Source: a virus
DNA length: 64,000 nt
IMG/VR virus record: IMGVR_UViG_3300050821_018050
Location: 1 to 64,000 of that record
Strand: one strand, 5' to 3'
Part shown: one piece after another, positions 1 to 64,000 of the stretch
Layout of the letters: every line of letters starts with the position of its first letter
Numbering within the stretch: the first letter of the stretch is position 1
Notes under the pieces: generated by a model
Seen by the model: the letters and a program-made list of their open reading frames with translations, nothing else
Told to the model about the DNA's origin: nothing
Databases searched by the model: none
Position numbers and translations under genes: made by a program

Positions 1-1
1 G

Positions 2-202
2 ATCGATAGTCTACAAAATTTAATCAGAATCGCAGAATCCCTTCAAAAGGTTACGGGACAAGCTAACACTGTCAAAATTAAAACCGAAAATGTCAATACT
101 CAAAATGTTAACGTTAATGTGACCGCTAATGATAAATCTATGGATGCTGATACCGCAGCAGCTATATTAAAAGTAGTAACAGACGCTCGTAAAAATAAAT
201 AA
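2..202 (+). CDS. C-terminal end of a partial gene, possibly small terminase
   Basis: An open frame enters from the left edge and stops at TAA 200-202, giving 66 residues. The sequence is polar, with an Asn/Val-rich stretch (NVNTQNVNVNV) and a basic end (DARKNK). Its position two small genes upstream of the large terminase is where many phages keep the small terminase subunit, and such proteins often end in a short basic tail. No diagnostic domain is visible in this fragment, so the role is inferred from position only. The late-type motif CCTAATATT follows 3 bases after the stop. Confidence 0.5.
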   Translation: MDSLQNLIRIAESLQKVTGQANTVKIKTENVNTQNVNVNVTANDKSMDADTAAAILKVVTDARKNK

Positions 203-205
203 CAC

Positions 206-214
206 CCTAATATT
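206..214 (+). promoter_or_regulatory. late-type promoter motif CCTAATATT
   Basis: This is an exact copy of the CCTAATATT core found ahead of many virion genes here. If TAATAT (208-213) acts as a -10, transcription would start near 220, only 3 nt before the ATG at 223. Confidence 0.6.
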
Positions 215-222
215 TAAGGGGA

Positions 223-534
223 ATGTCTAATTTTGAATCCAGAATACTTCAATATTTTATGGAAGAGCGCCTTGAAATAGGATTTCTTGGAACTGAATTT
301 AAAGAATATTGGCCCGCACTTTTAATTAATTCAATAATTGAAAAGAATCAAAGATTCCGCATTATTCCTAATCGAGAAGACTATGAATGGGGCCAACTAT
401 TGGCTATATATGATTGCCCGGTAGGATCCAGAATAAGTAAAGTTAATGTTACTGGATTTTGTGCAGTTCGAGTACTGATAAGACAGCTTGATAATTCAGA
501 ACGGACTGAAATTTTCAAGTTTAGATATGATTGA
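223..534 (+). CDS. small protein of the LExRIL-like family (103 aa)
   Basis: Function is not recognised. The N-terminus reads MSNFESRILQYFMEERLEIG, matching the recurrent M-x-x-(L/F)-E-x-R-I-L signature of several other tiny proteins in this window (558, 16251 minus, 16835 minus, 20960, 41530 minus). The rest is a mixed alpha/beta-looking sequence with no membrane segment. It sits between the putative small terminase and TerL, an unusual place for a non-packaging gene, and is driven by its own late-type motif 9 nt upstream. The purine-rich AAGGGGA directly before the ATG is too close for a normal Shine-Dalgarno, so initiation may be near-leaderless. Confidence 0.75.
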   Translation: MSNFESRILQYFMEERLEIGFLGTEFKEYWPALLINSIIEKNQRFRIIPNREDYEWGQLLAIYDCPVGSRISKVNVTGFCAVRVLIRQLDNSERTEIFKFRYD

Positions 535-557
535 GAACTTATGGTATTATACAGTTA

Positions 558-857
558 ATGGTTAACCTTGAGATAAGAATTTTAGATGAGTTAATTCATC
601 AAGCTTTGGTGGAAGCAAATTTTCATCAATCTCAATTTGTGATCAGTGTGCCTTTTTGGCGTTTTAAACTTTATGAAAAACTTATTAAAAAAGGCAAGGT
701 TTCACGGTTTTTTGGTGGCGAACCGATTGTTATTGCTAATAACCCACCTTACAAATTTGACGAGATGAAATTTAGGGTCGTGACAGATGATGATCAACTT
801 CTGTTTACCGCCAGAACAAAAGATTACCATTTTAAAATGAAAGAAATGGGAATATGA
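558..857 (+). CDS. small protein of the LExRIL-like family (99 aa)
   Basis: Function unknown. From the ATG at 558 the protein begins MVNLEIRILDELIHQALVEA, again the LExRIL signature. A longer reading from TTG 531 overlaps the previous stop. I prefer 558 because the family signature then falls at the N-terminus, and because TGG-TATTAT (an extended -10-like element) lies 6-7 nt before it, with no clear -35. The stop overlaps the TerL start by 4 nt (ATGA), so it is translationally coupled to the terminase gene. A basic patch (KKGKVSRFFGG) is visible in the middle. Confidence 0.7.
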   Translation: MVNLEIRILDELIHQALVEANFHQSQFVISVPFWRFKLYEKLIKKGKVSRFFGGEPIVIANNPPYKFDEMKFRVVTDDDQLLFTARTKDYHFKMKEMGI

Positions 858-2839
858 GTATTGTAACCCCAGTAGACAAAACTTTAGCAGATGCTTTTTT
901 GGTTAAATTCCAGTCTAAAGAGCACTTAAAGAATTGGATTGATACATTTATTGGTTGGAATCTTCCAGACTCTTTTATTGATCCAGAGTCAAATTCCTCC
1001 CCTATAGAGTGGATGTATTCGGCTTATTCTATGTATCGTGACAATACTTGCAATACGTCGCCTTCTATTATTACGATCTCTACTCGCGGGGGGTACAAAA
1101 CTTTAACCCAGTCCATCTTTTCGGTAATTATGATGTTGCATTTCAATGCTTCGTATTGTCATGGAGCCGCCATTATTCCTCAAGCACAAGTTGCTCAAGA
1201 ATATGTATCTAAATTTTTGGTTCAATTACAGCCATTCATGGAATATCATAATATTTATGTTTTGACCGATAATTCCAAAGATATTAAATTGGGACCTAAA
1301 GGGGCAAAAATAGCCCAATCTCAAATGAAGATCCTAGTTTTAAATATGGCTGGGTCAAATGCTGCCCATTCGAATCTTCTCTGTTTAGATGAAGTCGATC
1401 TTTTACGATCTGCAGAGCAAAGAAAGGCATTCGGTGAAATTTCTAAGGTTCCGGCAGAGTTTGATGGCCAATTTCCCTTAACTATTAAAACCTCTACTTT
1501 AAAATTCCGATCGGGGTTATTCTCTCAACAATTGGATTTAGCAAAAGAAAAGGGCTGGCAAGTACATAAGTGGAACTTGCTGGATATTACAGAAAAATGT
1601 CAACCAGAACGCCATGGCGAAAGAACTAATCAAAGCGTTTATGCGCGATACGAGCTACCTCTTAAGACTATTAAAGAAGATGAATATAATGATTTAGTGG
1701 CAAAAGAAAAAGAAGGTTACAAAAGACTTGATAATGTTAGAAAAGGTTGCATGGGATGTTCTTTATTACCGGTTTGCAAAGGACGTTTAGCAGAAAGAGC
1801 AGAAACAGACAAGGGCGGTTTTTGGAAATCAATTGAATTTACCAAATCAGAATTAGAAACAACAGAGCCCGATCTTGCTACTGCCCAATTACTTTGTCGA
1901 AGGGCAGCCGCATCAGGCATGGTATACCCAAGATTTGAAGATCGTGCTGATGGCGAAGGCAATACTTATTCATTAGAGCAAGCATTCGAGAAATTCACTG
2001 GTGATAAAGCTCCCAAAGGAATTACCTATCCTTTTTTACTCAAAACTCTATTAGATAATGGTACAAAATTTTATGCATCAGGTGACTGGGGTCATACCGG
2101 AGCACAAGCATTTGTTGTAGCTGCTCAAATGGGCATGGGAGAGTTTTGGTTATTAGATTCATATTCCATACCTAATTTAGAATGGGAACAAGTACTAGAT
2201 CTTGGGAAACGCATCAGAGATCAATATCGTAGGCCATTAAAATGGTTTATGGATACCAATCAGCCGATGTTCATTAAAGCGTTCAATAAAAATCAAATGA
2301 AATGCGCCAAATTTACTAAAGATATTTTTGGTGGTATTTCTTCAATTCGCGGTCAGATCTTAGATGGAGCTAATCGCCGAAAATTAAAAGTAATTAAACA
2401 CGATAGAACAAAGATCATCGTAAAAATGTTTCAAGAACACGCCTTTAAATTGGATTCGCTTGGTAACCCTACCCAAGAGCCCGACGATTCACCAGTAAGC
2501 CATATTGGTGACTCAGTGAGATACATGGGACAGAATCTTTTTGCGCCAAAGGGTGGTGGACTAAGGCAGAACATTGATACTAATCAATACATGTCAGATG
2601 CTCCCGTAGAAGATACTTATGAAAACTGGTTAGAACAAAAAATTGCTGCAGCTAAATCAGAAGATGAGAACCCAAATGGTGATACTAGCGGATTATCAGA
2701 AAGTGGTTCGGTATTTTGGGATTTTGGCGGTACTGACGACGTTGAACCAACTGAAGATGAAAGTGCATTTAAGTTTAAAACAGAAGAAGAACTAATGGCT
2801 GAATATAAGGCTAATGAACCAAAAGAATCAAAAACCTAA
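854..2839 (+). CDS. terL: large terminase subunit (packaging ATPase-nuclease)
   Basis: This is the motor that pumps DNA into the prohead and cuts concatemers, acting at the portal vertex. The ATPase half shows a Walker-A-like STRGGYKTL near residue 75, a non-canonical form, and a Walker B motif LLCLDEVD near residue 178. A CMGCSLLPVC segment near residue 300 looks like a small metal-binding insertion. The nuclease half carries SGDWGHTGAQ, WFMDTNQP and HIGDSVRYMGQ, which fit the acidic residues of the RNase H-like terminase nuclease. The length of 661 residues is normal for a large phage terminase. Two KSE motifs (FTKSELE, AAKSEDE) are present. The stop codon overlaps the next late-type motif. 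Confidence 0.92.
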   Translation: MSIVTPVDKTLADAFLVKFQSKEHLKNWIDTFIGWNLPDSFIDPESNSSPIEWMYSAYSMYRDNTCNTSPSIITISTRGGYKTLTQSIFSVIMMLHFNASYCHGAAIIPQAQVAQEYVSKFLVQLQPFMEYHNIYVLTDNSKDIKLGPKGAKIAQSQMKILVLNMAGSNAAHSNLLCLDEVDLLRSAEQRKAFGEISKVPAEFDGQFPLTIKTSTLKFRSGLFSQQLDLAKEKGWQVHKWNLLDITEKCQPERHGERTNQSVYARYELPLKTIKEDEYNDLVAKEKEGYKRLDNVRKGCMGCSLLPVCKGRLAERAETDKGGFWKSIEFTKSELETTEPDLATAQLLCRRAAASGMVYPRFEDRADGEGNTYSLEQAFEKFTGDKAPKGITYPFLLKTLLDNGTKFYASGDWGHTGAQAFVVAAQMGMGEFWLLDSYSIPNLEWEQVLDLGKRIRDQYRRPLKWFMDTNQPMFIKAFNKNQMKCAKFTKDIFGGISSIRGQILDGANRRKLKVIKHDRTKIIVKMFQEHAFKLDSLGNPTQEPDDSPVSHIGDSVRYMGQNLFAPKGGGLRQNIDTNQYMSDAPVEDTYENWLEQKIAAAKSEDENPNGDTSGLSESGSVFWDFGGTDDVEPTEDESAFKFKTEEELMAEYKANEPKESKT

Positions 2840-2843
2840 TATT
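2835..2843 (+). promoter_or_regulatory. late-type promoter motif CCTAATATT
   Basis: Exact copy of the core, overlapping the terL stop codon, 19 nt before the ATG at 2863. The downstream sequence contains a GGGAAAAGG ribosome-binding stretch. Confidence 0.65.
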
Positions 2844-2862
2844 ACTTAGGGAAAAGGCTATA

Positions 2863-3831
2863 ATGAAAAAACAAATCTTGAATGTAATCAATCAGTTGCT
2901 CGCATACGATAGTGCTAATGGCGTTTCGGATACTCCGAATCTAAAAGCCTTTGATTGGACCCGTCGAATGACGGCACTTCCAATTTCTAATTCTTTGTCC
3001 GACTCTTTTACTTTATTTTCGGGTGAAACTAGAACTCTTTTTTCTAGTGCAGTAGCCAATCCCCTTGATAATACAAGTGTTTTATCGATTACTAACTTAC
3101 AGATGCCGAGCCTTTATCGTTTATCTGTCACGGCAGGTACGTCGGGGTTTAGAACCGCTAGATCCCTTTCTCTAATTAATGCCACGGTAACTGTTAATAA
3201 TAATGCCCAAGCTGTTTTTTCGTTTCCAAGCGGAACTCTAGGCGCTACACAGGTAGGGGATGTGATGCGAATTAAGAGTTTGGCGTTAGGGGACACTGCT
3301 CCATTTGCATTTAATCCATTAAACGGCGGTCTTTGGCAAATTATTGGATTGACGGCCACATCTGTTACCTGTATTAGACCTGTATGTGCTGGGTTCCAGG
3401 GAGTTTCAGAGTCTGTATCTACTGTTGGAGCAGATGTTCAAATTTATTCTGCTGCCGGAGTGCAAAAAGGTGACAAGATGCTGATCAACGGCGGCTTCAG
3501 TTCTATTACCCAAAGAACATTTGAAGTTAAAGATGTAACACCCACTACAATCGATTTTTGCTCAACGCAACCTCTTCCTTCTGAAGCTGGTATTGCATAC
3601 ACTACTGATATGATCGATTTCTTTGGTTTTACTAAGAAGTTTTTTTACGTCGAGGCAGATCAAGAATGTGTGGTATACTTAAATGGTAACGACGGATCAA
3701 GTATTATACCAGTTCAGGCCGGAAACACAGCTCTTCCAGGATTTTTAAATACCACGGGGGAGATTTATTCCTGTTCTGTATTGAATAAATCAATAAATCC
3801 TTTGAATCTTAAACTTTTTACTGCGGAGTAA
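2863..3831 (+). CDS. virion structural protein candidate (322 aa)
   Basis: The family is not recognised. The protein is rich in Thr, Ser, Val and Gly with alternating hydrophobic residues, as expected of a beta-sandwich structural protein. The last third (about 240-320) contains FFYVEADQECVVYLNGNDGS, which resembles a jelly-roll or decoration module. It lies between terL and portal and has its own late-type motif, so a head-fibre, decoration or vertex role is plausible. The start is supported by the upstream GGGAAAAGG. Confidence 0.65.
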   Translation: MKKQILNVINQLLAYDSANGVSDTPNLKAFDWTRRMTALPISNSLSDSFTLFSGETRTLFSSAVANPLDNTSVLSITNLQMPSLYRLSVTAGTSGFRTARSLSLINATVTVNNNAQAVFSFPSGTLGATQVGDVMRIKSLALGDTAPFAFNPLNGGLWQIIGLTATSVTCIRPVCAGFQGVSESVSTVGADVQIYSAAGVQKGDKMLINGGFSSITQRTFEVKDVTPTTIDFCSTQPLPSEAGIAYTTDMIDFFGFTKKFFYVEADQECVVYLNGNDGSSIIPVQAGNTALPGFLNTTGEIYSCSVLNKSINPLNLKLFTAE

Positions 3832-3834
3832 ATT

Positions 3835-4032
3835 TTGGAACGAATTAATCGCCTTTTGGACACTATGATGAGTCAAGCAATCACTGGTAAATATACCAGC
3901 GAAGCCGATGTTTTAAAAGAAATGAATTCTATTATTCTTGAAGGTAAGAAATATCCCACTCTAGCGAAAACAGAAGCACTTAAAGAGTTTGAAATGCTAT
4001 ATAGTGCCATGAAAAAAAGAGCAGAAGGCTAA
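3835..4032 (+). CDS. small helical protein upstream of portal (65 aa)
   Basis: Starts at TTG 3835 with GGAG about 8 nt upstream. The sequence is predicted almost entirely helical and charged (MERINRLLDTMMSQAITGKY, ending AMKKRAEG). It is packed between two structural genes with 3- and 1-nt gaps, so it belongs to the late operon. It could be a portal-associated or chaperone-like factor; nothing in the sequence decides this. Confidence 0.65.
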   Translation: MERINRLLDTMMSQAITGKYTSEADVLKEMNSIILEGKKYPTLAKTEALKEFEMLYSAMKKRAEG

Positions 4033-4033
4033 T

Positions 4034-6124
4034 ATGTCTGAAAAAAGAAAATCGTCTCCTACAAAATCCACGGAAAGATCGATATATACGATCAATCCTG
4101 ATGGGACAGATTTGCAAAAATCTGATTCAGAGCTATTATTGCAAACGGCTAATGATAAAGCAAAAACTGAAGGCGGTTATCTTGAAAGCATCCTTAAGTC
4201 ATTAAAAGATTCTCAGGATGCCCAACGGATTGCCTTTGAAGTTGATCCATATTTAGTTCAAGGTGCGGGATCAATGGGTGGTGGATTTGGGTCGGCTTAC
4301 ATTCAAAAAACAAAACTTACCCCTGATTGGGTTATCAAAGCTTTAACAGGTCCGGGTGGAGACGAATTATTAAATCAAATTTTACAGGCTAGATCAAACG
4401 TAATTGCTTCTTTTGGTCGCCCTAAGTCAGATCGTTTTTCTGTTGGATTTGAATTCATTCCAATTAATAAATCTAATGAATTTGAAAAAGATGCCAAACA
4501 GGCTTCAGCGGTTAAAGATTTAATCGAAAAAGCTAAAGAAGTAATGTGGAATTGTGGGCATCCTGGACTTGAAGAAGACCAAGCCACTAATTTGTCTCAA
4601 TTCTTCAAAATGATCGTCCGAGATGGCTTGCGTTTTGGGCGATGCGCTATTGAAATGATCTATGCTCGCGACCCTCTTGCAAAAGGTGGTGAGAAACTTC
4701 ACTCATTTCGTCCAGTAGATTCAGGCACTATTTATCGCATTAAGCCGCGTGCAGAAACTGAACAAAGTGTTCGTACTGCTGCAATTAAACTTTTAGAAGA
4801 ACTTAAGAATGAAAAAATTGATGCCTCTAAATATGAAAAAGATGAATACAAGTGGCTTCAAGTTATTGAAAATAAGCCAACACAAGCTTTTACTGATAAA
4901 GAATTAGTTGTATATAATTTTTATCCAGTTACCAACGTAGAATATAGTGGATACCCTCTTACTCCAATTGATCAAGCGATTAGCGCGATCATGACTCACA
5001 TCAATATTACCCTTCATAATAAGTTATATTTTCAAAATGGCCGTGCTACAAAGGGTATCTTGGTATTCAATTCAGATAATATGGATGAGACATCTGCACA
5101 AAAGATCCGTCTCCAATTTAATCAAACTATCAATGGCGTAGCCAATTCACATCGCTTGCCTGTGTTCGTTGTTGGCGAGGATGAAAAAGTATCTTGGCAA
5201 TCGATCGATGCTAGTGGCCGCGATATGGAATTCCAATATCTCATGGATATGAATTCACGCATCATCATGGGCGCATTCCAAATGTCGCCAGATGAATTGC
5301 CAGGCTATAATCATCTTTCTCGTGGATCAAATACCCAAGCTCTTTCCGAATCAAATAATGAATATAAAATGACTGCGGCCAGAGATACTGGATTACGTCC
5401 GCTTATCTATGATATTCAGGATTTGATCAATAGTCATATTTTTCCTAAATTTTTCGGCGATTTATCGGAAACCCATCAATTAATTTTATCCGGCTTAGAT
5501 AAAGACGATCCAGAAAAAGAATCTACAAGATTGCAACAAGACATGGCTGTACACATGACGTACAACGATGTGCTTAAAAAGGTAGAGAAAGATCCTTTAC
5601 CAACGGAACTGGGCGGTGATTTCCCATTAAACCCACAATATCAACAAGTGGTTGAAAAATATTTAACCGTTGGTGAAATTATGGAAAACTTTTTTGGTAA
5701 AAAAGGTGCGGCGGTGGATCCGCGCCACCAATGGTATGCTAACCCAATGTGGATGCAACAACAACAAATGCTAGTTCAGCAAGCTCAAATTGCTATGCAA
5801 AATCAAATGATGGCACAACAAATGGTTCAGCAAGCTCAATCTGGTGGACAGCCACAGCCAGGAGAAGAAGGCGGAGACCCATCACAAAGCGGAGGAGATC
5901 AAGGTCCTCCAGGCGAAACTCCTGCACAAAAAAATGAACGCTTAAATTGGTTAAATATTCAAGTGTTAAACAAATCTATTAAAGATAATCACACTAATAT
6001 TACACGAATGATTTTAGCACGCCATGAAGACGTTAGTAAAAAACAGATTGATGCTTTTGAAAAAGAATCTAAAAAATCTGTTGATCGTATTGTTGCACAT
6101 TTACCCAAAAAAAAGAAAAAGTAG
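4034..6124 (+). CDS. portal protein
   Basis: Forms the dodecameric ring at the packaging vertex. The 696-residue protein has the usual portal order: an N-terminal arm, a wing/stem region with LQARSNVIASFGRPKSDR, a long helical middle including NKLYFQNGRATKGILVF and a conserved-looking QMSPDELPGY segment, then a Gln- and Gly-rich tail (about residues 570-640) and a basic end of five lysines. The position between TerL and the MuF gene is typical. LQKSDSE near residue 28 is a weak copy of the KSE motif. The Gln-rich low-complexity tail is longer than in most portals and may be a flexible crown extension. Confidence 0.88.
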   Translation: MSEKRKSSPTKSTERSIYTINPDGTDLQKSDSELLLQTANDKAKTEGGYLESILKSLKDSQDAQRIAFEVDPYLVQGAGSMGGGFGSAYIQKTKLTPDWVIKALTGPGGDELLNQILQARSNVIASFGRPKSDRFSVGFEFIPINKSNEFEKDAKQASAVKDLIEKAKEVMWNCGHPGLEEDQATNLSQFFKMIVRDGLRFGRCAIEMIYARDPLAKGGEKLHSFRPVDSGTIYRIKPRAETEQSVRTAAIKLLEELKNEKIDASKYEKDEYKWLQVIENKPTQAFTDKELVVYNFYPVTNVEYSGYPLTPIDQAISAIMTHINITLHNKLYFQNGRATKGILVFNSDNMDETSAQKIRLQFNQTINGVANSHRLPVFVVGEDEKVSWQSIDASGRDMEFQYLMDMNSRIIMGAFQMSPDELPGYNHLSRGSNTQALSESNNEYKMTAARDTGLRPLIYDIQDLINSHIFPKFFGDLSETHQLILSGLDKDDPEKESTRLQQDMAVHMTYNDVLKKVEKDPLPTELGGDFPLNPQYQQVVEKYLTVGEIMENFFGKKGAAVDPRHQWYANPMWMQQQQMLVQQAQIAMQNQMMAQQMVQQAQSGGQPQPGEEGGDPSQSGGDQGPPGETPAQKNERLNWLNIQVLNKSIKDNHTNITRMILARHEDVSKKQIDAFEKESKKSVDRIVAHLPKKKKK

Positions 6125-6130
6125 GTTAGT

Positions 6131-7000
6131 ATGAGACTAACTTCAGATCAAGAATCAGTCATTGAATCGGTTCTCAATAATCTGTTTGAAACTATTAAGG
6201 CAAAATATTTAGGTCAGTGGTATAAAGGGCCTAAGATTTTTTTTTCTACCGCCAGAGAAGCCAATCCAATGAATACCGTTGGTGGTATTTTTGAATATAC
6301 GTTGAGGTCAATTCACCCTAATCCATCGGTTGATTATGATATGATTCAAAAATTAGCCAACACCTCTGGAAATTATATCGAAGCCGAAAAGAAACGGGCT
6401 CTTGATAGAATACACGAAAATATTGGTAAAGCTAAAGATGGCGATGATTTTAAGAAGATCGTTGAAGATTCATTAGAGCCGTCAAATAATTACATGAATA
6501 TGCTCATGACGACGGAAGTACGTAACGCACAATCCAGAGCGGAAGTTAGTGGTATTCAGCAAATTGGCGCTGCTCTTGGGATGAATGACCCTACTATCGT
6601 GAAATTAGGCGTAGTTGATCCAAAGTTGTGCCCGGCTTGCCGGAAACTATGGCATACTGAGGAAGATATTCGTGTTCCGAGAGCGTATAAGTTATCAGAA
6701 TTATCCGATGGATATAACACGGACATGAAAAACCCATTGCCCACAACGCTCTCAACACATCCACATTGTCGTCACACCATGAGTATAATTCCTTTGGGTT
6801 ATGGTTACGTTGGAGGCTCATTTCAATTTATTTCTCCTACTTACAATCTTTTGGATGACCAAAGAGGCCTCGGTAAATCAGAATTAATTTTTTCTTTAGA
6901 CCGTTCTTCAATAACGCAAAATACCGAACTCTTCCTATTCGCTTATGAAGACGATCCTTGCGATCAACATGCGCATATTGAATTTTTCGAGCCAAAGTAG
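6131..7000 (+). CDS. MuF-like head morphogenesis protein
   Basis: Minor head protein of the phage Mu gpF / SPP1 gp7 type, normally bound to the portal. The central region shows the family pattern: TTEVRNAQSRAEVSGIQQIG, then a CPACRKLW segment and HPHCRHTMSI, whose Cys/His residues resemble the usual metal-binding end of the domain. LGKSEL lies at residues 247-252 (about 6869-6886), followed by an odd tail of about 37 residues that is overlapped by a gene on the minus strand. If KSE is a cleavage site, this tail would be removed. The start is ATG 6131, 6 nt after the portal stop. Confidence 0.85.
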   Translation: MRLTSDQESVIESVLNNLFETIKAKYLGQWYKGPKIFFSTAREANPMNTVGGIFEYTLRSIHPNPSVDYDMIQKLANTSGNYIEAEKKRALDRIHENIGKAKDGDDFKKIVEDSLEPSNNYMNMLMTTEVRNAQSRAEVSGIQQIGAALGMNDPTIVKLGVVDPKLCPACRKLWHTEEDIRVPRAYKLSELSDGYNTDMKNPLPTTLSTHPHCRHTMSIIPLGYGYVGGSFQFISPTYNLLDDQRGLGKSELIFSLDRSSITQNTELFLFAYEDDPCDQHAHIEFFEPK

Positions 7001-7145
7001 CTAATATTTCATACCGTTCGGGGTATTGCCACTTGTAGGCTAGTCCAAAAATTTTACGATTAAAGCTGATAGTTTTACCAATACCAAAAAATTCTTTGCC
7101 TTCCGTAAAAAGTTGCTTATAGATAGCTCGTTCGAGTTTTATCAC
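6837..7145 (-). CDS. small antisense accessory protein, LExRIL-like family (102 aa)
   Basis: Starts at GTG 7145 on the minus strand. The N-terminus IKLERAIYKQLFTEGKEF resembles the LExRIL family, and the whole is a basic, compact-looking protein (pI clearly high: ARKIQYAHVDRKDRLHKRIG). It overlaps the last 164 bases of the MuF gene in antisense. A TAATAT hexamer on the minus strand (7157-7152) ends exactly 6 nt before the GTG, the same geometry as the other leaderless starts here, which argues that this is a real gene and not a shadow. Function unknown. Confidence 0.6.
   Translation of the reverse strand: MIKLERAIYKQLFTEGKEFFGIGKTISFNRKIFGLAYKWQYPERYEILATLARKIQYAHVDRKDRLHKRIGRVRYFALLKNGLKKKLILIYRGLFGHPKDCK
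7001..7013 (+). repeat. 13-bp direct repeat, left copy (CTAATATTTCATA)
   Basis: CTAATATTTCATA immediately follows the MuF stop codon and recurs exactly at 7220-7232, ahead of the GIY-YIG gene. The repeat contains the late-type promoter core. The two copies bracket 206 bp that hold the start region of the antisense gene, as if a promoter region had been duplicated on insertion. Confidence 0.55.
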
Positions 7146-7151
7146 CTTTAA

Positions 7152-7157
7152 ATATTA
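7152..7157 (-). promoter_or_regulatory. TAATAT -10-like element, start codon at +1
   Basis: The minus strand reads GATAATATTTAAAGGTG. TAATAT is followed by exactly 6 nt and then the GTG start of the 102-aa gene, as in the leaderless genes elsewhere in the window. The flanking bases also match the late-type core. Confidence 0.5.
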
Positions 7158-7218
7158 TCATTTTCATGTAAGTTAGTCAACCAATTGTTTTCATTGATTT
7201 TTAGTTTTACCGAAAAGC

Positions 7219-7232
7219 CCTAATATTTCATA
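7219..7232 (+). promoter_or_regulatory. late-type promoter motif, right copy of the 13-bp repeat
   Basis: CCTAATATTTCATA precedes the GIY-YIG ATG at 7242 by 9 nt, with AGAGGGTAA as ribosome-binding sequence. Bases 7220-7232 are identical to 7001-7013. Confidence 0.6.
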
Positions 7233-7241
7233 AGAGGGTAA

Positions 7242-7742
7242 ATGAAGTCTTACGGTGTAATATATAAAATCACTAATAAAATCAATGGGAAGGCATATGT
7301 TGGACAGACGGTTCAATCATTAAGTGTCCGCTGGTCTAAACATAAATCCAGCCACACTCATTGCAGAATACTTAAAAAAGCAATGGACAAGTATGGTATC
7401 GATAATTTTACCATAGAGTCGATTGTATCAGCTTTTAATGCCGAAGGTTTACACGAACTAGAAGTTCAAATGATAAAAGAGTTTAATACCGTTACTCCCA
7501 ACGGTTATAATATGAATACCGGCAGCGATTGTTCGATAAGTTCCCCAGAAGCAAAGGCAAATAAATCTGCAGCACTTAAGAAAAAATATTCCGATCCGGC
7601 ACATGCAAAAAAAATGCAAATCATTTTCCAGAATCCTGAACGCAAGCGTAAAATTGGCGAAGCCGCACAAGCACGATGGAATGACCCTAATTATAAAGCA
7701 AAGATGATTGAAAAGCGTCGAGCGAAGGTGGGTACGTGTTAA
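7242..7742 (+). CDS. GIY-YIG homing endonuclease
   Basis: A mobile, site-specific nuclease. The N-terminal GIY-YIG domain (about residues 1-90) shows YGVIYKITN followed by KAYVGQT, the two signature strands. The C-terminal half has repeated helix-turn-helix-like segments ending in NPERKRKIGEAAQARWNDPN, typical of the DNA-binding tails of phage GIY-YIG enzymes. It separates the MuF gene from the prohead protease gene, which are usually adjacent. Its last 7 bases overlap the protease GTG start, and the protease ribosome-binding sequence lies inside its coding region, so the two are translationally coupled. Confidence 0.9.
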   Translation: MKSYGVIYKITNKINGKAYVGQTVQSLSVRWSKHKSSHTHCRILKKAMDKYGIDNFTIESIVSAFNAEGLHELEVQMIKEFNTVTPNGYNMNTGSDCSISSPEAKANKSAALKKKYSDPAHAKKMQIIFQNPERKRKIGEAAQARWNDPNYKAKMIEKRRAKVGTC

Positions 7743-9334
7743 TTTACGGTATTGGCGCAACACAGGCGATCGATAGCAGCGGCGAAATTCTTTCAGTAGA
7801 AGGATGCGACATTTCAGATGTTGCGGCTGGAAAAGCGTTTTTTAATTGGGAGCACTCAAACGATGGAGCAGATACAATCGTAGGAGCCGTAACCTACGCT
7901 AAGAAAATCTATTCATTGGCAGAATGCGAAAATGATAAACAAAAAGAATGCTGGGAAGCCTGCCTCTTACCCATGGTTTATATCGAAGGGCGACTTTTTG
8001 ATAAAGAGGGTCATGTAGGAGCTATTTGTTTGGCCGCTATGTTTAGATCATTTGCTGCTCGCGGCGAAAAGATTCAGATAGGTACTTCTATTGAAGGCGC
8101 TACTATGCAGCGCGGTCAGGGGCCAGAGCATAATATTTTAATGCGCACTCTAGCTCGTAGGTGGGCGATCACTTTAAGACCATGCAATAAACAATGCATG
8201 CTTTATTTAGATAAAGATGAATATCCAGACGTTCTAAAATCAGAAACTTTTAATTTCATGGATATCGCTCCTCAAGATGTACCAGCACATGGTTTCATTA
8301 ATATTGAAGATCCTATCGCAGATATCTACAATACAATCGCTGAATTAAATAAAACTCTTGATGCAGGGGGCGGTGCAACCTGCGCTCCTTCACAATTAGT
8401 TGGCGGCGCTGCGCTTGGTGTAGAAAATCTTGTTGGTAGTACAAAAGATCGTATTAAGAATGCATATAAAAAATGGGACCGCAAAAAAAGTTTAAAGGCT
8501 CACATGAAAGCCGAACTCCCAGATGTTGCTGAAAAATACATAGAACATTTTGATGATATTGCTAATGAATTACAAATAAAAAAATCTGAAGGTTTGATTA
8601 GAATTGAATCAGATAAGCAGGGCAATGATGGAGCTACCGCATCTCAAAAGGCTTTACTAAATGGAACTTCTGTTTCTGCTAATGGAAGTCCCAGCAGAAT
8701 CGCTACAAATGATAATGGTCAAGTATTAGATATTTATTCATCATCTATTACGCCAACAGGCGGCGAAACAGCTAAAAATGCGGCTTCTTATTATGCAGCA
8801 GCTGATGATGTATTTGGTCTTGGCGATCATGTTACTCCTACGGCCTTTTTCCTCCATCAAACTTTCCCTATGGATGGAGCACCGTTACATTATGCTGTAG
8901 CTCAGCCAGAAGGTCAATCGGCACTTATTGGCAAAACATTCGAAGATTCTTTTGGCAAGAATAAAGAACTGTACCAAAAAATTGGCCTTATGGATGCAAT
9001 ACTTGGCCATGGTCATAGAATATGTGGTAATATACTGTTGAATAAAGGTAAACCTATTTTGATGGATAATCATCACGCTTTCGAATATAATCAACCTTCA
9101 GGCATGCACCAAAAACTCCACGGCGGAGATATCATGGGTGAAGATACAAGAAATTGGCTGATGTCGATTGATCCAAAAAAACTTGCGGGGACACTAGCGA
9201 GTAGTAAAATTGGATTAGATCGGGTTAAAAAAGCCATAACTGCTTTAAAAATCGCGCAGGCTCATAATCATCATCCGATTGACAAAATAGTAGAAAAAAT
9301 CTATCATATAGAAATGGATCCTGTACAGCAATGA
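7736..9334 (+). CDS. prohead protease fused to a PI3/4-kinase-like domain
   Basis: The N-terminal part (about residues 1-200) looks like a phage prohead serine protease. FFNWEHS supplies the candidate catalytic His and IGTSIEGATMQ the candidate Ser in the usual G-x-S-x-x-G context, followed by RRWAITLRPC. The C-terminal part (about 345-500) resembles the phosphatidylinositol 3/4-kinase/HipA-like fold: an N-lobe-like VFGLGDHVTPTAFFL, a catalytic-loop-like GHGHRICGNILL and a metal-binding-like PILMDNHHAF. In active relatives the loop reads G-N-x-D-R-H; here His replaces the Asp, so this may be a pseudokinase. KKSEGLI lies in the linker. The gene starts at GTG 7736, preceded by AAGGTGGG. It likely matures the head, and the kinase part may be cargo. 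Confidence 0.75.
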   Translation: MLIYGIGATQAIDSSGEILSVEGCDISDVAAGKAFFNWEHSNDGADTIVGAVTYAKKIYSLAECENDKQKECWEACLLPMVYIEGRLFDKEGHVGAICLAAMFRSFAARGEKIQIGTSIEGATMQRGQGPEHNILMRTLARRWAITLRPCNKQCMLYLDKDEYPDVLKSETFNFMDIAPQDVPAHGFINIEDPIADIYNTIAELNKTLDAGGGATCAPSQLVGGAALGVENLVGSTKDRIKNAYKKWDRKKSLKAHMKAELPDVAEKYIEHFDDIANELQIKKSEGLIRIESDKQGNDGATASQKALLNGTSVSANGSPSRIATNDNGQVLDIYSSSITPTGGETAKNAASYYAAADDVFGLGDHVTPTAFFLHQTFPMDGAPLHYAVAQPEGQSALIGKTFEDSFGKNKELYQKIGLMDAILGHGHRICGNILLNKGKPILMDNHHAFEYNQPSGMHQKLHGGDIMGEDTRNWLMSIDPKKLAGTLASSKIGLDRVKKAITALKIAQAHNHHPIDKIVEKIYHIEMDPVQQ

Positions 9335-9951
9335 AAGTTTATCGAATTGTATCGAAACATTCTGAAATACCTTTAGCGGAAATTCGTGCTGACGATCATG
9401 GTAGTATTGAATGGACCGTAGATAATACTAACGGAAAATTACCATCAGAAGCGGGAGATAATCTTGCGTCTATTTCTAAATATGTTGAAGCAAATAAACA
9501 TATGGATTTCGCAGAAGATGATAAATCCGCCGCTCAACTTTTAAGATATGTACTTGAAAATGGCGATGTAGCAGAAGTTACGACAGATGGTGCATCTTGC
9601 GTTTTAAATGGAAAGATTTTATCTCAAGAAGAAAAAGCTGCCTTTTTTGATGCTATTACCCAAGGAACAATCAAAGTAGCTCGCAAAGCTGATGTAATGC
9701 GCCCAATTCCTGTCCCAGCAACAAAACCGCTAGAATACAAACCGGTGGAAACCCCTAAATTAAATCCATCCCTATTGGCTGCTTATCGTCAAGAAATTGA
9801 ATCAGCATATGAAGCTACCCAAAATGATGCATTGTTAGGCAAATCGGAATTAGATCCTACTCAATTTGATGTACCATCAGATGATGTACCGTTTGCACAA
9901 AGAATGATCCAAGTTTTAGCAAAGGAAGCTCGTAAAAATGCCAGACGCTAA
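9331..9951 (+). CDS. head-region protein of unknown function (206 aa)
   Basis: The family is not recognised. The N-terminal 110 residues look like a compact alpha/beta domain (MKVYRIVSKHSEIPLAEIRA), followed by a Pro-rich linker (PIPVPATKPLEYKPVETPK) and a helical tail. LLGKSELDPTQF lies about 35 residues before the C-terminus, a good copy of the recurrent KSE motif. It overlaps the upstream gene by 4 nt (ATGA) and the downstream giant gene by 14 nt, so it is part of the protease-core operon. Confidence 0.7.
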   Translation: MKVYRIVSKHSEIPLAEIRADDHGSIEWTVDNTNGKLPSEAGDNLASISKYVEANKHMDFAEDDKSAAQLLRYVLENGDVAEVTTDGASCVLNGKILSQEEKAAFFDAITQGTIKVARKADVMRPIPVPATKPLEYKPVETPKLNPSLLAAYRQEIESAYEATQNDALLGKSELDPTQFDVPSDDVPFAQRMIQVLAKEARKNARR

Positions 9952-12900
9952 TATCACTACACCAGAAATTAAACAACCTGAAATGGTACAAGATCAATGG
10001 GAGCCATCTATGAACGATGCCTCTGATTTTGCAAATACCTCGGCCCCTCCTGCATGGCTACATGAAAATGTATCAAGGTCTTTAAATGAAAATGCAGATC
10101 CATATGATTTAGCGGAAGCTGTTAAAAATCCCGCTACCCCCGAAAAAACCTTAGATTTAATTCACAGTCATTTTAAAAATAACCCCGATGATTCCGAATC
10201 CTTTTCTGATCGCCCAATGACTGCCCTATTGGAACATCCAAAAGCAAAAGTGGAATGGGCTAGAGATATTTTAGACCGTAAACGGGCTGGGGAAGATATT
10301 CATGGCGGTCATCTTAGAGCTGCGATGAAGCATAAAGAAATTACACAGAATGAATTAAATGATCTTGTGGGTAGCAGCATGCAAAATCCCAAAGACCGCG
10401 CTCAGCTTGATGCATCCCGCACAGATCCATCTTTTCTTTTAGAGCAGCATAAACAATTGGACTCTCAATCAGACTCTGGTGATCAGCCCTGGGGTGATTC
10501 TAAAAAAGAACATTACTTGCAAGAAATCGCTAATCATCCAGGACATACACCCGAAACCCTTGAAGCTACTCGAAAACTTCTCATGAACCATTCGGGTGGC
10601 TATGCGAATGCACAAAATTTTTTAGAAAATCAAAAAGGATTAAATCATAATCAAATTGAGGAATTCTACAATCATCATCAGCCAAAAGCAGTTGAAGAAA
10701 GAGATGATAGACAATTAGCAGAAACCGCATTTAACCATCCAAATGTAGATCCATCATTTATCGCTTCTCGTGCAACCGCAGGTTCTGACGGTGAACGTAG
10801 CGCAGCACTTGAAAGTGAAAAGTTGCCACATGAGAACCAATTAAAGGCAATGAACGAAGGTTTCGCTAATCCAGATATTGATGATCATTATCATTTAGCA
10901 AATAATCCAAATCTACCGCCAGATATAGCTAGCCGCTTACTAGAAGCCCATGGTCCTCATGTATTAGGTGGAAAATATTTAAATCATCCCAATTTACCAG
11001 AGCAAGCAATTGCTCAGGCTTGGGAAAATTCAGCAAAAACACCAAAAGATGCAAAAGCTTTTTTAGCGCGTAAAACATTACCGACAAAAGTTTTATCAGA
11101 TATCGTGACTTCTGGTAAACCAGCTGACGCAGCTAAAGCAGTTAATCATCCAAGTGCCGATCAATCATTGATCGATTTAGCGTCACAAAGAAAAGCTAAA
11201 GACGTACAAGCTGCTGTCGCCAAACACCCTCTTGGGCAAGAAAAGCATTTAGGCAATCATATCTTGTCTGGTAAAATGCCAGCATCTGAATATATTAATG
11301 AACATGATGAAAAAGTTTCTCCCGAAGTTCAAATTAAAGCTCATCAAATGTTTGCAAATAAGATTTCAGACCCAAAAAATGCAGATTATTCAGATTCCAA
11401 TCAAAATGCATCAGCTTATTGGCTATACCATTCTCCGCATGTTAGTGATGAGCAAAAAGAAGCCTTAGTAAATCGTTCTTTATCTCAAAATAAAGACATG
11501 ACTAATTCTTTAGCGTGGCATTCTACAAATCTAAAAGCCCATGCTAAGTTATTAACAGATGCTGCAGATGAAGGAAATGTTGAAGCTGGTAAAGCAGTCT
11601 TAACTAATCCTAAACTATTTACTAATGCAGATCTTGATGAAGCACAAAATCCAAAATTTTTAAACAGCGCAGTTAATATGGCTACTCATCCAGATGCTAT
11701 TAGAAATGATGGTATCCAAGGTCAATTAGCTGGCGCACTGTTATCAAATCCAAATTTAGAAACAGAACAAGTTAAAAAATTAATAGATACCCATGGCCAC
11801 AAATTAATGACAGAGATTAGCAAAGGGCATCTTTTGCCCCATCTTCATGGTAAAACTCCAGAAGAAAGACATGCATTTTTTCAAGATTTGTCCACTACTC
11901 CAAATGGTAAATTAGCCACCCTCGTATCACCCGAATCTCCAGCTGATTTAAAAGCGCACGCTATTAATTCGATGAATACAGAAGAATTGATTAATTTCAC
12001 AAAAAATGCACCAGAAAATAGCGTTATATCGGCTTTCCGTACATTACCAGTAGATCAACGAATCGCCATGGTTAAAGGATCCCATAATGATAATTTATAT
12101 GGGGATAATAATGCGGTTCCCGCCACTGCATTGCATACATTGACTCCAGAAGAGGCTCCCCTTAGTAGTATTTTAAATGGATCTAAATCAGAAGATGTAA
12201 GTAATATTATTAAAAACCTTCCAGACTCATATTCAGGAGTCCATGATCCAAAAGCTGATGCTATTATGGTTAATCAGCATCCAGAAGCTCTTCCTGCTTA
12301 TAATTTATATTCTATGGGAAGAGGCGATGCTGCGACCCACTTTTTTCATGATAGAATTATGCCACATTTAAATGAAGATAATGCATATGCTGCTCTTAAT
12401 TCATTAATGTCTAGTAAAAATTTTACGGGCACTGTAGATGACGTAGACGCGATTGCAGATTCAGCAAAAACTCCATATTTGTCGGATGCTGCTCGCGCAA
12501 ACCTTGTAGTAAGAGCAATGCATAAAAGATTGCTTAGTCCATATTGGACTGCTGAATCATTTAATTTGCCAGGTGTAGGTAAAGAATTATTAGATTCAGA
12601 TAATTTAATTAGTGATAAACAAAAATTAAATATTATTAATGATATGGTTTCAAAGCCTAATGTAGATCCAGAAGATTTCACTGCTGCAATTGATGCAGTA
12701 AAACGCCGTGGGTTATTAGCAGAAAGTCCAAATAAAGAAGAAGATAAAGTTTTTGATGGCATGATAAATCATGCATTTAATCATCATAATCAGAATACTG
12801 CAGATGATATTTCTACAATTGTTTCTGCATACACATCTGGGAAAAAAGCTGACAAAGTTGTTAAAACTTTAGGTGATATTTTTCATAAAGTCAACTCGTC

Positions 12901-15900
12901 TAGTCTTCCTCCTGAAGCAAAACATAAAATCATAATTGATTCTTACAATAAATCTTTAGAACTTGCTGCCATTGGTCAATATGGGCCTATCGCATATGGG
13001 TTAGCAGAACCCGTAGCTGATTCAATCATGGCTAATAATGATTTATCTGAACTTTTTAAACAAGGTACTAATGGAACAGCATCATCTCCAATATTTATTG
13101 ACGCCATGAATAAAATAGCTTCTGAACCGCAATTGTTAAACCCAGATGATCTTAATAGTCTTTATAGCAATATTTTGCAGTCCTCTGGTAATGCTAATTT
13201 AACGTCACAAAATTTTGCTAAAGTTTTAGATGCAGGGATCGATAGCGGCAATAAAGATATACAAGAATCGGCTGGTGCAGTACTTTCTAAAGGAATTGAG
13301 TATTCTGGCAAAATGGATCCTGAAAATTTTGATTCTATGGTTAAAACCGGATTCAAGAAAATGCACAGTCTTCCTCCAGAAGTCAAAGATCGTGTGGCAG
13401 TTTCTATTGCAACTTCTACAGCATCACCCGGCGATCGTTTGCGTGCATTGCATTTAATTAGTGATCAAGCTAACCGCCAAGTAAACATAAACAAAGATAT
13501 TCTTAATAGTGATGATATGATTGCCAAAGCTCGTACAGCACCATGGGCAGCTACTCAGCTTACAAATCGATTTAAAGAATTAAGCCCAGAATTTCAAGAC
13601 AAAGCGGCTGATTCAATTGCTGACGGAATGCTTAATAGTAATGCCGATGAGCATACAAGGTCTAGCGTAGTTAGCCATATTATATCTAAAGCTGGCTCGA
13701 CTATTTCGTCTACTGCTGTTAAAAAACTTTTTTCTCCGCTAAATTTCGATTCTCAGACCAGCGTTCTTTCCAATATGCCTGGATCCGAATTTGGTTCATA
13801 CTCTGCTATTTCAGATCAATATTTAGCTAATGCGAAATTATCAGCTTACCAAAACATTGACCCTAATACTGGTCAGGAAAACCTGGACCCAACAAAAACT
13901 TTAGATGCCATTCAAGCAATGAGGATGCTTTTACCGAAAGCAGACAACTTTGGGGATGCTGATAAAAGTGCTGTGATTAATATGCAGAATGAATCTGCTA
14001 AAATGATTGATCACTTATTGAATCGTAAAGATCTCGATATCAATCAAAACAGTGCTTTGATCGAACATCTTGGTGGATTACTGACCAGCAACTTCTCAAA
14101 AGAGCATTTAGACGCTGCCACATTGAATAAAACTATTTCGAGTGCTTTAGCTAAAGGAGCTGAAGGAGAAGTACGTATTAGCCCTGCTTTAGAACGTCAC
14201 ATGATACGATATCAAGGAATAGACAATAAAAATATTGAATCTTTAGCCACTAGCCAGCCCGCTATTATTGCTCATTTAGCATCTAATCCAAATATGGATG
14301 CCAACAAAATTGATATTATTAATAAGGTACTTACTGATTCAAATATTAAAAAACTCGATGATACGACGCTTAAAATAATTGCAAGTAATATGATGAAAGG
14401 TGCTCAAGCTACAGGAACATCACATCAAGCTCTTAATGTTGCTATTCGCAGTTTGAAACACACAGATGAATCAGCAAGAGACCAGTTTCTAGTCGATTTA
14501 GCACCTTTAGATTCCGATAATGTCCAATATATGTTAGACACAGGGTTTGCAACCCCCACTATGTTAGCTGAATCTAATCATGGTGGTAAAAAGGTATATG
14601 AACAGTTTCTAAAAAATCATACACCAACATTTAATTCAATTATATGTAATAATGATCATTTTGATGATCGCGGAGCAGACAAAATAATCCAACATTCATC
14701 TGAAAATGATGTGGGTGAAAATGTTAGATTTATGCTACAAAATTCATCCGGTAAATTATCTAAGCAGAAGTTTGATGAAATTTGCGAAAAGTTTCCTTCT
14801 GTAGTTAAAGAAAATCCAGATGTTATATGCAAATCTCCGCATTTAGATTTTAATTCAATTCAAAATCTTCATAAACAAATCGCCCCAGATTACTCAAAAT
14901 TTATTGAACGCGGCAATAATTTCGCTCCAACCTATATAAACGTAAAATATGGTGCAAAGGTTTTTCGTGAAAATTACCCACAAACTCTGCCCGAAAAGAT
15001 TGATAACATTAATTCGCGTAAATTGCTGAAATCGCAATCTTCTCGAAATGGCGCGGATCGTCTACAGCAAGCTATGGCTGTTATCCCGCCACAGGGGGTT
15101 GCTTGGGGTGAGTTTAAAAAGGCTAATAAACAAATGGAAAGTTGGCCTGAAGTTAAAGCTTTGTTCATGTCCAAAAATAATAAGCCTGTAATGCCGGAAG
15201 ACATAGCTCAAGCAATTGCTAAAATCCCCGAGCAGCAATACCATATCACTTACGATAGTTGGGAAGGTGTGCAACGCCACAATGATAAGAAAAATTTAGT
15301 TGTGCAATTGAATACTGGCGAGTCATTCGACAAGACCCTTGGCGAAGATCCTAAATTGTGGAATTTCTACCAAATGGTGCAACAATCCGCCAATGGAACT
15401 AATGGCCAAGGAAGCTCTCATCCAGTTACTCCTCACACAGTCGGATGGGTGCGCATTGATACCTCTTCTCCAGAACATTTCATGGTGGAAGAATTTCAGT
15501 CGGATTTCAACCAAAAACTGAAAAAACACATTAAGGCTGCTTTTGAGAAAAATCCAAAAGGTACAGTTTCATTTGGGGGCCAATCTTATACTCACGAAGA
15601 AGCTGACGAATATATCGATAAAATCGAGAAAGCCTTCGAGGGTTGGATGCCAACTGCATACCAAGCTGTGGAAGCTTTAGCAAAAAAACAAGGGGTAAAG
15701 AAAATCTTTGTTCATGGCGTGGGCGTAAGAAAACAATTATCGGGAGTTTCCCCGGAACAGCACGTAGCTACTTTTGATGAGGCTTATAAAAAACAACCGC
15801 AAAAAATGGGATATCAACAATGTAATTATTCAGATTATCCATCTTTTAACCCAGATATTCAAAATAAAAACATCGATAAAAAATGCTGGGTAAAAGATAT

Positions 15901-15907
15901 TTCTTAA
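9938..15907 (+). CDS. giant solenoid-repeat protein (1989 aa) with C-terminal viral polyvalent-type domain
   Basis: Residues about 60-1650 are built from short helical repeats with an N-P/H-P signature, for example NHPNVDPSFIASRA, NNPNLPPDIASRLLEAHG, NHPNLPEQAIAQAW and SNPNLETEQVKKLI. This resembles variant leucine-rich or HEAT-type solenoids. The last 270 residues form a separate domain with VGWVRIDT, FMVEEFQSDF and a closing MGYQQC...CWVKDI, like the EIQSD-containing domains of large viral polyvalent proteins; its activity is unknown. A single KSE copy (GSKSEDV) is present. The location next to the protease suggests an inner-head or ejected protein, but a tail or host-interaction role is not excluded. 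Confidence 0.75.
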   Translation: MPDANITTPEIKQPEMVQDQWEPSMNDASDFANTSAPPAWLHENVSRSLNENADPYDLAEAVKNPATPEKTLDLIHSHFKNNPDDSESFSDRPMTALLEHPKAKVEWARDILDRKRAGEDIHGGHLRAAMKHKEITQNELNDLVGSSMQNPKDRAQLDASRTDPSFLLEQHKQLDSQSDSGDQPWGDSKKEHYLQEIANHPGHTPETLEATRKLLMNHSGGYANAQNFLENQKGLNHNQIEEFYNHHQPKAVEERDDRQLAETAFNHPNVDPSFIASRATAGSDGERSAALESEKLPHENQLKAMNEGFANPDIDDHYHLANNPNLPPDIASRLLEAHGPHVLGGKYLNHPNLPEQAIAQAWENSAKTPKDAKAFLARKTLPTKVLSDIVTSGKPADAAKAVNHPSADQSLIDLASQRKAKDVQAAVAKHPLGQEKHLGNHILSGKMPASEYINEHDEKVSPEVQIKAHQMFANKISDPKNADYSDSNQNASAYWLYHSPHVSDEQKEALVNRSLSQNKDMTNSLAWHSTNLKAHAKLLTDAADEGNVEAGKAVLTNPKLFTNADLDEAQNPKFLNSAVNMATHPDAIRNDGIQGQLAGALLSNPNLETEQVKKLIDTHGHKLMTEISKGHLLPHLHGKTPEERHAFFQDLSTTPNGKLATLVSPESPADLKAHAINSMNTEELINFTKNAPENSVISAFRTLPVDQRIAMVKGSHNDNLYGDNNAVPATALHTLTPEEAPLSSILNGSKSEDVSNIIKNLPDSYSGVHDPKADAIMVNQHPEALPAYNLYSMGRGDAATHFFHDRIMPHLNEDNAYAALNSLMSSKNFTGTVDDVDAIADSAKTPYLSDAARANLVVRAMHKRLLSPYWTAESFNLPGVGKELLDSDNLISDKQKLNIINDMVSKPNVDPEDFTAAIDAVKRRGLLAESPNKEEDKVFDGMINHAFNHHNQNTADDISTIVSAYTSGKKADKVVKTLGDIFHKVNSSSLPPEAKHKIIIDSYNKSLELAAIGQYGPIAYGLAEPVADSIMANNDLSELFKQGTNGTASSPIFIDAMNKIASEPQLLNPDDLNSLYSNILQSSGNANLTSQNFAKVLDAGIDSGNKDIQESAGAVLSKGIEYSGKMDPENFDSMVKTGFKKMHSLPPEVKDRVAVSIATSTASPGDRLRALHLISDQANRQVNINKDILNSDDMIAKARTAPWAATQLTNRFKELSPEFQDKAADSIADGMLNSNADEHTRSSVVSHIISKAGSTISSTAVKKLFSPLNFDSQTSVLSNMPGSEFGSYSAISDQYLANAKLSAYQNIDPNTGQENLDPTKTLDAIQAMRMLLPKADNFGDADKSAVINMQNESAKMIDHLLNRKDLDINQNSALIEHLGGLLTSNFSKEHLDAATLNKTISSALAKGAEGEVRISPALERHMIRYQGIDNKNIESLATSQPAIIAHLASNPNMDANKIDIINKVLTDSNIKKLDDTTLKIIASNMMKGAQATGTSHQALNVAIRSLKHTDESARDQFLVDLAPLDSDNVQYMLDTGFATPTMLAESNHGGKKVYEQFLKNHTPTFNSIICNNDHFDDRGADKIIQHSSENDVGENVRFMLQNSSGKLSKQKFDEICEKFPSVVKENPDVICKSPHLDFNSIQNLHKQIAPDYSKFIERGNNFAPTYINVKYGAKVFRENYPQTLPEKIDNINSRKLLKSQSSRNGADRLQQAMAVIPPQGVAWGEFKKANKQMESWPEVKALFMSKNNKPVMPEDIAQAIAKIPEQQYHITYDSWEGVQRHNDKKNLVVQLNTGESFDKTLGEDPKLWNFYQMVQQSANGTNGQGSSHPVTPHTVGWVRIDTSSPEHFMVEEFQSDFNQKLKKHIKAAFEKNPKGTVSFGGQSYTHEEADEYIDKIEKAFEGWMPTAYQAVEALAKKQGVKKIFVHGVGVRKQLSGVSPEQHVATFDEAYKKQPQKMGYQQCNYSDYPSFNPDIQNKNIDKKCWVKDIS

Positions 15908-16251
15908 ATTGGGAATAGTTCGGAGAATACCCAGAAGTTTCTAAATTTTTGTACATAGCTGCCAATGTTCGAATAATACCCGAAACCAATTTTATTACAT
16001 TTGAGATCGTTGTCGTATTTTACTCCTCCGATCTCGATTGGTACCCCTGCAAGATTCGCCTCTGCTCGCCAACAAATTCCATAAAATCTATGACGATTGC
16101 CAGGGACCGGTATTTGCCACTCGTCTTGTGATGTGATAATATTGGATATCACTGAAAATAAAGCAGGACGAACATTGATAAACCAATCGTCTCGGGCTTC
16201 GGCGTAATCAACGATAAAAAGTATAATACGTTTTTCTAAATCATTAAGCAT
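15904..16251 (-). CDS. small protein of the LExRIL-like family (115 aa)
   Basis: The N-terminus MLNDLEKRIILFIVDYAEAR carries the family signature; the rest is aromatic-rich with no known domain. It is the last gene of a minus-strand cassette and overlaps the upstream gene by 8 nt. It converges on the giant solenoid gene with a 4-nt overlap of the two stop regions. Function unknown. Confidence 0.72.
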   Translation of the reverse strand: MLNDLEKRIILFIVDYAEARDDWFINVRPALFSVISNIITSQDEWQIPVPGNRHRFYGICWRAEANLAGVPIEIGGVKYDNDLKCNKIGFGYYSNIGSYVQKFRNFWVFSELFPI

Positions 16252-16573
16252 ATTTATAGGTTATTGATAAAATGACATTATCGGTGAAATAAATGAGATA
16301 ATCGTGCGAGTCGTGAACTGAACTTAAATTCCAAGTTAGATCAGAGTCATCTGTATCGTCGAATATTTTCGCATAAGCCGCGCCATAGTAAAGAAAATTA
16401 TTGTCGGTATTACGAAATATCATTTCTAAGTAACTAACTATTGCTATAGCAATAGAATCACCAAACCCTATATCTGATACCATTAAGTTAATAAAATCCG
16501 GTCCTTTGGCGCACCATTGATTCCCGTCGCGATCAAGCGATATTTGAAGTCGATCCCATTTTCTGAAGTTCAT
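16244..16573 (-). CDS. small hypothetical protein (109 aa)
   Basis: Starts at ATG 16573 with GAGGA about 6 nt upstream; TTG 16585 is a weaker alternative. The sequence begins MNFRKWDRLQISLDRDGNQW and contains an acidic stretch (DDTDDSDL) and a GFGDSIAIAIVSYLE segment. Its pattern resembles short immunity-like or DUF1828-style phage proteins only vaguely, so no function is given. It overlaps both neighbours, consistent with a tight operon. Confidence 0.65.
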   Translation of the reverse strand: MNFRKWDRLQISLDRDGNQWCAKGPDFINLMVSDIGFGDSIAIAIVSYLEMIFRNTDNNFLYYGAAYAKIFDDTDDSDLTWNLSSVHDSHDYLIYFTDNVILSITYKYA

Positions 16574-16673
16574 ACAATTCCTCAAGCATATCTACTAGTT
16601 GCTCATTCGTAGGTTTTTCGCTAGTAGTCGGTTCAGTATATTCATATGAAAAAATCAGAGATTTATCTTCCAT
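16533..16673 (-). CDS. tiny acidic protein with predicted leaderless mRNA (46 aa)
   Basis: The frame starts at ATG 16673 (MEDKSLIFSYEYTEPTTSEK) and stops at 16533, overlapping the next gene by 41 nt. The start codon lies exactly 6 nt after TATATT (16685-16680), which has TTGCCA 17 bp upstream, so the ATG is the predicted +1. No Shine-Dalgarno is present. It is strongly acidic. This promoter geometry, repeated elsewhere, is the main reason to accept so short a gene. Confidence 0.5.
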   Translation of the reverse strand: MEDKSLIFSYEYTEPTTSEKPTNEQLVDMLEELYELQKMGSTSNIA

Positions 16674-16679
16674 ATAACA

Positions 16680-16708
16680 AATATAACATTAAATATATTA
16701 TTTGGCAA
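16680..16708 (-). promoter_or_regulatory. sigma70-like promoter, start codon at +1
   Basis: On the minus strand: TTGCCA (16708-16703), 17-bp spacer, TATATT (16685-16680), then 6 nt and ATG 16673. The promoter lies inside the preceding tiny gene. Confidence 0.55.
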
Positions 16709-16835
16709 TATATTTTTTACTTTTATTGGATAAATTTAGTGCGAGCATCCTGATAGTTCGATATGTACCGAACTTTTGTTCCCAGGTTAGAGCCGTGTAA
16801 AATTCTAGTATACGATCCTCAAGAGCCCTTGACAT
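16698..16835 (-). CDS. tiny protein of the LExRIL-like family (45 aa)
   Basis: The frame runs from ATG 16835 to TAA 16698 and begins MSRALEDRILEFYTALTWEQ, one of the clearest copies of the LExRIL signature. It ends with a very basic tail (NKSKKYIAK). The start overlaps the end of the upstream 99-aa gene by 17 nt, so translational coupling is likely. Function unknown. Family membership, not length, supports the call. Confidence 0.55.
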   Translation of the reverse strand: MSRALEDRILEFYTALTWEQKFGTYRTIRMLALNLSNKSKKYIAK

Positions 16836-17118
16836 AATGCCTGTTAGGATTCCCCTTGCCATGACTTTCTACGAAAATGACGTATCCGCGCTTGTATCGA
16901 ACACCATGCTCTTCGTCTTCGGCCATAACCATTTCAACCTGAGCTAAAACATAAGGAATTTTTCTTTTTTCGAGACCATCTTCTAATTCTTCGATATCGA
17001 CCATACTCATTGGATCATTGAAAGAATGTAATTTGTTGATAAAAATCTTTTCATTGAGATATTTATGAGAGTCAACTATGACTTTGATATTACTGTACTT
17101 TTGATTTTCTTTGTTCAT
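16819..17118 (-). CDS. small hypothetical protein (99 aa), first gene of a minus-strand cassette
   Basis: Begins MNKENQKYSNIKVIVDSHKY; AAGG lies upstream of the ATG. The middle is acidic and helical (MVDIEELEDGLEKRKIPYVL), then there is a basic VRYKRGYVIFVESHGKGN segment. It has a consensus-like promoter upstream with a leader of about 40 nt. It resembles no family I can name. It leads a five-gene accessory cassette transcribed against the head genes. Confidence 0.65.
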   Translation of the reverse strand: MNKENQKYSNIKVIVDSHKYLNEKIFINKLHSFNDPMSMVDIEELEDGLEKRKIPYVLAQVEMVMAEDEEHGVRYKRGYVIFVESHGKGNPNRHYVKGS

Positions 17119-17165
17119 TTTTAGTCTACCTTAACTAGTTTTATTAAAACGTCCCGTTTCTTATT

Positions 17166-17194
17166 AACTTATCATAATGTCAAGATATTGTCAA
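17166..17194 (-). promoter_or_regulatory. sigma70-like promoter for the 15904-17118 cassette
   Basis: On the minus strand: TTGACA (17194-17189), 17-bp spacer, TAAGTT (17171-17166). Unlike most promoters in this window it leaves a leader of about 40 nt before the ATG at 17118. Confidence 0.55.
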
Positions 17195-17205
17195 CAAAAT
17201 AAACA

Positions 17206-17252
17206 CTAGGATATTTAGAGTCGATTTTTCGCAAAATCTATCCTAATAATTA
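17206..17252 (+). promoter_or_regulatory. hairpin plus variant late motif upstream of the capsid operon
   Basis: TAGGAT (17207-17212) can pair with ATCCTA near 17240-17245, enclosing an inner hairpin GATTTT-TCG-AAAATC type. The right arm merges into CCTAATAAT (17242-17250), a one-base variant of the late core. The first capsid gene starts 50 nt further on behind AAGGAG. This could be a promoter with an RNA structure near its start, or chance. Confidence 0.35.
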
Positions 17253-17302
17253 CTTGAGGTTGAGCATAAGCCAACCGTAACTTTACTTTTAAGGAGTAAA
17301 CA

Positions 17303-17761
17303 ATGAGTGTTTTTAAAGCTGCGGCTCATATGCGTGATTTGCAACAACGTTTGCAAAACATTTTGCCAGACGCTACTATTTTTACGGCCAATGTCGATCC
17401 AACTGATGGAATGCCGACTTTGACTATTTTAACCGAAGCCGAAAACGAAAATGTTAAAATTTACGTTGACGGTAATGCAGGTCGTGTAGATGGATTGGGA
17501 TTGCCACAACAAGCATATAGCCCACACATCTGTTCTATCGTGCAAGATTCAGCTACCGCTGATGCTGCTGAATTCAAATCAAGAGCAAATATTGTAGCTG
17601 CTGCTGCAAAACTTGGTATGAAAGTAATTTTAACTAAAGCTGCTTCTGCTGGCGCTGCCACTACTTGGGCACTTGCTCAAGCTGCTGTAACTGCTGACAG
17701 TGGTGCTATTTCAATCACAATGCCAAGCGATGATATCAATCCATTAACGATGTCGCAATAA
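17303..17761 (+). CDS. capsid decoration or head protein candidate (152 aa)
   Basis: A small Ala-rich protein immediately before scaffold and capsid genes, with a strong AAGGAG ribosome-binding site. Composition and length fit a head decoration protein, but no signature is visible. Codon use (many GCT codons) resembles that of the abundant capsid genes and differs from the accessory genes, suggesting high expression. Confidence 0.6.
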   Translation: MSVFKAAAHMRDLQQRLQNILPDATIFTANVDPTDGMPTLTILTEAENENVKIYVDGNAGRVDGLGLPQQAYSPHICSIVQDSATADAAEFKSRANIVAAAAKLGMKVILTKAASAGAATTWALAQAAVTADSGAISITMPSDDINPLTMSQ

Positions 17762-17779
17762 GGTTAGGGGGAAATCAAT

Positions 17780-18634
17780 ATGAAATTCTCAGACCAAGAA
17801 ATCGACGCATTGTTAGCCTCTGTTGAGGATGCAATGGCTCAAGCTGATAAGCTTGCAAAGTCTATGCCAGGAGCACACCCACAAGTCGCGCCTGCAAAAC
17901 CTATGATGGCTCCTAAGCCAGTTATGGGCACTGCAGCGCCAATGGCAGCTCCTATGAAAAAAGAAGGCGAAGATGAGCAAGCCGCTCCTGATGCCGTAGC
18001 TCCCGAAGCTGCTGCACCAGAAGCCGCTCCTGCAGCCCCGGCTCCTGATGCTGCCCCTGATGCACCGCAAGGTGATGATCAGTTGCAAGCAGATGCCCAA
18101 GATCAAGGTGAAATCTCTGATGAAGAGCTTCAACAAATCTATGCATCAATGGATCCAGCAGAGCTTCAACGCCATTGTGCTATTATTCAATCGCTTATGG
18201 GCCAATCTGACGCCGCTCCTGAAGCAGCACCTGCTGCACCAGAAGCTGCCCCAGCTCCAGAAGCTCCAGCCGCATCACCAGATGCTATGAAGGCTGAAGG
18301 TTGTGCAGATGATGAAGAAATGGGTAAATCAGAAGGTTTCAAGAAATTGAAAGCCGAAAATGATGCTCTCAAAAAATCACTCGACAAAGTTGTAGCTGCT
18401 ATGGGGAACGCTTTCAAGCCAACCCGTAAAGCTGTAACCAACATTGAGTACATCAGTAAATCAGAACAAGCTACCGACGACAAGCCGTTAGTAAAATCTG
18501 AAGTGATTGCGCAACTAAACAAAATCACAGCTTCTCCTAGTCTTTCTAAGTCTGAGAGAATCTCAATTAACGATTTCATCCTCACGGGTGGGTCACAAAA
18601 AGAAGTCAAAAATATCCTTAAAGGAGGAAAATAG
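17780..18634 (+). CDS. prohead core/scaffold protein candidate
   Basis: An acidic, low-complexity protein of 284 residues placed just before the major capsid protein, the usual scaffold position. Residues about 40-190 are Ala/Pro/Glu repeats (APEAAPEAAP-like). The C-terminal third is helical and ends in a compact basic segment (KEVKNILKGGK), as in scaffolds that bind the capsid shell. It contains four KSE motifs (MGKSEGF, ISKSEQA, LVKSEVI, LSKSERI), more per length than nearly all neighbours. That fits a core protein cut into small pieces by the prohead protease. A GGGGG stretch serves as ribosome-binding site. Confidence 0.75.
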   Translation: MKFSDQEIDALLASVEDAMAQADKLAKSMPGAHPQVAPAKPMMAPKPVMGTAAPMAAPMKKEGEDEQAAPDAVAPEAAAPEAAPAAPAPDAAPDAPQGDDQLQADAQDQGEISDEELQQIYASMDPAELQRHCAIIQSLMGQSDAAPEAAPAAPEAAPAPEAPAASPDAMKAEGCADDEEMGKSEGFKKLKAENDALKKSLDKVVAAMGNAFKPTRKAVTNIEYISKSEQATDDKPLVKSEVIAQLNKITASPSLSKSERISINDFILTGGSQKEVKNILKGGK

Positions 18635-18636
18635 TA

Positions 18637-20025
18637 ATGGACTTGATTAAGCAATTAGAATCGCTGGTTAAGACCTTAGAAGCGGGAAATTATAATTCCG
18701 CTCCGGGTACACTGGTACAAGGGTCTGCTTTGCAGTCAGAAGATCTTTCTTCTGTAATGCATAACGTGACCTTCACTCAAGAAGAGATTAAGCTTCAAAA
18801 GCTTTTCGGCAAAAAGAAAGCAAAATCTCTTACAATCCAATTCAATCGCCAACTGTCTTATGGACGTTTCGGCGGATCAGCACAACGCGAAGGCGCTGTG
18901 GGTGATGTTGACGTAGGTGACTACGTTCGTGCTACGGTCCCTATGTGCTTTTATAGCCATGTGCGCCGTGTCACGGAAGCTGCAAATCTCGTAGAAGCAT
19001 TCGACGGTATCAAAGCCGAAGATCGCGAAGCGGAAAACGCAGCAATCAAATTAGCTGCTGATATCGAGTTTGATCTTTTTAAAGGTAAAGCTGATTTCTC
19101 AAATGCAGGTGTATTTGATGGTCATCCGAACGCTATGCCAGAGCTTCCAAATATGCTCGGCTTAGATGCTCAAATCCGTCAGTCTGATATGCTCGTTACA
19201 ACCCAAGACTTGATGTTTGCTGCTTATGGTAGCAATCAATCAGTTGTTCTGGCTCAAAACGCTGCATTAGACCAAATCGTTATCGAAGATGCACGTTTAC
19301 GCGCTCGCTTGAATTTCTCTCAAGCTAAAAATCTTTATATCGATCCATCTGTTCTCTCTAGCTACAATAAAAAAGTAGCTTTAGGAACTGGTGCAAACAG
19401 CCTACAACGCATTGTTCTCGCAGGTGGCCCACAAACGGCTTCTGGTGCGGAACTTCGCGAACAATGGACCAATCACGGTAACGTGAAACTCGAAGAATCA
19501 GATTTCCTTCGTGGTAAAACTGGCCCATTGCGTCCAAACATTGGATCATCTGCTGCTCCAGCAATTACTACCCAACCGGCTGCTTCTGGTTCAGGTTCAC
19601 TTCTCGCTGCAGGCGCTTACATTTATACTGTAACCGCTTCTAACGAACGCGGTGAATCACCAGCTACGGCTTGTGCTTCAGTAACTGTAACTGCAGGTCA
19701 AATCGTTACCTTGACGATCACTGCTCAATCAGGCATCAAGTACTATAGCGTATATCGCGGAACGACTGCAAAAAATGCAGCATTCATCGGTAACGTTGCA
19801 GCAACTGGCGGACCAGTAGTATTTACTGACCTTGGCAATAAAGCGCCAGGTTTCGTAACTGGCTACTTGATCGACGAAAAAACCTGGGAAATGCATGACT
19901 TAGCTCCTTACAGCCGTAAAAAGCTCGCTCAAGCTGACCTTTCTACTCCAGAAGCGCATTACGCGTTTACCACGGTAGCTGGATACCAACCTCGTAAAAA
20001 TGTCATCGTTGACAACTTATTTTAA
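18637..20025 (+). CDS. major capsid protein with an inserted Ig/Fn3-like domain
   Basis: Forms the head shell. Evidence is its place after the scaffold gene, a very strong AGGAGG ribosome-binding site, 462 residues, and HK97-like features (a helical N-terminal arm, then TIQFNRQLSYGRFGG). LQSE at residues 32-35 would give a short propeptide if the KSE-like motif is a protease site. Residues about 305-402 form a separate beta-rich module (GAYIYTVTASNERGESPAT, then KYYSVYRGT) typical of Fn3/Ig-like surface domains. The polypeptide returns to capsid-like sequence for the last 60 residues. A strong terminator follows. Confidence 0.85.
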   Translation: MDLIKQLESLVKTLEAGNYNSAPGTLVQGSALQSEDLSSVMHNVTFTQEEIKLQKLFGKKKAKSLTIQFNRQLSYGRFGGSAQREGAVGDVDVGDYVRATVPMCFYSHVRRVTEAANLVEAFDGIKAEDREAENAAIKLAADIEFDLFKGKADFSNAGVFDGHPNAMPELPNMLGLDAQIRQSDMLVTTQDLMFAAYGSNQSVVLAQNAALDQIVIEDARLRARLNFSQAKNLYIDPSVLSSYNKKVALGTGANSLQRIVLAGGPQTASGAELREQWTNHGNVKLEESDFLRGKTGPLRPNIGSSAAPAITTQPAASGSGSLLAAGAYIYTVTASNERGESPATACASVTVTAGQIVTLTITAQSGIKYYSVYRGTTAKNAAFIGNVAATGGPVVFTDLGNKAPGFVTGYLIDEKTWEMHDLAPYSRKKLAQADLSTPEAHYAFTTVAGYQPRKNVIVDNLF

Positions 20026-20048
20026 TTAATAATTTCAAATAGTTATTC

Positions 20049-20082
20049 AAAAGCCTCGGCACTTCGGTTCCGGGGCTTTTTT
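20049..20082 (+). terminator. strong intrinsic terminator after the capsid gene
   Basis: An 11-bp stem (AAAAGCCTCGG with CCGGGGCTTTT, one G-T pair), a 10-nt loop and a T-run. It separates the capsid operon from the sigma70-driven block that follows. Confidence 0.9.
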
Positions 20083-20084
20083 GT

Positions 20085-20113
20085 TTGACTTAGTAGTAAA
20101 AGTATAGTATAAT
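20085..20113 (+). promoter_or_regulatory. consensus sigma70 promoter, ATG at +1
   Basis: TTGACT (20085-20090), 17-bp spacer, perfect TATAAT (20108-20113), then 6 nt and the ATG of the HNH gene at 20120. Predicts a leaderless mRNA. Confidence 0.85.
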
Positions 20114-20119
20114 AAATAA

Positions 20120-20596
20120 ATGCGCACCAAAGAGAAAGAACGAGAGTATAATAAAAGAGCATACGAAAAGAATAAAGAAAAACGTAAAGCAGCTGCGAAG
20201 GCTTATCATGAGACCAATAGAGAAATCGTTATTGAAAAAATGAAACGTAGATATGATGATCCAGAATATACTTCCAAAGCTGTGGCTCGCGCCTTAGAAT
20301 GGGATAAATCTCATCCGATGGCAGTAAAGGAAAGAGTTGCAAGGTATACCAAACGCACCCAACCCCAAAAGAATGCCCGCACCGCACTATACCGTGCCCA
20401 AAAACTCCAAGCTACGCCGCCATGGCTCACTATTGAGCAAAAGCGTCAGATCCAGAAGATCTATAAGGATTGCCCACGAGGATATCACGTAGATCACATC
20501 GAACCGCTCAATGGGAAAGATCGTAAAGGTCTGCATGTACCTTGGAATCTCCAAATCTTGCCTAAACTCGATAATTTAAAGAAATCAAATAAATAA
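20120..20596 (+). CDS. HNH endonuclease
   Basis: A probable homing-type nuclease of 158 residues. The N-terminal half is very basic and helical (KEREYNKRAYEKNKEKRKAA). The C-terminal HNH core shows YHVDHIEPLNGKD followed by VPWNLQILPKLDNLKKSNK, with the His-Asp-His and Asn residues of the fold. It sits directly behind the capsid gene terminator and has its own consensus promoter. The ATG is the predicted transcription start and there is no Shine-Dalgarno. Confidence 0.88.
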   Translation: MRTKEKEREYNKRAYEKNKEKRKAAAKAYHETNREIVIEKMKRRYDDPEYTSKAVARALEWDKSHPMAVKERVARYTKRTQPQKNARTALYRAQKLQATPPWLTIEQKRQIQKIYKDCPRGYHVDHIEPLNGKDRKGLHVPWNLQILPKLDNLKKSNK

Positions 20597-20625
20597 TTGA
20601 CTAATCCGCATCCCCGTGTTACCAT
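20597..20625 (+). promoter_or_regulatory. sigma70-like promoter, GTG at +1
   Basis: TTGACT (20597-20602), 17-bp spacer, TACCAT (20620-20625), then 6 nt and GTG 20632. It begins within a few bases of the HNH stop codon. Confidence 0.7.
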
Positions 20626-20631
20626 TTAAAG

Positions 20632-20766
20632 GTGACCACTCACCAGTTCAGAGCGTTAATCTATCTTCAGCGCATGAATTACACTGTATTGTGTAAACAT
20701 CATTTATTTGATTTATATGTGTCTTTATATAAAATACAATTACTTGGTCCACTGGTGCTCAAATGA
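20632..20766 (+). CDS. tiny protein 1 of a tandem paralogous cluster (44 aa)
   Basis: The frame runs from GTG 20632 to TGA 20766 and encodes MTTHQFRALIYLQRMNYTVL and a hydrophobic remainder (HLFDLYVSLYKIQL). The N-terminus matches the next gene (MTTHELRCFDFL), so the two look like tandem duplicates. The GTG is the predicted +1 of a sigma70 promoter and the stop overlaps the next ATG. Function unknown. Confidence 0.6.
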   Translation: MTTHQFRALIYLQRMNYTVLCKHHLFDLYVSLYKIQLLGPLVLK

Positions 20767-20963
20767 CTACTCACGAACTTCGCTGCTTTGATTTTCTTAG
20801 AGCATATAAAACTTTTAAAGGGCATAAGTATCATGTCATGTATTTGGTTTTAGTAAGGGAATTGCATAATATTCACAATGCACATAAAAAAATTATTGAA
20901 GGTCAGCAGGCAATTATTAGATCAAGAGGACAGTTTAGTAGGATATTTAGAGGTGCCAAATGA
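20763..20963 (+). CDS. tiny protein 2 of a tandem paralogous cluster (66 aa)
   Basis: Begins MTTHELRCFDFLRAYKTFKG, then a hydrophobic helix-like part and a basic end (RSRGQFSRIFRGAK). Overlaps both neighbours by 4 nt (ATGA), so the cluster is translated as a coupled series. Function unknown. Confidence 0.68.
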   Translation: MTTHELRCFDFLRAYKTFKGHKYHVMYLVLVRELHNIHNAHKKIIEGQQAIIRSRGQFSRIFRGAK

Positions 20964-21127
20964 ATATAAGTGCCCTAACCCCCTTGGAACGCAGGATATT
21001 CGACACTCTTCACCAGTATCGCTCTATTGAACTTCTCCATGCGCATTTATTTGATTTATTCCTTTCTCTGAATAGTAAACAGAGAGCTTTCGAACAATAT
21101 GGGAGGATTTATAATGAGCGCCCATGA
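20960..21127 (+). CDS. tiny protein 3 of a tandem cluster, LExRIL-like (55 aa)
   Basis: The frame from ATG 20960 to TGA 21127 encodes MNISALTPLERRIFDTLHQY and then LLHAHLFDLFLSLNSK. It combines the LExRIF signature with a HLFDL(Y/F)xSL segment shared with tiny protein 1, linking the two small-protein groups. Coupled to its neighbours by overlaps. Function unknown. Confidence 0.6.
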   Translation: MNISALTPLERRIFDTLHQYRSIELLHAHLFDLFLSLNSKQRAFEQYGRIYNERP

Positions 21128-21251
21128 ATGCCGGTGTTTATCTATTTTAAATGATTATTACCATCCAATGTTTAATTGGACCATTCCAACCATATATGCA
21201 TCTCTTTGGGTAAGCTTAAGCGATAAATACGTTAGATCGGCGGCCTTATGA
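21114..21251 (+). CDS. tiny protein 4 of a tandem paralogous cluster (45 aa)
   Basis: The frame from ATG 21114, behind GGGAGG, to TGA 21251 encodes MSAHECRCLSILNDYYHPMF and TIYASLWVSLSDKY. The M-(T/S)-x-H-E-x-R-C start matches tiny protein 2. Overlaps the previous gene by 14 nt and the next by a TGATG junction. Function unknown. Confidence 0.62.
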   Translation: MSAHECRCLSILNDYYHPMFNWTIPTIYASLWVSLSDKYVRSAAL

Positions 21252-21538
21252 TGCCAAGTAGATTTGAAATGCGTATTTATATGCAAACCTTACAGAGGTT
21301 CACGAAATTGCGTACCCAGATTTGGATGGATCCGTTCATGTTCAAAATGGTCGCTAATATTTGTCGGAAACTTGAAAAGTCTACTAGAAATAGTCGTTGG
21401 ACTTGGGACACCAGAAATATTCCTACTTATGTGACTACTGCAACTATAATTATAGATCCATTTGTAATGAACTTAAGTGGCGGTTATTCCACAGATCCTA
21501 CTGAACCAGTTTATACGATACATAGAAATAAAAAATGA
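21251..21538 (+). CDS. small protein 5 of the tandem cluster (95 aa)
   Basis: Begins MPSRFEMRIYMQTLQRFTKL, an FExRIY variant of the same signature. The start may be ATG 21248 or 21251; both overlap the previous stop. The C-terminal half is polar and Thr/Pro-rich. Function unknown. Confidence 0.62.
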   Translation: MPSRFEMRIYMQTLQRFTKLRTQIWMDPFMFKMVANICRKLEKSTRNSRWTWDTRNIPTYVTTATIIIDPFVMNLSGGYSTDPTEPVYTIHRNKK

Positions 21539-21744
21539 TCAGAAAAATTATTGACTTTTTGTTGAATGAGCGGTATCATAAAAGAATGAACCAAAGCCAT
21601 AAATTAGTTATCGTAGAGCATACGTTCGAAGGCGAAGATAAATTTTGGGATTCTCTCATGGATAAGAATCAATTTATGACTATCACTGACTGTAAAGCTG
21701 AAAAAGCTTTTTCCGGTAGTTTAATTGGCGAAGTACGCTGCTAA
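21535..21744 (+). CDS. small hypothetical protein (69 aa; 52 aa from the promoter-matched start)
   Basis: The frame opens at ATG 21535 (4-nt overlap with the previous gene). A promoter lies inside it whose predicted +1 is the in-frame ATG at 21586 (MNQSHKLVIVEHTFEGEDKF). Both forms may be made: a coupled long form from the upstream message and a leaderless short form. The sequence is short and acidic with no recognised domain. Confidence 0.6.
   Translation: MIRKIIDFLLNERYHKRMNQSHKLVIVEHTFEGEDKFWDSLMDKNQFMTITDCKAEKAFSGSLIGEVRC
21551..21579 (+). promoter_or_regulatory. internal sigma70-like promoter, ATG at +1
   Basis: TTGACT (21551-21556), 17-bp spacer, TATCAT (21574-21579), 6 nt, then the in-frame ATG at 21586. 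Confidence 0.6.
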
Positions 21745-21923
21745 TGGATATTCTATTTGTAATACTTATTTGTGCTGGCGCGGCCATTCTAATGAATATT
21801 AAAGAGGCTCGCGAAAATAAAAAAGTAGATAGCAAAATTATTAAATGTGATCTTCATAAATGGGATACGAATGCAGTAGGAATGCTGGCATGTAACAATT
21901 GTGGAAAGATAGCGGGAACTTAG
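21744..21923 (+). CDS. small membrane protein with Cys/His cluster (59 aa)
   Basis: The frame from ATG 21744 to TAG 21923 encodes one N-terminal membrane helix (DILFVILICAGAAILM) and a short cytoplasmic-type tail with CDLHKW and CNNCGK, a possible zinc site. Coupled to both neighbours by 1-nt overlaps (TAATG, TAGTG). Function unknown. Confidence 0.6.
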   Translation: MDILFVILICAGAAILMNIKEARENKKVDSKIIKCDLHKWDTNAVGMLACNNCGKIAGT

Positions 21924-22609
21924 TGAGTATTTTTGGTAAAAAAGTAGAACCTATTCACGATAGGATTAGGCGAGCACCAATTAAAGTGCTTTTGCCAATT
22001 CCAATTAAGGGTGATTTTTACGGTAATGCTAGATGCTTCAATCTTAATGAAGCTCCAGTAGGAGTTCGGGTATCTCCATTACGGTGGTATGAACGTAATA
22101 AAAATCTTTGGGCTAAAAATGGAAGTTTCCTCTGCGGCGGTGCTCTAGTTGATTTGGCTAGAGGCGAAACTCCTCGCGATCTTGACATGTATTTCAGAGA
22201 TGAAACATCTATCAAAAGAACTTTGCATGAAGCAGCTAATAATGGCTATATTATTGAAGACCAAAATTTTTGGGATTTAGCCCGAGGAGTTTATCAGATT
22301 GTAATTAAACATCCTGGTGATAAATCAATGTATCCTGATTTGAATATGGTGGTATCACAATATTTTGGTGATATTGAGCACGTTTTAGGCTTATTCGATT
22401 TAGACATTTGCTGTGTCGGCGTATGTTCGGATACATTCACTTATACAGTGAATTGGCATAGATCTTTTGCAGATAAAGTATTTCAGTTTCATGTCGTGCG
22501 CAATATGTTAGTAACCCAAAAGCGTGTCTTAAAGTACGCAGAGAAGGGTTTCACTTTTGTTCCGTGTACGACTTATAAAGAAATTCCAGCAGGCCAAAAA
22601 TTTTATTGA
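21923..22609 (+). CDS. phage nucleotidyltransferase-fold protein (228 aa)
   Basis: FLCGGALVDLARGETPRDLDMYF is the G-G-x(n)-D-x-D pattern of nucleotidyltransferase-fold proteins, seen in many phage proteins of unknown substrate. The third catalytic carboxylate may lie in the DLDICCVGV segment. I use GTG 21923, which overlaps the previous stop (TAGTG); a start at 21899 would overlap it more. Substrate could be tRNA, a protein or a small molecule; nothing here decides. Confidence 0.65.
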   Translation: MSIFGKKVEPIHDRIRRAPIKVLLPIPIKGDFYGNARCFNLNEAPVGVRVSPLRWYERNKNLWAKNGSFLCGGALVDLARGETPRDLDMYFRDETSIKRTLHEAANNGYIIEDQNFWDLARGVYQIVIKHPGDKSMYPDLNMVVSQYFGDIEHVLGLFDLDICCVGVCSDTFTYTVNWHRSFADKVFQFHVVRNMLVTQKRVLKYAEKGFTFVPCTTYKEIPAGQKFY

Positions 22610-22634
22610 CTTTTAGAATAAAGAAAGGTAAGAT
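22606..22634 (+). promoter_or_regulatory. sigma70-like promoter, ATG at +1
   Basis: TTGACT (22606-22611, overlapping the upstream stop), 17-bp spacer, TAAGAT (22629-22634), 6 nt, ATG 22641. GAAAGG in the spacer is not transcribed if +1 is the ATG. Confidence 0.75.
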
Positions 22635-22640
22635 TGTTAT

Positions 22641-23900
22641 ATGAGTTTAAGCACTATTGAAGAAGGCATTATCTACTTACTCCACCACGAACCGTATTAC
22701 GCCCATCTTTTGATGCGTATGCGTCGTTTTAAGACTAGCAAACGCCCAGGGGCTAAAGAAGATAAAGATGCTCCTCCGCCAACTGATAAAGACGGAAAAC
22801 CTCTGGACGCTGAGCAGATTGAAGCAAGTAAATTCACTGCAGGCGTGAATATCACTGACGGAATCAATCTGTACTATAACGAAAAATGGTTTAATTTACT
22901 TAGAGATAAGCATGGTCTTGGCGTTGTAGCTGGAGTCCTCAAGCATGAAGCTGAGCATATCACATTCATGCATTTGAATGGTCGCGAAAAGGGTATGGAA
23001 CCAAAACTCCATAATATTGCCGCCGACTGTTCAATTAATCAATATAATTCACTTTTAAAACCTTGGCTTGATTCGGGAGTTGGCGTATCTTTAGAAAGCT
23101 TTCGTAAGCTCGTAAATAATCCAGCCATTGAAGCTCAGCAGACGACCGAGTATTACTACGCCGCCCTTCAGCAAGAATCTGAGAAGCAAAAAGGCTCAAA
23201 AGAATTTCAAGATGCATTGAAGGAAATGGGCGAAGGCGGAGACGATCACTCTATGTGGGGCGATGGTGTACCAGAAGAAGTGGCTAAGCGTATCGCTAAG
23301 TATGCTGTTGAGCAGGCTGCCGCATCTGTTGGTCGCGGGAATATCCCAGGCCATCTGCAAAAAGCTATTGATGCCTTCAATAAAGAAACTCTCAATTGGA
23401 AGAAAATTCTCCAACGTTTTTGGTCTAAAGGTTTGACGATTGAAACTCGCAATACTCGTATGCGCACTAATCGCCGATTTGGCATCAAGCAGCCAGGCAA
23501 ACGCTCTAAACCATTGACTCAAGTTGCTATGGTGATCGATACGTCTGGATCTATGTCAGATGATGACCTTAACGCAATTTTTGTAGAAGCATTTAAGATG
23601 CATGAAGCTGGCGCTACGGTTGATATCATTGAATGCGATACCGCTGTGCATAAAGTGTGGCGTTATACCGGCAAAAAAACCGGTATTCAGGTCAATGGTC
23701 GCGGTGGAACTAGTTTTCAGCCGGGCTTAGATGCTGCCAAAAAATTAAATCCAGATGCAATCATTTACTTCACCGATGGTGATGGCGAGAGAGATTTCAC
23801 CACCCCAAAAGGAATTCCTATTTTATGGGTACTCACTCAAGAGGGTCACTTTGGTTCGATCCCAGAAAGCGCCCGCAAAGTATGGATGAAGACAAAGTAA
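22641..23900 (+). CDS. VWA-domain protein with N-terminal metallopeptidase-like region
   Basis: A two-part protein of 419 residues. The N-terminal part contains KHEAEHI (residues 101-107), an HExxH zinc-site pattern as in the DUF2201 metallopeptidase-like domain. The C-terminal part is a von Willebrand A domain with a full MIDAS start (IDTSGSMS; D300, S302, S304) and a later IIYFTDGDGE. This arrangement pairs with MoxR-type AAA ATPases, and one lies two genes downstream. Such pairs act as ATP-driven remodelling or metal-insertion systems; the phage target is unknown. The mRNA is predicted leaderless. Confidence 0.85.
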   Translation: MSLSTIEEGIIYLLHHEPYYAHLLMRMRRFKTSKRPGAKEDKDAPPPTDKDGKPLDAEQIEASKFTAGVNITDGINLYYNEKWFNLLRDKHGLGVVAGVLKHEAEHITFMHLNGREKGMEPKLHNIAADCSINQYNSLLKPWLDSGVGVSLESFRKLVNNPAIEAQQTTEYYYAALQQESEKQKGSKEFQDALKEMGEGGDDHSMWGDGVPEEVAKRIAKYAVEQAAASVGRGNIPGHLQKAIDAFNKETLNWKKILQRFWSKGLTIETRNTRMRTNRRFGIKQPGKRSKPLTQVAMVIDTSGSMSDDDLNAIFVEAFKMHEAGATVDIIECDTAVHKVWRYTGKKTGIQVNGRGGTSFQPGLDAAKKLNPDAIIYFTDGDGERDFTTPKGIPILWVLTQEGHFGSIPESARKVWMKTK

Positions 23901-24280
23901 ATGTTAAAAGTTTTGTGAACTTCCAGAAACTGACTCCTACTGAATTAATGCAATTAACTCAATCAGGTCGTGTTTTTAGAACCACAGAAATTGCCAATGC
24001 CTGCGCTTTATTTGATTATCCTGATTTGCAGGGTAGAGCGATAAGCAGCGGCAAAGTAGACGAAGATATTTTGGTTCACTTATCTAAATCAGTTTACCCA
24101 ACTATTCGCATGGCAATTGCTTCTCATGCGAAAAGCCCTAAATTGATTAAAGAACTTTCGATGGATCCCCATTTGGATGTCAAAAAGTGTGCCATTTATA
24201 ACTCATTCGCCCCCGCTGATGTAGCCTTGCTGAGAGCTAAATATGAGCTGGAAAAAAGATTAAAGCAAAAAATAATTTGA
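23882..24280 (+). CDS. small HEAT/LRV-like repeat protein (132 aa)
   Basis: Starts at ATG 23882, overlapping the VWA gene by 19 nt. Segments such as VYPTIRMAIASHAKSPKLIK and DPHLDVKKCAIYN look like variant leucine-rich/HEAT repeats, similar in style to those of the giant protein at 9938-15907. Sandwiched between the VWA and AAA genes, it may be an adaptor or substrate of that pair. LSKSVYP is not a full KSE motif. Confidence 0.65.
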   Translation: MDEDKVNVKSFVNFQKLTPTELMQLTQSGRVFRTTEIANACALFDYPDLQGRAISSGKVDEDILVHLSKSVYPTIRMAIASHAKSPKLIKELSMDPHLDVKKCAIYNSFAPADVALLRAKYELEKRLKQKII

Positions 24281-24305
24281 CTTATTAAAGTAATCATGTT
24301 ATTCT
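24277..24305 (+). promoter_or_regulatory. sigma70-like promoter for the AAA gene
   Basis: TTGACT (24277-24282, overlapping the upstream stop), 17-bp spacer, TATTCT (24300-24305). Here a leader of about 34 nt with GAAAGG precedes ATG 24346, unlike the leaderless cases. Confidence 0.7.
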
Positions 24306-24345
24306 AAGTAAAGACAAAACCCATTAGAAAGGTAACCCGAATAGA

Positions 24346-25419
24346 ATGAAAGTATCAGAACTTAAAAAAATCTTCCCGTATCTTATGCAAGCCCAAGTAC
24401 CAGCGCTATTGATTGGACACCATGGTGTCGGTAAATCATCAGTAGCTCGCCAACTAGCTGAATCGCATGGGATGGAGCTGTTTGATGTGCGCCTTGGCAC
24501 CATGGCAGATGCAGGAGACTTACTTGGTCTTATGCATGAAGGCACCGATGAGCATGGCAATAAATTTTTCCACCATTCGCTTCCAAGCTGGTGGCCTAAA
24601 AAGGGCGAAAAGAAACTGATTTTCATTGACGAGCTTAATCGTGCTCGCCCAGATATGCTTCAAATGGTATTCCAATTGATTTTGGATCGCCGGATTCATA
24701 CCCATGTTCTTCCAGAAGGATGCTACGTCATGTCGGCTATCAATCCAGATACTGATGACTATAAAACGACCAATATCGATGACGCGGCTCTATTGAGTCG
24801 TTTTTGTCAAATCAAATTCCAACCTTCGCAAGAAGAATTCCAAGATTACTTTCGTTCAACCCAACCGGACCCTACTTTTTTTGGTTTCATCGCTGAAAAT
24901 ATGAATGAAGTAGATTCCACCGGTCTCCAAGGCTTTGAACTTAAAGCTAAACCAGATCGCCGTGCGGTAGTACGAGTCAATCAATTGATCCAAGCTGGCT
25001 TACCAGAAGAATTTTGGATTGAAACCATTGGCGGAATGCTCGGTTATGAAATGTCAGTGAAGTATCACACGTACTTTAAAAATAATCGCTTGAAACCGCT
25101 CACTGGTGAGCAAGTACTTGATGAATATAATAAGCATTCTCATGTGATCGCAGAAATGCTTAAAAAAGAACGTCATGATACTATTACCGTATCTGTCGAT
25201 AATGTTCTCGCAGAAGTATTGAAAACCCCGAAGCTGACTAAGAAAGAAAGTTTGAATTTACGTTCATTCTTACTAGATATCCCCCGCGATATCGCCCAAG
25301 GCTTCACCGATCGTTTTGTATCTGATTGTAGCAAAACTAATAAAGATACTATTCGAATGGTTAATGAATATGTTCTCGATGAAGATTTTATCGAGCACTT
25401 TACGAATAAGTTGGCCTAA
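24346..25419 (+). CDS. MoxR-family AAA+ ATPase
   Basis: A P-loop GHHGVGKS (residues 24-31), Walker B LIFIDELNRA (D95, E96) and a sensor-like SAINPDTDDY identify a MoxR-type AAA+ protein of 357 residues. Relatives (RavA, CoxD/CbbQ types) work with a VWA partner, present here at 22641. The pair probably forms one remodelling machine in the infected cell. It has its own promoter, so expression may differ from that of the VWA gene. Confidence 0.88.
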   Translation: MKVSELKKIFPYLMQAQVPALLIGHHGVGKSSVARQLAESHGMELFDVRLGTMADAGDLLGLMHEGTDEHGNKFFHHSLPSWWPKKGEKKLIFIDELNRARPDMLQMVFQLILDRRIHTHVLPEGCYVMSAINPDTDDYKTTNIDDAALLSRFCQIKFQPSQEEFQDYFRSTQPDPTFFGFIAENMNEVDSTGLQGFELKAKPDRRAVVRVNQLIQAGLPEEFWIETIGGMLGYEMSVKYHTYFKNNRLKPLTGEQVLDEYNKHSHVIAEMLKKERHDTITVSVDNVLAEVLKTPKLTKKESLNLRSFLLDIPRDIAQGFTDRFVSDCSKTNKDTIRMVNEYVLDEDFIEHFTNKLA

Positions 25420-25701
25420 ATGACAACTCTCCTCCTTGTTGTCATTTTCATTCTCTCCGATACATTAGCAGGTTATCTAGTGTATCGGAGATTCCAAAAA
25501 CAAAAATCAGCTCTAGCTTTTGCTAGTGAAAGAATTTCTAACTTAGAAGAAGCTGCTGGCCAAGAATATCTAAAAGTCGAAGCCCTAGAAGGCGTGTTCA
25601 AAGTCCTCGAAGCAAACGAGAAAACCTGGATTAAGGTTATGTCTAAGCAAGAGGAACGAATCAAAGGACTAGAAAAACGACTGCGTGTAAAGGGTAAATG
25701 A
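25420..25701 (+). CDS. membrane-anchored coiled-coil protein (93 aa)
   Basis: One N-terminal membrane helix (LLLVVIFILSDTLAGYLVY) followed by a charged coiled-coil-like stretch (ISNLEEAAGQEYLKVEALEG). Starts directly after the AAA stop. The topology recalls spanin or septation-type small phage proteins, but no lysis gene is adjacent. Function unknown. Confidence 0.65.
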   Translation: MTTLLLVVIFILSDTLAGYLVYRRFQKQKSALAFASERISNLEEAAGQEYLKVEALEGVFKVLEANEKTWIKVMSKQEERIKGLEKRLRVKGK

Positions 25702-26219
25702 GTCACACCATTCTTTATACTGACGGAAGCAATAGTTTAAAGACCGGATTCTGTGGCTGGGCCGTAGTGGGTCTAATCAATGGACAAATGGTACGACACT
25801 GCGGCTATTCACGGGGTACCAATCAATTTGCCGAGCTAATGGGTTTTCTTTCGGCTCTCAGGTTGGTACCCCATTCTCAAATGGAAGGTGTAATCTTTAC
25901 CGATTCGATGTATGTTATAAATGGACTCACCACTTTCCGATTAAATTGGGAAAGAAATGGTTATAAAAATGTAAAAGGGCAAGATATTGCTCATAAAGAA
26001 TTTATAATCATCGGCCATAAATTACTTGATGAAAGACCCAATATTAAAGTAAGGTATGTTCCGGGCCATAAAGGTTTTCAGGGTAATGAGTTGGCAGACC
26101 AGCTTGCAAAAAAGGCAAGATATTTTGCAGAAGGTAAAATACAGCAATCAGACGTAGACGGAGAAATGATCAATGGCCTCACGCAAACAATCGAACAAAA
26201 AAATATTGGCTATACTTAG
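25698..26219 (+). CDS. rnhA: ribonuclease HI
   Basis: Cleaves the RNA strand of RNA-DNA hybrids, useful for removing primers in phage replication. Active-site carboxylates are visible as D9 (LYTDGS), E46 (FAELMG), D69 (FTDSMY) and D134 (NELADQ), with H124 in PGHKG. Length is standard plus a C-terminal tail of about 25 residues that overlaps the next gene by 47 nt. Coupled to the upstream gene by a 4-nt overlap. Confidence 0.9.
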   Translation: MSHTILYTDGSNSLKTGFCGWAVVGLINGQMVRHCGYSRGTNQFAELMGFLSALRLVPHSQMEGVIFTDSMYVINGLTTFRLNWERNGYKNVKGQDIAHKEFIIIGHKLLDERPNIKVRYVPGHKGFQGNELADQLAKKARYFAEGKIQQSDVDGEMINGLTQTIEQKNIGYT

Positions 26220-26397
26220 TCAATTGGTTGAAGAAAATCCAGATCTAAGGTTTTCGCAAATATTAATTATTTCAAAAATTTTAGGTGAAAATAGATTTGA
26301 ATTAGGTAAAACTTACTATGAGCTTGATTTTTATCAAGAATCATCGGCATTGCTAGAAAAAATCACGTCTCAAATCAAGAAAGCTGGCACAATTTGA
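26173..26397 (+). CDS. small phage protein (74 aa)
   Basis: A helical protein beginning MASRKQSNKKILAILSQLVE and ending with YQESSALLEKITSQIKKAG. The R-F-S-Q-I-L plus later E-S-x-x-L-L-E pattern is common in short phage proteins of unknown function. Overlaps RNase HI by 47 nt and the next gene by 4 nt. Confidence 0.62.
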   Translation: MASRKQSNKKILAILSQLVEENPDLRFSQILIISKILGENRFELGKTYYELDFYQESSALLEKITSQIKKAGTI

Positions 26398-26591
26398 AAG
26401 TAACCGAAGGAATGGTTGTCAAAGTTAGGAAGCCTTTAAAAAATAAAATTGGTGAAGTTATCGAATCGATCGGAACTATTTATCATATTTTTGGGTCCGA
26501 TGTCCACGTACTACTAAGTAATGGAGATATTTGGTCCGGTACTGTTAGTGAAGTGGCATTGCATGTTGCAATGCCTATTGAACAAGTGTAA
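26394..26591 (+). CDS. small beta-rich protein (65 aa)
   Basis: Starts at TTG 26394, overlapping the previous stop. Alternating hydrophobic strands (GMVVKVRKPL, SIGTIYHIFG, DVHVLLSNGDIW) suggest an SH3-like/KOW-type barrel. Function unknown. Confidence 0.58.
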   Translation: MKVTEGMVVKVRKPLKNKIGEVIESIGTIYHIFGSDVHVLLSNGDIWSGTVSEVALHVAMPIEQV

Positions 26592-26606
26592 GTTAAGTGG
26601 TAGAGT
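26578..26606 (+). promoter_or_regulatory. weak sigma70-like promoter
   Basis: TTGAAC (26578-26583), 17-bp spacer, TAGAGT (26601-26606), leaving a short leader with CAGGAG before ATG 26624. Confidence 0.4.
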
Positions 26607-26623
26607 AATAAACAGGAGATACA

Positions 26624-27007
26624 ATGGCATTAGGAAAAAAGAAAACTAAAGAATTAAAACAAGCACTTCAGAAGAAATTGGATCGTCTTGGAGTTAAATC
26701 AGAAACAACCGCGAAAGTAATTGGGAAGCGCCCCGCTCTTACTATGCAAGAGGGTAAGGTTGTGGAAACGATGTTCCCCGTAGTGCAATTACAAAATATG
26801 CAACGTAGGATGATCAAACAATTGATCGCTGGTGGAGAAAATGTAGTTAGACAATTTATCGCTATGTCAGACGAGTCACTTCGCGGCACGCTAAATATGC
26901 CAGCGGTACCGGTAAATAATGAGCAAGCGCACGCTGAAGCGTTAGAACGGTACGAAGAAACACATATCGAGGCATCCAATGAAACGTCCGATCTGGTGGC
27001 TTTATAG
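26624..27007 (+). CDS. hypothetical protein (127 aa)
   Basis: A basic N-terminus (KKKTKELKQALQKKLDRLG), a middle segment LQNMQRRMIKQLIAGGENVV, and an acidic C-terminus. Good AGGAG ribosome-binding site. It resembles a small nucleic-acid-associated protein only by charge. The end overlaps the next tiny gene by 29 nt. Confidence 0.62.
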   Translation: MALGKKKTKELKQALQKKLDRLGVKSETTAKVIGKRPALTMQEGKVVETMFPVVQLQNMQRRMIKQLIAGGENVVRQFIAMSDESLRGTLNMPAVPVNNEQAHAEALERYEETHIEASNETSDLVAL

Positions 27008-27134
27008 AGGTATTGGGGTTGCTGCAATTGTGCTATGTTTAAAGCTATATAATGAAACAAATGTATGTAATTATTGGCTTTTATTCATATCTGCTGGTAA
27101 TTTTTTACTATCGGCAGACCCTTTTAGCCCCTAA
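26979..27134 (+). CDS. tiny membrane protein (51 aa)
   Basis: The frame from ATG 26979 to TAA 27134 encodes MKRPIWWLYRGIGVAAIVLC and a second hydrophobic segment (YWLLFISAGNFLLSA), a two-helix hairpin. The stop codon lies inside the following CCTAATATT motif. It closes the non-virion block. Function unknown; a short regulatory or lysis-inhibition membrane protein is possible. Confidence 0.5.
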   Translation: MKRPIWWLYRGIGVAAIVLCLKLYNETNVCNYWLLFISAGNFLLSADPFSP

Positions 27135-27138
27135 TATT
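27130..27138 (+). promoter_or_regulatory. late-type promoter motif CCTAATATT
   Basis: Exact core 16 nt before ATG 27155. It restarts the late structural series after the sigma70-driven block. Confidence 0.65.
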
Positions 27139-27154
27139 TACTGTAGAGGGTATT

Positions 27155-27442
27155 ATGGAAAATGCAAGATTTGAATTTTCTGTTCGAATAGAAGAAGCAG
27201 TTTCTTCAGACCTACCCTTGCCGATTTTTGACTCAGAAAAAAGTTTGATCGGAGCGTTTACGGTGTATCATGAGACCTTGTTAAAAGGGTTCATTGCTGC
27301 TCATGGATGGCCAGATTCACTTTTTGCAGAAGAAGGATTATGGTTTACTTTGGGTAAAGATAAGGACCACGCTACCGTGACCTCTCAAAAAACTTCTGAT
27401 AAGTCATCTCGAATTAACAGCATCGAACGAGGTATTTTATGA
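27155..27442 (+). CDS. hypothetical protein upstream of the ClpP-like gene (95 aa)
   Basis: A small soluble-looking protein, MENARFEFSVRIEEAVSSDL, with AAHGWPDSLFAEEGLWFTLG in the middle. It overlaps the ClpP-like gene by 4 nt, so the two are co-translated. It could be a partner or substrate; no family recognised. Confidence 0.6.
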   Translation: MENARFEFSVRIEEAVSSDLPLPIFDSEKSLIGAFTVYHETLLKGFIAAHGWPDSLFAEEGLWFTLGKDKDHATVTSQKTSDKSSRINSIERGIL

Positions 27443-28107
27443 ACGGACCAGATTTAAGTGCAAAACCGAGATTCCCAGGTCTTATGGATTCCCTGGATGA
27501 GGGTAGCAATTATATTTGGGTTAATGAGTTCGATGATCAATCTTTACAATTATTTTATGCCAGCTTTACTCGCCTAGAGGGCGATCCAAGTGTACAAATT
27601 ATCCCAATATTTATTGCTAGTTACGGTGGGGATACCACGGTGTTGGCTGCTATGAGAGATCTGATCAAGTCGTGCCCTAAACCGGTAGCCACAATCGCCA
27701 TGGGGAAAGCAATGTCCTGCGGGACCGGGTTACTCGCCGCTGGAACCAAAGGTTATCGATTTAGTTCACCAGGATCTTCAGTAATGATCCATCAAGTTTC
27801 AAGCGGAACTGGTGGAAAAGCATCAGACATTGTTTCGGACGCTGCTTCGGTTCAACTGACTAATAATATCATGTTTAAGAATTTAGCAAGCGACATCGGC
27901 TGTACGGCTACAGAGCTTCATTCAGAGATCCAAAAGAGAAATAATGCGGATTGGTACCTAACTCCTGCCGAATGCATTAAATGGGGCATTATCGACCATA
28001 TAGGTACTCCCAGGGTACATTCTCAGTCCCCAGCTACTGGCTTAATACTTACCCAAGGTCGCCCCACGAGCCGCCCTAAAAAGCCAAAATCTAAATCTAA
28101 AAAGTAA
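27439..28107 (+). CDS. ClpP-like serine protease
   Basis: A ClpP/S14-type fold with an apparently intact triad: S93 in GKAMSCGTG, H118 in SVMIHQ and D171 in NNADWYLTPAEC. The oxyanion-type SYGGD is also present (residues 61-65). The 222-residue length fits ClpP, plus a very basic Pro/Lys tail (RPKKPKSKSKK). Many phages use a ClpP-like enzyme as prohead protease, but this phage seems to have another one at 7736. So this enzyme may process tail or neck proteins or act on host proteins. Confidence 0.85.
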   Translation: MNGPDLSAKPRFPGLMDSLDEGSNYIWVNEFDDQSLQLFYASFTRLEGDPSVQIIPIFIASYGGDTTVLAAMRDLIKSCPKPVATIAMGKAMSCGTGLLAAGTKGYRFSSPGSSVMIHQVSSGTGGKASDIVSDAASVQLTNNIMFKNLASDIGCTATELHSEIQKRNNADWYLTPAECIKWGIIDHIGTPRVHSQSPATGLILTQGRPTSRPKKPKSKSKK

Positions 28108-28114
28108 TTGATTT

Positions 28115-28123
28115 CCTAATATT
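28115..28123 (+). promoter_or_regulatory. late-type promoter motif, ATG at +1
   Basis: CCTAATATT with TAATAT at 28117-28122, followed by exactly 6 nt and ATG 28129. This is the clearest case where the late core shows the same leaderless geometry as the sigma70 promoters. Confidence 0.65.
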
Positions 28124-28128
28124 TAGGT

Positions 28129-28629
28129 ATGCAGTACGGTTTTTTACTTTTAAATAATTACATAGATAAGAACAATTTTGATCAAACCGATACCCTTACT
28201 TTACAGTTGGGTAATCCCACCACCATATATTTTCGATTAGTTACCTTGCGGGCTCCAGCCCAAGTTAATACGGTTGGCAGATATGGCGATTCTACTTCTA
28301 CCCCCTTTGATCTTTACGCTGATACGCTAAGGTTTTTGCCACTTCTCGGTACGATCGCTTATGTATCTTTTAGTTCTATAGATAACTTCAATTCCGCTGG
28401 ATCGCCATGCGAAAGACCGGGTAGTTACGGTATGACTAACGTCCCAGCCACTCAGGTAATACCATCAGATGATGCTAGTATATTTTCTATCGCGATCCCC
28501 GCAGGTTTTCAGTTCGCTCCTAATACCATGTCGGTAAATTTTAATGATGGGACTAATGTTTATCAAACCCAAGCATTAAGCGACATTTCTCAGATGGATA
28601 CTAGTTCAACAGATCGTTTTTTCTGTTAA
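28129..28629 (+). CDS. virion-associated protein candidate (166 aa)
   Basis: A beta-rich, Asn/Thr/Ser-rich sequence (LTLQLGNPTTIYFRLVTL), compatible with a small structural or neck protein. Predicted leaderless. The downstream genes are neck and connector candidates, which supports a virion role. No family recognised. Confidence 0.62.
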   Translation: MQYGFLLLNNYIDKNNFDQTDTLTLQLGNPTTIYFRLVTLRAPAQVNTVGRYGDSTSTPFDLYADTLRFLPLLGTIAYVSFSSIDNFNSAGSPCERPGSYGMTNVPATQVIPSDDASIFSIAIPAGFQFAPNTMSVNFNDGTNVYQTQALSDISQMDTSSTDRFFC

Positions 28630-28638
28630 GGGGATAAA

Positions 28639-29520
28639 ATGGCAGATTTAAGAAAAGCTAAAAAGCCAATTCACGCCACATATCCAGTTGACGCAGTTAA
28701 TTCAGCTGAAAACTTTGAGGTAATGGAGAATCTTATCACAGGTCGTCAAATGAAAGAACGGTTTCTATTTGGCGTACCTACGATTGCTCCATTGACTGGC
28801 GAAAAACTTACCGATGCTATGCTTAAAGATTTTATCAAACGCGCTATAAACCTAGTTGAAGCCGAATCTAAGATCGATTTACAGCCCCGCATTAAACGTA
28901 CTCGTCAGCCTTTTCATGCAAAAGACTACATGAGCTATATTCACCTAGAAATTCCACATAAACCTATCCGAAAAGTAATAAGTTTAACCATATCAGCATC
29001 AAATTATGAGGATACCCCAGACGAACATTCTGATTTCCCAAATGGGTTGAAATTATATACGTATCCGTTAGAATGGCTAGATATGGCAAACGCTCAGCGT
29101 GGCATTTTAAATATCAATCCGTTCAGTCCAGCTTTTACTCCGGGACCTGGCGCAGGCGAAGTTTTTACTACTGCCGGAACAGTCCCAATCAATTCCTTTC
29201 TTGGTCAATTAGGCTTCATCCCAGGTTTTTGGAATATTGAAGTTTTGACCGGAGTTGCTTGTGAAAAAACCGGCAAAATCCCAGTTGTATTTAATGAATT
29301 GATTGGTATGAAGGCCGCCATACTTGCTTTAGATAATTTGATTCCATTATTTCGTGTAGCTTCACAAAGTTTGGGTATTGACGGATTAAGTCAATCGGTT
29401 ACAGATAATTTATTTAATTTGCTAGCTAACAAGCGCAAACAACTTGCAGAAGATTATACAAGTTTACTAAAAGTTATGAAAACCCAATTCAATCAAAGTT
29501 TTTTCATGACCTCAATGTAA
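28639..29520 (+). CDS. head-tail connector/neck protein candidate (293 aa)
   Basis: The sequence starts with a helical region (DLRKAKKPIHATYPVDAVN) and includes DFIKRAINLVEAESKIDLQPR, similar in style to adaptor proteins that bind the portal (gp6/gp15-like helical adaptors). It is placed in a run of structural genes. AGGGGA ribosome-binding site. The neck assignment is by context only. Confidence 0.6.
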   Translation: MADLRKAKKPIHATYPVDAVNSAENFEVMENLITGRQMKERFLFGVPTIAPLTGEKLTDAMLKDFIKRAINLVEAESKIDLQPRIKRTRQPFHAKDYMSYIHLEIPHKPIRKVISLTISASNYEDTPDEHSDFPNGLKLYTYPLEWLDMANAQRGILNINPFSPAFTPGPGAGEVFTTAGTVPINSFLGQLGFIPGFWNIEVLTGVACEKTGKIPVVFNELIGMKAAILALDNLIPLFRVASQSLGIDGLSQSVTDNLFNLLANKRKQLAEDYTSLLKVMKTQFNQSFFMTSM

Positions 29521-29530
29521 GGATGGCTCC

Positions 29531-30700
29531 TTGGTTACGGAATGGATCAAAAATCGCAAACAAAGTCTTGATCAGCTTGTGCTTCATAAAAGCATATCAG
29601 ATTACTTTGCTATGCTACCAGAATCTAGTCAATCGGCATTGATGTCAGAGCTAGAAAATCAAATATCTCCAATACTTAAGACATATGCACATAAAATAGG
29701 AGCAAAGCCTGTTGATTACGTTCTTTCTTTGAGATATAATGATCAAATGAAGAAACAAACAAAAACTCTTGCTAAGTCGGAATCTTTATTTCGAATTGTA
29801 GAATTAGATGCAAAAAATGCTTGGGATGGAATAACAAATTTAATCGTTAAAATGGCCCAAAGATCAAATAATGAAGATCTCATTAAGTCACTTCGTAACG
29901 CGGCGATTGGGCTAGGGTTACTAGGCGCGTTAGGTTCCGTCCCAGAAACGCAATCCGCTCAGACAGACATTATCCCTCATGCATTTCATTCAAAATTTAA
30001 AGCACCAGATTTTGGTTCACAAAAAGAAGATAATTTTTTACATAATGTAATGCAACTTGAATCTAGTGGTGGAAAAAATACTAATCATGCTACTATTGAT
30101 TATGGAAAATATAAAGGCCAAACTGCGATGGGGCGTTGGGGACTGCTACCAACTACTATTCGAGAAATGGCTCGCAAGAAAACCATGGCCGCTAATCCTG
30201 ATGTTACTAAAGTCAATAGCATGAACGATAGTCAATTAAAAGATTATATTACGCATAATCCAGATATTGAAACCCATATTGCAAGATCTTTAGCTAGGCA
30301 TGTTCTTGGCAGATTTAAAACTCCGCAAAAAGCAGCATATGCATGGAAATATGGCCACAATCTTTCTCCGGCTAGCATCGGTCCCCAGCAAATACAAAAT
30401 AAATATGTACAAGATTTTAATCAACTTAATAGCGGCAAATCTATTCGCGGATTAATTCCGGGATCTCCATCACATTCCATTGCTATGGGCAAATCAGAAG
30501 AATATTTCCCATTACGCCTAGAAAAATGGCTTAAAAAACGACATACTGATCAGCAAAATAGTATCACTAGAACTATGGAGCATATTGGTGACCGTGCCGA
30601 AAAAGTTAAACCTCCAAAAAATGAGGATCCCGCTCAAGGACTAGATTTAAAAGATCCTTTGGATCGTATTAAGTTGGCAGTACGGAAAGTTAACGAATGA
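29531..30700 (+). CDS. virion transglycosylase-like protein (389 aa)
   Basis: A lysozyme-like domain spans about residues 165-300: VMQLESSGGKNTN supplies the candidate catalytic Glu, followed by GQTAMGRWGLLPTTIREMA and AAYAWKYGHN, as in SLT-type lytic transglycosylases. The N-terminal 160 residues are helical and include LAKSESLF; MGKSEEYFPL follows the enzyme domain. Flanking KSE motifs suggest that the enzyme domain could be released by the prohead protease and injected to open peptidoglycan. Starts at TTG 29531 behind AAGGA. Confidence 0.72.
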   Translation: MVTEWIKNRKQSLDQLVLHKSISDYFAMLPESSQSALMSELENQISPILKTYAHKIGAKPVDYVLSLRYNDQMKKQTKTLAKSESLFRIVELDAKNAWDGITNLIVKMAQRSNNEDLIKSLRNAAIGLGLLGALGSVPETQSAQTDIIPHAFHSKFKAPDFGSQKEDNFLHNVMQLESSGGKNTNHATIDYGKYKGQTAMGRWGLLPTTIREMARKKTMAANPDVTKVNSMNDSQLKDYITHNPDIETHIARSLARHVLGRFKTPQKAAYAWKYGHNLSPASIGPQQIQNKYVQDFNQLNSGKSIRGLIPGSPSHSIAMGKSEEYFPLRLEKWLKKRHTDQQNSITRTMEHIGDRAEKVKPPKNEDPAQGLDLKDPLDRIKLAVRKVNE

Positions 30701-31209
30701 AAATAACAGATGATCAAATCGCAGAAAGAAAACTTGCAGGCGTCTCAGCTACCGGGCCGGTCGTATATGTTCTTACTCGCGGCGGTCTTCATTCAATGTT
30801 TAGCAAAAACCAAAATGGTGATATAGTGTCACTTTCGGCTGCTCCCCACAGAGGTATTGCTACGTTTTTCGCCGAACAGAAAGACCCTACGATTAAATGG
30901 CGCGATGAATTTATTGCAAAAAGTGAAAACGATATAACAGATCTTAATAAAAATGAAAATGATAATTACGAAAAATATCGCAGCATGATCTGGTCTCAGG
31001 AACAAAATTTAATTAAAACAGAAGCTTCCGATATTTATTTCGTTTATAATACGCAAACTAATGATATATGGGTATCGGATAAAAATGAACTTAAGTCGGA
31101 GATGAAAGAGTCGCAAGATGTATCTTATTGGGTAGTAAGGCCAATAGACATGACCGCTCCAGCTCGTATGGCAAATCTTTGTGAGGAGCTTCAAAATGGC
31201 GAGGCCTAA
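30697..31209 (+). CDS. hypothetical protein (170 aa)
   Basis: A mixed alpha/beta protein with LAGVSATGPVVYVLTRGGLH and a C-terminal WVVRPIDMTAPARMA. IAKSENDI is a KSE copy. Overlaps both neighbours by 4 and 14 nt. Probably virion-associated from context; function unknown. Confidence 0.62.
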   Translation: MKITDDQIAERKLAGVSATGPVVYVLTRGGLHSMFSKNQNGDIVSLSAAPHRGIATFFAEQKDPTIKWRDEFIAKSENDITDLNKNENDNYEKYRSMIWSQEQNLIKTEASDIYFVYNTQTNDIWVSDKNELKSEMKESQDVSYWVVRPIDMTAPARMANLCEELQNGEA

Positions 31210-32086
31210 ACAAAATCTTGGTCCTCGTGGCCGAGTAGCTAAACCAGTTGCTGGAAATCAACTAATTAATAACTTAATAGATTATCAAGTTTCTTTTGAT
31301 AAAGAATCGTTTGATGCACTAATTCGTTCTCAGGGTGTGACTATGACCCACTATCGTGCAATTCCAGATCCAAGAGGAATGGGCTCTCGCGGGGATAACC
31401 ATGCTGTAGGTGCGACCAGAGATGCGATCGACGGTTATATTTATAAACAAGCAGGAGAGTTCACCTCATTTTTTAGCTCAAACGCGAATTCATTTGAACA
31501 AGCTGAACTTGGTAGAATGGCAAGCGCTTCGGCTTATATCACTTTCCCAGATACTTACGATAATAAGCCTGACTGTCCTGTTCTAATAAATACTCGCGAT
31601 AGACTTTATTTGAAAGACATTGAAATAAGAGTAGTGACTAGCCAATTCGTGGAAGCTTCCCCTACATCTATTGATAAACTTCAATTTCCTGCAACTTGTG
31701 TCGAACATCTCATAGATGCTAAAGGTGTAGAATATCATGAAAACATAGATTTTATCATTACTACAGAAGGTCACATCAAATGGACAGGTCAAAAACAGCC
31801 AGGATTTGATGTGGATATTGGGAAAGGTCGGGTTTTCGCAATCCGTTACAGATATACGCCATTTTTTGTTGTAAGCAAATTACTTCATGAAATTCGCGTT
31901 TCTCAAGTAACAAATCCCCGTACTGGTAATCGTTCGGTAGAGCGCATGCCATATCAAGCTCAAGTTCTTAGAGAATACGTTTTCAGGAATAAAGCTAATA
32001 AAGATGAAGAAGATCAAACATCTGAAGATCCTCGTTATACAGACATGCCGAAGGCATCTGGAAGACTTGGGCCAGCAGATCAGTAA
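31196..32086 (+). CDS. virion structural protein candidate (296 aa)
   Basis: I use ATG 31196 (MARPKQNLGPRGRVAKPVAG) and not an upstream in-frame codon at 31181, because its position overlaps the previous gene in the usual way. A basic N-terminus, then a long beta-rich body with DRLYLKDIEIRVVTSQFVEA and FAIRYRYTPFFVVSKLLHEIR. Placed between transglycosylase and neck genes. No family recognised. Confidence 0.65.
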   Translation: MARPKQNLGPRGRVAKPVAGNQLINNLIDYQVSFDKESFDALIRSQGVTMTHYRAIPDPRGMGSRGDNHAVGATRDAIDGYIYKQAGEFTSFFSSNANSFEQAELGRMASASAYITFPDTYDNKPDCPVLINTRDRLYLKDIEIRVVTSQFVEASPTSIDKLQFPATCVEHLIDAKGVEYHENIDFIITTEGHIKWTGQKQPGFDVDIGKGRVFAIRYRYTPFFVVSKLLHEIRVSQVTNPRTGNRSVERMPYQAQVLREYVFRNKANKDEEDQTSEDPRYTDMPKASGRLGPADQ

Positions 32087-32087
32087 A

Positions 32088-32096
32088 CCTAATATT
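32088..32096 (+). promoter_or_regulatory. late-type promoter motif CCTAATATT
   Basis: Exact core 2 nt after the upstream stop codon and 18 nt before ATG 32115, with ATAAGGAA as ribosome-binding sequence. Confidence 0.65.
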
Positions 32097-32114
32097 TGAT
32101 ATAAGGAATTGAAC

Positions 32115-32498
32115 ATGCAGAACAAAAGACTTTATAATACTCCAAAAAGACCATCAATGGCAGTGCAAGGCGGGATCGCCGGTTATGCGGGTCGATTACA
32201 GCCACTAAATACACCTAATGCGGATTTATCGACAGCGGTTAGTGTGGGACAGAGCATGGTAATAGCTCTTTATAATTCAGCCACTACCACTCAGTTTTAT
32301 AATACGGGCATAGACAACACTGTTCTAGCTACTAATTTTACAAATGCAATGCCTATTCCACCATTGAGCTATTTGTACATAAATACATGTTCTGATTCTT
32401 ATATTATTACCACTGCTGGTGTTTATGGTTTCTGGTCATATGATGAAGTTCAATATACCAACAATAATGATCAACCAAACCAATCTTTAAACGTATAG
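32115..32498 (+). CDS. small virion protein candidate (127 aa)
   Basis: Start ATG 32115 is chosen over TTG 32109 because AAGGA is then correctly spaced. Polar, Thr/Asn-rich, beta-type sequence (STAVSVGQSMVIALYNSATT; SYLYINTCSDSYIITTAGVY), compatible with a decoration or fibre-type fold. Function unknown. Confidence 0.62.
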   Translation: MQNKRLYNTPKRPSMAVQGGIAGYAGRLQPLNTPNADLSTAVSVGQSMVIALYNSATTTQFYNTGIDNTVLATNFTNAMPIPPLSYLYINTCSDSYIITTAGVYGFWSYDEVQYTNNNDQPNQSLNV

Positions 32499-32510
32499 GA
32501 TCATTACATC

Positions 32511-33056
32511 TTGAAACCCAAAAATAAATCAGAATTACTAATGCAACTTAAGTCAAAGTTGACCAAAGCTAAAATGGCTGAAGGCCCATCTGGAGCTGCG
32601 ATGCCAAAAGCTCCAGCCCCGCCACAAGTGCCTAAACCCCCAGTAGCTCCCGGTAATAGCCCAGCAGCGCAGCAAGCCAAACAAGGACAAACTGCGGCTG
32701 TAAAGATGGCTTCCGCTCCTCCTAAAGCACCCCAAGCTCCTAAACCTCCACAAATGGGTAAATCAGAAACTTACTTTTCGCATAAACGCAAAGAACTTAC
32801 TATTTCTGAATCACAACTTTTTACAGAATGCGAACATTGCGGAGTGCCTCAATTCACAAAAACTGAACAAGGGCCATCTTATAAACCCTGTGCTTGTTTT
32901 ATGGTTACTAAGAATGAACAATTTGTAACATTGAAAAAGAATGAAACAGGTTATGCATTAGATTTCAATCCTAAAGCAGATGCTGATTCGGTTAAAGCCT
33001 TTTTGCTAGCACTTAAGGCAAGATTACTGGTGACAAAGAAGTTCGGAGACGATTAA
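32511..33056 (+). CDS. Pro/Ala-rich protein with Cys cluster and KSE motif (181 aa)
   Basis: Starts at TTG 32511. Residues about 22-80 are a Pro/Ala/Gln linker, then MGKSETYFSHKR, then a small domain with CEHCGVPQF and CAC that could bind zinc. The order (disordered leader, KSE, folded domain) fits a capsid-targeted protein whose leader is cut off. Function of the folded part unknown. Confidence 0.65.
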   Translation: MKPKNKSELLMQLKSKLTKAKMAEGPSGAAMPKAPAPPQVPKPPVAPGNSPAAQQAKQGQTAAVKMASAPPKAPQAPKPPQMGKSETYFSHKRKELTISESQLFTECEHCGVPQFTKTEQGPSYKPCACFMVTKNEQFVTLKKNETGYALDFNPKADADSVKAFLLALKARLLVTKKFGDD

Positions 33057-33057
33057 T

Positions 33058-34218
33058 ATGGAGCAAAAGCTCTGGGTCGTCATGTTTTCAACCCAAATTG
33101 CTGACCAGATTCGTAAATTATTGGAATCGGGCAAATTTACTGAAGCTACTACGACAAACGACTTACTAAAAGCATTTCAAGAAAAGATCTCATCAGAAGT
33201 TCAAAAATCTGGTGGGCATTTGCACGTTTTTTTACCAGAATGGATGGTAATACAAATCACCCCATCCTTAGCTGAGCAAATTCCAGAATTAGTTAAATCT
33301 TTTAATGATCAAGTCGGATACAGTTTAGCAACCGGAATCGGCCTAAATTTTGGAGAAGCTGTTAAAGCCGCTAAGATTTCTGAAGAAACTGGTGACATTC
33401 AATTATTTGAAGAAGATATGAGCAAATCCCTAGAACTTCCTCCTAATCTATTCGATTATGGTGATCAATCTATCGCAAATAATGATGAGAATACTGATGC
33501 TCAGGAACAAACTTATACAAAAGGGCCAGATTATAAAGCTTCTTTACAGTTAGCAGCCGAACAGCTTCAGGCGATTATACAACAATTGGGTGGCCAAGCT
33601 CAGCAAGATGCGGCTCAGCAAGTACAGCAAATTCAGCAACAACAGGCTGCACAACAACAGCAACAAGCGCAGGCTCAGCCACGAGATTTAGTGGATGCAT
33701 TGCATGGTGAACAAGTCGGCGACCGTAATCCTTACAGAGCCAAATCTGACGACAAAGATTCTGACAAAAAATCATCTGATAAGTCAGATGACGACAGCGA
33801 TACTGAAAAAGATGAAGAACCTACCGATGATTCTGACGGCGACGAAGTGCAACAAAAACTAGGCGGTGCTTTGCTTCACATAAAAGAGCAAATCCCTCAA
33901 TTAATGGATTTAGCAGAAAAAAATCCTGATGCTTTTAAACAGTCAATGACTTTGATCCAAAAACTTCTTTCTCTTACTAAGCAAACAAAATCTGGCGTTG
34001 AAAAAAGTGAATCGCAAGAACTAACCGGGTCTCTCAATAAAAGAATGTTACTTCCAGTAGGTTCAACTAAAAATCGTAAGAAAAAAGTTTTGGTTAATGG
34101 CAAGCAGGTTTGGAGATCCATGATTAGCGGCCAAGTACAAGACTTGAGTGGTCAAGCTATTTCTGGTAAATCTAGTAATGCGAATGCCGAAAAGGGTGCT
34201 CAGCCCAAGGAAGAATAA
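33058..34218 (+). CDS. Gln-rich virion protein candidate (386 aa)
   Basis: An N-terminal globular part (about 1-130), then a helical Gln/Ala-rich repeat region (about 160-215), an acidic Asp/Ser-rich linker (DDKDSDKKSSDKSDDD-like) and a helical end. KSE copies MSKSLE and VEKSESQE flank the central region. A flexible, multi-part layout is typical of internal head or neck proteins. The start is directly after the previous stop. Confidence 0.62.
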   Translation: MEQKLWVVMFSTQIADQIRKLLESGKFTEATTTNDLLKAFQEKISSEVQKSGGHLHVFLPEWMVIQITPSLAEQIPELVKSFNDQVGYSLATGIGLNFGEAVKAAKISEETGDIQLFEEDMSKSLELPPNLFDYGDQSIANNDENTDAQEQTYTKGPDYKASLQLAAEQLQAIIQQLGGQAQQDAAQQVQQIQQQQAAQQQQQAQAQPRDLVDALHGEQVGDRNPYRAKSDDKDSDKKSSDKSDDDSDTEKDEEPTDDSDGDEVQQKLGGALLHIKEQIPQLMDLAEKNPDAFKQSMTLIQKLLSLTKQTKSGVEKSESQELTGSLNKRMLLPVGSTKNRKKKVLVNGKQVWRSMISGQVQDLSGQAISGKSSNANAEKGAQPKEE

Positions 34219-34221
34219 TCC

Positions 34222-35163
34222 ATGGCTGACAATAAAGAATTTTCCATAAATATTAATATTGATGAAGTAGCCCAGAAGTTAGGGCAAGTGGCGGATACTA
34301 TTGCCCCCCAAATTCAAAAATCTGTAGAAAATCTTTCAGCCGCAACTCACGCAAAAATTGTAACTATAGTCAATGAAGCTTTCCCAGAGGATGAATTTAA
34401 GCGTCAATTTTATTTAGGCCAAGGTAAATATGCCAAGACCAACCTAAAATCAGATGAACATCCGTTGGTATTACCTGATTCTAAAAATTTACGTTGGAAT
34501 AAATTAAGCAATAATCTTTGGGTAGTTGAACTGGACCCTTCCGCAGAATGGCTAGAAATGGGTCGAGATAGAGTATCCATGGCAACTGAAGATTGGCTTT
34601 TAAAGCCCGGTCCAAGTCTTAAGCATGCCAAAGATGGATCCACTTATAAAAGCATTCCGATGCCAGCAGGGAAACAGGCATCTCATAGTAAGTCAGACAA
34701 GGGAGAAGCTTTTCTTAAGGATGCTTTGATGCAGTCTATAGAAAAAGCTGGAATTGATCTCAAGACCATACAGATGGATAACGCCGGTAATCCAAAATTA
34801 GGAATTACTGATAAAATTGATACCTCAGATTTTGAATGGCAAGGCAGCTCCATCGCAGGCGCTTTCTCAAGAGGTCGTACTGCAGAAGAATCAGCCGCCA
34901 CGGGGTTACCAGAGCATGAAGGACATTTCATGATTGGAGGAGCAGTCATGCTTCAAAGAGAAGATCCAGACGTTAAGGGCGGTGTAAGGCGTGACGCCGT
35001 TGTATTTCGCACAGTTTCAAGTAAACATTTAGGGGAAGACAGATGGATGGCTCCCGCAGTCCCCGGCATCCATGCTTTTGAGCAAGCTGAAAGATGGGCT
35101 AATGACCAATGGAATGCCATTGTAAAACAAATGGATGACCAATTCAATAAAGTTCTGGGGTAG
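34222..35163 (+). CDS. neck/tail-completion protein candidate (313 aa)
   Basis: An N-terminal helical part (FSININIDEVAQKLGQVADT), then a segment ENLSAATHAKIVTIVNEAF and a C-terminal VRRDAVVFRTVSSKHLGEDR followed by WMAPAVPGIHAFEQAERWA. The layout recalls HK97 gp10-type or Mu gpG-type tail-completion proteins (a closing MAPxxPG helix). Located just before the tail-terminator candidate. Confidence 0.6.
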   Translation: MADNKEFSININIDEVAQKLGQVADTIAPQIQKSVENLSAATHAKIVTIVNEAFPEDEFKRQFYLGQGKYAKTNLKSDEHPLVLPDSKNLRWNKLSNNLWVVELDPSAEWLEMGRDRVSMATEDWLLKPGPSLKHAKDGSTYKSIPMPAGKQASHSKSDKGEAFLKDALMQSIEKAGIDLKTIQMDNAGNPKLGITDKIDTSDFEWQGSSIAGAFSRGRTAEESAATGLPEHEGHFMIGGAVMLQREDPDVKGGVRRDAVVFRTVSSKHLGEDRWMAPAVPGIHAFEQAERWANDQWNAIVKQMDDQFNKVLG

Positions 35164-35172
35164 ATTTTATCC

Positions 35173-35181
35173 CCTAATATT
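35173..35181 (+). promoter_or_regulatory. late-type promoter motif CCTAATATT
   Basis: Exact core 21 nt before ATG 35203, with AAAGGTAG as ribosome-binding sequence. Confidence 0.65.
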
Positions 35182-35202
35182 GTATATTAAAGGTAGTACT
35201 AA

Positions 35203-36246
35203 ATGGGCGCTCTTCCTACAGATATTCTAATCCGAACCGCACTAGAAGCCGCAATTCAGGATATGCGCCGTAACGCATATTTGCTTAATGATTGTTTTGG
35301 TGGTCTGGCCAATGACTTGGTATCAAAAGCCGAGTATGGTCCTAAAGAGCCAGCCAAAGCTTTAGAATTTATCACAAAAAATAACATACCAGTTTTTTTA
35401 CCTTTTCGGCCAGATGGAATCACTGTACCTTGTGTATTAATTAATCAAATTGCTGCAAGTGAAGCATCTAACCGTGCTTCTTTAGCCGATGATGGTGAAG
35501 ACAATTCGTTTGATCCTGTTTTGGCTGGTCGACCAGTTCATAGAATCCTTCCAGAAATGAATCCTACTTACGATATCACTAATGGTCAATTAACTATTCC
35601 AACAGACCATAACACATATCAAATTGCTCCAGGCATGTTTTTGGTAACGGCTACCGGCAATAAATATCAAATTCAATCTACAATCGATGATCAAACCATA
35701 CAACTTCAAACGGGAATTACCGAGGATCTTCGAAATTCATATGTTACCCCAGCTCCAAATAATTGGTTAGCTCATAGAGAGCAATTATTTTTTACAGAAA
35801 GTTGGAGTATAACGGTTATTGGAGCAGAACCAGTTCAGGCAGGATGGTTGAGACAGTTCATTTCATATTGCTTAGGAAGATATCGCGAAGCATACTTAGA
35901 GGGTCGCGGTTTTGCGATCAGTTCATTTCAGTCAGGACCAGTAGTGACTAGCTCGGTACCTAATTGTTACGAAGCAAAATTTACATTAAGTGGAGATGTT
36001 GAACAAAGTTGGATTAAATATGTTGCTCCTAAATTTACTCGTGTAGAAGGCGGCATAAAAATCCTAGATATGCCTAAGACTCCCATTGTATATGAGGATG
36101 AGGCCGCTAAACAGGGATGGTCATCGGTTAATGATACATTTGTAAATACTTCAAGCAATGAAGCGGACATAGATACATTTGGTGATGCCACGCACGATGC
36201 TCTTGGAATAAATTCAGATGATATTGATTTGTTGGGGGAGGACTAA
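35203..36246 (+). CDS. tail terminator-like protein candidate (347 aa)
   Basis: Begins MGALPTDILIRTALEAAIQD. Residues about 185-300 (HREQLFFTESWSITVIGAEP, then WLRQFISYCLGRYREAYLEG) look like a small alpha/beta domain of the tail-terminator or neck type. The C-terminus is an acidic flexible tail (DIDTFGDATHDALGINSDDI). Context: directly between neck genes and the large cargo-like genes. Tentative. Confidence 0.55.
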   Translation: MGALPTDILIRTALEAAIQDMRRNAYLLNDCFGGLANDLVSKAEYGPKEPAKALEFITKNNIPVFLPFRPDGITVPCVLINQIAASEASNRASLADDGEDNSFDPVLAGRPVHRILPEMNPTYDITNGQLTIPTDHNTYQIAPGMFLVTATGNKYQIQSTIDDQTIQLQTGITEDLRNSYVTPAPNNWLAHREQLFFTESWSITVIGAEPVQAGWLRQFISYCLGRYREAYLEGRGFAISSFQSGPVVTSSVPNCYEAKFTLSGDVEQSWIKYVAPKFTRVEGGIKILDMPKTPIVYEDEAAKQGWSSVNDTFVNTSSNEADIDTFGDATHDALGINSDDIDLLGED

Positions 36247-38784
36247 ATGAGACCTCCTATGCGCGAAGGCGATACAGAAACTATGAATAATGGCGAAACA
36301 TATGCTGCCATAAATCATCCTGATCTCGGCTTAGTTTGGGATTTACATCCACAGCATCATGAAGAGAAAAAACAAAAGTTTTTGGTTCAAGCTAAACAAT
36401 GGCTTCAACACCAACCGCCAGAACATCATGAAGTGATCCGATCATTTGTAAATAAGATTTTAAAAGATCCCAACAAGCATTTACGCGTAGGCCAAGATAC
36501 TCGAACTGGCCCAACGGTACCTCGTTTCCGTCACATTAATCAAATGGTAAATGATCATCCTGACACAAAACTGACAGTACATTCACCAAATTCATTGACA
36601 TTGCAGGTTAAGCGTCATAGCCATGATACAAATAATGAAGGTTTATCCAATTTTCACTATGATATGACGAATGATGTTGTAAAATCAGAAGATTTATGGT
36701 ATAATGGAGTATATGGACTCTATAAAGACGAATTCGGGAATAACTATCGAGTCTCTCATGAAGCTGGGGCCTGCTCTATCTTCAGACGAAAGAGTGGCGA
36801 TTTGGGAAAAAGCGAATTTGGGTATGATCAGCTCGATGAACCAAGTACTAAACTTATCCTTGGAAGAATTCAGCCTCTTCTTAAATCTTTACGATACGGG
36901 AGCCATTCTGGAATTTCTGACCCCATCTCAGATGAAAGCGATAATGATCCATTTCAAGGTGACGGGTCATCGATACTAGAAAAAGGTGAAAAAGTGCATT
37001 CTGGAATTATGGTCGCAATACCAATTCCTACTGATATTGGCGAAAAGATTGCCGTTAAGAACGGCGAATCGCCAGATAAAATGCATGCAACGCTTCTATA
37101 TGTTCCTAAAGTTGGAGACAATGAAGAAGTATTTTATAAGATTGTTGCTATAGTGTCGGAAGCAGCCAAGACTTTTGCGCCATTGAAATCAAAAATTGCT
37201 GGGATCGGTCGTTTTAGTGCTAGTAAGTCAAGCGACGGCAAAGATGTCTTTTATGCTGGCTATGATGCCCCTGCATTACCCGAATTACGTCAATATATTT
37301 TTGATAAAGTAAAAGAATCTGGAATTGATTGGGAAAGTAAATTCGGATTCACTCCCCATATAACTTTAAAATATATTGGTACTGAAGACGAACTTCCACA
37401 AAATCGTCTTGAAGGCGAGGAATTCATTTGTGACAAAATCATCATCAAGTCTCAAAGCTTCAAAGAAGAAGAAACATTTACGGGAGATCGAGTTGCAAAA
37501 TCGGATCAACTGTCAGCTCATTTTAGTTCCCTTCTTAAATCTGGTGATGGTGGGGGTAAATTTATTCGAAGATTGCCCGATCAGCATAGCAATAGATTTG
37601 GGTCCGAGTGGTACAAAAAATCTAAAAAAGATAAACGATTAGAAATTCAAAAACCTGATCCGCATGATAAGATACCCTTAAAAACTTCCATTGCCGATGC
37701 CGTTGCTTCGGTTCTTGGCCCAAAAATTAAAAAAGAAGAGCTTGATAAGGGGGCGGCACAACGTCTTTTTCCCGTAGAATCCCCTAAACCGCTACCCACT
37801 TCTTCTAAATATAATTTAAAGGTTCCAGGAAGAGAAAAAGAAGAACAATGGCAATCTGGCATGAATGGTAGAGATTTGCTTCCTGTGCAGTCTAACAATG
37901 AAAGAGCAAGAGGTTTATTAAAATTAACTGGTCAAACTAATCATAGAAAAAATTCTAAAACCGGCGAAAATGAATTTTTATTGCATCGCGCTCACCATCC
38001 ATCTGAAGTTTTTGGTGAATCCCATAAAAGTAGATCTTCATCTTGGACACCACGTAAATGGGTAGCAGAAGAAGAAGCTAAAGTTCATCAAAAAGAACAT
38101 CCCTCTAAAATAACATCGGCATGGTTTCCAGAATCTGATATAAAACATTATACTTTTCAGACTCCAGGCGCATTTCAATCCGAAGATGGTAAACCATACC
38201 CAGAATTTGGATTTGAAAAAGAAGTGGTTATTAAGCCAGGACACAAAGGCATTATACACAGTCAAAATGATATTGTTAAAAAATCAGAATATTTAAGTAA
38301 AGCTGACGACTGGAAATCAAGTTACGAACAGCATTTATCGCAGCCCAACAAATTAATCCATTATTCTAAAAAGGCGGGATTAACATCTTTGGATCCAACT
38401 TTCCAAGGAACCGGCGCGCCGTCTGAAGAATACAAGCACGGATTACCTTCAATCCCCCGTACATATTTTTATCAACATGGCACCGAACCAGAAGATATTG
38501 TGAAACAAGGTGCAGTTGCAAAATATACGGCTACTTTAAAACCGGAACATAAAATTTATGACTTGGCCCACGATAAGGACAATATTCACCATAAATTAAA
38601 AGTAGCTTCTATGGGTAAACAAGTTAACCCAGGAGTAGTAAGTTCAGATGATTATTTGCATGCTATTAAAGCCGCAGGTTACCACGGCTTCAAAAATTCG
38701 GCGTCGACCCAGCTTCCTAATGTTATAGCACTTTTTCACGCCCATCCGATAGATTACGAGGAGACTGTCCATGAAAAAACGTAA
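36247..38784 (+). CDS. multidomain protein with 2H phosphoesterase domain (845 aa)
   Basis: The order is: unknown N-terminal domain (1-140), short module with YNGVYGLYKDEFGNNYRVSH (150-185), DLGKSEF, then a 2H phosphoesterase domain (about 252-412) with both signature motifs H280-A-T282 (MHATLLYV) and H371-I-T373 (PHITLKYI). A basic linker follows, then KKSEYL and a C-terminal domain (about 690-840; NKLIHYSKKAGLTSLDPTFQ) resembling ADP-ribosyltransferase-like modules of viral polyvalent proteins. 2H enzymes cut 2',3'- or 3',5'-phosphodiester bonds in RNA ends or cyclic oligonucleotides. KSE motifs between domains suggest processing in the head. Confidence 0.75.
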   Translation: MRPPMREGDTETMNNGETYAAINHPDLGLVWDLHPQHHEEKKQKFLVQAKQWLQHQPPEHHEVIRSFVNKILKDPNKHLRVGQDTRTGPTVPRFRHINQMVNDHPDTKLTVHSPNSLTLQVKRHSHDTNNEGLSNFHYDMTNDVVKSEDLWYNGVYGLYKDEFGNNYRVSHEAGACSIFRRKSGDLGKSEFGYDQLDEPSTKLILGRIQPLLKSLRYGSHSGISDPISDESDNDPFQGDGSSILEKGEKVHSGIMVAIPIPTDIGEKIAVKNGESPDKMHATLLYVPKVGDNEEVFYKIVAIVSEAAKTFAPLKSKIAGIGRFSASKSSDGKDVFYAGYDAPALPELRQYIFDKVKESGIDWESKFGFTPHITLKYIGTEDELPQNRLEGEEFICDKIIIKSQSFKEEETFTGDRVAKSDQLSAHFSSLLKSGDGGGKFIRRLPDQHSNRFGSEWYKKSKKDKRLEIQKPDPHDKIPLKTSIADAVASVLGPKIKKEELDKGAAQRLFPVESPKPLPTSSKYNLKVPGREKEEQWQSGMNGRDLLPVQSNNERARGLLKLTGQTNHRKNSKTGENEFLLHRAHHPSEVFGESHKSRSSSWTPRKWVAEEEAKVHQKEHPSKITSAWFPESDIKHYTFQTPGAFQSEDGKPYPEFGFEKEVVIKPGHKGIIHSQNDIVKKSEYLSKADDWKSSYEQHLSQPNKLIHYSKKAGLTSLDPTFQGTGAPSEEYKHGLPSIPRTYFYQHGTEPEDIVKQGAVAKYTATLKPEHKIYDLAHDKDNIHHKLKVASMGKQVNPGVVSSDDYLHAIKAAGYHGFKNSASTQLPNVIALFHAHPIDYEETVHEKT

Positions 38785-39589
38785 CATGGATTGGAAATTG
38801 GATCAATGCAAATTTGCAGCAGTTCAATATAAATCAAAAATTGAGTGGAAAATGAAAGATCATAAATCTTACGAAGCAGCGCGTAAAAATAAATGGATAA
38901 AAGAATGTTCTGAACACATGGTAAGACCTCAAGTGCATAATAAAAAATGGGATTTCGAATCCTGTAAAATAGAATCTTTAAAACACAAGACTAGGGGTAA
39001 ATGGCAAGCACATCACGCTTCTTCTTATCAGATCGCACAAAGGAACGGATGGCTAGAAGAATGCTGTTCGCATATGTCTAACGCAAGAAATCTCAACAAC
39101 ACTTGGACGTTGGATAGATGTAAGTTAGAGGCATTAAAATACACAACTAGATCCGAATGGTGGAGAACAGATGGGAAATCATATGACGCTGCCAGAAGTA
39201 AAAATTTTTTAGAGGATTGCTGCGCTCATATGCCAAAGCGTAGTCATTCTTCTATGCAAGAAAATATAATTTTATCTATAGTAAAAAATAAATTTCCACT
39301 CGCGTGCTCTCGTAAATTCGGTAAAAATAAAAAATTTCAATCCGGGAATAGATTCGAGCTTGATATTTATATTCCAGAATTGAATAAGGGTATTGAATTC
39401 AATGGAGAATATTGGCACAGAGAAGGGTTGTTGCGTAAAGGTAAAGACCCCGCAAAATACCATAGTTTGAAGCGAGATTTTTTTAAGAAACTATCCATAG
39501 ATTATATAGAAATTTGGGAAAATGAATGGGCAAAAAATAAAGATTTATGCCTCTTAAAAATTAATGATTTTTTAGGAGTTAGCTTATGA
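38771..39589 (+). CDS. Vsr-like homing endonuclease with three N-terminal repeats
   Basis: Residues 1-160 contain three copies of a W-x-L-D/F-x-C-K-x-E-A-x-K-Y...SY-x-A-x-R-x-x-W-L-E-E-C-x-x-H-M repeat, probably DNA-binding. The C-terminal nuclease domain shows FELDIYIPELNKGIEFNGEY followed by WHRE, then YIEIWENEW, typical of Vsr/EDxHD-type phage homing nucleases. It overlaps the upstream cargo gene by 14 nt and the next gene by 4 nt, so it is woven into a late structural operon. Likely an inserted mobile gene. Confidence 0.85.
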   Translation: MKKRNMDWKLDQCKFAAVQYKSKIEWKMKDHKSYEAARKNKWIKECSEHMVRPQVHNKKWDFESCKIESLKHKTRGKWQAHHASSYQIAQRNGWLEECCSHMSNARNLNNTWTLDRCKLEALKYTTRSEWWRTDGKSYDAARSKNFLEDCCAHMPKRSHSSMQENIILSIVKNKFPLACSRKFGKNKKFQSGNRFELDIYIPELNKGIEFNGEYWHREGLLRKGKDPAKYHSLKRDFFKKLSIDYIEIWENEWAKNKDLCLLKINDFLGVSL

Positions 39590-41292
39590 AAAATCCATTT
39601 GATGACCATCACATTATTTTTAGTGCCGAAGGTGCTATGCATCCGACAAAACATCAAGTTGTTCCTTCTCATGAGGAAGTTTTAGATTATCTAAGATCGC
39701 AGGGAGAAAATGCTGTTGGGGTTCAAGGTCATTATGGCTCTCCAGAAAGATCCATTCTAGTTAATTCCCCTAAAAATCCAAAAGGCCTTCATCAGCTTGC
39801 TACCGATCTAGGTCAAGATTCTATTCTTGAATCCAAAAATGGTCAACATGCATTAACTTACTTAAACGGTGCCCAAAAAGGAAAAGTAATCACTGGAGAA
39901 GGAACTACATTCCATCCATTGAAGCCGGAAGACCTTTATACGACTATTAAAACCCCTAAAGGTGATGTGCATTTTAGTCATAATTTAAATTTTAGTCAAT
40001 CTGCAGTAAATAAATCAGAATCTGGAATGGGTGATCTATCTACTGACGAAGATACGAATGATTTGATGAATCGAGAAGAAAATAAATATTTCGTCAGTAG
40101 GGATCAATTGGATCTTCTTACCCAAACGGCCAAAGAAAATCTTAAAGAGGGTGATATTGATACGGAAAGTCGCTATAATACCAATAGAACTTTTTACATG
40201 GATAATAAAGATTTAGACTCCATGAAAGATGGATTAGATGGCATTAAGCCACGACTAAAAATCAGAGTAAGACAATATGCTCCGAATCATAAAGATTGGG
40301 AAAATATTGCTTATGTCGAAATCAAGGCAAAGAAGAAAGACGGGATGACGAATAAATGTCGCGTGCGTATTTATGCTGACGACATCGAACCTTTCCTCGA
40401 AGGAAAGCCTTTAGAAAATAGCAAAGATTTAATTAATCTTAATAAAGATATAACAAAAAAACTTTTGGATAAAAGAATTTTAGCGGTAAACAATATTGTT
40501 TCCACGTATGGATTTAAAAAACAAATTGAAGTTAGATATGAACGCAGAGCTTATACTGGCAAAAAAGTCAGGATTACTATTGACGATAATTTGAAATATT
40601 TGGATGCCACAGAAATTTCTCCAGAAAATAAAGAAGCTATTAAAAATACAGATGGCTGGAAGCGTATGGACAAGCATACAGATAAACTTCGCCGTAAAGA
40701 CTATTTAATAGTAGAAGTCAAACATCAAGGTGATGCGCCAAGATGGGTAAAAGATCTTTTGGATAAAACTGATGCAAAGGAAGTAAAATTTTCCAAATAT
40801 TGCGCCGCCGTAGCCTCGTATATTAAATCTGGCAAAAAAGAAAATAATATTAGTAGACTTAGTTTCGACTTTTCTGATAATCTGGATAAGACAGAAAGTT
40901 TAACTAAGATGCCAAAAGTTTTTACCGGAACACCAAAAAAGCCACATACTACTGTATATCGCATGCAAGATAAACATGGAGAAGGTCCGTATATGGCCGG
41001 AATTCCAGCCCTAGACAATCATGGTTCCTCTTCCTCGGCGCGAGGACTATCTACTCCTGATCCAAAATATGATCAAGGATTCAATGCCACTGATTTAAAA
41101 GTATTACACGATTCTCCTGCTGTTAAATTTGGGTTTGAAAAACCTGAACATGCGCATGAATGGTTTAGTCCAGATGAAATTGAAGAATTGGGGAATCACG
41201 GGTTTACACTTCAGCCCGTTAAAGCTGCGCACGTCTGGTCATCAGGTAAACAGGCATTTTATAAGAAGTATGTAAAGCCTAAAAAGCCTTAA
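39586..41292 (+). CDS. virion protein with VTC-type triphosphate-tunnel domain (568 aa)
   Basis: Three parts. Residues 1-135 form a small domain (GHYGSPERSILVNSP, DLGQDSILES) like modules in other large phage proteins. VNKSES separates it from a VTC/CYTH-type domain at about 160-415: EENKYFVSR, NRTFYMDN, LKIRVRQY, YVEIKAKK, VRYERRAY, RITIDDNL, LIVEVKH and KFSKY follow the order of polyphosphate-polymerase VTC domains, with tunnel Arg/Lys/Glu residues retained. DKTESL then leads to a C-terminal domain (about 450-568; FTLQPVKAAHVWSSGKQAFY) of unknown role. Such tunnels bind triphosphate-type chains. A packaged enzyme is plausible. Confidence 0.78.
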   Translation: MKNPFDDHHIIFSAEGAMHPTKHQVVPSHEEVLDYLRSQGENAVGVQGHYGSPERSILVNSPKNPKGLHQLATDLGQDSILESKNGQHALTYLNGAQKGKVITGEGTTFHPLKPEDLYTTIKTPKGDVHFSHNLNFSQSAVNKSESGMGDLSTDEDTNDLMNREENKYFVSRDQLDLLTQTAKENLKEGDIDTESRYNTNRTFYMDNKDLDSMKDGLDGIKPRLKIRVRQYAPNHKDWENIAYVEIKAKKKDGMTNKCRVRIYADDIEPFLEGKPLENSKDLINLNKDITKKLLDKRILAVNNIVSTYGFKKQIEVRYERRAYTGKKVRITIDDNLKYLDATEISPENKEAIKNTDGWKRMDKHTDKLRRKDYLIVEVKHQGDAPRWVKDLLDKTDAKEVKFSKYCAAVASYIKSGKKENNISRLSFDFSDNLDKTESLTKMPKVFTGTPKKPHTTVYRMQDKHGEGPYMAGIPALDNHGSSSSARGLSTPDPKYDQGFNATDLKVLHDSPAVKFGFEKPEHAHEWFSPDEIEELGNHGFTLQPVKAAHVWSSGKQAFYKKYVKPKKP

Positions 41293-41530
41293 GTTCAGGG
41301 AATAGAGTCAATACTAAATCACCATATTTATAAACTCTGTAGGCGTCTAATGTTGGCTCGTACTCAAAGGTTGCCTCACGATAGTTGCATTGATATTTTT
41401 TCCCAAAAATCACGCATAGAGCTATCCAGTAAGTAGTCTTAATATCAATTGTTTGTCGCCCGCGAGTTTTTCTGTAGGAATGGCTGAGAATATAATCAAG
41501 TATACGATTTTTAAGGTCTTTTTTTATCAT
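41279..41530 (-). CDS. small protein of the LExRIL-like family (83 aa)
   Basis: I use ATG 41530 (MIKKDLKNRILDYILSHSYR), where the family signature is N-terminal; a longer frame to 41572 would overlap more of the upstream gene. The rest includes TYWIALCVIFGKKYQ. It overlaps the sigma-like gene by 20 nt and converges on the VTC-domain gene with a 14-nt overlap. Function unknown. Confidence 0.65.
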   Translation of the reverse strand: MIKKDLKNRILDYILSHSYRKTRGRQTIDIKTTYWIALCVIFGKKYQCNYREATFEYEPTLDAYRVYKYGDLVLTLFPELKAF

Positions 41531-41813
41531 GCAGCGCCTTAAGTTCTTTAAGAGATTGTCGCATTCCGTCATGAAATTTCTTAGTTTTGACTATACCGAT
41601 CAATAAACGCTGTCTTACGCGTTCTCTGGTAACTCCAAAGTCTTTGGCTATGTTATTAATCGGCTCTCCCATAGCGTAAAGCTTCATAGTCCATAATATT
41701 TCGATATTATATGGATTTCGTTGAAATAATGGTATGTAATGCAATACCTCTGATTTGGTAGGTATACCATCATTAAACCTACGCATAAATCTAAAAAACA
41801 TATTTCTAAGCAT
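41511..41813 (-). CDS. small protein with sigma-region-4-like HTH (100 aa)
   Basis: The segment GEPINNIAKDFGVTRERVRQ (about residues 49-68) matches the helix-turn-helix of sigma70 region 4.2, including the characteristic VTRERVRQ. There is no visible region 2. It could be a transcription regulator that mimics region 4, for example a -35 or coactivator factor, or simply an HTH protein. I choose ATG 41813: it lies at +2 of a TTGACA-17-TATTAT promoter, while a start at 41864 would lie upstream of that promoter. Confidence 0.65.
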   Translation of the reverse strand: MLRNMFFRFMRRFNDGIPTKSEVLHYIPLFQRNPYNIEILWTMKLYAMGEPINNIAKDFGVTRERVRQRLLIGIVKTKKFHDGMRQSLKELKALHDKKRP

Positions 41814-41820
41814 TATATAA

Positions 41821-41849
41821 ATAATAGCATATTTGTCGGGATTTGTCAA
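41821..41849 (-). promoter_or_regulatory. sigma70-like promoter, start codon at +2
   Basis: On the minus strand: TTGACA (41849-41844), 17-bp spacer, TATTAT (41826-41821), 7 nt, ATG 41813. It abuts the plus-strand late motif at 41851, giving back-to-back divergent promoters. Confidence 0.75.
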
Positions 41850-41850
41850 T

Positions 41851-41859
41851 CCTAATATT
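41851..41859 (+). promoter_or_regulatory. late-type promoter motif, GTG at about +2
   Basis: CCTAATATT with TAATAT at 41853-41858, then 7 nt to GTG 41866. There is no Shine-Dalgarno, so the predicted mRNA is leaderless or nearly so. Confidence 0.6.
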
Positions 41860-41865
41860 TTCATT

Positions 41866-43389
41866 GTGAAGCGTGATTATTTTAGACAATTACAGAAATC
41901 TAGCGGTTGGTCTGGGAGACAAAAATCTACTCCTCAAGCCGCCGATTCTATACATTTTTCACATCCAGAGCACGGCACTGTATCTATCATAAAAGACAAC
42001 AACCAATATCATGTTAAACACAATGGAGCCTTGGCTGGTATTCGCGGACAAAAAGGTGTATTTGATCATCCTAAATCTGCAGTAGAGCACGCAAAGGCCT
42101 ACATCGGTCATCTCAACGCTGGTCAGCCCGGCAAAACTATTTTTAATACTCCTTCGGCCCCGCATTTAGGTAAGGCCGATCCTTCGCCATCTCCAAGCCC
42201 TAATTGGGACGTTAATAAACAAGCTGCACAAAAATTTCAAGATGGATTTAATCAAGGCCCCGATATCAGCGGGGCTTGGAACAGCATTAAATCTGGCTTA
42301 GGCTTGGGGAAATCTTTCGGTACTACTGAAAAGATGCACCCTACCGGTAAAAATACTGAGATGGGTCAAATTGCTAGAAAGCAATCTTTACAAAAACTAA
42401 GAGCATTAAAAAAGCCAAATCTAGGGAAATCAGAGAATATTATGTCAAAATCAGCAATCGAACAAGCCAAAGACCTTATCAAAGCATTGAAAGAAAATCC
42501 ATCTGGATTAGAAGAACTTTCCAAAGCTGCAGTTCAACACATTAAAGGTGTGCATATGCCAATCGGCGCGGGCGCTCCTGGTATGTCTGAAATGGGAAAA
42601 ATCAATTCTCTTAAAACTGGTGGAAAAGAATTCGCGAATTCTGCTGCCAAGCATCAAGTAAAGCAAATTTCTCAGGCAGCTAAGACTCTTCCGAAGCCTA
42701 AGTTGGGTAAAGAAGAAATTAAAGAAATACCGCAAGAAGATAAAAAAGGCGACCAACCCTCTGGAACAGTTGGCGTAGAAAATCCTAAAAATGTTGATCC
42801 TTTAATGGATAAAACTGGCGCAAATCCAGATTATAAAGCACCGAGTGAAAAAGAATGCAAAGAAATGGTGAATAAAGCTTCTATGTCTGAAAAGGGTGTT
42901 CATAAGCCAGCATTTATGCATTCCAAGAAAAGCGGAACATCTGATGTTGGCGCTCGTATGGCACCGGGCGGAGCCAGTAAAGAGACCAATGCATATGCCA
43001 AAGAAGAACATAAAAAAGTACTAGCTGAATCTAAGGCTATGCCAAAACCTAATCTTGGTAAAGAAGAAATGGGCAAGTCAGCTTTCAAAACCCTTCAGCA
43101 TAAGATTGAACGCAAAGAAGGTTATTCGCCTGATCGTGCTGCAGCAATTACTGCTTCCATCGGTCGTAAAGAGCTTGGCCAAGCTGAAATGACTCGCCGC
43201 TCCAAAGCCGGTATGCATAAAAAAGCAGAAGGCAACCCAGATATGAAACAGGATGCTCAGCTTGGAGAACAAGTCGAACATGCTGTTGAAAGCCATATGA
43301 TGGCTAATGCCGGAGCTGAAGCCAAAGAAGGACATCCAATGGCTAAGGCCTATTTCAGGAATAAATTGGCTAAATGCGGAGTTAGATAA
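41866..43389 (+). CDS. KSE-rich internal head protein candidate (507 aa)
   Basis: Starts at GTG 41866, since the promoter motif lies inside the longer frame that opens at 41833. The sequence is basic, Gly/Pro/Lys-rich and mostly disordered, with repeated LGK-type motifs: LGKADPS, LGKSFGT, LGKSENI, LGKEEIK, LGKEEMGKSAF. An N-terminal module (ADSIHFSHPEHGTVSIIKDN) and a C-terminal helical module with KIERKEGYSPDRAAAITASI are the only folded-looking parts. Density of the motif and composition fit an internal protein processed in the prohead. Confidence 0.68.
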   Translation: MKRDYFRQLQKSSGWSGRQKSTPQAADSIHFSHPEHGTVSIIKDNNQYHVKHNGALAGIRGQKGVFDHPKSAVEHAKAYIGHLNAGQPGKTIFNTPSAPHLGKADPSPSPSPNWDVNKQAAQKFQDGFNQGPDISGAWNSIKSGLGLGKSFGTTEKMHPTGKNTEMGQIARKQSLQKLRALKKPNLGKSENIMSKSAIEQAKDLIKALKENPSGLEELSKAAVQHIKGVHMPIGAGAPGMSEMGKINSLKTGGKEFANSAAKHQVKQISQAAKTLPKPKLGKEEIKEIPQEDKKGDQPSGTVGVENPKNVDPLMDKTGANPDYKAPSEKECKEMVNKASMSEKGVHKPAFMHSKKSGTSDVGARMAPGGASKETNAYAKEEHKKVLAESKAMPKPNLGKEEMGKSAFKTLQHKIERKEGYSPDRAAAITASIGRKELGQAEMTRRSKAGMHKKAEGNPDMKQDAQLGEQVEHAVESHMMANAGAEAKEGHPMAKAYFRNKLAKCGVR

Positions 43390-43622
43390 TGAGCCGTAAG
43401 AAAAACCAAAATCAAGCAGAACTACAAATTGTAGGACAGCCTGAATTGGCAGCAAAAAAGATTGAAGTGGCTCCCATTAAGCCAGATATTACCTTTGAAT
43501 CATGGTTTATGCAAACCGGACTCAAAGTAGAACTAAAAAAGGTATTAATGAAGCATTTTAAGGCAAGAGGATTTTTAGATAGTAAAGAATTTGATAAAGG
43601 TTTATCTGATTTTGGTATTTAG
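43389..43622 (+). CDS. small hypothetical protein before the sheath gene (77 aa)
   Basis: A basic N-terminus, then FESWFMQTGLKVELKKVLMK and an acidic end. It overlaps the previous stop by 1 nt (TAATG). It could be a tail-assembly factor by position. No family recognised. Confidence 0.62.
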   Translation: MSRKKNQNQAELQIVGQPELAAKKIEVAPIKPDITFESWFMQTGLKVELKKVLMKHFKARGFLDSKEFDKGLSDFGI

Positions 43623-43630
43623 TCAGAAGA

Positions 43631-43639
43631 CCTAATATT
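43631..43639 (+). promoter_or_regulatory. late-type promoter motif CCTAATATT
   Basis: Exact core 26 nt before the sheath ATG 43666, which has a strong AAGGAG ribosome-binding site. Confidence 0.7.
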
Positions 43640-43665
43640 AACCATAAGTTTTAAGGAGATTATAA

Positions 43666-46437
43666 ATGGCACAGTCAACAGTAACACAAGATGGGATTCA
43701 ATTAGTAGTTCCCGGCACTTACGTAAGCACTAATGTACAGTCAGGCGCTTCCGGTGCTGCAACTGCAGGAATCGTGACAATTGTCGGAGAAGCAGACCAA
43801 GGTCCAGCTTTTATTGATGAAACAGATTTAAACAATTCTGTTTTCACCCCTTCCCAATATAATCAAGTAGTTCAAAAATATGTTTCTGGTAATATTGTAG
43901 ACGCTTTCCGCGCCCTCATCACCGCTGCTAATGATCCAGCTATTGTTGGCGCGGTTAATCAAGTTCGTATTGTTAAAACAAATCCATCGACTGCCGCAGA
44001 CGCAACTATTACTTCTAATGGACTTTCATTTGCAACATTGACCGCAGATACTTTCGGAGCTGCTGGTAATTTGATCAAATACCGTTCACAGGTTGCAACA
44101 GCTGAACTAGCTCCAAGCACTGGTTCCATGTCTTATACCCCCGATTATGCGAGCCATGCTGCTAATTTTATCGTTAACGGCACTGCGACAGAATCTGTAT
44201 CAATCCCTTCAAAAACATCTTTAGCGGCATTGGCATCAGCCATTGAAAGTATTGCTGATGGTATTTTAGTATCAGGCCAATCAGAAATTCTTCCTGTAGC
44301 AGCTCTTGTTGGGATTACATTGTCGGCTTCTACTGCCAATGCATCCACTCTTACCCTTTCGTTACCTGCAGGTCAAGTATTTGCAGGAAGTCCAGCCGTA
44401 GGTGATTCTATTGTTATTCCAGCTACTGGGGATTTTGGCGCAACTGCAAATTCTGTTATCAGTAATTCCGGTGCTTCCAACATCGGAACGTATATTATTT
44501 CTGCTGTAGTCAATTCTCCAGCATCAGCTTCTCTAACATTAGCTCTTGCAAACGCTCCCGTAGGAATGACTCTTTCTGCGCAATCTGGAACCATCGTCGC
44601 TTCTCAACGTGATGTTATCCTTTATAAACCATTTGCAGTGAACAATTATACTGGCGAAGATCGCCATGCTATGGATGGTCTTGCCGGAACCTTTACTACT
44701 GTAATTTCTGGTCCAAATGTAACCGTCACCCCTCCAGCAAGCTGGACAGTTTCTCCACGTACTGGAGATATTGTTAAATTATCATCTTCATTCGCAGGAA
44801 TTAATCCAGGTTTCTATTTGGTTTCATCGGCTTCTGCTAATAGTTTAGTGATGGTTAGACAATCGATTGGAGCAGCCGGTACTTCTGGTTCAGCTACTGT
44901 TGGTACGATCAACTCAGGTAATGCGCCATTTATTGTTCTCAAACCAGCTATCGATGGCCTCGGTAAATCATTAGAAATGACCGGCGACCTGCAAAATCTT
45001 TTCAAGGATCCCGCACTTCGTAGTGCTGCCGCAACTATTAATACTGTAATGTTTTCTGCTGCTGAACTACGTAATACCATGACGGTTAGCCGTAATGCTG
45101 TTTCAGAATCGTTTACTTCTGGCGGAAATATCGTAATTAAGGTTGGATCAAGCCTTCCTTCGCCTACATTGACTGTTGGAACCAGCAGCATTACTCTTAG
45201 CTCAAATGCAACTGTAATTCTTACTGCTGCATTTAGCCAATTTCCTACTTTGCAAAACATGGTTGATTTGATTAATTCTCAAACAGGATTTTCAGCAAGT
45301 TTAGGTTCTGCTAAATACGCGAATATTTCTCCATCTGCTTTAGATGAAGGAACTTACGGATTGGCTACCAACTTAAGCGCTCAACCTGCTCGCATTAAAA
45401 ATGATGCAGCTTCATGGTTAGCAGCTATCAATGGATCAACCCTTGTGTCAGCTACTTTGATTGCAACCGGTGGATTACCTGAAACAGTTACTCCTGATCA
45501 ATTTTTGACTGGTGGGACTAAAGCCGGTACTACTGCCGCGCAAGTGGTTGCCGCTATCGACGCTTGCCAATCATTGGACACTAATTTCATCGTGCCACTC
45601 TTTTCTCGTGATGCGAGTTTAGATATTGCAGATGGATTAACCGATTCTTCATCTACTTATACTGTAGATGCGATCAACGCTTATACCCAAGCTCACGTAC
45701 TTTTAATGTCTCAAGTTAAAATGCGTAAGAATCGTATTGCAATTGTGTCTAAACAAGATACTTATGTAAACGTAAAAGAAGCTGCTGGAGAACTAGTATC
45801 TTTCCGCGTAGCATTAGCATTCCAAAGCTTTAAAAATGTATCAGCTGCCGGAGTAATTACCACTTATCAACCTTGGATGTCCGCAATTATCGCTGCTGGC
45901 ATGCAAGCTGCTGCTGGCTATAAAGGTATCGTAAAGAAATTTGCAAATATTTCAGGTGTAGTTGCTCAACCTGATTTTGATGCAAGTAATCCTGGCGATT
46001 TAGAAGATGGATTAGAAGCCGGTTTGTTGATCATGGAAAGAGTTAATACTGGCGGTTTCCGCTGGGTATCTGACCAAACTACATATTCAGTTGATAATAA
46101 CTTTGTGTACAATTCTTTACAAGCGGTTTATCTTGCAGATCTTATGACTTATAGCTTGATCGCTACTTTTGATCTTCAATTGGTGGGTAAATCTGTAGCG
46201 GAAATTTCTGCTCAAGCAGCTTTGGCGATTTTGGAAGCAGCAATGTTTAACTTCTTACGTCAAAAATGGATTGCACCGTCAGACGATGGTGCTCCAAAAG
46301 GATTTAAGAATGCTTCGGTACAAATTACCGGAGGCGTTTGTTCCATCGCTGTAGAAGCAAAACTTGCGGGTATTTTATACTTTGCTCCAATTGCTTTCAC
46401 TCTGAGTGAAGTACAACAATCGGCATCTAGTTCTTAA
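43666..46437 (+). CDS. contractile tail sheath protein
   Basis: Long (923 aa), Ala/Ser/Thr-rich, with the N-terminal pattern of sheath proteins (VPGTYVSTNVQSGASGAATA, then GIVTIVGEADQGP) and a C-terminal conserved-type end (LEAAMFNFLRQKWIAPSDDG). The middle contains extra beta-rich sequence (about 200-480), which makes it larger than T4 gp18 and suggests inserted surface domains. It is followed by the tube gene. It establishes that the virion has a contractile tail. Confidence 0.85.
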   Translation: MAQSTVTQDGIQLVVPGTYVSTNVQSGASGAATAGIVTIVGEADQGPAFIDETDLNNSVFTPSQYNQVVQKYVSGNIVDAFRALITAANDPAIVGAVNQVRIVKTNPSTAADATITSNGLSFATLTADTFGAAGNLIKYRSQVATAELAPSTGSMSYTPDYASHAANFIVNGTATESVSIPSKTSLAALASAIESIADGILVSGQSEILPVAALVGITLSASTANASTLTLSLPAGQVFAGSPAVGDSIVIPATGDFGATANSVISNSGASNIGTYIISAVVNSPASASLTLALANAPVGMTLSAQSGTIVASQRDVILYKPFAVNNYTGEDRHAMDGLAGTFTTVISGPNVTVTPPASWTVSPRTGDIVKLSSSFAGINPGFYLVSSASANSLVMVRQSIGAAGTSGSATVGTINSGNAPFIVLKPAIDGLGKSLEMTGDLQNLFKDPALRSAAATINTVMFSAAELRNTMTVSRNAVSESFTSGGNIVIKVGSSLPSPTLTVGTSSITLSSNATVILTAAFSQFPTLQNMVDLINSQTGFSASLGSAKYANISPSALDEGTYGLATNLSAQPARIKNDAASWLAAINGSTLVSATLIATGGLPETVTPDQFLTGGTKAGTTAAQVVAAIDACQSLDTNFIVPLFSRDASLDIADGLTDSSSTYTVDAINAYTQAHVLLMSQVKMRKNRIAIVSKQDTYVNVKEAAGELVSFRVALAFQSFKNVSAAGVITTYQPWMSAIIAAGMQAAAGYKGIVKKFANISGVVAQPDFDASNPGDLEDGLEAGLLIMERVNTGGFRWVSDQTTYSVDNNFVYNSLQAVYLADLMTYSLIATFDLQLVGKSVAEISAQAALAILEAAMFNFLRQKWIAPSDDGAPKGFKNASVQITGGVCSIAVEAKLAGILYFAPIAFTLSEVQQSASSS

Positions 46438-46447
46438 GGTATAGACA

Positions 46448-46834
46448 ATGGAAAAGCTTTCTAAAACTTCTTTACCCCCTAAGATTAAGTATCGTATCCG
46501 TAAATGGATCGAAACCATGAGACATGCAAAACCAAATATGTCTAATAAAGATCTTGCAGGTAATATTGTGAAGAAATTTGAAGAAGCGTTGGCCATTAAA
46601 GAACTTAAAAAGAATCAGGTGATGGCTTCCATGTACAAATCAGGTGGAATGCGCTTAGATTTTGGAATGAATGTCTCAGAAAAAGCTAAAAAAGCAGCTT
46701 TGGAATGGGCTAAGAAAAAAGGTTTACAGATTGAAACCAGTGAATTGGCTAAATCAGTAGCAAAGTCAAATAAGCTTGAATTCGGCGATTGCCGGACAGA
46801 TGAATGCATCAAACGCGTTATCTGGGAATGTTAA
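46448..46834 (+). CDS. small hypothetical protein between sheath and tube (128 aa)
   Basis: A basic helical protein: RKWIETMRHAKPNMSNKDLA and ALEWAKKKGLQIETSELAKS. MYKSGGMRLDFGM and LAKSVAKSNKLEFG resemble degenerate copies of the KSE-type motif. The position between sheath and tube suggests a tail-assembly role or an inserted cargo gene. No family recognised. Confidence 0.62.
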   Translation: MEKLSKTSLPPKIKYRIRKWIETMRHAKPNMSNKDLAGNIVKKFEEALAIKELKKNQVMASMYKSGGMRLDFGMNVSEKAKKAALEWAKKKGLQIETSELAKSVAKSNKLEFGDCRTDECIKRVIWEC

Positions 46835-46849
46835 CAAAGGGGAACGAAA

Positions 46850-47323
46850 ATGGCACAAAGTCAAATTTTTACAGGAGCGAGAGCCAAGCTTCTAATCAAC
46901 GGTAAAGCAGTAGGATTATTTGCCAACTGTAATTGGAGTGTTCGTCAAGAGAAAGTACCAGCTTTCATCTTGGGTGCTTATGCCCCGGTAGAAATTACTC
47001 AAACTACACAAGAAGCAATTACCATGGATCTTCGTGGTTATCGCGTAGTCGACAGCGGTCCATATGCTGTAGCAAATGTTACAATGCTTAAAAACTTACT
47101 CACCGAAGAAGATTTCTCTGTAGCGATCACTGATCGTCAAACAGGTAAAATGATTCTTCTAGTGCAAGGATGTAAGGCAACTGGATTTAGTTCCGGTGCA
47201 GCTTCTAAATCTGTTTCAGATATTAGCGTAAGTATTCTCGGCCTTCGTGCGGACGATGAATATACATTGTCACAAGGTGGCGATGGCGAACCGGGCGCAT
47301 CTACCCTCACTGATGGCAGTTAA
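46850..47323 (+). CDS. tail tube protein
   Basis: A 157-residue beta-rich protein directly after the sheath, the standard place for the tube subunit. It begins QSQIFTGARAKLLINGKAVG, then CNWSVRQEKVP and ITMDLRGYRVVD, consistent with the tube beta-sandwich. AAAGGGGAA ribosome-binding site. A terminator follows. Confidence 0.82.
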   Translation: MAQSQIFTGARAKLLINGKAVGLFANCNWSVRQEKVPAFILGAYAPVEITQTTQEAITMDLRGYRVVDSGPYAVANVTMLKNLLTEEDFSVAITDRQTGKMILLVQGCKATGFSSGAASKSVSDISVSILGLRADDEYTLSQGGDGEPGASTLTDGS

Positions 47324-47353
47324 TTAATCACCAATATTGTCTCAATAATATTG

Positions 47354-47384
47354 AAAGGCTCATCCTAAAGGGTGGGCCTTTTAT
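47354..47384 (+). terminator. bidirectional intrinsic terminator
   Basis: A stem of about 12 bp (AAAGGCTCATCC with GGGTGGGCCTTT, loop TAAA) followed by T-rich sequence on the plus strand and preceded by A-rich sequence, so it can serve both the tube gene and the convergent minus-strand gene ending at 47381. Confidence 0.85.
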
Positions 47385-47608
47385 TTTACGATGGGATAAA
47401 ATTCGGCCATAAAATGTTTAACTAATTTTCCGTTTTTGCCTTTATTAAATTTTGGTCTAGCATTCGCAAGATCATTGAAAAATTTGTTATACCAGCACCC
47501 TTTAGGCCCACGGGCTCTAGGTGCCAAAAATGCTAGTAGCCTAGCTTCAAACTCAGTTATCGTTGTATATGAAGGGTATGGATTGAATTTAAAACGTTTC
47601 GCCATCAT
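47381..47608 (-). CDS. small basic protein, weak LExRIL-like signature (75 aa)
   Basis: Contains TEFEARLLAFLAPRARGPKG, a weaker copy of the LExRIL pattern placed about 19 residues in. Very basic overall. The start may be ATG 47608 or 47605. Last gene of the minus-strand cassette, overlapping the upstream gene by 20 nt. Function unknown. Confidence 0.6.
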   Translation of the reverse strand: MMAKRFKFNPYPSYTTITEFEARLLAFLAPRARGPKGCWYNKFFNDLANARPKFNKGKNGKLVKHFMAEFYPIVK

Positions 47609-47843
47609 GTTTCCAATAAATAGATTTTAGCTTAAAAATTTCAAAACGATCTAATTCGAAATATTCGTCATATTGTTCGATTCTAGCTTCCAATTTAAGT
47701 CTCTTTTTAAGAGACAGCCTCTCAAGTTGGTAATTTACTATTTTATCACATGCAAAGTAAAGTTGCTCGTAGGGGTCATTAGGGGAACTATTTTCCATTT
47801 TAGCTAAAAATGAATGAACCCTTAACAACAGCTCGGTGATCAT
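47589..47843 (-). CDS. small helical protein (84 aa)
   Basis: Begins MITELLLRVHSFLAKMENSS, a distant variant of the same N-terminal pattern, then a charged helical remainder (RLSLKKRLKLEARIEQYDEY). Overlaps the CYTH gene by 4 nt. Function unknown. Confidence 0.6.
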   Translation of the reverse strand: MITELLLRVHSFLAKMENSSPNDPYEQLYFACDKIVNYQLERLSLKKRLKLEARIEQYDEYFELDRFEIFKLKSIYWKHDGETF

Positions 47844-48382
47844 TTTCTGCCCTTTACAAATAGTTGATAAATAGATTTTTTTTCATGATGAAGATCAATA
47901 GCTTTCTTAAGTTTTTTTGTGATGCGCTCGACCTTTTTAATGTCCCTAGCTTCTATTTCTAAGAAAATACGGTGATCTCCCTGGACTTTATAAATACTTA
48001 CATTGGTGTCTTTTTTATCTAAGAAAAATACACTGTACCTTTTACGAACAGATCTTGCTGGTAACCCAAAAAATTGAGTACATATTGCTATCGCCTGGGC
48101 TGGGTCTTTAACGTCAACATCAATCTCTACTCTATTAGTAGTACTACCCTTATCACTATGTTTTACCGTCATTTGGGCTTCACCATGTGGCATCATTCTA
48201 ACTCTAGCAAAATCCGCTTTAATTGACTTAGGGGTATTAAAATAAATATCAGTTGAATCACCGTGAATGATTTTTTTAATTAATTTTCGAAGACAGCATT
48301 TCACTGTTTTAGCAGTAGCGTCGTATCTCCAGCCATTTTTAATTTCAAATTTTTTTTCAATTTCTCGATTACGATAACCCAT
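47840..48382 (-). CDS. CYTH-domain triphosphate-tunnel metalloenzyme (180 aa)
   Basis: The N-terminus REIEKKFEI gives E7-x-E9-x-K11, the diagnostic ExExK motif of CYTH proteins. Further tunnel-type strands follow: FARVRMMPHGEAQMTVKHSD, TNRVEIDVDV, VRKRYSVFFL and HRIFLEIEARD. Family members hydrolyse thiamine triphosphate, inorganic triphosphate or nucleoside triphosphates, or cyclise ATP (class IV adenylate cyclase). The substrate here is unknown. It is a standalone enzyme in an accessory cassette, separate from the VTC-type domain at 39586-41292. Confidence 0.82.
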   Translation of the reverse strand: MGYRNREIEKKFEIKNGWRYDATAKTVKCCLRKLIKKIIHGDSTDIYFNTPKSIKADFARVRMMPHGEAQMTVKHSDKGSTTNRVEIDVDVKDPAQAIAICTQFFGLPARSVRKRYSVFFLDKKDTNVSIYKVQGDHRIFLEIEARDIKKVERITKKLKKAIDLHHEKKSIYQLFVKGRK

Positions 48383-48394
48383 CTTTTTCCTTAA

Positions 48395-48781
48395 TTACTC
48401 GTTTTGATCAACTCCGATAGTGATTTTCTCGCCTTCTGCTGAAATCAGAGTCCGTCGTTTAATGCAATTTCTATTTCTAGTATTTGCTTGGCCAGAAATT
48501 AGAGTACAATTATCAGGTGAATAATGCCCGTTAACATTTTTTCTTTCAAGTTGAAGTTTTTTACTATTTTCAATAAAAAATGAAATATCTATATTTAGTC
48601 TATTTATTTCTCTTAAAAGCCAAAATCTAAAACTTTCTATATCCTTAATCCATTCAGAGCAAACCCTAATACCACGTTCTCCATAATTTTTATATGATCT
48701 ATCGCTCGTTCTATAGCATCTGCCCATCATGCCGTCATATTTTTTGCCGCTTACTGAAATGAAATCTTTCTTTTTATTCAT
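48395..48781 (-). CDS. phage HNH-type endonuclease (128 aa)
   Basis: Shows the pattern of the short phage HNH group: MMGRCYRTSDRSYKNYGERG, ICSEW-like VCSEWIKD, then LQLERKNVNGHYSPDNCTLI and NTRNRN. The D-x-x-N-G-x-Y-x-x-x-N-C core is nearly complete, with E replacing the usual D in LERKNVNG. Likely a mobile gene inside the minus-strand cassette, between the lipoprotein and CYTH genes. Confidence 0.8.
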   Translation of the reverse strand: MNKKKDFISVSGKKYDGMMGRCYRTSDRSYKNYGERGIRVCSEWIKDIESFRFWLLREINRLNIDISFFIENSKKLQLERKNVNGHYSPDNCTLISGQANTRNRNCIKRRTLISAEGEKITIGVDQNE

Positions 48782-48788
48782 AAACTTT

Positions 48789-49262
48789 CTACTGAGTAAT
48801 AACGCAATTCGCTTTGATAGTAAAAGTACAACTTGCGTTTACCCCATCACTGCTATAGGTGCCCGGTGGTAACTCAGCTAGGAATCCTCCGTTTAAGCTA
48901 TAAACTCCCCAGATATTACCGTTAATACAAATACCACTTTCTGCAAAAGTGTTCGGATAAGATTGGGTAAAGCCATTACAAAATTGCACTGGCGTAATAA
49001 CAGTACCAGGCGTACCTTGGCTTCCATTTGATCCAGGATTGCCATTTAAAACTACTGAAGAAGTTCCATCAGAGCAAGTGATTAGAGAACCTCCATTAGA
49101 AGCTACAGGGGAGCCAACCGCTAAGGTAGCAACACTACAGCCACTGCCGGATACTCCCGCAGGCCCGGCAGCGCCAACGTCACCTTTTGGCCCTTTTCCA
49201 CATGCAGATAGAGTTAAACTGAAGCAAAGTAATACCGGTAACATTTTCAAATATAATTTCAT
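48789..49262 (-). CDS. collagen-like lipoprotein (157 aa)
   Basis: A signal peptide (KMLPVLLCFSLTLSA) ends in the lipobox LSAC (residues 18-21), then a Gly-x-y stretch (GKGPKGDVGAAGPAG), a second Gly-rich linker and a Cys-containing C-terminal domain (FAESGICINGNIWGVYSLNG). It is therefore exported and lipid-anchored in the host envelope. Phage lipoproteins of this kind may block superinfection or alter the surface. It has its own TTGACA promoter and an AAGGAG ribosome-binding site. Confidence 0.82.
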   Translation of the reverse strand: MKLYLKMLPVLLCFSLTLSACGKGPKGDVGAAGPAGVSGSGCSVATLAVGSPVASNGGSLITCSDGTSSVVLNGNPGSNGSQGTPGTVITPVQFCNGFTQSYPNTFAESGICINGNIWGVYSLNGGFLAELPPGTYSSDGVNASCTFTIKANCVITQ

Positions 49263-49279
49263 TAGGTCTCCTTACTTAT

Positions 49280-49308
49280 AGTGTACTTTCTTTATAGGGA
49301 TATGTCAA
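49280..49308 (-). promoter_or_regulatory. sigma70-like promoter for the lipoprotein gene
   Basis: On the minus strand: TTGACA (49308-49303), 17-bp spacer, TACACT (49285-49280), then a short leader with AAGGAG before ATG 49262. Confidence 0.72.
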
Positions 49309-49314
49309 TATAAA

Positions 49315-49884
49315 TTATGTAAGACTGTAAGGTGGCGCAAATTTTAAATCAAACTCATTTATCACTCTTAAAAATACTTGATCAGCGCTCAAGACAGCCG
49401 TATCAAGCACTAGATCAAATTGGCCCTCAATTGAATCTAAATCAATTTCAGAAGGATGATTGGTATTGTTACGCCACCCATCGGTACGACCTGCTCGCAC
49501 TTGTTCGTCAGCCTTTAATCGAATACGTAAAGCATTAGGAAATGCATGAAATTCATTTTGAAAACGACAATCGTCAATAATGACAACTCCGCTATTAAAA
49601 CTATTAACTACATTTTGGGCAATTTTGACCCAAATATCATCTCCATACGTTTTACGCCCAAAATCGGTCCCAAGCCATTGTAGCAATGAGCCGTCTTTTT
49701 CTGGAGCGTCGATTCCTCTAGCCCGAAGCAAATCTCTGATATTATTGTGCATAGCATAAAGCGTATCCGCGAATTTAACTTGATTTGATGGTATATTTTT
49801 GGATTTAAACCATTTTGCCAATTCTTTTGACAGTGTTGTTTTCCCAGACCCTTGTTTACCCGAAATAATTATAGTTTGAACCAT
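49315..49884 (-). CDS. deoxynucleoside monophosphate kinase
   Basis: A P-loop GKQGSGKTT (residues 9-17) and the T4 gp1-like pattern LLQWLGTDFGRKTYGDDIWV, VIIDDCRFQNEF and an Arg-rich lid (RLKADEQVRAGRTDGWRN). Phosphorylates dNMPs for phage DNA synthesis. 189 residues is a usual length. First gene of the minus-strand cassette, with a GGGAG ribosome-binding site. Confidence 0.85.
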   Translation of the reverse strand: MVQTIIISGKQGSGKTTLSKELAKWFKSKNIPSNQVKFADTLYAMHNNIRDLLRARGIDAPEKDGSLLQWLGTDFGRKTYGDDIWVKIAQNVVNSFNSGVVIIDDCRFQNEFHAFPNALRIRLKADEQVRAGRTDGWRNNTNHPSEIDLDSIEGQFDLVLDTAVLSADQVFLRVINEFDLKFAPPYSLT

Positions 49885-49914
49885 ATGTGTCTCCCTTGAT
49901 ATCGTTTATTTTTA

Positions 49915-49943
49915 AAAATACCCGGTAATTCAACAAATATCAA
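49915..49943 (-). promoter_or_regulatory. sigma70-like promoter for the dNMP kinase gene
   Basis: On the minus strand: TTGATA (49943-49938), 17-bp spacer, TATTTT (49920-49915), leader of about 25 nt. Confidence 0.55.
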
Positions 49944-50008
49944 CCACGAGTTGTTAACGTGTTTAAGTATATATAATTGCTTATCTATTAAATCGAACAT
50001 GACCCATT

Positions 50009-50017
50009 CCTAATATT
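50009..50017 (+). promoter_or_regulatory. late-type promoter motif CCTAATATT
   Basis: Exact core 20 nt before the fibre ATG 50038, with CAGGAGAA as ribosome-binding site. Confidence 0.7.
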
Positions 50018-50037
50018 TATGTCAGGAGAAATACACA

Positions 50038-52611
50038 ATGGCATTTAGTTCATTACTTATTACAAAAGAAACACCAGATCGTTCTAATGAACTTTTGAAA
50101 AATGAAACGGATTCAGGCACCTTCTTTAGAAGTGTTACTACTTATTCTGATCCGAGTACCACTTACGCCAAAAACGTTAGTGCTGGATACGTAAAAATCG
50201 TAGAATCTGATTTAGATTTTATTACTGCGACTGGACTTACCCCATTAACTACATGGGCATGGCAATTAGACAGTTCAAGTCAAACATTTAATGGATCAGA
50301 CAATAAAATTACTTTAGTTTATAAAATTGCATTAAACGGTGGACATTTTATTTATCGCACCATAACGGAATATCGCGATACCAGCAGTAATTTGATCAAA
50401 AACGCCGATGAATCAATTAAAAGTTCATATCCATCTGGCGGAGGTGGCGGCGCAGTTGCGTCTGTTTTCGGTCGCACAGGTGCAGTATCCGCTCAAACAG
50501 GAGACTATACAGCTACACAAATAGGTCTCGGCAATGTAAATAACACTTCAGACGTTAATAAGCCCGTTAGCACGGCCCAAGCGGCAGCAGACGCCGCAGT
50601 ACAAGCGTATGCGATACAACGTGCAAATCAAACAGGTACACAAACCTCTTCTACCATTTCAGATTTTACTCCAGCAGCGTTGGCTGCCGCAGAAACTGCT
50701 TTAGGAACTGCAAACGGTTTTGCATCTTTGGATGGATCTGGCAAGTTAACCTCTTCTCAAATTCCTGCGTCGGTTATAGGTGCTTTGAGTTACAAAGGCA
50801 CATTAGACGCTTCAGTCGGATCGTATCCAGCATCCCCAGCAAAAGGTGATTATTATGTAATTAATGTGGCTGGTACAATCGTTGGACACGTGTATAATAT
50901 TGGCGATTGGGCAGCTTATGATGGGACTCAGTGGGATTACATTGACAATACCCAAAATGTAGTCTCGGTTGCCGGTAAGACAGGAATTGTTACTTTAGCT
51001 CCATCTGATGTATCTTTAGGTAATGTAAATAATACTTCAGATGTTAATAAACCGGTTAGTACCGCACAAGCTGCAGCAGATGCTGCGGTTGAAGCATTTT
51101 CTATTCAACGTGCTAATCATACAGGATCGCAAACTGCTTCTACGATTTCCGATTTTAGTACAGCTGTAGCATCTACCGCAGCACTTAAAGCTAATAATCT
51201 TTCTGATCTAGCTAGCGCATCTACAGCTAGGACTAATTTAGGCTTAGGCACAGCCGCTACTCAACCAACCTCTGCCTTTGATGCTTCTGGAGCTGCTGCA
51301 GCAGCACAAGCTGCAAGCGATCCTTCTGGTAGCGCAGCAGCCGTATTAGCCTCTTCTTTACAGAAATCTTCTAATTTATCTGATTTGGCCAGCGCTTCTA
51401 CAGCTAGGACTAATTTAGGGTTAGCCGCTGTAGCTGCGACAGGAGCATATTCAAGTTTATCAGGAACTCCTTCTGCATTACCGCCAAACGGAGCAGCCGG
51501 TGGATCTTTAGCAGGAACTTATCCTAATCCATCTATTGCTGCGACTGCAGTCACCGCAGGTACATATGCAGCTGCAACCATTACTGTAGGTGCAGATGGT
51601 CGTATTACCGCAGCATCTGCCAGTGGAGCTTCTACACTGCCCACTTATCAAGCTAGCTTTAATAGCGAGTATAATGTTTTAACGAGTTATGCCGGTGGAT
51701 CGAGCGACGGATCTCTAGCAAAACCATACACCACCGTTCAAGCAGCAATTAATGCTGCGATCACTAATGGCGGTGTGAATAATGTTGTTTTGATGCACGA
51801 CTCTTCGACTGAAAATCTTACAATCAATAATTCTACGGCTGGCCTTTTAATTACAGCAGCCGTCTCGAATACTGTGGATAGTCAGCGAATTGCTTTAAAT
51901 GGTAATATTACCATTAGCGGAACCAGTACGCGAGTAAAAATCAAAGACATTAATGTGTTATTCCCAGGCGGAACCTCCCCGGATCTAATTGATACTTCGA
52001 CTGGCGGTAGACATTATTATGCTAATGTAGGATTCCAAGGCGGCGGAGGTATTCAATTTAGCGGTTCATGGGCGAGATGGCATGAGTTTACGGATTGCAC
52101 CATTTCAGGTGCAATTAGTATTGCAGGAACTCCGGCAGCTAATTCTTCTATTAGTTGCTGGCGTGTGCGAGGTGGTGGAAACTATACTGTAAATGCCACG
52201 AATGCAACATTAAATTTATATGACAGTTTTTCAGTCGGAAATATTACGCAAACAGCGGGTGTTTTAATTATGGACGGAGGTCGTAACTTTGTTGCGGGAT
52301 CTTCCATTACTTCTACTACCAATGGGGCTGGCGATTTAATGGGCATCAGTAATGTTAATTTTGAAACAGGTGCAGGAACATATTACATCATCAATAAAAC
52401 CGGTACTTCTCCATATATTCTATCTAACGTTCTTCGTAATCAAACTAGTGATACTTTAACTGGAACGAGAGTAAATTACGGATCTTCGGCTACTGATTTC
52501 AGATATGTTCCTGCTAACTCTGGTAATTGGTCAGGTACTGCCCCAGCAAATATTGCTAGCGCTATTGATCGTATTGCTGCAGTTGTAGGTAATCCTACCC
52601 CTATTCCTTAA
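50038..52611 (+). CDS. tail fibre/spike with beta-helix-like C-terminal region (857 aa)
   Basis: The N-terminal 130 residues are probably the virion-attachment part. A repeat-rich shaft follows: VASVFGRTGAVSAQTGDYTA and VVSVAGKTGIVTLAPSDVSL, two copies of LGNVNNTSDVNKPVSTAQAA, and two copies of LSDLASASTARTNLGL, all typical phage fibre modules. After residue 545 the sequence (SSDGSLAKPYTTVQAAINAA) starts a right-handed beta-helix-like region with Asn/Thr-rich turns, as in receptor-binding or polysaccharide-binding tips. Likely determines host range. Confidence 0.83.
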   Translation: MAFSSLLITKETPDRSNELLKNETDSGTFFRSVTTYSDPSTTYAKNVSAGYVKIVESDLDFITATGLTPLTTWAWQLDSSSQTFNGSDNKITLVYKIALNGGHFIYRTITEYRDTSSNLIKNADESIKSSYPSGGGGGAVASVFGRTGAVSAQTGDYTATQIGLGNVNNTSDVNKPVSTAQAAADAAVQAYAIQRANQTGTQTSSTISDFTPAALAAAETALGTANGFASLDGSGKLTSSQIPASVIGALSYKGTLDASVGSYPASPAKGDYYVINVAGTIVGHVYNIGDWAAYDGTQWDYIDNTQNVVSVAGKTGIVTLAPSDVSLGNVNNTSDVNKPVSTAQAAADAAVEAFSIQRANHTGSQTASTISDFSTAVASTAALKANNLSDLASASTARTNLGLGTAATQPTSAFDASGAAAAAQAASDPSGSAAAVLASSLQKSSNLSDLASASTARTNLGLAAVAATGAYSSLSGTPSALPPNGAAGGSLAGTYPNPSIAATAVTAGTYAAATITVGADGRITAASASGASTLPTYQASFNSEYNVLTSYAGGSSDGSLAKPYTTVQAAINAAITNGGVNNVVLMHDSSTENLTINNSTAGLLITAAVSNTVDSQRIALNGNITISGTSTRVKIKDINVLFPGGTSPDLIDTSTGGRHYYANVGFQGGGGIQFSGSWARWHEFTDCTISGAISIAGTPAANSSISCWRVRGGGNYTVNATNATLNLYDSFSVGNITQTAGVLIMDGGRNFVAGSSITSTTNGAGDLMGISNVNFETGAGTYYIINKTGTSPYILSNVLRNQTSDTLTGTRVNYGSSATDFRYVPANSGNWSGTAPANIASAIDRIAAVVGNPTPIP
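50511..51432 (+). repeat. duplicated shaft modules within the fibre gene
   Basis: A segment near 50523-50605 recurs near 51011-51093 (LGNVNNTSDVNKPVSTAQAA), and one near 51190-51240 recurs near 51372-51422 (NLSDLASASTARTNLGL). DNA identity is high but not perfect, with mainly third-base changes. Confidence 0.75.
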
Positions 52612-52818
52612 TTAACCCTTACGGGCTTTAAATAAGGAATTTACAATCGCTTCCCAGCTTACGAACCATTCTTTAGATGGGACGCTTTTTTTAGAAAGCA
52701 GAATCTCATCTTCAAATTGGAAACGAACGCCTTCTTGTGTAGGGACTGCACCTAAGATCTTAATATCTTTTTTTGCTTGTGGTTTTTTTGCGGCTAGAAG
52801 TGGTTTCGATTTTTGCAT
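52612..52818 (-). CDS. small hypothetical protein (68 aa)
   Basis: A basic N-terminus (KSKPLLAAKKPQAKKDIKIL), then VRFQFEDEILLSKKSVPSKE. Last gene of a minus-strand operon, overlapping the upstream gene by 59 nt and ending directly against the fibre stop. Function unknown. Confidence 0.58.
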   Translation of the reverse strand: MQKSKPLLAAKKPQAKKDIKILGAVPTQEGVRFQFEDEILLSKKSVPSKEWFVSWEAIVNSLFKARKG

Positions 52819-53215
52819 TGAGTGACTCCAATTGTTTTTGGGCTCGTAAAAAAGCCTGTTGTGTTTTGAACAGTTTAGTTAAAACGATAGATGGAATTTC
52901 GTCAACGTCGTTATGAAAAGAAATCGTTCCTTCAGAATCAATGGTCCCATAAATTGGGCCAATATCGAAATCTAATGAATCAATAGACAAAGGTTGCCCA
53001 TCGATAAACTCTTTTCCAAATTGATATGACTTTTTATCTTCTCTAATGTTAAATGTGCCATCTCGGAAAACGTGATTTACAGTAACTTTTTTGCCAGCAA
53101 AACGATCCATATCATCAATAAAATTTGGACCAACATCTCGCGCAAAACGTAATACAGACAATGGTTTCAACTTTACGGTCAGACCTTCTTTTAATACTAA
53201 TTTCTTAACTGCCAT
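52760..53215 (-). CDS. small protein with SH3-like N-terminal region (151 aa)
   Basis: The start ATG 53215 is chosen because AGGAG lies 7 nt upstream; a longer frame starts at 53239. Residues about 1-80 (VKKLVLKEGLTVKLKPLSVL; AGKKVTVNHVFRDGTFNIRE) look like a small barrel domain seen in short phage proteins. The C-terminus is a coiled-coil-like basic tail. Function unknown. Confidence 0.65.
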   Translation of the reverse strand: MAVKKLVLKEGLTVKLKPLSVLRFARDVGPNFIDDMDRFAGKKVTVNHVFRDGTFNIREDKKSYQFGKEFIDGQPLSIDSLDFDIGPIYGTIDSEGTISFHNDVDEIPSIVLTKLFKTQQAFLRAQKQLESLNAKIETTSSRKKTTSKKRY

Positions 53216-53225
53216 TTGATTTCTC

Positions 53226-54056
53226 CTAGTGATGAGCAATTGCGAATAATCGCGTAGGTTGCTCGGGGTTTAAATAATACAATTTATATACATCAATCAT
53301 TCCATTTGGATAAGTCTTCATCAAACGCCATACCCAAATTTTATACATTAGTGCCCAAAACCAGTTTCTCTTTTTCAGCGGAAACCATATTACGTAAGCG
53401 AGCGTGCGAGCATCTGTATTAGATGGGTCCGCAAACATCCCGATCATCTGCCCGACAAGGAGACCCACCCACCGAAGTGGAGTAGTAAGCCCTCCGGCAG
53501 CGAAATCCTTAAGGGCCAATAACCCAGGACTTCGACCAAACCAGCTATAAAAGCAAAATTTAGTCGGATCGCTTACGTTAAAACAGAATCTTGCTTTGCC
53601 TAAACCGATAATCCTTGCAAGTAGAAGAGTTTGTTGAGACTCTGTTACTTGTCCTGCATCTGGATATGAGGTATCGGCTTCAGTAAGATTAGATTTGGAA
53701 TTAAAAGAATTCATACCTTCGGCGAAAAGATCTTCCACGCCTAAGTTTAAATCTTTAATAATCATTTCGAATGCAAGACGAGCTGTTGTGTTATCCATTG
53801 AATCATATTCAGTGGATCCCGGTGAACGTCGTTGCAATCCTGGCTGAACTGTAAGGATTTTGAAAATGTCAACCAATGCCTTAGCCCGAGCTTTTGCATC
53901 TTCTAAAAATGCAGCCTGAGATAATCCATTGATAAGATGCTCGACAGAATATAGCACACCATCTTGAGACTGTTGACCGGGTTGAAGGGTCGTTAATCCA
54001 GTCTCATCAGTAAATGCCATAGATTGAGCATCAAACGGGGTTCTTTGGTCGCCCAT
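53226..54056 (-). CDS. hypothetical protein (276 aa)
   Basis: No family recognised. A helical middle (AKARAKALVDIFKILTVQ; DLNLGVEDLFAEGMNSF), then a C-terminal part rich in Trp/Tyr with WFPLKKRNWFWALMYKIWVW, amphipathic rather than clearly transmembrane. The start is ATG 54056 behind AAAGGAAA. Main gene of a minus-strand operon headed by a tRNA-like gene. Could be a virion or membrane-associated protein. Confidence 0.65.
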   Translation of the reverse strand: MGDQRTPFDAQSMAFTDETGLTTLQPGQQSQDGVLYSVEHLINGLSQAAFLEDAKARAKALVDIFKILTVQPGLQRRSPGSTEYDSMDNTTARLAFEMIIKDLNLGVEDLFAEGMNSFNSKSNLTEADTSYPDAGQVTESQQTLLLARIIGLGKARFCFNVSDPTKFCFYSWFGRSPGLLALKDFAAGGLTTPLRWVGLLVGQMIGMFADPSNTDARTLAYVIWFPLKKRNWFWALMYKIWVWRLMKTYPNGMIDVYKLYYLNPEQPTRLFAIAHH

Positions 54057-54225
54057 TGGCTTTCCTTTCAGATCTTTTAATGCGAAATTGTTCTAACTCA
54101 ATATCACTTCTGGCCGCTTGGGAAAGGAATAAATCTCTTAATTTACCACTCGATAGAGCAGCTTCTTTTAGACTAATTCTAATCAAAACCTTACGATGAC
54201 GAATTTCTTGAGATAGGAGTCGCAT
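54031..54225 (-). CDS. small basic helical protein (64 aa)
   Basis: Starts at ATG 54225 (MRLLSQEIRHRKVLIRISLK), with AAGGA upstream. Strongly basic and helical, ending RKANGRPKNPV. Overlaps the next gene by 26 nt. Function unknown. Confidence 0.6.
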   Translation of the reverse strand: MRLLSQEIRHRKVLIRISLKEAALSSGKLRDLFLSQAARSDIELEQFRIKRSERKANGRPKNPV

Positions 54226-54231
54226 CAATGA

Positions 54232-54573
54232 TTATCCTTCGGTAGGTTTTTCGTTTTGAGCTTTAGTGAGTAATGCTTTTTGACGAGCTAGCATTACTGC
54301 AGCGTCAGCATTAGGATTTTTGGTTGCAGCACTAGAAAGAACGTCATCTTCGCCGTAGCCTGCGATTGCGATTAACATCGTATGGGGTGTAGCTTCGTCG
54401 AGCGCAGCACAGAAAGTTTGCGCAGCTTCTTGAGCATCGCGAATTTCTACTTTATTCCCACGGTCTTCGTAATTTTTACGAGCAGCCGCAGATAACACGG
54501 TTACATCCATATCTTCAGTTTTTGAGGTGCCATCGTCTTGTTTAGTGGTCATGCTTACTTTTTTAATTTCCAT
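54232..54573 (-). CDS. small hypothetical protein (113 aa)
   Basis: Begins MEIKKVSMTTKQDDGTSKTE; the body is Ala-rich and helical (DAQEAAQTFCAALDEATPHT, AVMLARQKALLTKAQ). Overlaps the upstream gene by 19 nt. Function unknown. Confidence 0.62.
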   Translation of the reverse strand: MEIKKVSMTTKQDDGTSKTEDMDVTVLSAAARKNYEDRGNKVEIRDAQEAAQTFCAALDEATPHTMLIAIAGYGEDDVLSSAATKNPNADAAVMLARQKALLTKAQNEKPTEG

Positions 54574-54743
54574 TGTACTTCTACTCCGTTTTTGTTTAAG
54601 TATGATTCGAGCCCAGCGAGGATACAGAAAGTCTGTATACTTTTCTCGTTGTTGCAGTCAAATCTACCTTGTTGCATAAAGGCAGTGTGGGCAAATGTTT
54701 TGATCTCTTGAATTGCCTTATCATCGATCTCAACTTTATCCAT
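54555..54743 (-). CDS. small hypothetical protein (62 aa)
   Basis: Begins MDKVEIDDKAIQEIKTFAHT, then CNNEKSIQTFCILAGLESYL. First protein gene after the tRNA-like gene, 16 nt downstream, with AGGAGC as ribosome-binding site. Function unknown. Confidence 0.6.
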   Translation of the reverse strand: MDKVEIDDKAIQEIKTFAHTAFMQQGRFDCNNEKSIQTFCILAGLESYLNKNGVEVQWKLKK

Positions 54744-54759
54744 GCTGCTCCTTAAATTC

Positions 54760-54854
54760 TGGTGTCAAAGTGTGGATTGGAACCACATTACCGAGTTTAT
54801 CTCGGACTAAGAATTAGCAAAACCCTCGCAGAGTTCACACCTCTGTGCTTTGAC
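54760..54854 (-). tRNA. tRNA-like gene, class II with long variable arm, possibly Ser(GCT)
   Basis: Read on the minus strand, GTCAAAG pairs fully with CTTTGAC, followed by ACCA, so the CCA end is encoded. A D-arm-like hairpin (CAGA/TCTG), a long variable arm (CCGAG/CTCGG, loop ATAAA) and a good T-arm (TGTGG-TTCCAAT-CCACA) are present; total 95 nt. The expected anticodon loop TTGCTAA would read GCT (Ser), but its stem pairs poorly (several G-T or mismatched pairs), and base 8 is C where T is usual. It may be a diverged tRNA or a tRNA-like RNA. Its 5' end is exactly the predicted transcription start. Confidence 0.55.
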
Positions 54855-54860
54855 ATAACC

Positions 54861-54889
54861 AGGATAACACGACTCATCTAATCTGTCAA
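54861..54889 (-). promoter_or_regulatory. sigma70-like promoter, +1 at the tRNA-like 5' end
   Basis: On the minus strand: TTGACA (54889-54884), 17-bp spacer, TATCCT (54866-54861), 6 nt, then the first base of the acceptor stem at 54854. It also drives the six genes downstream. Confidence 0.75.
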
Positions 54890-54963
54890 ACATATTTTTT
54901 ATCTAAAATACCCAAAATATATCATGTGAAATATCAATAGGTTAACTCAAGGGTAACTAAATA

Positions 54964-54972
54964 CCTAATATC
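54964..54972 (+). promoter_or_regulatory. late-type promoter motif variant CCTAATATC
   Basis: One-base variant of the core, 28 nt before TTG 55001. Confidence 0.5.
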
Positions 54973-55000
54973 TTAGTATAATTATTTTTAAGGGGATGGC

Positions 55001-55450
55001 TTGGATCACAAATCGGGTAATACAAAAAATAACGGCGCTGCGCCTCAACCCGACATGAGCGGTATTGAGAAAGATGTCTTACATATTCGCGAATTGATGG
55101 ATGTCAAGTTCGAAGCCAATAGAGCCACATTAGAAAAGAATACAGCGGACATTTCTCAGATGAGTTTAATTTTAGGGGAAAACGTTCGCCAACTCGGGAT
55201 CCATATTCAAGGAGTAAAAGAGCTTAAAGAAATGAATGGATTGATGCGAGAAGAAATCAGTTTATTTAGAAATCAGGTTGCAGCAGAAGTAAACGAAATA
55301 AACTCAAGAATGACTAAAGTAGAAGTTCCGTTCGTTTGGTTTAGAACAACAGCTTCTTTTGCAGAAAAAACTCTCTCAATAGTTAAAATCATCATCCTTA
55401 TAGCAATAGGTTTTGGTGCAGACAAAATACTCTCTAAGTTTTTGGAGTAG
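55001..55450 (+). CDS. coiled-coil protein with C-terminal membrane helix, XhlA-like topology (149 aa)
   Basis: Starts at TTG 55001 with AAGGGG 6 nt upstream; an ATG at 54996 is in another frame that soon stops. A long amphipathic helical region (about 20-105) precedes one membrane helix (IVKIIILIAIGFGADKIL). This is the topology of XhlA-type proteins that sit beside holins. The next gene is also a small membrane protein, so a lysis role is plausible but not shown. Confidence 0.65.
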   Translation: MDHKSGNTKNNGAAPQPDMSGIEKDVLHIRELMDVKFEANRATLEKNTADISQMSLILGENVRQLGIHIQGVKELKEMNGLMREEISLFRNQVAAEVNEINSRMTKVEVPFVWFRTTASFAEKTLSIVKIIILIAIGFGADKILSKFLE

Positions 55451-55453
55451 CAA

Positions 55454-55831
55454 ATGTTAGAAAAATTAAATAAAATTTATAAATACCTTACCGAAAAAGG
55501 TATTCCGATGCCATTGGGCTATGATCCGGTATCTAAAAAACCATCTATTACGATCACCTTTGCCCATTTTACTTTTACTATTGCTGTTTTTGCTGTTTTC
55601 AGATATTTAAACAACATGTGTAATATTATGCAAGTTTTGGTTTGCATCATGTTTTGGTCAATGTCTACTGTATTTTATCTTATTCGTCAGATAAATAAAG
55701 CTAAATTCAATTTACAGCAACAAAGTTTTGAATTTGAGGGCGGGGATGGTAATCAAAATAATAACAAAAGAAGCTATGAGCCTCAGTATGCGCCAATGGC
55801 CTCTATAAAGGCAGACGACCCCGACGCTTAG
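55454..55831 (+). CDS. holin-like membrane protein candidate (125 aa)
   Basis: Two hydrophobic segments (ITFAHFTFTIAVFAVF and IMQVLVCIMFWSMSTVFYLI) and a polar C-terminal tail rich in Asn/Gly. It starts 3 nt after the previous stop. The pairing with an XhlA-like gene suggests a holin. It could also be a tail-associated membrane protein. It converges on the next minus gene with a 29-nt overlap. Confidence 0.6.
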   Translation: MLEKLNKIYKYLTEKGIPMPLGYDPVSKKPSITITFAHFTFTIAVFAVFRYLNNMCNIMQVLVCIMFWSMSTVFYLIRQINKAKFNLQQQSFEFEGGDGNQNNNKRSYEPQYAPMASIKADDPDA

Positions 55832-56240
55832 GCTTAATCGTAGCTTTTGGAGCTGGACTCGGTTTGTCTCCTGGGAATTCTTTTACTGATTTCAAAGAAG
55901 CTCTTTCAATAACATCGATAAGAAGTACTTGCTGCATTTCTCTTAATCGAAATTCATTTTCGCTTACATTATAAAGAGCCACATTGATAAAATTGCCCTC
56001 TTTATAGGCTCCCATCATCATGATGCCTTTTTCGAAAAGTTCTTTTGGAGCCCTAAATTGGAAAGTCATACTATTTTCGTCATCTGGGTGCATAAGCTCT
56101 AATTTAAATGGTAAATACAAAGAGGTGAGACCACTTTTAAGGCGCATGTCTGGGAAATCTCCTGAAGTAACTTTTAGTGCGATGGTCCCACCTTCTTGAA
56201 TGGGGGCGTTAACTTGGCTTTTAATAATATATTGTCTCAT
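55803..56240 (-). CDS. small hypothetical protein with predicted leaderless mRNA (145 aa)
   Basis: I choose ATG 56240 (MRQYIIKSQVNAPIQEGGTI) because it lies exactly 6 nt after TATTAT (56252-56247) on the minus strand; a longer frame opens at 56258. A beta-rich body (LTSLYLPFKLELMHPDDENS), then a basic Pro/Lys tail (APKATIKPKRRGRLPL). A single reversed gene between plus-strand tail genes. Function unknown. Confidence 0.65.
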   Translation of the reverse strand: MRQYIIKSQVNAPIQEGGTIALKVTSGDFPDMRLKSGLTSLYLPFKLELMHPDDENSMTFQFRAPKELFEKGIMMMGAYKEGNFINVALYNVSENEFRLREMQQVLLIDVIERASLKSVKEFPGDKPSPAPKATIKPKRRGRLPL

Positions 56241-56246
56241 GGTCTT

Positions 56247-56274
56247 ATAATACCACAAAAAACATTTTAAGCAA
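56247..56274 (-). promoter_or_regulatory. sigma70-like promoter, ATG at +1
   Basis: On the minus strand: TTGCTT (56274-56269), 16-bp spacer, TATTAT (56252-56247), 6 nt, ATG 56240. Confidence 0.55.
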
Positions 56275-56338
56275 CCGCCGATGAGAATCTATGGTAATAT
56301 TCGAGAGTGAGTATAAAGCAAAGGAACAGAGGTAATTA

Positions 56339-56725
56339 ATGGATACAATAAAGACAATCGAACTAGTAACAACCGGCCAAGATACAGGTCACCCATATTC
56401 TGGCAATTTTGAAGTCAAAACCGTTCTTTCAAGACGGGATCGTTTCGCTGCAGATCAAAAACGTAGAGAAGTGCTAGGGCCAGGAGGAGACTCAGCCCTA
56501 CCAACATTACAAGGCGAAGCCTTTATGATTGGTCAATTATGGGTGCGAGTGGTAAAAGCGCCAGATTGGTGGTCTAATGCCAATTGTGGCTTAGATTTAA
56601 AAGACGAGAACGTTACGCCAGAGCTTTTTGAACTTGCTTTAAAAGCAGAGTCTGATGCCGTAAAAGAGCTGCAATCTAAAGCGAAGTCGTCTCTGGAAAA
56701 ACTTAGCGAAAATAAGCTCCCCTAA
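56339..56725 (+). CDS. tail assembly chaperone candidate 1 (128 aa)
   Basis: A small protein just upstream of the tape measure, the usual chaperone position. It contains LSRRDRFAADQKRREVLGPG and QLWVRVVKAPDWWSNANCGL, a pattern common in phage proteins at this locus. A degenerate GGTAATATTC lies about 45 nt upstream and may be a weak late promoter. The next gene is coupled by TAATG. Confidence 0.62.
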   Translation: MDTIKTIELVTTGQDTGHPYSGNFEVKTVLSRRDRFAADQKRREVLGPGGDSALPTLQGEAFMIGQLWVRVVKAPDWWSNANCGLDLKDENVTPELFELALKAESDAVKELQSKAKSSLEKLSENKLP

Positions 56726-57240
56726 TGTCCAATATTGACTATTTCCGAGCACTGCAAATCCTCGCATTAAATGCTGTGGAAAATCAGGACGGCGATTCTT
56801 TTTACAGAAAGGTCGCTCGATGGTATTCTCGTGAATTTGCCACTCCTCTTGCTGAAGTTGATTTAATTCCAGAAACTACACTATTTCAAACGTTTTACGA
56901 AGATACATTTGATTCTATGTACCATGGGGATGAAGAGCAAAAGAAACAATATGAAATTTATCGGGCAGATATTATTTCCGGTAAGGCTAATAGTCAAGAT
57001 GAAGAAGATGAAAAGTGGGCACAAGAGGAAATAGCCAAACTAAAGGCCGCTGAAAGACCAAAGAAAGATATTAGTCAAATCATTGATAATACAGCGAAAC
57101 ATGTTAGTGATATGGTAAATAAGGCTAAATTAGACAGACAAAAAGGACCGTCAGTAGACCCTAATATTTCAAAAGAAGGCGAGATAAATCTTGATGGCAT
57201 TCGTCTTCTCGGAGAAGATCCTTCAATTCCATCGAATTAA
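56725..57240 (+). CDS. tail assembly chaperone candidate 2 (171 aa)
   Basis: A mostly helical, acidic protein with NAVENQDGDSFYRKVARWYS and an acidic Glu/Asp-rich stretch (SQDEEDEKWAQEEIAKL). It starts at the last base of the previous stop (TAATG), consistent with two cooperating chaperones, here without an obvious frameshift. A CCTAATATT copy lies inside its 3' end. Confidence 0.6.
   Translation: MSNIDYFRALQILALNAVENQDGDSFYRKVARWYSREFATPLAEVDLIPETTLFQTFYEDTFDSMYHGDEEQKKQYEIYRADIISGKANSQDEEDEKWAQEEIAKLKAAERPKKDISQIIDNTAKHVSDMVNKAKLDRQKGPSVDPNISKEGEINLDGIRLLGEDPSIPSN
57160..57168 (+). promoter_or_regulatory. late-type motif inside a coding region
   Basis: CCTAATATT in frame as codons of the DPNIS segment of the preceding gene, about 90 nt upstream of the tape-measure ATG. 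It could be an internal promoter or chance. Confidence 0.4.
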
Positions 57241-57257
57241 GATAAGTATTTGTAATC

Positions 57258-59519
57258 ATGGCAAAAATTGAGTTTAGTGCAAATTTCCGCGATGCCGAGC
57301 TAGTTGCTTCTGCAATTAAAAACCTTCAAAAGGAATTGATTGCACTCGGTAATGTTGGAGCTGGAGCTGGTAAGCAAGTTAATACTGCTTTTAAATCACT
57401 TGGCGAATCCATTGCCAAAATCCAAGAAATATCTCGCGGTGCCGGATCTATCAAGGAATTGACTAATCAGGTAGACCAATTAGCTAAAATGGGAACAAGC
57501 GTACAAGCTTTTGCCAGATCGTTCGATTCAATTGGTAAATCTATTAATTCTGCCATCGGCGATGCTCAAGTAGGAGCATTCAAGAATTTAAAAAATGCTA
57601 TCGTTGATATTAAAAAAGAGATGGATGGCTACAAAGATAAGATCCAAGAGATTAACTATAATCTTCCAATCATTGAAGCTCGTCATGGTAGAGATTCTGC
57701 CGAATACAAAGCCGCACAAGCAGATCGTAAAGGAACTGCCGTAGCCTATTCAGAACTAGATCGACAAAAAAAACAAGCTGAATGGTCTGAAACGATGAAC
57801 CGTCCATTGGGTAGCCCTGAATCATTTTTCGGAAGAATGACCCCCAATAAAATTTTAGACTCTGCAAAAAATGTAGCAGCTGGATTGTATGTAGGCGGAG
57901 AAACATCTTTTGAATTAGGCACTATGTCGATGCGTTCGAGCATTCAACAAAGACGATTAAGAATGCAAGTTGGAGATGAAGCTAATGCCGGTGACCCTAC
58001 TTTGGCTATCTTAAGGGCCAACGGCGTCGGATTAGAAAATGGCGCTATGAGCTTTTCTAAAGGCGGCTCGTATGCTAGTGAATACGGAAAAGAAGCCTTA
58101 AAATATGCGGGTATTATAGGAGCAGGGTTACTTAATCCGCTTCTAGGAGTCGCAGCATTTGGCGGAGTAGCCACCAATGGTGGATTCCGTGGAATTGGTG
58201 AAATTAATGCAGCGGCCCAAGGTCGTGTTCGTAATATGGACAAAGACTATTATGAAAAATCATTCGCCCCCGCTTATCAGTCTTACAATGCGAATTTCGC
58301 AGCTTTTGAAGATCAGTACAGAATGTATGGAGATACAGACGTAAATTTAAATACTGCAGGTTTTATGCGTCAAGGAATGAGCCGTGAACGTTTGTCCCCA
58401 GCTCTAAACGCTGTGACTGGATATGGTGGCAGAGCTAACCCAGGAAACGCTTCTGATATTGATATGCTAGATGCGCAACGTAGATATGGCGTCACAGCTC
58501 AAGGGCAGGCACAATTAGCTCGTATGTCGAGATACAATACCTCTACTCCCATAATGGGGAATTATCGTTCGTTCATGAATAGTACTGGAGTAGGCGGAGA
58601 TATTGCCGCTCGTCGTATTGTGAGCGATCAAGCATTTGAAATGGCCGAATCTCTTGGACCAACTAATGCAAATATCGGAGGTAATACTTTATCTGCAGCC
58701 ACTAATGCTGCTGGCGCGACTGGAATGTATAATTCAGCAGCAGGCGGTATTAATGTTGAAGGAGCCCAAGCTGCGGTTACGGCAACCCAAACAGTGTCTG
58801 CTCAGATGAAAAATCCTTCGAATATAATGAATGCCATGTATACTCAGAAGTTAATTACTTTGGGTGTAAGTGATATTCGTACCATTCAAATGATCAATAG
58901 TGAAATGGCTGATGGTGGTGGTATTACTGATCGTGCTGTTAATATTATTGCAGGTATTCGTAAAGCTAAAGGATTACCCGCAATGTCTCCTGCAGATATT
59001 AAATCATCGTTAGGCGGAGTGGGCACAGCAATCAATACTCAGCGTAAAAATTTACTCATGAACTCTGTGGATGCTAAAGTGGCAGCTGAAAATGGATTAA
59101 ACCAAGGTGGTTTTATGATGACCGGAACCACTAAGGGTGCTGCCGGTGGTTTTTTTGATATGGTCCAGGCTGCAACTGGTGGCATGAATGCCGCTGCGCC
59201 TGCTGGCCCAACAGTTGGACCTTACCATCCAGGTGAAGGGGGTGGCGCTAATTATCAAGCAAGAGGAGCTGACGTTGCAGAAGCTGGTAAGGCAAAAACA
59301 GAAGCTCTTAAATTAGAATCTTTCGAAAATTTAAATGATAACATGCAAAAAACCGTACATCAAACCGTTTATTCTGCCATAGCAGATGCACTCATTGATA
59401 GCGGCAATGAAATCAAACAAAAAGTTAAAGAAGCTATTGATGAATCGGCCCCAAAAAGCCCGGTCCAGTCTGGTAAAGTTTTTAATGGAACTGGTAATGG
59501 AATTAACGGTAAAATTTAA
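57258..59519 (+). CDS. tail tape measure protein
   Basis: 753 residues with long helical segments in the first 180 (AELVASAIKNLQKELIALGN; LKNAIVDIKKEMDGYKDKIQ), hydrophobic Gly/Ala-rich stretches around 270-305 and a helical C-terminus. Its place between the chaperone candidates and the baseplate hub is standard. At about 1.5 angstrom per residue it would set a tail of roughly 110 nm, a rule of thumb only. Confidence 0.82.
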   Translation: MAKIEFSANFRDAELVASAIKNLQKELIALGNVGAGAGKQVNTAFKSLGESIAKIQEISRGAGSIKELTNQVDQLAKMGTSVQAFARSFDSIGKSINSAIGDAQVGAFKNLKNAIVDIKKEMDGYKDKIQEINYNLPIIEARHGRDSAEYKAAQADRKGTAVAYSELDRQKKQAEWSETMNRPLGSPESFFGRMTPNKILDSAKNVAAGLYVGGETSFELGTMSMRSSIQQRRLRMQVGDEANAGDPTLAILRANGVGLENGAMSFSKGGSYASEYGKEALKYAGIIGAGLLNPLLGVAAFGGVATNGGFRGIGEINAAAQGRVRNMDKDYYEKSFAPAYQSYNANFAAFEDQYRMYGDTDVNLNTAGFMRQGMSRERLSPALNAVTGYGGRANPGNASDIDMLDAQRRYGVTAQGQAQLARMSRYNTSTPIMGNYRSFMNSTGVGGDIAARRIVSDQAFEMAESLGPTNANIGGNTLSAATNAAGATGMYNSAAGGINVEGAQAAVTATQTVSAQMKNPSNIMNAMYTQKLITLGVSDIRTIQMINSEMADGGGITDRAVNIIAGIRKAKGLPAMSPADIKSSLGGVGTAINTQRKNLLMNSVDAKVAAENGLNQGGFMMTGTTKGAAGGFFDMVQAATGGMNAAAPAGPTVGPYHPGEGGGANYQARGADVAEAGKAKTEALKLESFENLNDNMQKTVHQTVYSAIADALIDSGNEIKQKVKEAIDESAPKSPVQSGKVFNGTGNGINGKI

Positions 59520-61564
59520 TGCAACATCCAAGAATTAATATTATTGCAAATGGCGAAACGGTAAATGGTTACACAAAACATGATAGAAATGTCGGGTGGA
59601 CAATTGCCTTTATTAGATTTGCCGAACCGGCATCTGCCTATGCCGCACGCACCGATTTGAATAAAACATTAAAAATGTTAATTGTTGAAAACGATTGCGT
59701 TAATGTTCAGATCACTAATAGTAAAACAAGTTTTGCCAAAACCTGTTCTTTGACCATGAAAGTCACTGATGATTGGTATGCATCAAATGTAAATCCAGGA
59801 GATTGGGTATTTGTTTGGTTAAATAATTCTCAAGATCAAAATAATCAATTACAGAACGCCATCGCATCTCAAAATTTTTCTAATCAGTCCCTTATTAATG
59901 GGTGGACATCCGGCTTAAAGTTTTGTGGTCGAGTACTTAATCTTGGTGCTGTTGACTCAATTACCGTGAATGGAATGAGAACTTTGGCCCAAACCGTCAA
60001 TTGCCAAGCTTTCTTGGAATTAGCGACTTCTATTTATTATACTTATATTAGTCAATCCGTTATTAATCCAGCAGCCGGAACTCCGTCTGGGATTTTAGCG
60101 CCAGGATTTAATCCAGATATCATTTCAAGGACTGCGGCAGTGGAAACTTCGCTTAAAGCGGCAAATTATATGACCTCATTTGCTGATAAATTTATTAGCT
60201 TATATTCATCTGGTACCGCTTCATGGACCCCCGATTCCGTAGTAGGATATTTATTTGCTCTTACTATGGGAGTAGATAGGATGCATAATCCAGCCAACGC
60301 TTTCCTTACAAATGGCATTAATGGAACATTCAATGATGCCATCACTATTCCAAAAGATGTAGATAATCTTTTGGGTGCTCGGGGAGCTACGCGACTCTGC
60401 CAAGCTTACCAAGTTATTTTGGGAATACAAAAATACAAAAATTACAATGGTAGTCAAGCGTCATTATTAGCTCCAGCTTTTAACGATACACCGACCAATA
60501 GTTCAATCATATTACAAACACCCGCAAGGTGTAAAGGCTTTGTTCCATTCTATCCTCCTCAATGGGACAACACGCCTATTTGGTCCATTCTAAATCAATA
60601 TACAAATCCTGTAGTGAATGAAATGTACACAGCGCTTCGTATGAATAGTAATGGAATGATTCAGCCAACTTTAATAGTAAGAGAAAAACCACTTAGCACT
60701 GGTCTTTACGCTGCATTAACTAATCCACAATTGAACCAAGGAGCTATCGATAGACTGCCTGCAAAAGTTAAAAATCAAGTCCAACCTAATGCGACGCCTA
60801 TAGCGAAATCTTCAGCCGATTTTAAAACAAAATCTTCAGCCGCAGATCCTCATGGATACGGCCCTCAGTCAACAGAAAGAACTTTTTTTGGGGAATTGCC
60901 ACGTTGGGTAATTGATGAATCAATGATTCAATCCGTTAACACCACCACTTCTGAATCTTCCAGGATCAATTTTGTTCAAGTATGGGGCAGATCAGCCGGT
61001 GTTGAATATTTAGGAATTAATGAACAAGCTTCACAAGGAACTATGCTTGGCCAAATGGCGATGGGAAATTATTTTGCAGATACTGCCGATATTTCTCGCC
61101 ATGGGTTACGAGCATATATCGAAACATCTCCATTTGATGTATCAGTTAATCAAAATGGGTCAGAAGCTCCTCAATGGGCAAGAATGCGTGCCGACTGGAT
61201 GTTTAATGGACATCTTAAACTTGAAGGATCTATTTCTTGCATTGGAATTCAAGAACCTATTTGTGAAGGTGACAATATTGAGGTACGTGGGATAGTTTAC
61301 CATATTGATAGTGTTGGCCACTCCGCAGGTATTTCTCCGAATGGGCAAAAAACTTTTAGTACAGTGTTGCAAGTATCAAATGGAATGTTGGCTGATGGAT
61401 TAGATGATAAAAATCCACCAAAATATATGTGCCATTTACCGAAAGGTCGTGCCGGTCATCCTGGTCCTGGCTATACAGAAGTACAAACTCGTGATAGTTC
61501 TAGTAAGAAACGTAATTCCCAAGGAGATTTACAAGGCTCTGATGAGGATTCTCAAGATGAATAG
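59519..61564 (+). CDS. baseplate hub-like protein (681 aa)
   Basis: Located directly after the tape measure. The N-terminal part contains FAKTCSLTMKVTDDWYASNV followed by NPGDWVFVWL, similar in style to hub proteins that form a pseudo-hexameric ring under the tail tube. IVYHIDSVGHSAGISPNGQK and FSTVLQVSNGM near the C-terminus resemble the closing strands of gpD/gp27-type hubs. The start overlaps the tape measure stop by 1 nt. Confidence 0.68.
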   Translation: MQHPRINIIANGETVNGYTKHDRNVGWTIAFIRFAEPASAYAARTDLNKTLKMLIVENDCVNVQITNSKTSFAKTCSLTMKVTDDWYASNVNPGDWVFVWLNNSQDQNNQLQNAIASQNFSNQSLINGWTSGLKFCGRVLNLGAVDSITVNGMRTLAQTVNCQAFLELATSIYYTYISQSVINPAAGTPSGILAPGFNPDIISRTAAVETSLKAANYMTSFADKFISLYSSGTASWTPDSVVGYLFALTMGVDRMHNPANAFLTNGINGTFNDAITIPKDVDNLLGARGATRLCQAYQVILGIQKYKNYNGSQASLLAPAFNDTPTNSSIILQTPARCKGFVPFYPPQWDNTPIWSILNQYTNPVVNEMYTALRMNSNGMIQPTLIVREKPLSTGLYAALTNPQLNQGAIDRLPAKVKNQVQPNATPIAKSSADFKTKSSAADPHGYGPQSTERTFFGELPRWVIDESMIQSVNTTTSESSRINFVQVWGRSAGVEYLGINEQASQGTMLGQMAMGNYFADTADISRHGLRAYIETSPFDVSVNQNGSEAPQWARMRADWMFNGHLKLEGSISCIGIQEPICEGDNIEVRGIVYHIDSVGHSAGISPNGQKTFSTVLQVSNGMLADGLDDKNPPKYMCHLPKGRAGHPGPGYTEVQTRDSSSKKRNSQGDLQGSDEDSQDE

Positions 61565-62489
61565 TTTTAATCAACTGTACCTTGGCGTTATCCAAGAAGT
61601 ATATTCTCCGGGTGATCCGTTGAATGCTTCTAAATATCAATACGAATATCGTGTTTTGATATCAGGTGACGGCAATGCGCAAATACCATGCAAATGCATA
61701 AGAATGGATCCATATGGTTCATATCATAATTACCAAGACGCCGTACTCTCTAAAGGCTATCGCGTATTTGTACAGTTTCCCAGAGGTGATCGTTCTATGG
61801 GAGTCATCATGGGCGGCTCAAGATTCCGGCAGGAAGTACAAGACCCCAAAGCAGGAATTATCTATGAGCATAGATTCAACGAAGTGGTCAATACCGTCGA
61901 CTTCACAGGGGCCTGGACTACTCGCACCACTTCCGGGACATTTCTAAAAGTAGAAAAAAATAAAGTCACAATTTCAGATACTCTTATTCAACAACCTGGT
62001 TACCAAAATACAAATTTTCAGGCTCAGAACAATGCAGCTTCTCCAGTTACTACCGATCCTTTTGATGGTGAATTTATTATTTTGGATAAAGCTGCAGGAC
62101 AGCTTTGGATCAACACTAATCAGTTTAAAGTCGTAGTAAATAAAAATGCTGATATACATGTTCGTGCGGACTCCAATGTTGTTCTTGATGGGGCTGCGAC
62201 TATTACCGTTGGTAAAGATGCCAATGTAACCGTTAATGGAAACGCTAATGTAAACGTGGCTAAAGACTTACAAGCAAATGTAACTGGTGAATTAAAAGCA
62301 ACAGTTGGAAAAGATGCCACGATCACCTCATCTGGCTCAGTGAAAGTTAGCGCCAAAGACATATCGCTGCAGGCGCAAGGTGCTAGTTTCCCTTTAGCCG
62401 CATTATTAACAACTACTTCAGATCCCATAATCGACTATATTACAGGAATTCCCACCCAAGGCACACCAACTATTAAAGCAGGCGAATAA
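61557..62489 (+). CDS. baseplate spike protein, gp5/gpV-like (310 aa)
   Basis: Starts at ATG 61557, overlapping the hub stop by 8 nt; an upstream frame extension to 61404 lies entirely in hub coding sequence and is rejected. An OB-fold-like N-terminal part (YRVLISGDGNAQIPCKCIRM, VFVQFPRGDRSMGVIMGGSR) is followed, from about residue 200, by a repetitive beta-prism region: NADIHVRADSNVVLDGAATI and ITVGKDANVTVNGNANVNVA. This is the usual design of the membrane-piercing tail spike. Confidence 0.78.
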   Translation: MNSFNQLYLGVIQEVYSPGDPLNASKYQYEYRVLISGDGNAQIPCKCIRMDPYGSYHNYQDAVLSKGYRVFVQFPRGDRSMGVIMGGSRFRQEVQDPKAGIIYEHRFNEVVNTVDFTGAWTTRTTSGTFLKVEKNKVTISDTLIQQPGYQNTNFQAQNNAASPVTTDPFDGEFIILDKAAGQLWINTNQFKVVVNKNADIHVRADSNVVLDGAATITVGKDANVTVNGNANVNVAKDLQANVTGELKATVGKDATITSSGSVKVSAKDISLQAQGASFPLAALLTTTSDPIIDYITGIPTQGTPTIKAGE

Positions 62490-63229
62490 TGGCTGTTCAA
62501 CCGTCAGTACTCACACAATTATTCACGACAAAAGCCCACACATATATTTTGGCAGCGGATAATGCTCGTGTTCCGGGCAGAGCAAATTACAATGGCCCGC
62601 TCGCTCAACCCAATCCCCAATATTTTATGAAGTACGCTCAAGGCGTGGCAACTGGTATCGCAATAGGAACTCCTTCAGTAAATTTCATAACAGCTGATAC
62701 TGGAGTTATGGGAGCCCCACCAATTCCAGGCGCTGGTGCAGGAATCGGGATAATCGTCGATGCATTATATTTTGAAAAAACTTGTTATTCGTTAATTCAG
62801 CAAGCTTTACAGGCAAAATATAATGGTACGTCAGTTATTGAGCCATACGCTTCATTAACGCCCACGAGCAATGGAGTTTATTTGAAGGCTATTTGCCAAG
62901 CTCTTGGTGAAGCTATCAAAGAGCATTACGCAACTTGCTGGACATTAACTTCAGTTCACCCATTAATTTATATTGGAACAGGTCTTATAGTCGATGGCGC
63001 ATTTTCTGGAATCCAACAAAACCTAGTCTCTTCTTCAATAATGGGCCAATTATCTGGTTTTAATGGAGATTTTTTGCAAACCATGATAGATCAAATCGCC
63101 TTAGCTTATAAAATGACAATAGAAAAAATGTCCACCGGTCAAGTAGCCATCGTAGGAGTATGTGTTCCAAGTCCTGGACAAATATGCGGTATTGGATCTG
63201 TTGGAGCTGGTACCGGCGTAGCTACATAA
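62489..63229 (+). CDS. baseplate-region protein (246 aa)
   Basis: Hydrophobic, Gly/Ala-rich protein with ADTGVMGAPPIPGAGAGIGI, KMTIEKMSTGQVAIVGVCVP and SPGQICGIGSVGAGTG. Overlaps the spike stop by 1 nt. Baseplate or tail-tip role from context; no family recognised. Confidence 0.62.
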   Translation: MAVQPSVLTQLFTTKAHTYILAADNARVPGRANYNGPLAQPNPQYFMKYAQGVATGIAIGTPSVNFITADTGVMGAPPIPGAGAGIGIIVDALYFEKTCYSLIQQALQAKYNGTSVIEPYASLTPTSNGVYLKAICQALGEAIKEHYATCWTLTSVHPLIYIGTGLIVDGAFSGIQQNLVSSSIMGQLSGFNGDFLQTMIDQIALAYKMTIEKMSTGQVAIVGVCVPSPGQICGIGSVGAGTGVAT

Positions 63230-63264
63230 ACCTCCACTAGTTTGTGGAACCTCTTATACAACCC

Positions 63265-63273
63265 CCTAATATT
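63265..63273 (+). promoter_or_regulatory. late-type promoter motif CCTAATATT
   Basis: Exact core 11 nt before ATG 63285. The flanking ATATTTAAGG matches the copy at 206. Confidence 0.65.
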
Positions 63274-63284
63274 TAAGGTATCCC

Positions 63285-64000
63285 ATGGCAACTAATTCCC
63301 CTCTTACTAATGGTGCATTAAATTTTGATGCAGAGTCGCAACAAGCGCAATCCTCTATTGATCAACTTAGTTCCGATCTAAAGGATTACTCACATCCCCC
63401 CACTGCAACTCCGGCCAAAACCTATAGATATCAAAACTCTATATTTGATCCAGCTGTTGACTTGGTAACCCTTTCCTCTGCCAATTTCAACGAATTATTT
63501 GATGAATTAGATTTTACCAGACAATATGGGTACACTTTTTGTATTTATTCAAGTGACAATAAATTCCAAAAGGTAGCCTATTCCTTTCCATTGCCACCAC
63601 AAAGTATTTCCATTAGTGTGCCCGCAGCTGTTAGCGGTACCGTTACTATGAAAGGATACGTAGAAGACCACAATGGTGCTCCTATTCGTAGAATTAGTTT
63701 ACGTGGAACTACCGGTATTTACCAAGAAGTCAGCGCTCAAGATCCTGGCAGTACTGGACCAAATTCATTGCTCAGCTCTCTTTTAAAAAATACATTCCAG
63801 TCTGCTGTACGTGTAGCTAACCAAGCCACTGCTTTAGCTGGTACAGTTTCATCAATTTTCAGTGGATCTAGCCCGCTTTCTGCCCGTATTAATTGGAATA
63901 ATTCCGATGTATCTAGTAGAAAACTTCTTACTGGATACGAAGCTGCGCATACTTTGTACCGTTTTTTAGATGGTTATCTTGCGATGAAGAAACAAACAGC
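63285..64000 (+). CDS. baseplate/tail structural protein, 5' part
   Basis: An open frame from ATG 63285 (MATNSPLTNGALNFDAESQQ) runs off the right edge with no stop in 238 codons. It contains SFPLPPQSISISVPAAVSGT and VTMKGYVEDHNGAPIRRISL followed by RGTTG, a pattern seen in large baseplate proteins of environmental myophages. It begins a new late transcript after the baseplate gene at 62489. Exact role unknown. Confidence 0.68.
   Translation, partial: MATNSPLTNGALNFDAESQQAQSSIDQLSSDLKDYSHPPTATPAKTYRYQNSIFDPAVDLVTLSSANFNELFDELDFTRQYGYTFCIYSSDNKFQKVAYSFPLPPQSISISVPAAVSGTVTMKGYVEDHNGAPIRRISLRGTTGIYQEVSAQDPGSTGPNSLLSSLLKNTFQSAVRVANQATALAGTVSSIFSGSSPLSARINWNNSDVSSRKLLTGYEAAHTLYRFLDGYLAMKKQT

Follow-up and report, generated by a model that had tools for sequence, protein, structure and literature searches.

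Promoters and genes in the window

The window, the 64-kb stretch of a 159.8-kb phage contig analyzed here, carries a series of predicted sigma70 promoters whose −10 elements lie 6 or 7 nt before a start codon. The sites and their genes are given below, with promoters written as −35 hexamer, spacer length in bp, and −10 hexamer.

7145..7180, minus: sigma70 promoter TTGACT-17-TAATAT, 6 nt to GTG 7145; ORF 6837–7145
16673..16708, minus: sigma70-like promoter TTGCCA-17-TATATT, 6 nt to ATG 16673; ORF 16533–16673
20085..20120, plus: sigma70 promoter TTGACT-17-TATAAT, 6 nt to ATG 20120 (predicted +1); matrix score 14.2
20120..20596, plus: predicted leaderless gene, 158 aa, endonuclease VII/HNH-like
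20597..20632, plus: sigma70 promoter TTGACT-17-TACCAT, 6 nt to GTG 20632; matrix-scored
20632..20766, plus: predicted tiny leaderless ORF, 44 aa, GTG start
21551..21586, plus: sigma70 promoter TTGACT-17-TATCAT, 6 nt to ATG 21586 (inside ORF 21535–21744)
21586..21744, plus: predicted leaderless ORF, 52 aa
22606..22641, plus: sigma70 promoter TTGACT-17-TAAGAT, 6 nt to ATG 22641
22641..23900, plus: 419-aa gene, putatively leaderless, combining a DUF2201 (Pfam) putative metallopeptidase with a VWA-like domain
41813..41849, minus: sigma70 promoter TTGACA-17-TATTAT, 7 nt to ATG 41813; ORF 41511–41813
41851..41859, plus: candidate late-promoter motif CCTAATATT
206, 2835, 7219, 27130, 28115, 32088, 35173, 43631, 50009, 57160, and 63265, plus: other plus-strand copies of CCTAATATT
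49262..49308, minus: contrasting sigma70 promoter TTGACA-17-TACACT, with a 17-nt leader carrying AAGGAG before ATG 49262
54760..54889, minus: class II tRNA-like gene (54854–54760; ARAGORN Ala, anticodon tgc) with promoter TTGACA-17-TATCCT
56240..56274, minus: sigma70-like promoter TTGCTT-16-TATTAT, 6 nt to ATG 56240; ORF 55803–56240; matrix score 10.0

An earlier note on this DNA had described promoters followed by exactly 6 nt and a start codon, and at 20120, 20632 (GTG), 21586, and 22641 on the plus strand the sequence agrees letter for letter (TTGACT-17-TANNAT-6-start). The same holds for the 6 nt it reported at 16673 minus (TTGCCA-17-TATATT-6-ATG), the 16-bp spacer at 56240 minus (TTGCTT-16-TATTAT-6-ATG), and the +2 position at 41813 minus (TTGACA-17-TATTAT-7-ATG). 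GTG 7145 on the minus strand is an additional window site absent from its list. Sites 16673 and 56240 are individually weak, the latter being the weakest of the set.

Among 15 relatives, four carry homologues of the endonuclease VII/HNH-like gene, and two of the four also show the leaderless arrangement; for the 44-aa ORF at 20632..20766, none was found among the other 15 genomes. The PHROG label "HNH endonuclease" for the gene at 22641..23900 was dropped, as Pfam shows DUF2201. The 100-aa ORF 41511–41813 gives weak, subthreshold HTH matches, and its promoter stands back-to-back with the plus-strand CCTAATATT motif at 41851. The first base of the tRNA-like gene lies 6 nt after the −10 of its promoter, an arrangement repeated in G001, a relative at ~65–75% nucleotide identity. 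In Rfam the window's tRNA-like RNA matched no family, and a tRNA-Sec identity in G001 was rejected at an Rfam score far below the gathering score.

The distance peak in the contig and its relatives

We searched the whole contig for TTGAC-N18-TANNNT (TTGACN, a 17-bp spacer, and TANNNT) and recorded d, the number of nucleotides between the −10 element and a start codon, a codon being counted only if the ORF it opens spans 20 aa or more. The motif behaves as a sigma70-type promoter (TTGACN/TANNNT, 17 ± 1 bp) enriched over shuffles: Spacer 17 gives 38 matches contig-wide versus 7.6 ± 2.7 in first-order shuffles, and spacers 13–16 and 18–21 give 4–12 each. An ORF-opening start codon stands at d = 6 in 14 of the 38 and at d = 7 in three (binomial p ~4e-20 for the combined peak), whereas the shuffled contig has at most one at d = 6; the distance histogram that the earlier note had proposed thus contains the 6-nt peak. 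One exact match in the window (9279–9316, plus) lies within a coding gene, is followed only by a short ORF, and is probably due to chance.

With this phage and its nearest relative left out of the training, a weight matrix recovered 19 starts at d = 6/7 with scores above 12, versus 0–3 at shifted offsets. Contig-wide, ~19–20 sites are of the leaderless type, about a tenth of the phage genes: Four lie in the 20–23 kb cluster, many among the small minus-strand genes that form a block, and one on a conserved, secreted-type subtilase. Several of these small genes were overlooked by a simple gene caller.

The peak recurs across related genomes. G001 has 38 promoters, 12 at d = 6 and 2 at d = 7; 13 further relatives pooled (GC 0.37–0.63) have 313, with 60 at d = 6, 24 at d = 7, ~3–5 at each neighboring offset, and a second hump at 17–22 nt that goes with SD (Shine-Dalgarno) leaders. 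Of the ATGs standing at d = 6, 94% begin a run of 40 or more codons, compared with 33% of random ATGs. Taken genome by genome, the d = 6/7 peak is found in 12 of 15 other genomes at p < 0.01 (G003, p = 0.06) and is absent in Mx1 (Myxococcus phage, OR576727) and G016, where the same promoters are followed by SD leaders instead. Mx1 is the only named close relative, and membership of the phage in an Mx1-like group follows from MCP identity (52% over 99%), shared genome order, and the MCP tree. Other MCP matches lie in MAGs of Planctomycetes, Saccharibacteria, and Elusimicrobia (three, full-length) and Chthonomonas (one fragment); these are therefore likely binning artefacts, and no host was assigned.

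Individual genes keep the arrangement as well. It is present on the subtilase in 8 of 8 genomes, with a signal-peptide-like N terminus immediately after the start codon, and on a conserved recombination-nuclease-like gene; the DUF2201 gene keeps its spacing in 2 of 2 orthologues (22641 and G001). The 6–7 nt spacing is preserved in orthologues at 32–40% protein identity.

SD sequences, scored as present at four or more matched bases, precede 61% of other genes, 25% of leaderless-type genes, and 14% of random ATGs in this phage, in line with the earlier claim that most such starts lack one. In most genomes an SD precedes leaderless starts about as often as it precedes random ATGs, less clearly so in G022, G046, and G029. 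Leaderless starts did not differ in 5′ structure or in A-richness downstream of the start codon, and both were rejected as leaderless determinants. Elsewhere in the genome the same sigma70 promoters, judged by promoter plus SD leader, appear to drive SD-led transcripts.

Probable transcription from the start codon and alternative accounts

Promoters for the main sigma factor of the host very probably place +1 on the start codon and so yield leaderless mRNAs. With the −10 at −12 to −7, six discriminator bases would bring +1 to the A or G of ATG/GTG, and in the 7-nt class the transcription start would be displaced by one; at this resolution, leaders of 1–3 nt are indistinguishable from none. Base −1 is a pyrimidine in 79% of d = 6 and 76% of d = 7 cases, and because it is so in both classes the initiator appears to shift together with the ATG. 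An mRNA begun on the start codon itself would lack both leader and SD and would depend on leaderless initiation for its translation. The sequences themselves show the promoter geometry, the start position, the loss of SD, and the conservation across relatives; together with the distance peak, the −1 pyrimidine, the orthologues, and a phage control (below), these lend good support to the leaderless mRNAs that had been predicted. By inference, the actual 5′ ends would lie at the start codons and initiation would be by 70S ribosomes.

The promoters could be real, with +1 at or near the start codon, and still only add to longer readthrough mRNAs that make most of the protein. Genes of the 20120–22641 cluster do lie close behind same-strand genes, and a few leaderless genes retain SD-like bases upstream (73749 minus, 22641). 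Readthrough transcripts would, however, be poorly translated because SD frequency at these starts is near random, and the spacing stays exact in diverged orthologues; we regard this account as improbable. Less probable again is an operator or other regulatory site that does not define a 5′ end: The elements are strongly conserved and near the start codon, a frequent site of repressor binding, but they match the sigma70 consensus at the optimal 17-bp spacing, also occur with SD leaders, and are accompanied by no additional operator-like sequence that we could see. As for AT-rich look-alikes picked by the earlier reader for lying beside start codons, loose TTG/TANNNT patterns do abound whatever the spacer; the strict motif, however, exceeds shuffles and shifted offsets at spacer 17 and d = 6/7 alone, and does so in relatives of 37–63% GC, which leaves chance scarcely credible.

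Host-sigma promoters with +1 on the start codon would form a distinct expression mode, as the earlier note had proposed, because genes on the virion strand have SD leaders and, in this phage and the relative nearest to it, a different motif, CCTAATATT. CCTAATATT is probably read with the phage sigma factor found in relatives. The sigma candidates were assessed with PHROGs only. Homologues of the G001 protein occur in every other genome examined apart from G016; no sigma factor was found in this contig, from which the corresponding region seems to be missing. The timing may be early, given host-type promoters and a block of small minus-strand genes common to Mx1, and the position of the leaderless class likewise suggests early expression.

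The description of these genes as accessory, in a plug-in format, stands only in part. Leaderless genes of 30–149 aa more often lack a homologue in the other 15 genomes than other genes of the same size (odds ratio ~3, p ~3e-6), but the arrangement also sits on the conserved subtilase and the recombination-nuclease-like gene; the class is best read as enriched among small lineage-specific genes and present on conserved ones too.

More speculatively, and with the balance against it, this environmental myophage family may run its host-polymerase phase on transcripts that start at the feature itself: leaderless mRNAs, and tRNA-like RNAs for which RNase P would be unneeded because they are transcribed from the mature 5′ end. 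Divergent early/late promoter pairs could shut off the leaderless arm, and whether a phage is leaderless or SD-led may track host translation habits.

Comparison with known systems

To our knowledge, lambda cI and phiYS40 are the main known cases of leaderless mRNAs in phages. Start-codon promoters are known from a Thermus phage and some bacteria, and as far as we found there is no report of them for this widespread virus family. The clade (GC 37–63%) would offer a sharp leaderless class alongside an SD-led class within one genome, and the Mx1 and G016 lineages, with promoters kept and SD leaders used, natural replicates for when phages use leaderless initiation and whether this is linked to the host. 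RBS-dependent gene callers may overlook or mis-start these small genes.

Mx1, of the same family and similar genome layout, has 31 TTGAC-17-TANNNT promoters in its small-gene block; its start codons, however, lie mostly 24–34 nt downstream with SD leaders, and only 1 of 31 is at d = 6.

In a phiYS40-type programme, host IF2/IF3 levels reportedly change. Used as a positive control, phiYS40 has a start codon at d = 6 in 11 of 43 TTGAC-17-TANNNT promoters, seven at annotated gene starts; eight other phages, each with at least one promoter match, give 2 of 118. Like the present phage, it is large, has a tail sheath, and spaces start codons 6 nt from the −10 of these promoters. It did not appear in the MCP search results, and it differs in its host, Thermus. 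Leaderless transcripts are reported for this Thermus thermophilus phage (PMC3594737, with reference to the original study). The class reported there is middle/late, whereas here it falls mostly on small, putatively early genes.

In Deinococcus-Thermus, leaderless genes have a −10 (TANNNT) ~6–7 bp before the ORF and no leader (PMC12340547). The −10 and its distance are alike here; the motif occurs there at nearly a third of genes, compared with about a tenth here, where a clear −35 typically stands at 17 bp. Lambda cI, named a leaderless mRNA (PMC9031893), is likewise a phage gene transcribed from its start codon onward, but it is one gene of an E. coli phage, whereas the arrangement described here would extend to ~19–20 genes in a single contig and be a family-wide habit.

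Start codons at the predicted +1

All seven sites at which the earlier note placed a start codon at the predicted +1 (at 41813, +2) of a sigma70 promoter (window 20120, 20632, 21586 and 22641, plus strand; 16673, 41813 and 56240, minus strand) were found exactly as described. We scanned the whole contig (159,805 bp, GC 39%; the window is its opening 64 kb) as proposed there, with TTGAC-N18-TANNNT (spacer 17). This motif matched 38 times; the remaining spacers yielded 4–12 matches each, and shuffles 7.6 ± 2.7. With start codons counted only if they opened at least 20 codons, the distance d from the −10 hexamer to the start codon peaked at 6 nt (14 sites, plus 3 at 7 nt), whereas shuffles gave at most 1 at 6. 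A weight matrix whose training set excluded both this phage and its nearest relative placed 19 starts scoring above 12 at 6/7 nt, versus 0–3 at four other offset pairs. From the distance scan and matrix counts, about 19–20 genes in the contig are of this type. One exact match (window 9279–9316) falls within a gene and is probably due to chance.

The spacing proved to be a family-wide feature, which widens the original observation. An MCP alignment supplied 80 loci; the exact leaderless motif occurred in 36 of 50 records searched, and a reversed control pattern matched rarely. In the relative G001 (IMGVR 3300035181_002074; nucleotide identity to this phage 64–76% where alignable), 12 of 38 promoters had d = 6 and 2 had d = 7. 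Thirteen further genomes held 313 spacer-17 promoters, 60 at d = 6 and 24 at d = 7 with about 3–5 at each adjacent offset, although these pooled counts are not fully independent, G009, G010 and G013 being mutually close relatives. The same genomes showed a second, broad hump of start distances at 17–22 nt, and spacers 16 and 18 likewise peaked at d = 6 and 7. Nine clade representatives including this phage gave 61 promoters at d = 6 and 21 at d = 7 among 203.

Several features of the starts favour leaderless mRNAs. ATGs at d = 6 open at least 40 codons in 94% of cases, versus 33% of random ATGs. A pyrimidine stands immediately before the ATG in 79% of cases at d = 6 and 76% at d = 7; the preferred initiator therefore shifts along with the ATG. 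The scarcity of Shine–Dalgarno (SD) sequences held up: in this phage the rate of SD matches is 25% at leaderless starts, 61% for the remaining genes and 14% for random ATGs, a contrast that is alike in most other genomes and weaker in G022, G046 and G029. ATG starts are more frequent in leaderless than in other genes (130/134 versus 2599/2911, P = 0.002); the gene caller prefers promoter-linked starts, so we take this contrast as supportive only. The arrangement is conserved in orthologues of the subtilase and of the DUF2201/VWA gene; in the latter (22641) and its G001 orthologue, ATGAGTTTAAGC opens both, 6 nt after the −10. The most probable mechanism is that these promoters direct the host RNA polymerase to begin at the first nucleotide of the start codon, the 5′-terminal AUG then being used directly by ribosomes. 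Promoter geometry, SD loss and conservation are seen in the sequences themselves; in line with the earlier note, we infer 5′ ends at the start codon, early timing and a 70S route.

Gene classes and evolution of the arrangement

The description of these genes as an accessory plug-in format was only partly right, because conserved genes also use the arrangement. Among genes of 30–149 aa, the leaderless ones are more likely than the rest to have no homologue in any of the 15 other genomes (odds ratio ~3, P ≈ 3e-6), a count that includes ORFs added on account of their promoter, some of which may be false. The conserved users include a recombination-nuclease-like gene, which has the arrangement in G010, G013 and G048 and not in Mx1, and a phage-encoded S8 subtilase:

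Contig 138755–139594 (L004:18755–19594), minus strand: S8 subtilase, Pfam E 1.5e-54

The subtilase gene is present in 8 of 16 genomes, and all 8 carry a −10-like hexamer 6–7 nt upstream of its start (in G003 without a recognizable −35); a signal-peptide-like N-terminus follows immediately past the start codon. The gene adjoins a RecA-like gene.

On the MCP tree the leaderless class is scattered across clades. Mx1 (1/31 leaderless) and the relative G016 (2/59) nest within leaderless clades. Both carry promoters of this same kind followed by SD leaders, with starts at about 24–34 nt and 18–22 nt, respectively. The simplest reading of this one-protein tree, in which some forks are weak, would be two switches from leaderless to SD-led starts. 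The 59 sigma70 promoters of the 52-kb G016 fragment, with mainly SD-led starts, are mostly packed into about 15 kb on both strands (L136–L138, about 36–50 kb), an unusually dense array.

Myxococcus phage Mx1 is the closest named relative of the contig (MCP identity 52%), and gene order is similar: terminase, portal, MCP, virion genes, a small minus-strand gene block and replication genes. The contig ends carry the terminase and a GroEL-like gene; it is likely some kilobases incomplete, because the helicase, sigma-factor-like and phosphoesterase genes lying between these two in Mx1 and G001 are absent. At contig 80–101 kb, about 20 kb of the small-gene block has a poor coding score, and few genes were called in the gaps between leaderless genes; the caller has probably missed small genes in this stretch.

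A second motif and tRNA-like genes

In this phage and G001, CCTAATATT without a −35 precedes plus-strand, mainly virion genes, and is a candidate late promoter. CCTAATAT favours the plus strand, with 21 copies against 2 on the minus strand in this phage and 23 against 0 in G001; no enrichment of it was found in G003.

Window 206, 2835, 7219, 27130, 28115, 32088, plus strand: CCTAATATT upstream of plus-strand genes
Window 35173, 41851, 43631, 50009, 57160, 63265, plus strand: CCTAATATT upstream of plus-strand genes
Window 41820–41859; contig 66072–66112 and 101883–101923: back-to-back pairs of a leaderless minus-strand promoter and a plus-strand CCTAATATT

In these three divergent pairs the minus-strand TTGAC stops 1–2 nt short of CCTAATATT; G001 has three divergent sigma70/CCTAATATT pairs, with TTGAC 1–3 nt from the motif. 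Such pairs could act as an early/late switch. G001 and Mx1 encode a sigma-factor-like protein (phrog_351), homologues of which occur in every other relative examined except G016, and the contig seems to be without the region that would carry its gene. We infer that this sigma factor reads CCTAATATT.

The same geometry occurs at class II tRNA-like genes: in this phage and in G001, a strong sigma70 promoter has its −10 exactly 6 nt before the first base of such a gene:

Window 54760–54889, minus strand: class II tRNA-like gene and sigma70 promoter, predicted anticodon tgc
G001 154081–154169 (L021:2081–2169), minus strand: class II tRNA-like gene, predicted anticodon cat

An Rfam search gave no clear recognition of the tRNA-like RNA of either genome. 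Across 122 tRNA calls in 16 genomes, 12 promoter matches fell within 80 nt, 5 of them at 6–7 nt, which suggests transcripts starting at the mature tRNA 5′ end.

Comparison with other phages and bacteria

Leaderless spacing was found at 1/16 promoters in T4, 0/4 in SPO1, 1/11 in Goe26, 0/12 in DAC19, 0/12 in phiCbK, 0/4 in P1, 0/11 in phiKZ and 0/48 in Lbab1; PHB04 and Mx8, with zero promoter matches, are uninformative as controls. Among bacteria, Deinococcus leaderless genes have a −10 motif ~6–7 bp ahead of the ORF (PMC12340547), and a 2011 survey reported leaderless genes in 8/33 delta-proteobacterial genomes (PMC3160421). The feature is not categorically new, and earlier descriptions may exist in journals beyond the open PMC literature covered here. 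In Thermus phage phiYS40, middle and late transcripts without leaders are reported (PMC3594737), and our scan placed 11/43 of its promoters at leaderless spacing. Leaderless transcription in the present family would work as in phiYS40, but differs in the gene class concerned and in the coexistence of SD-led promoters of the same type.
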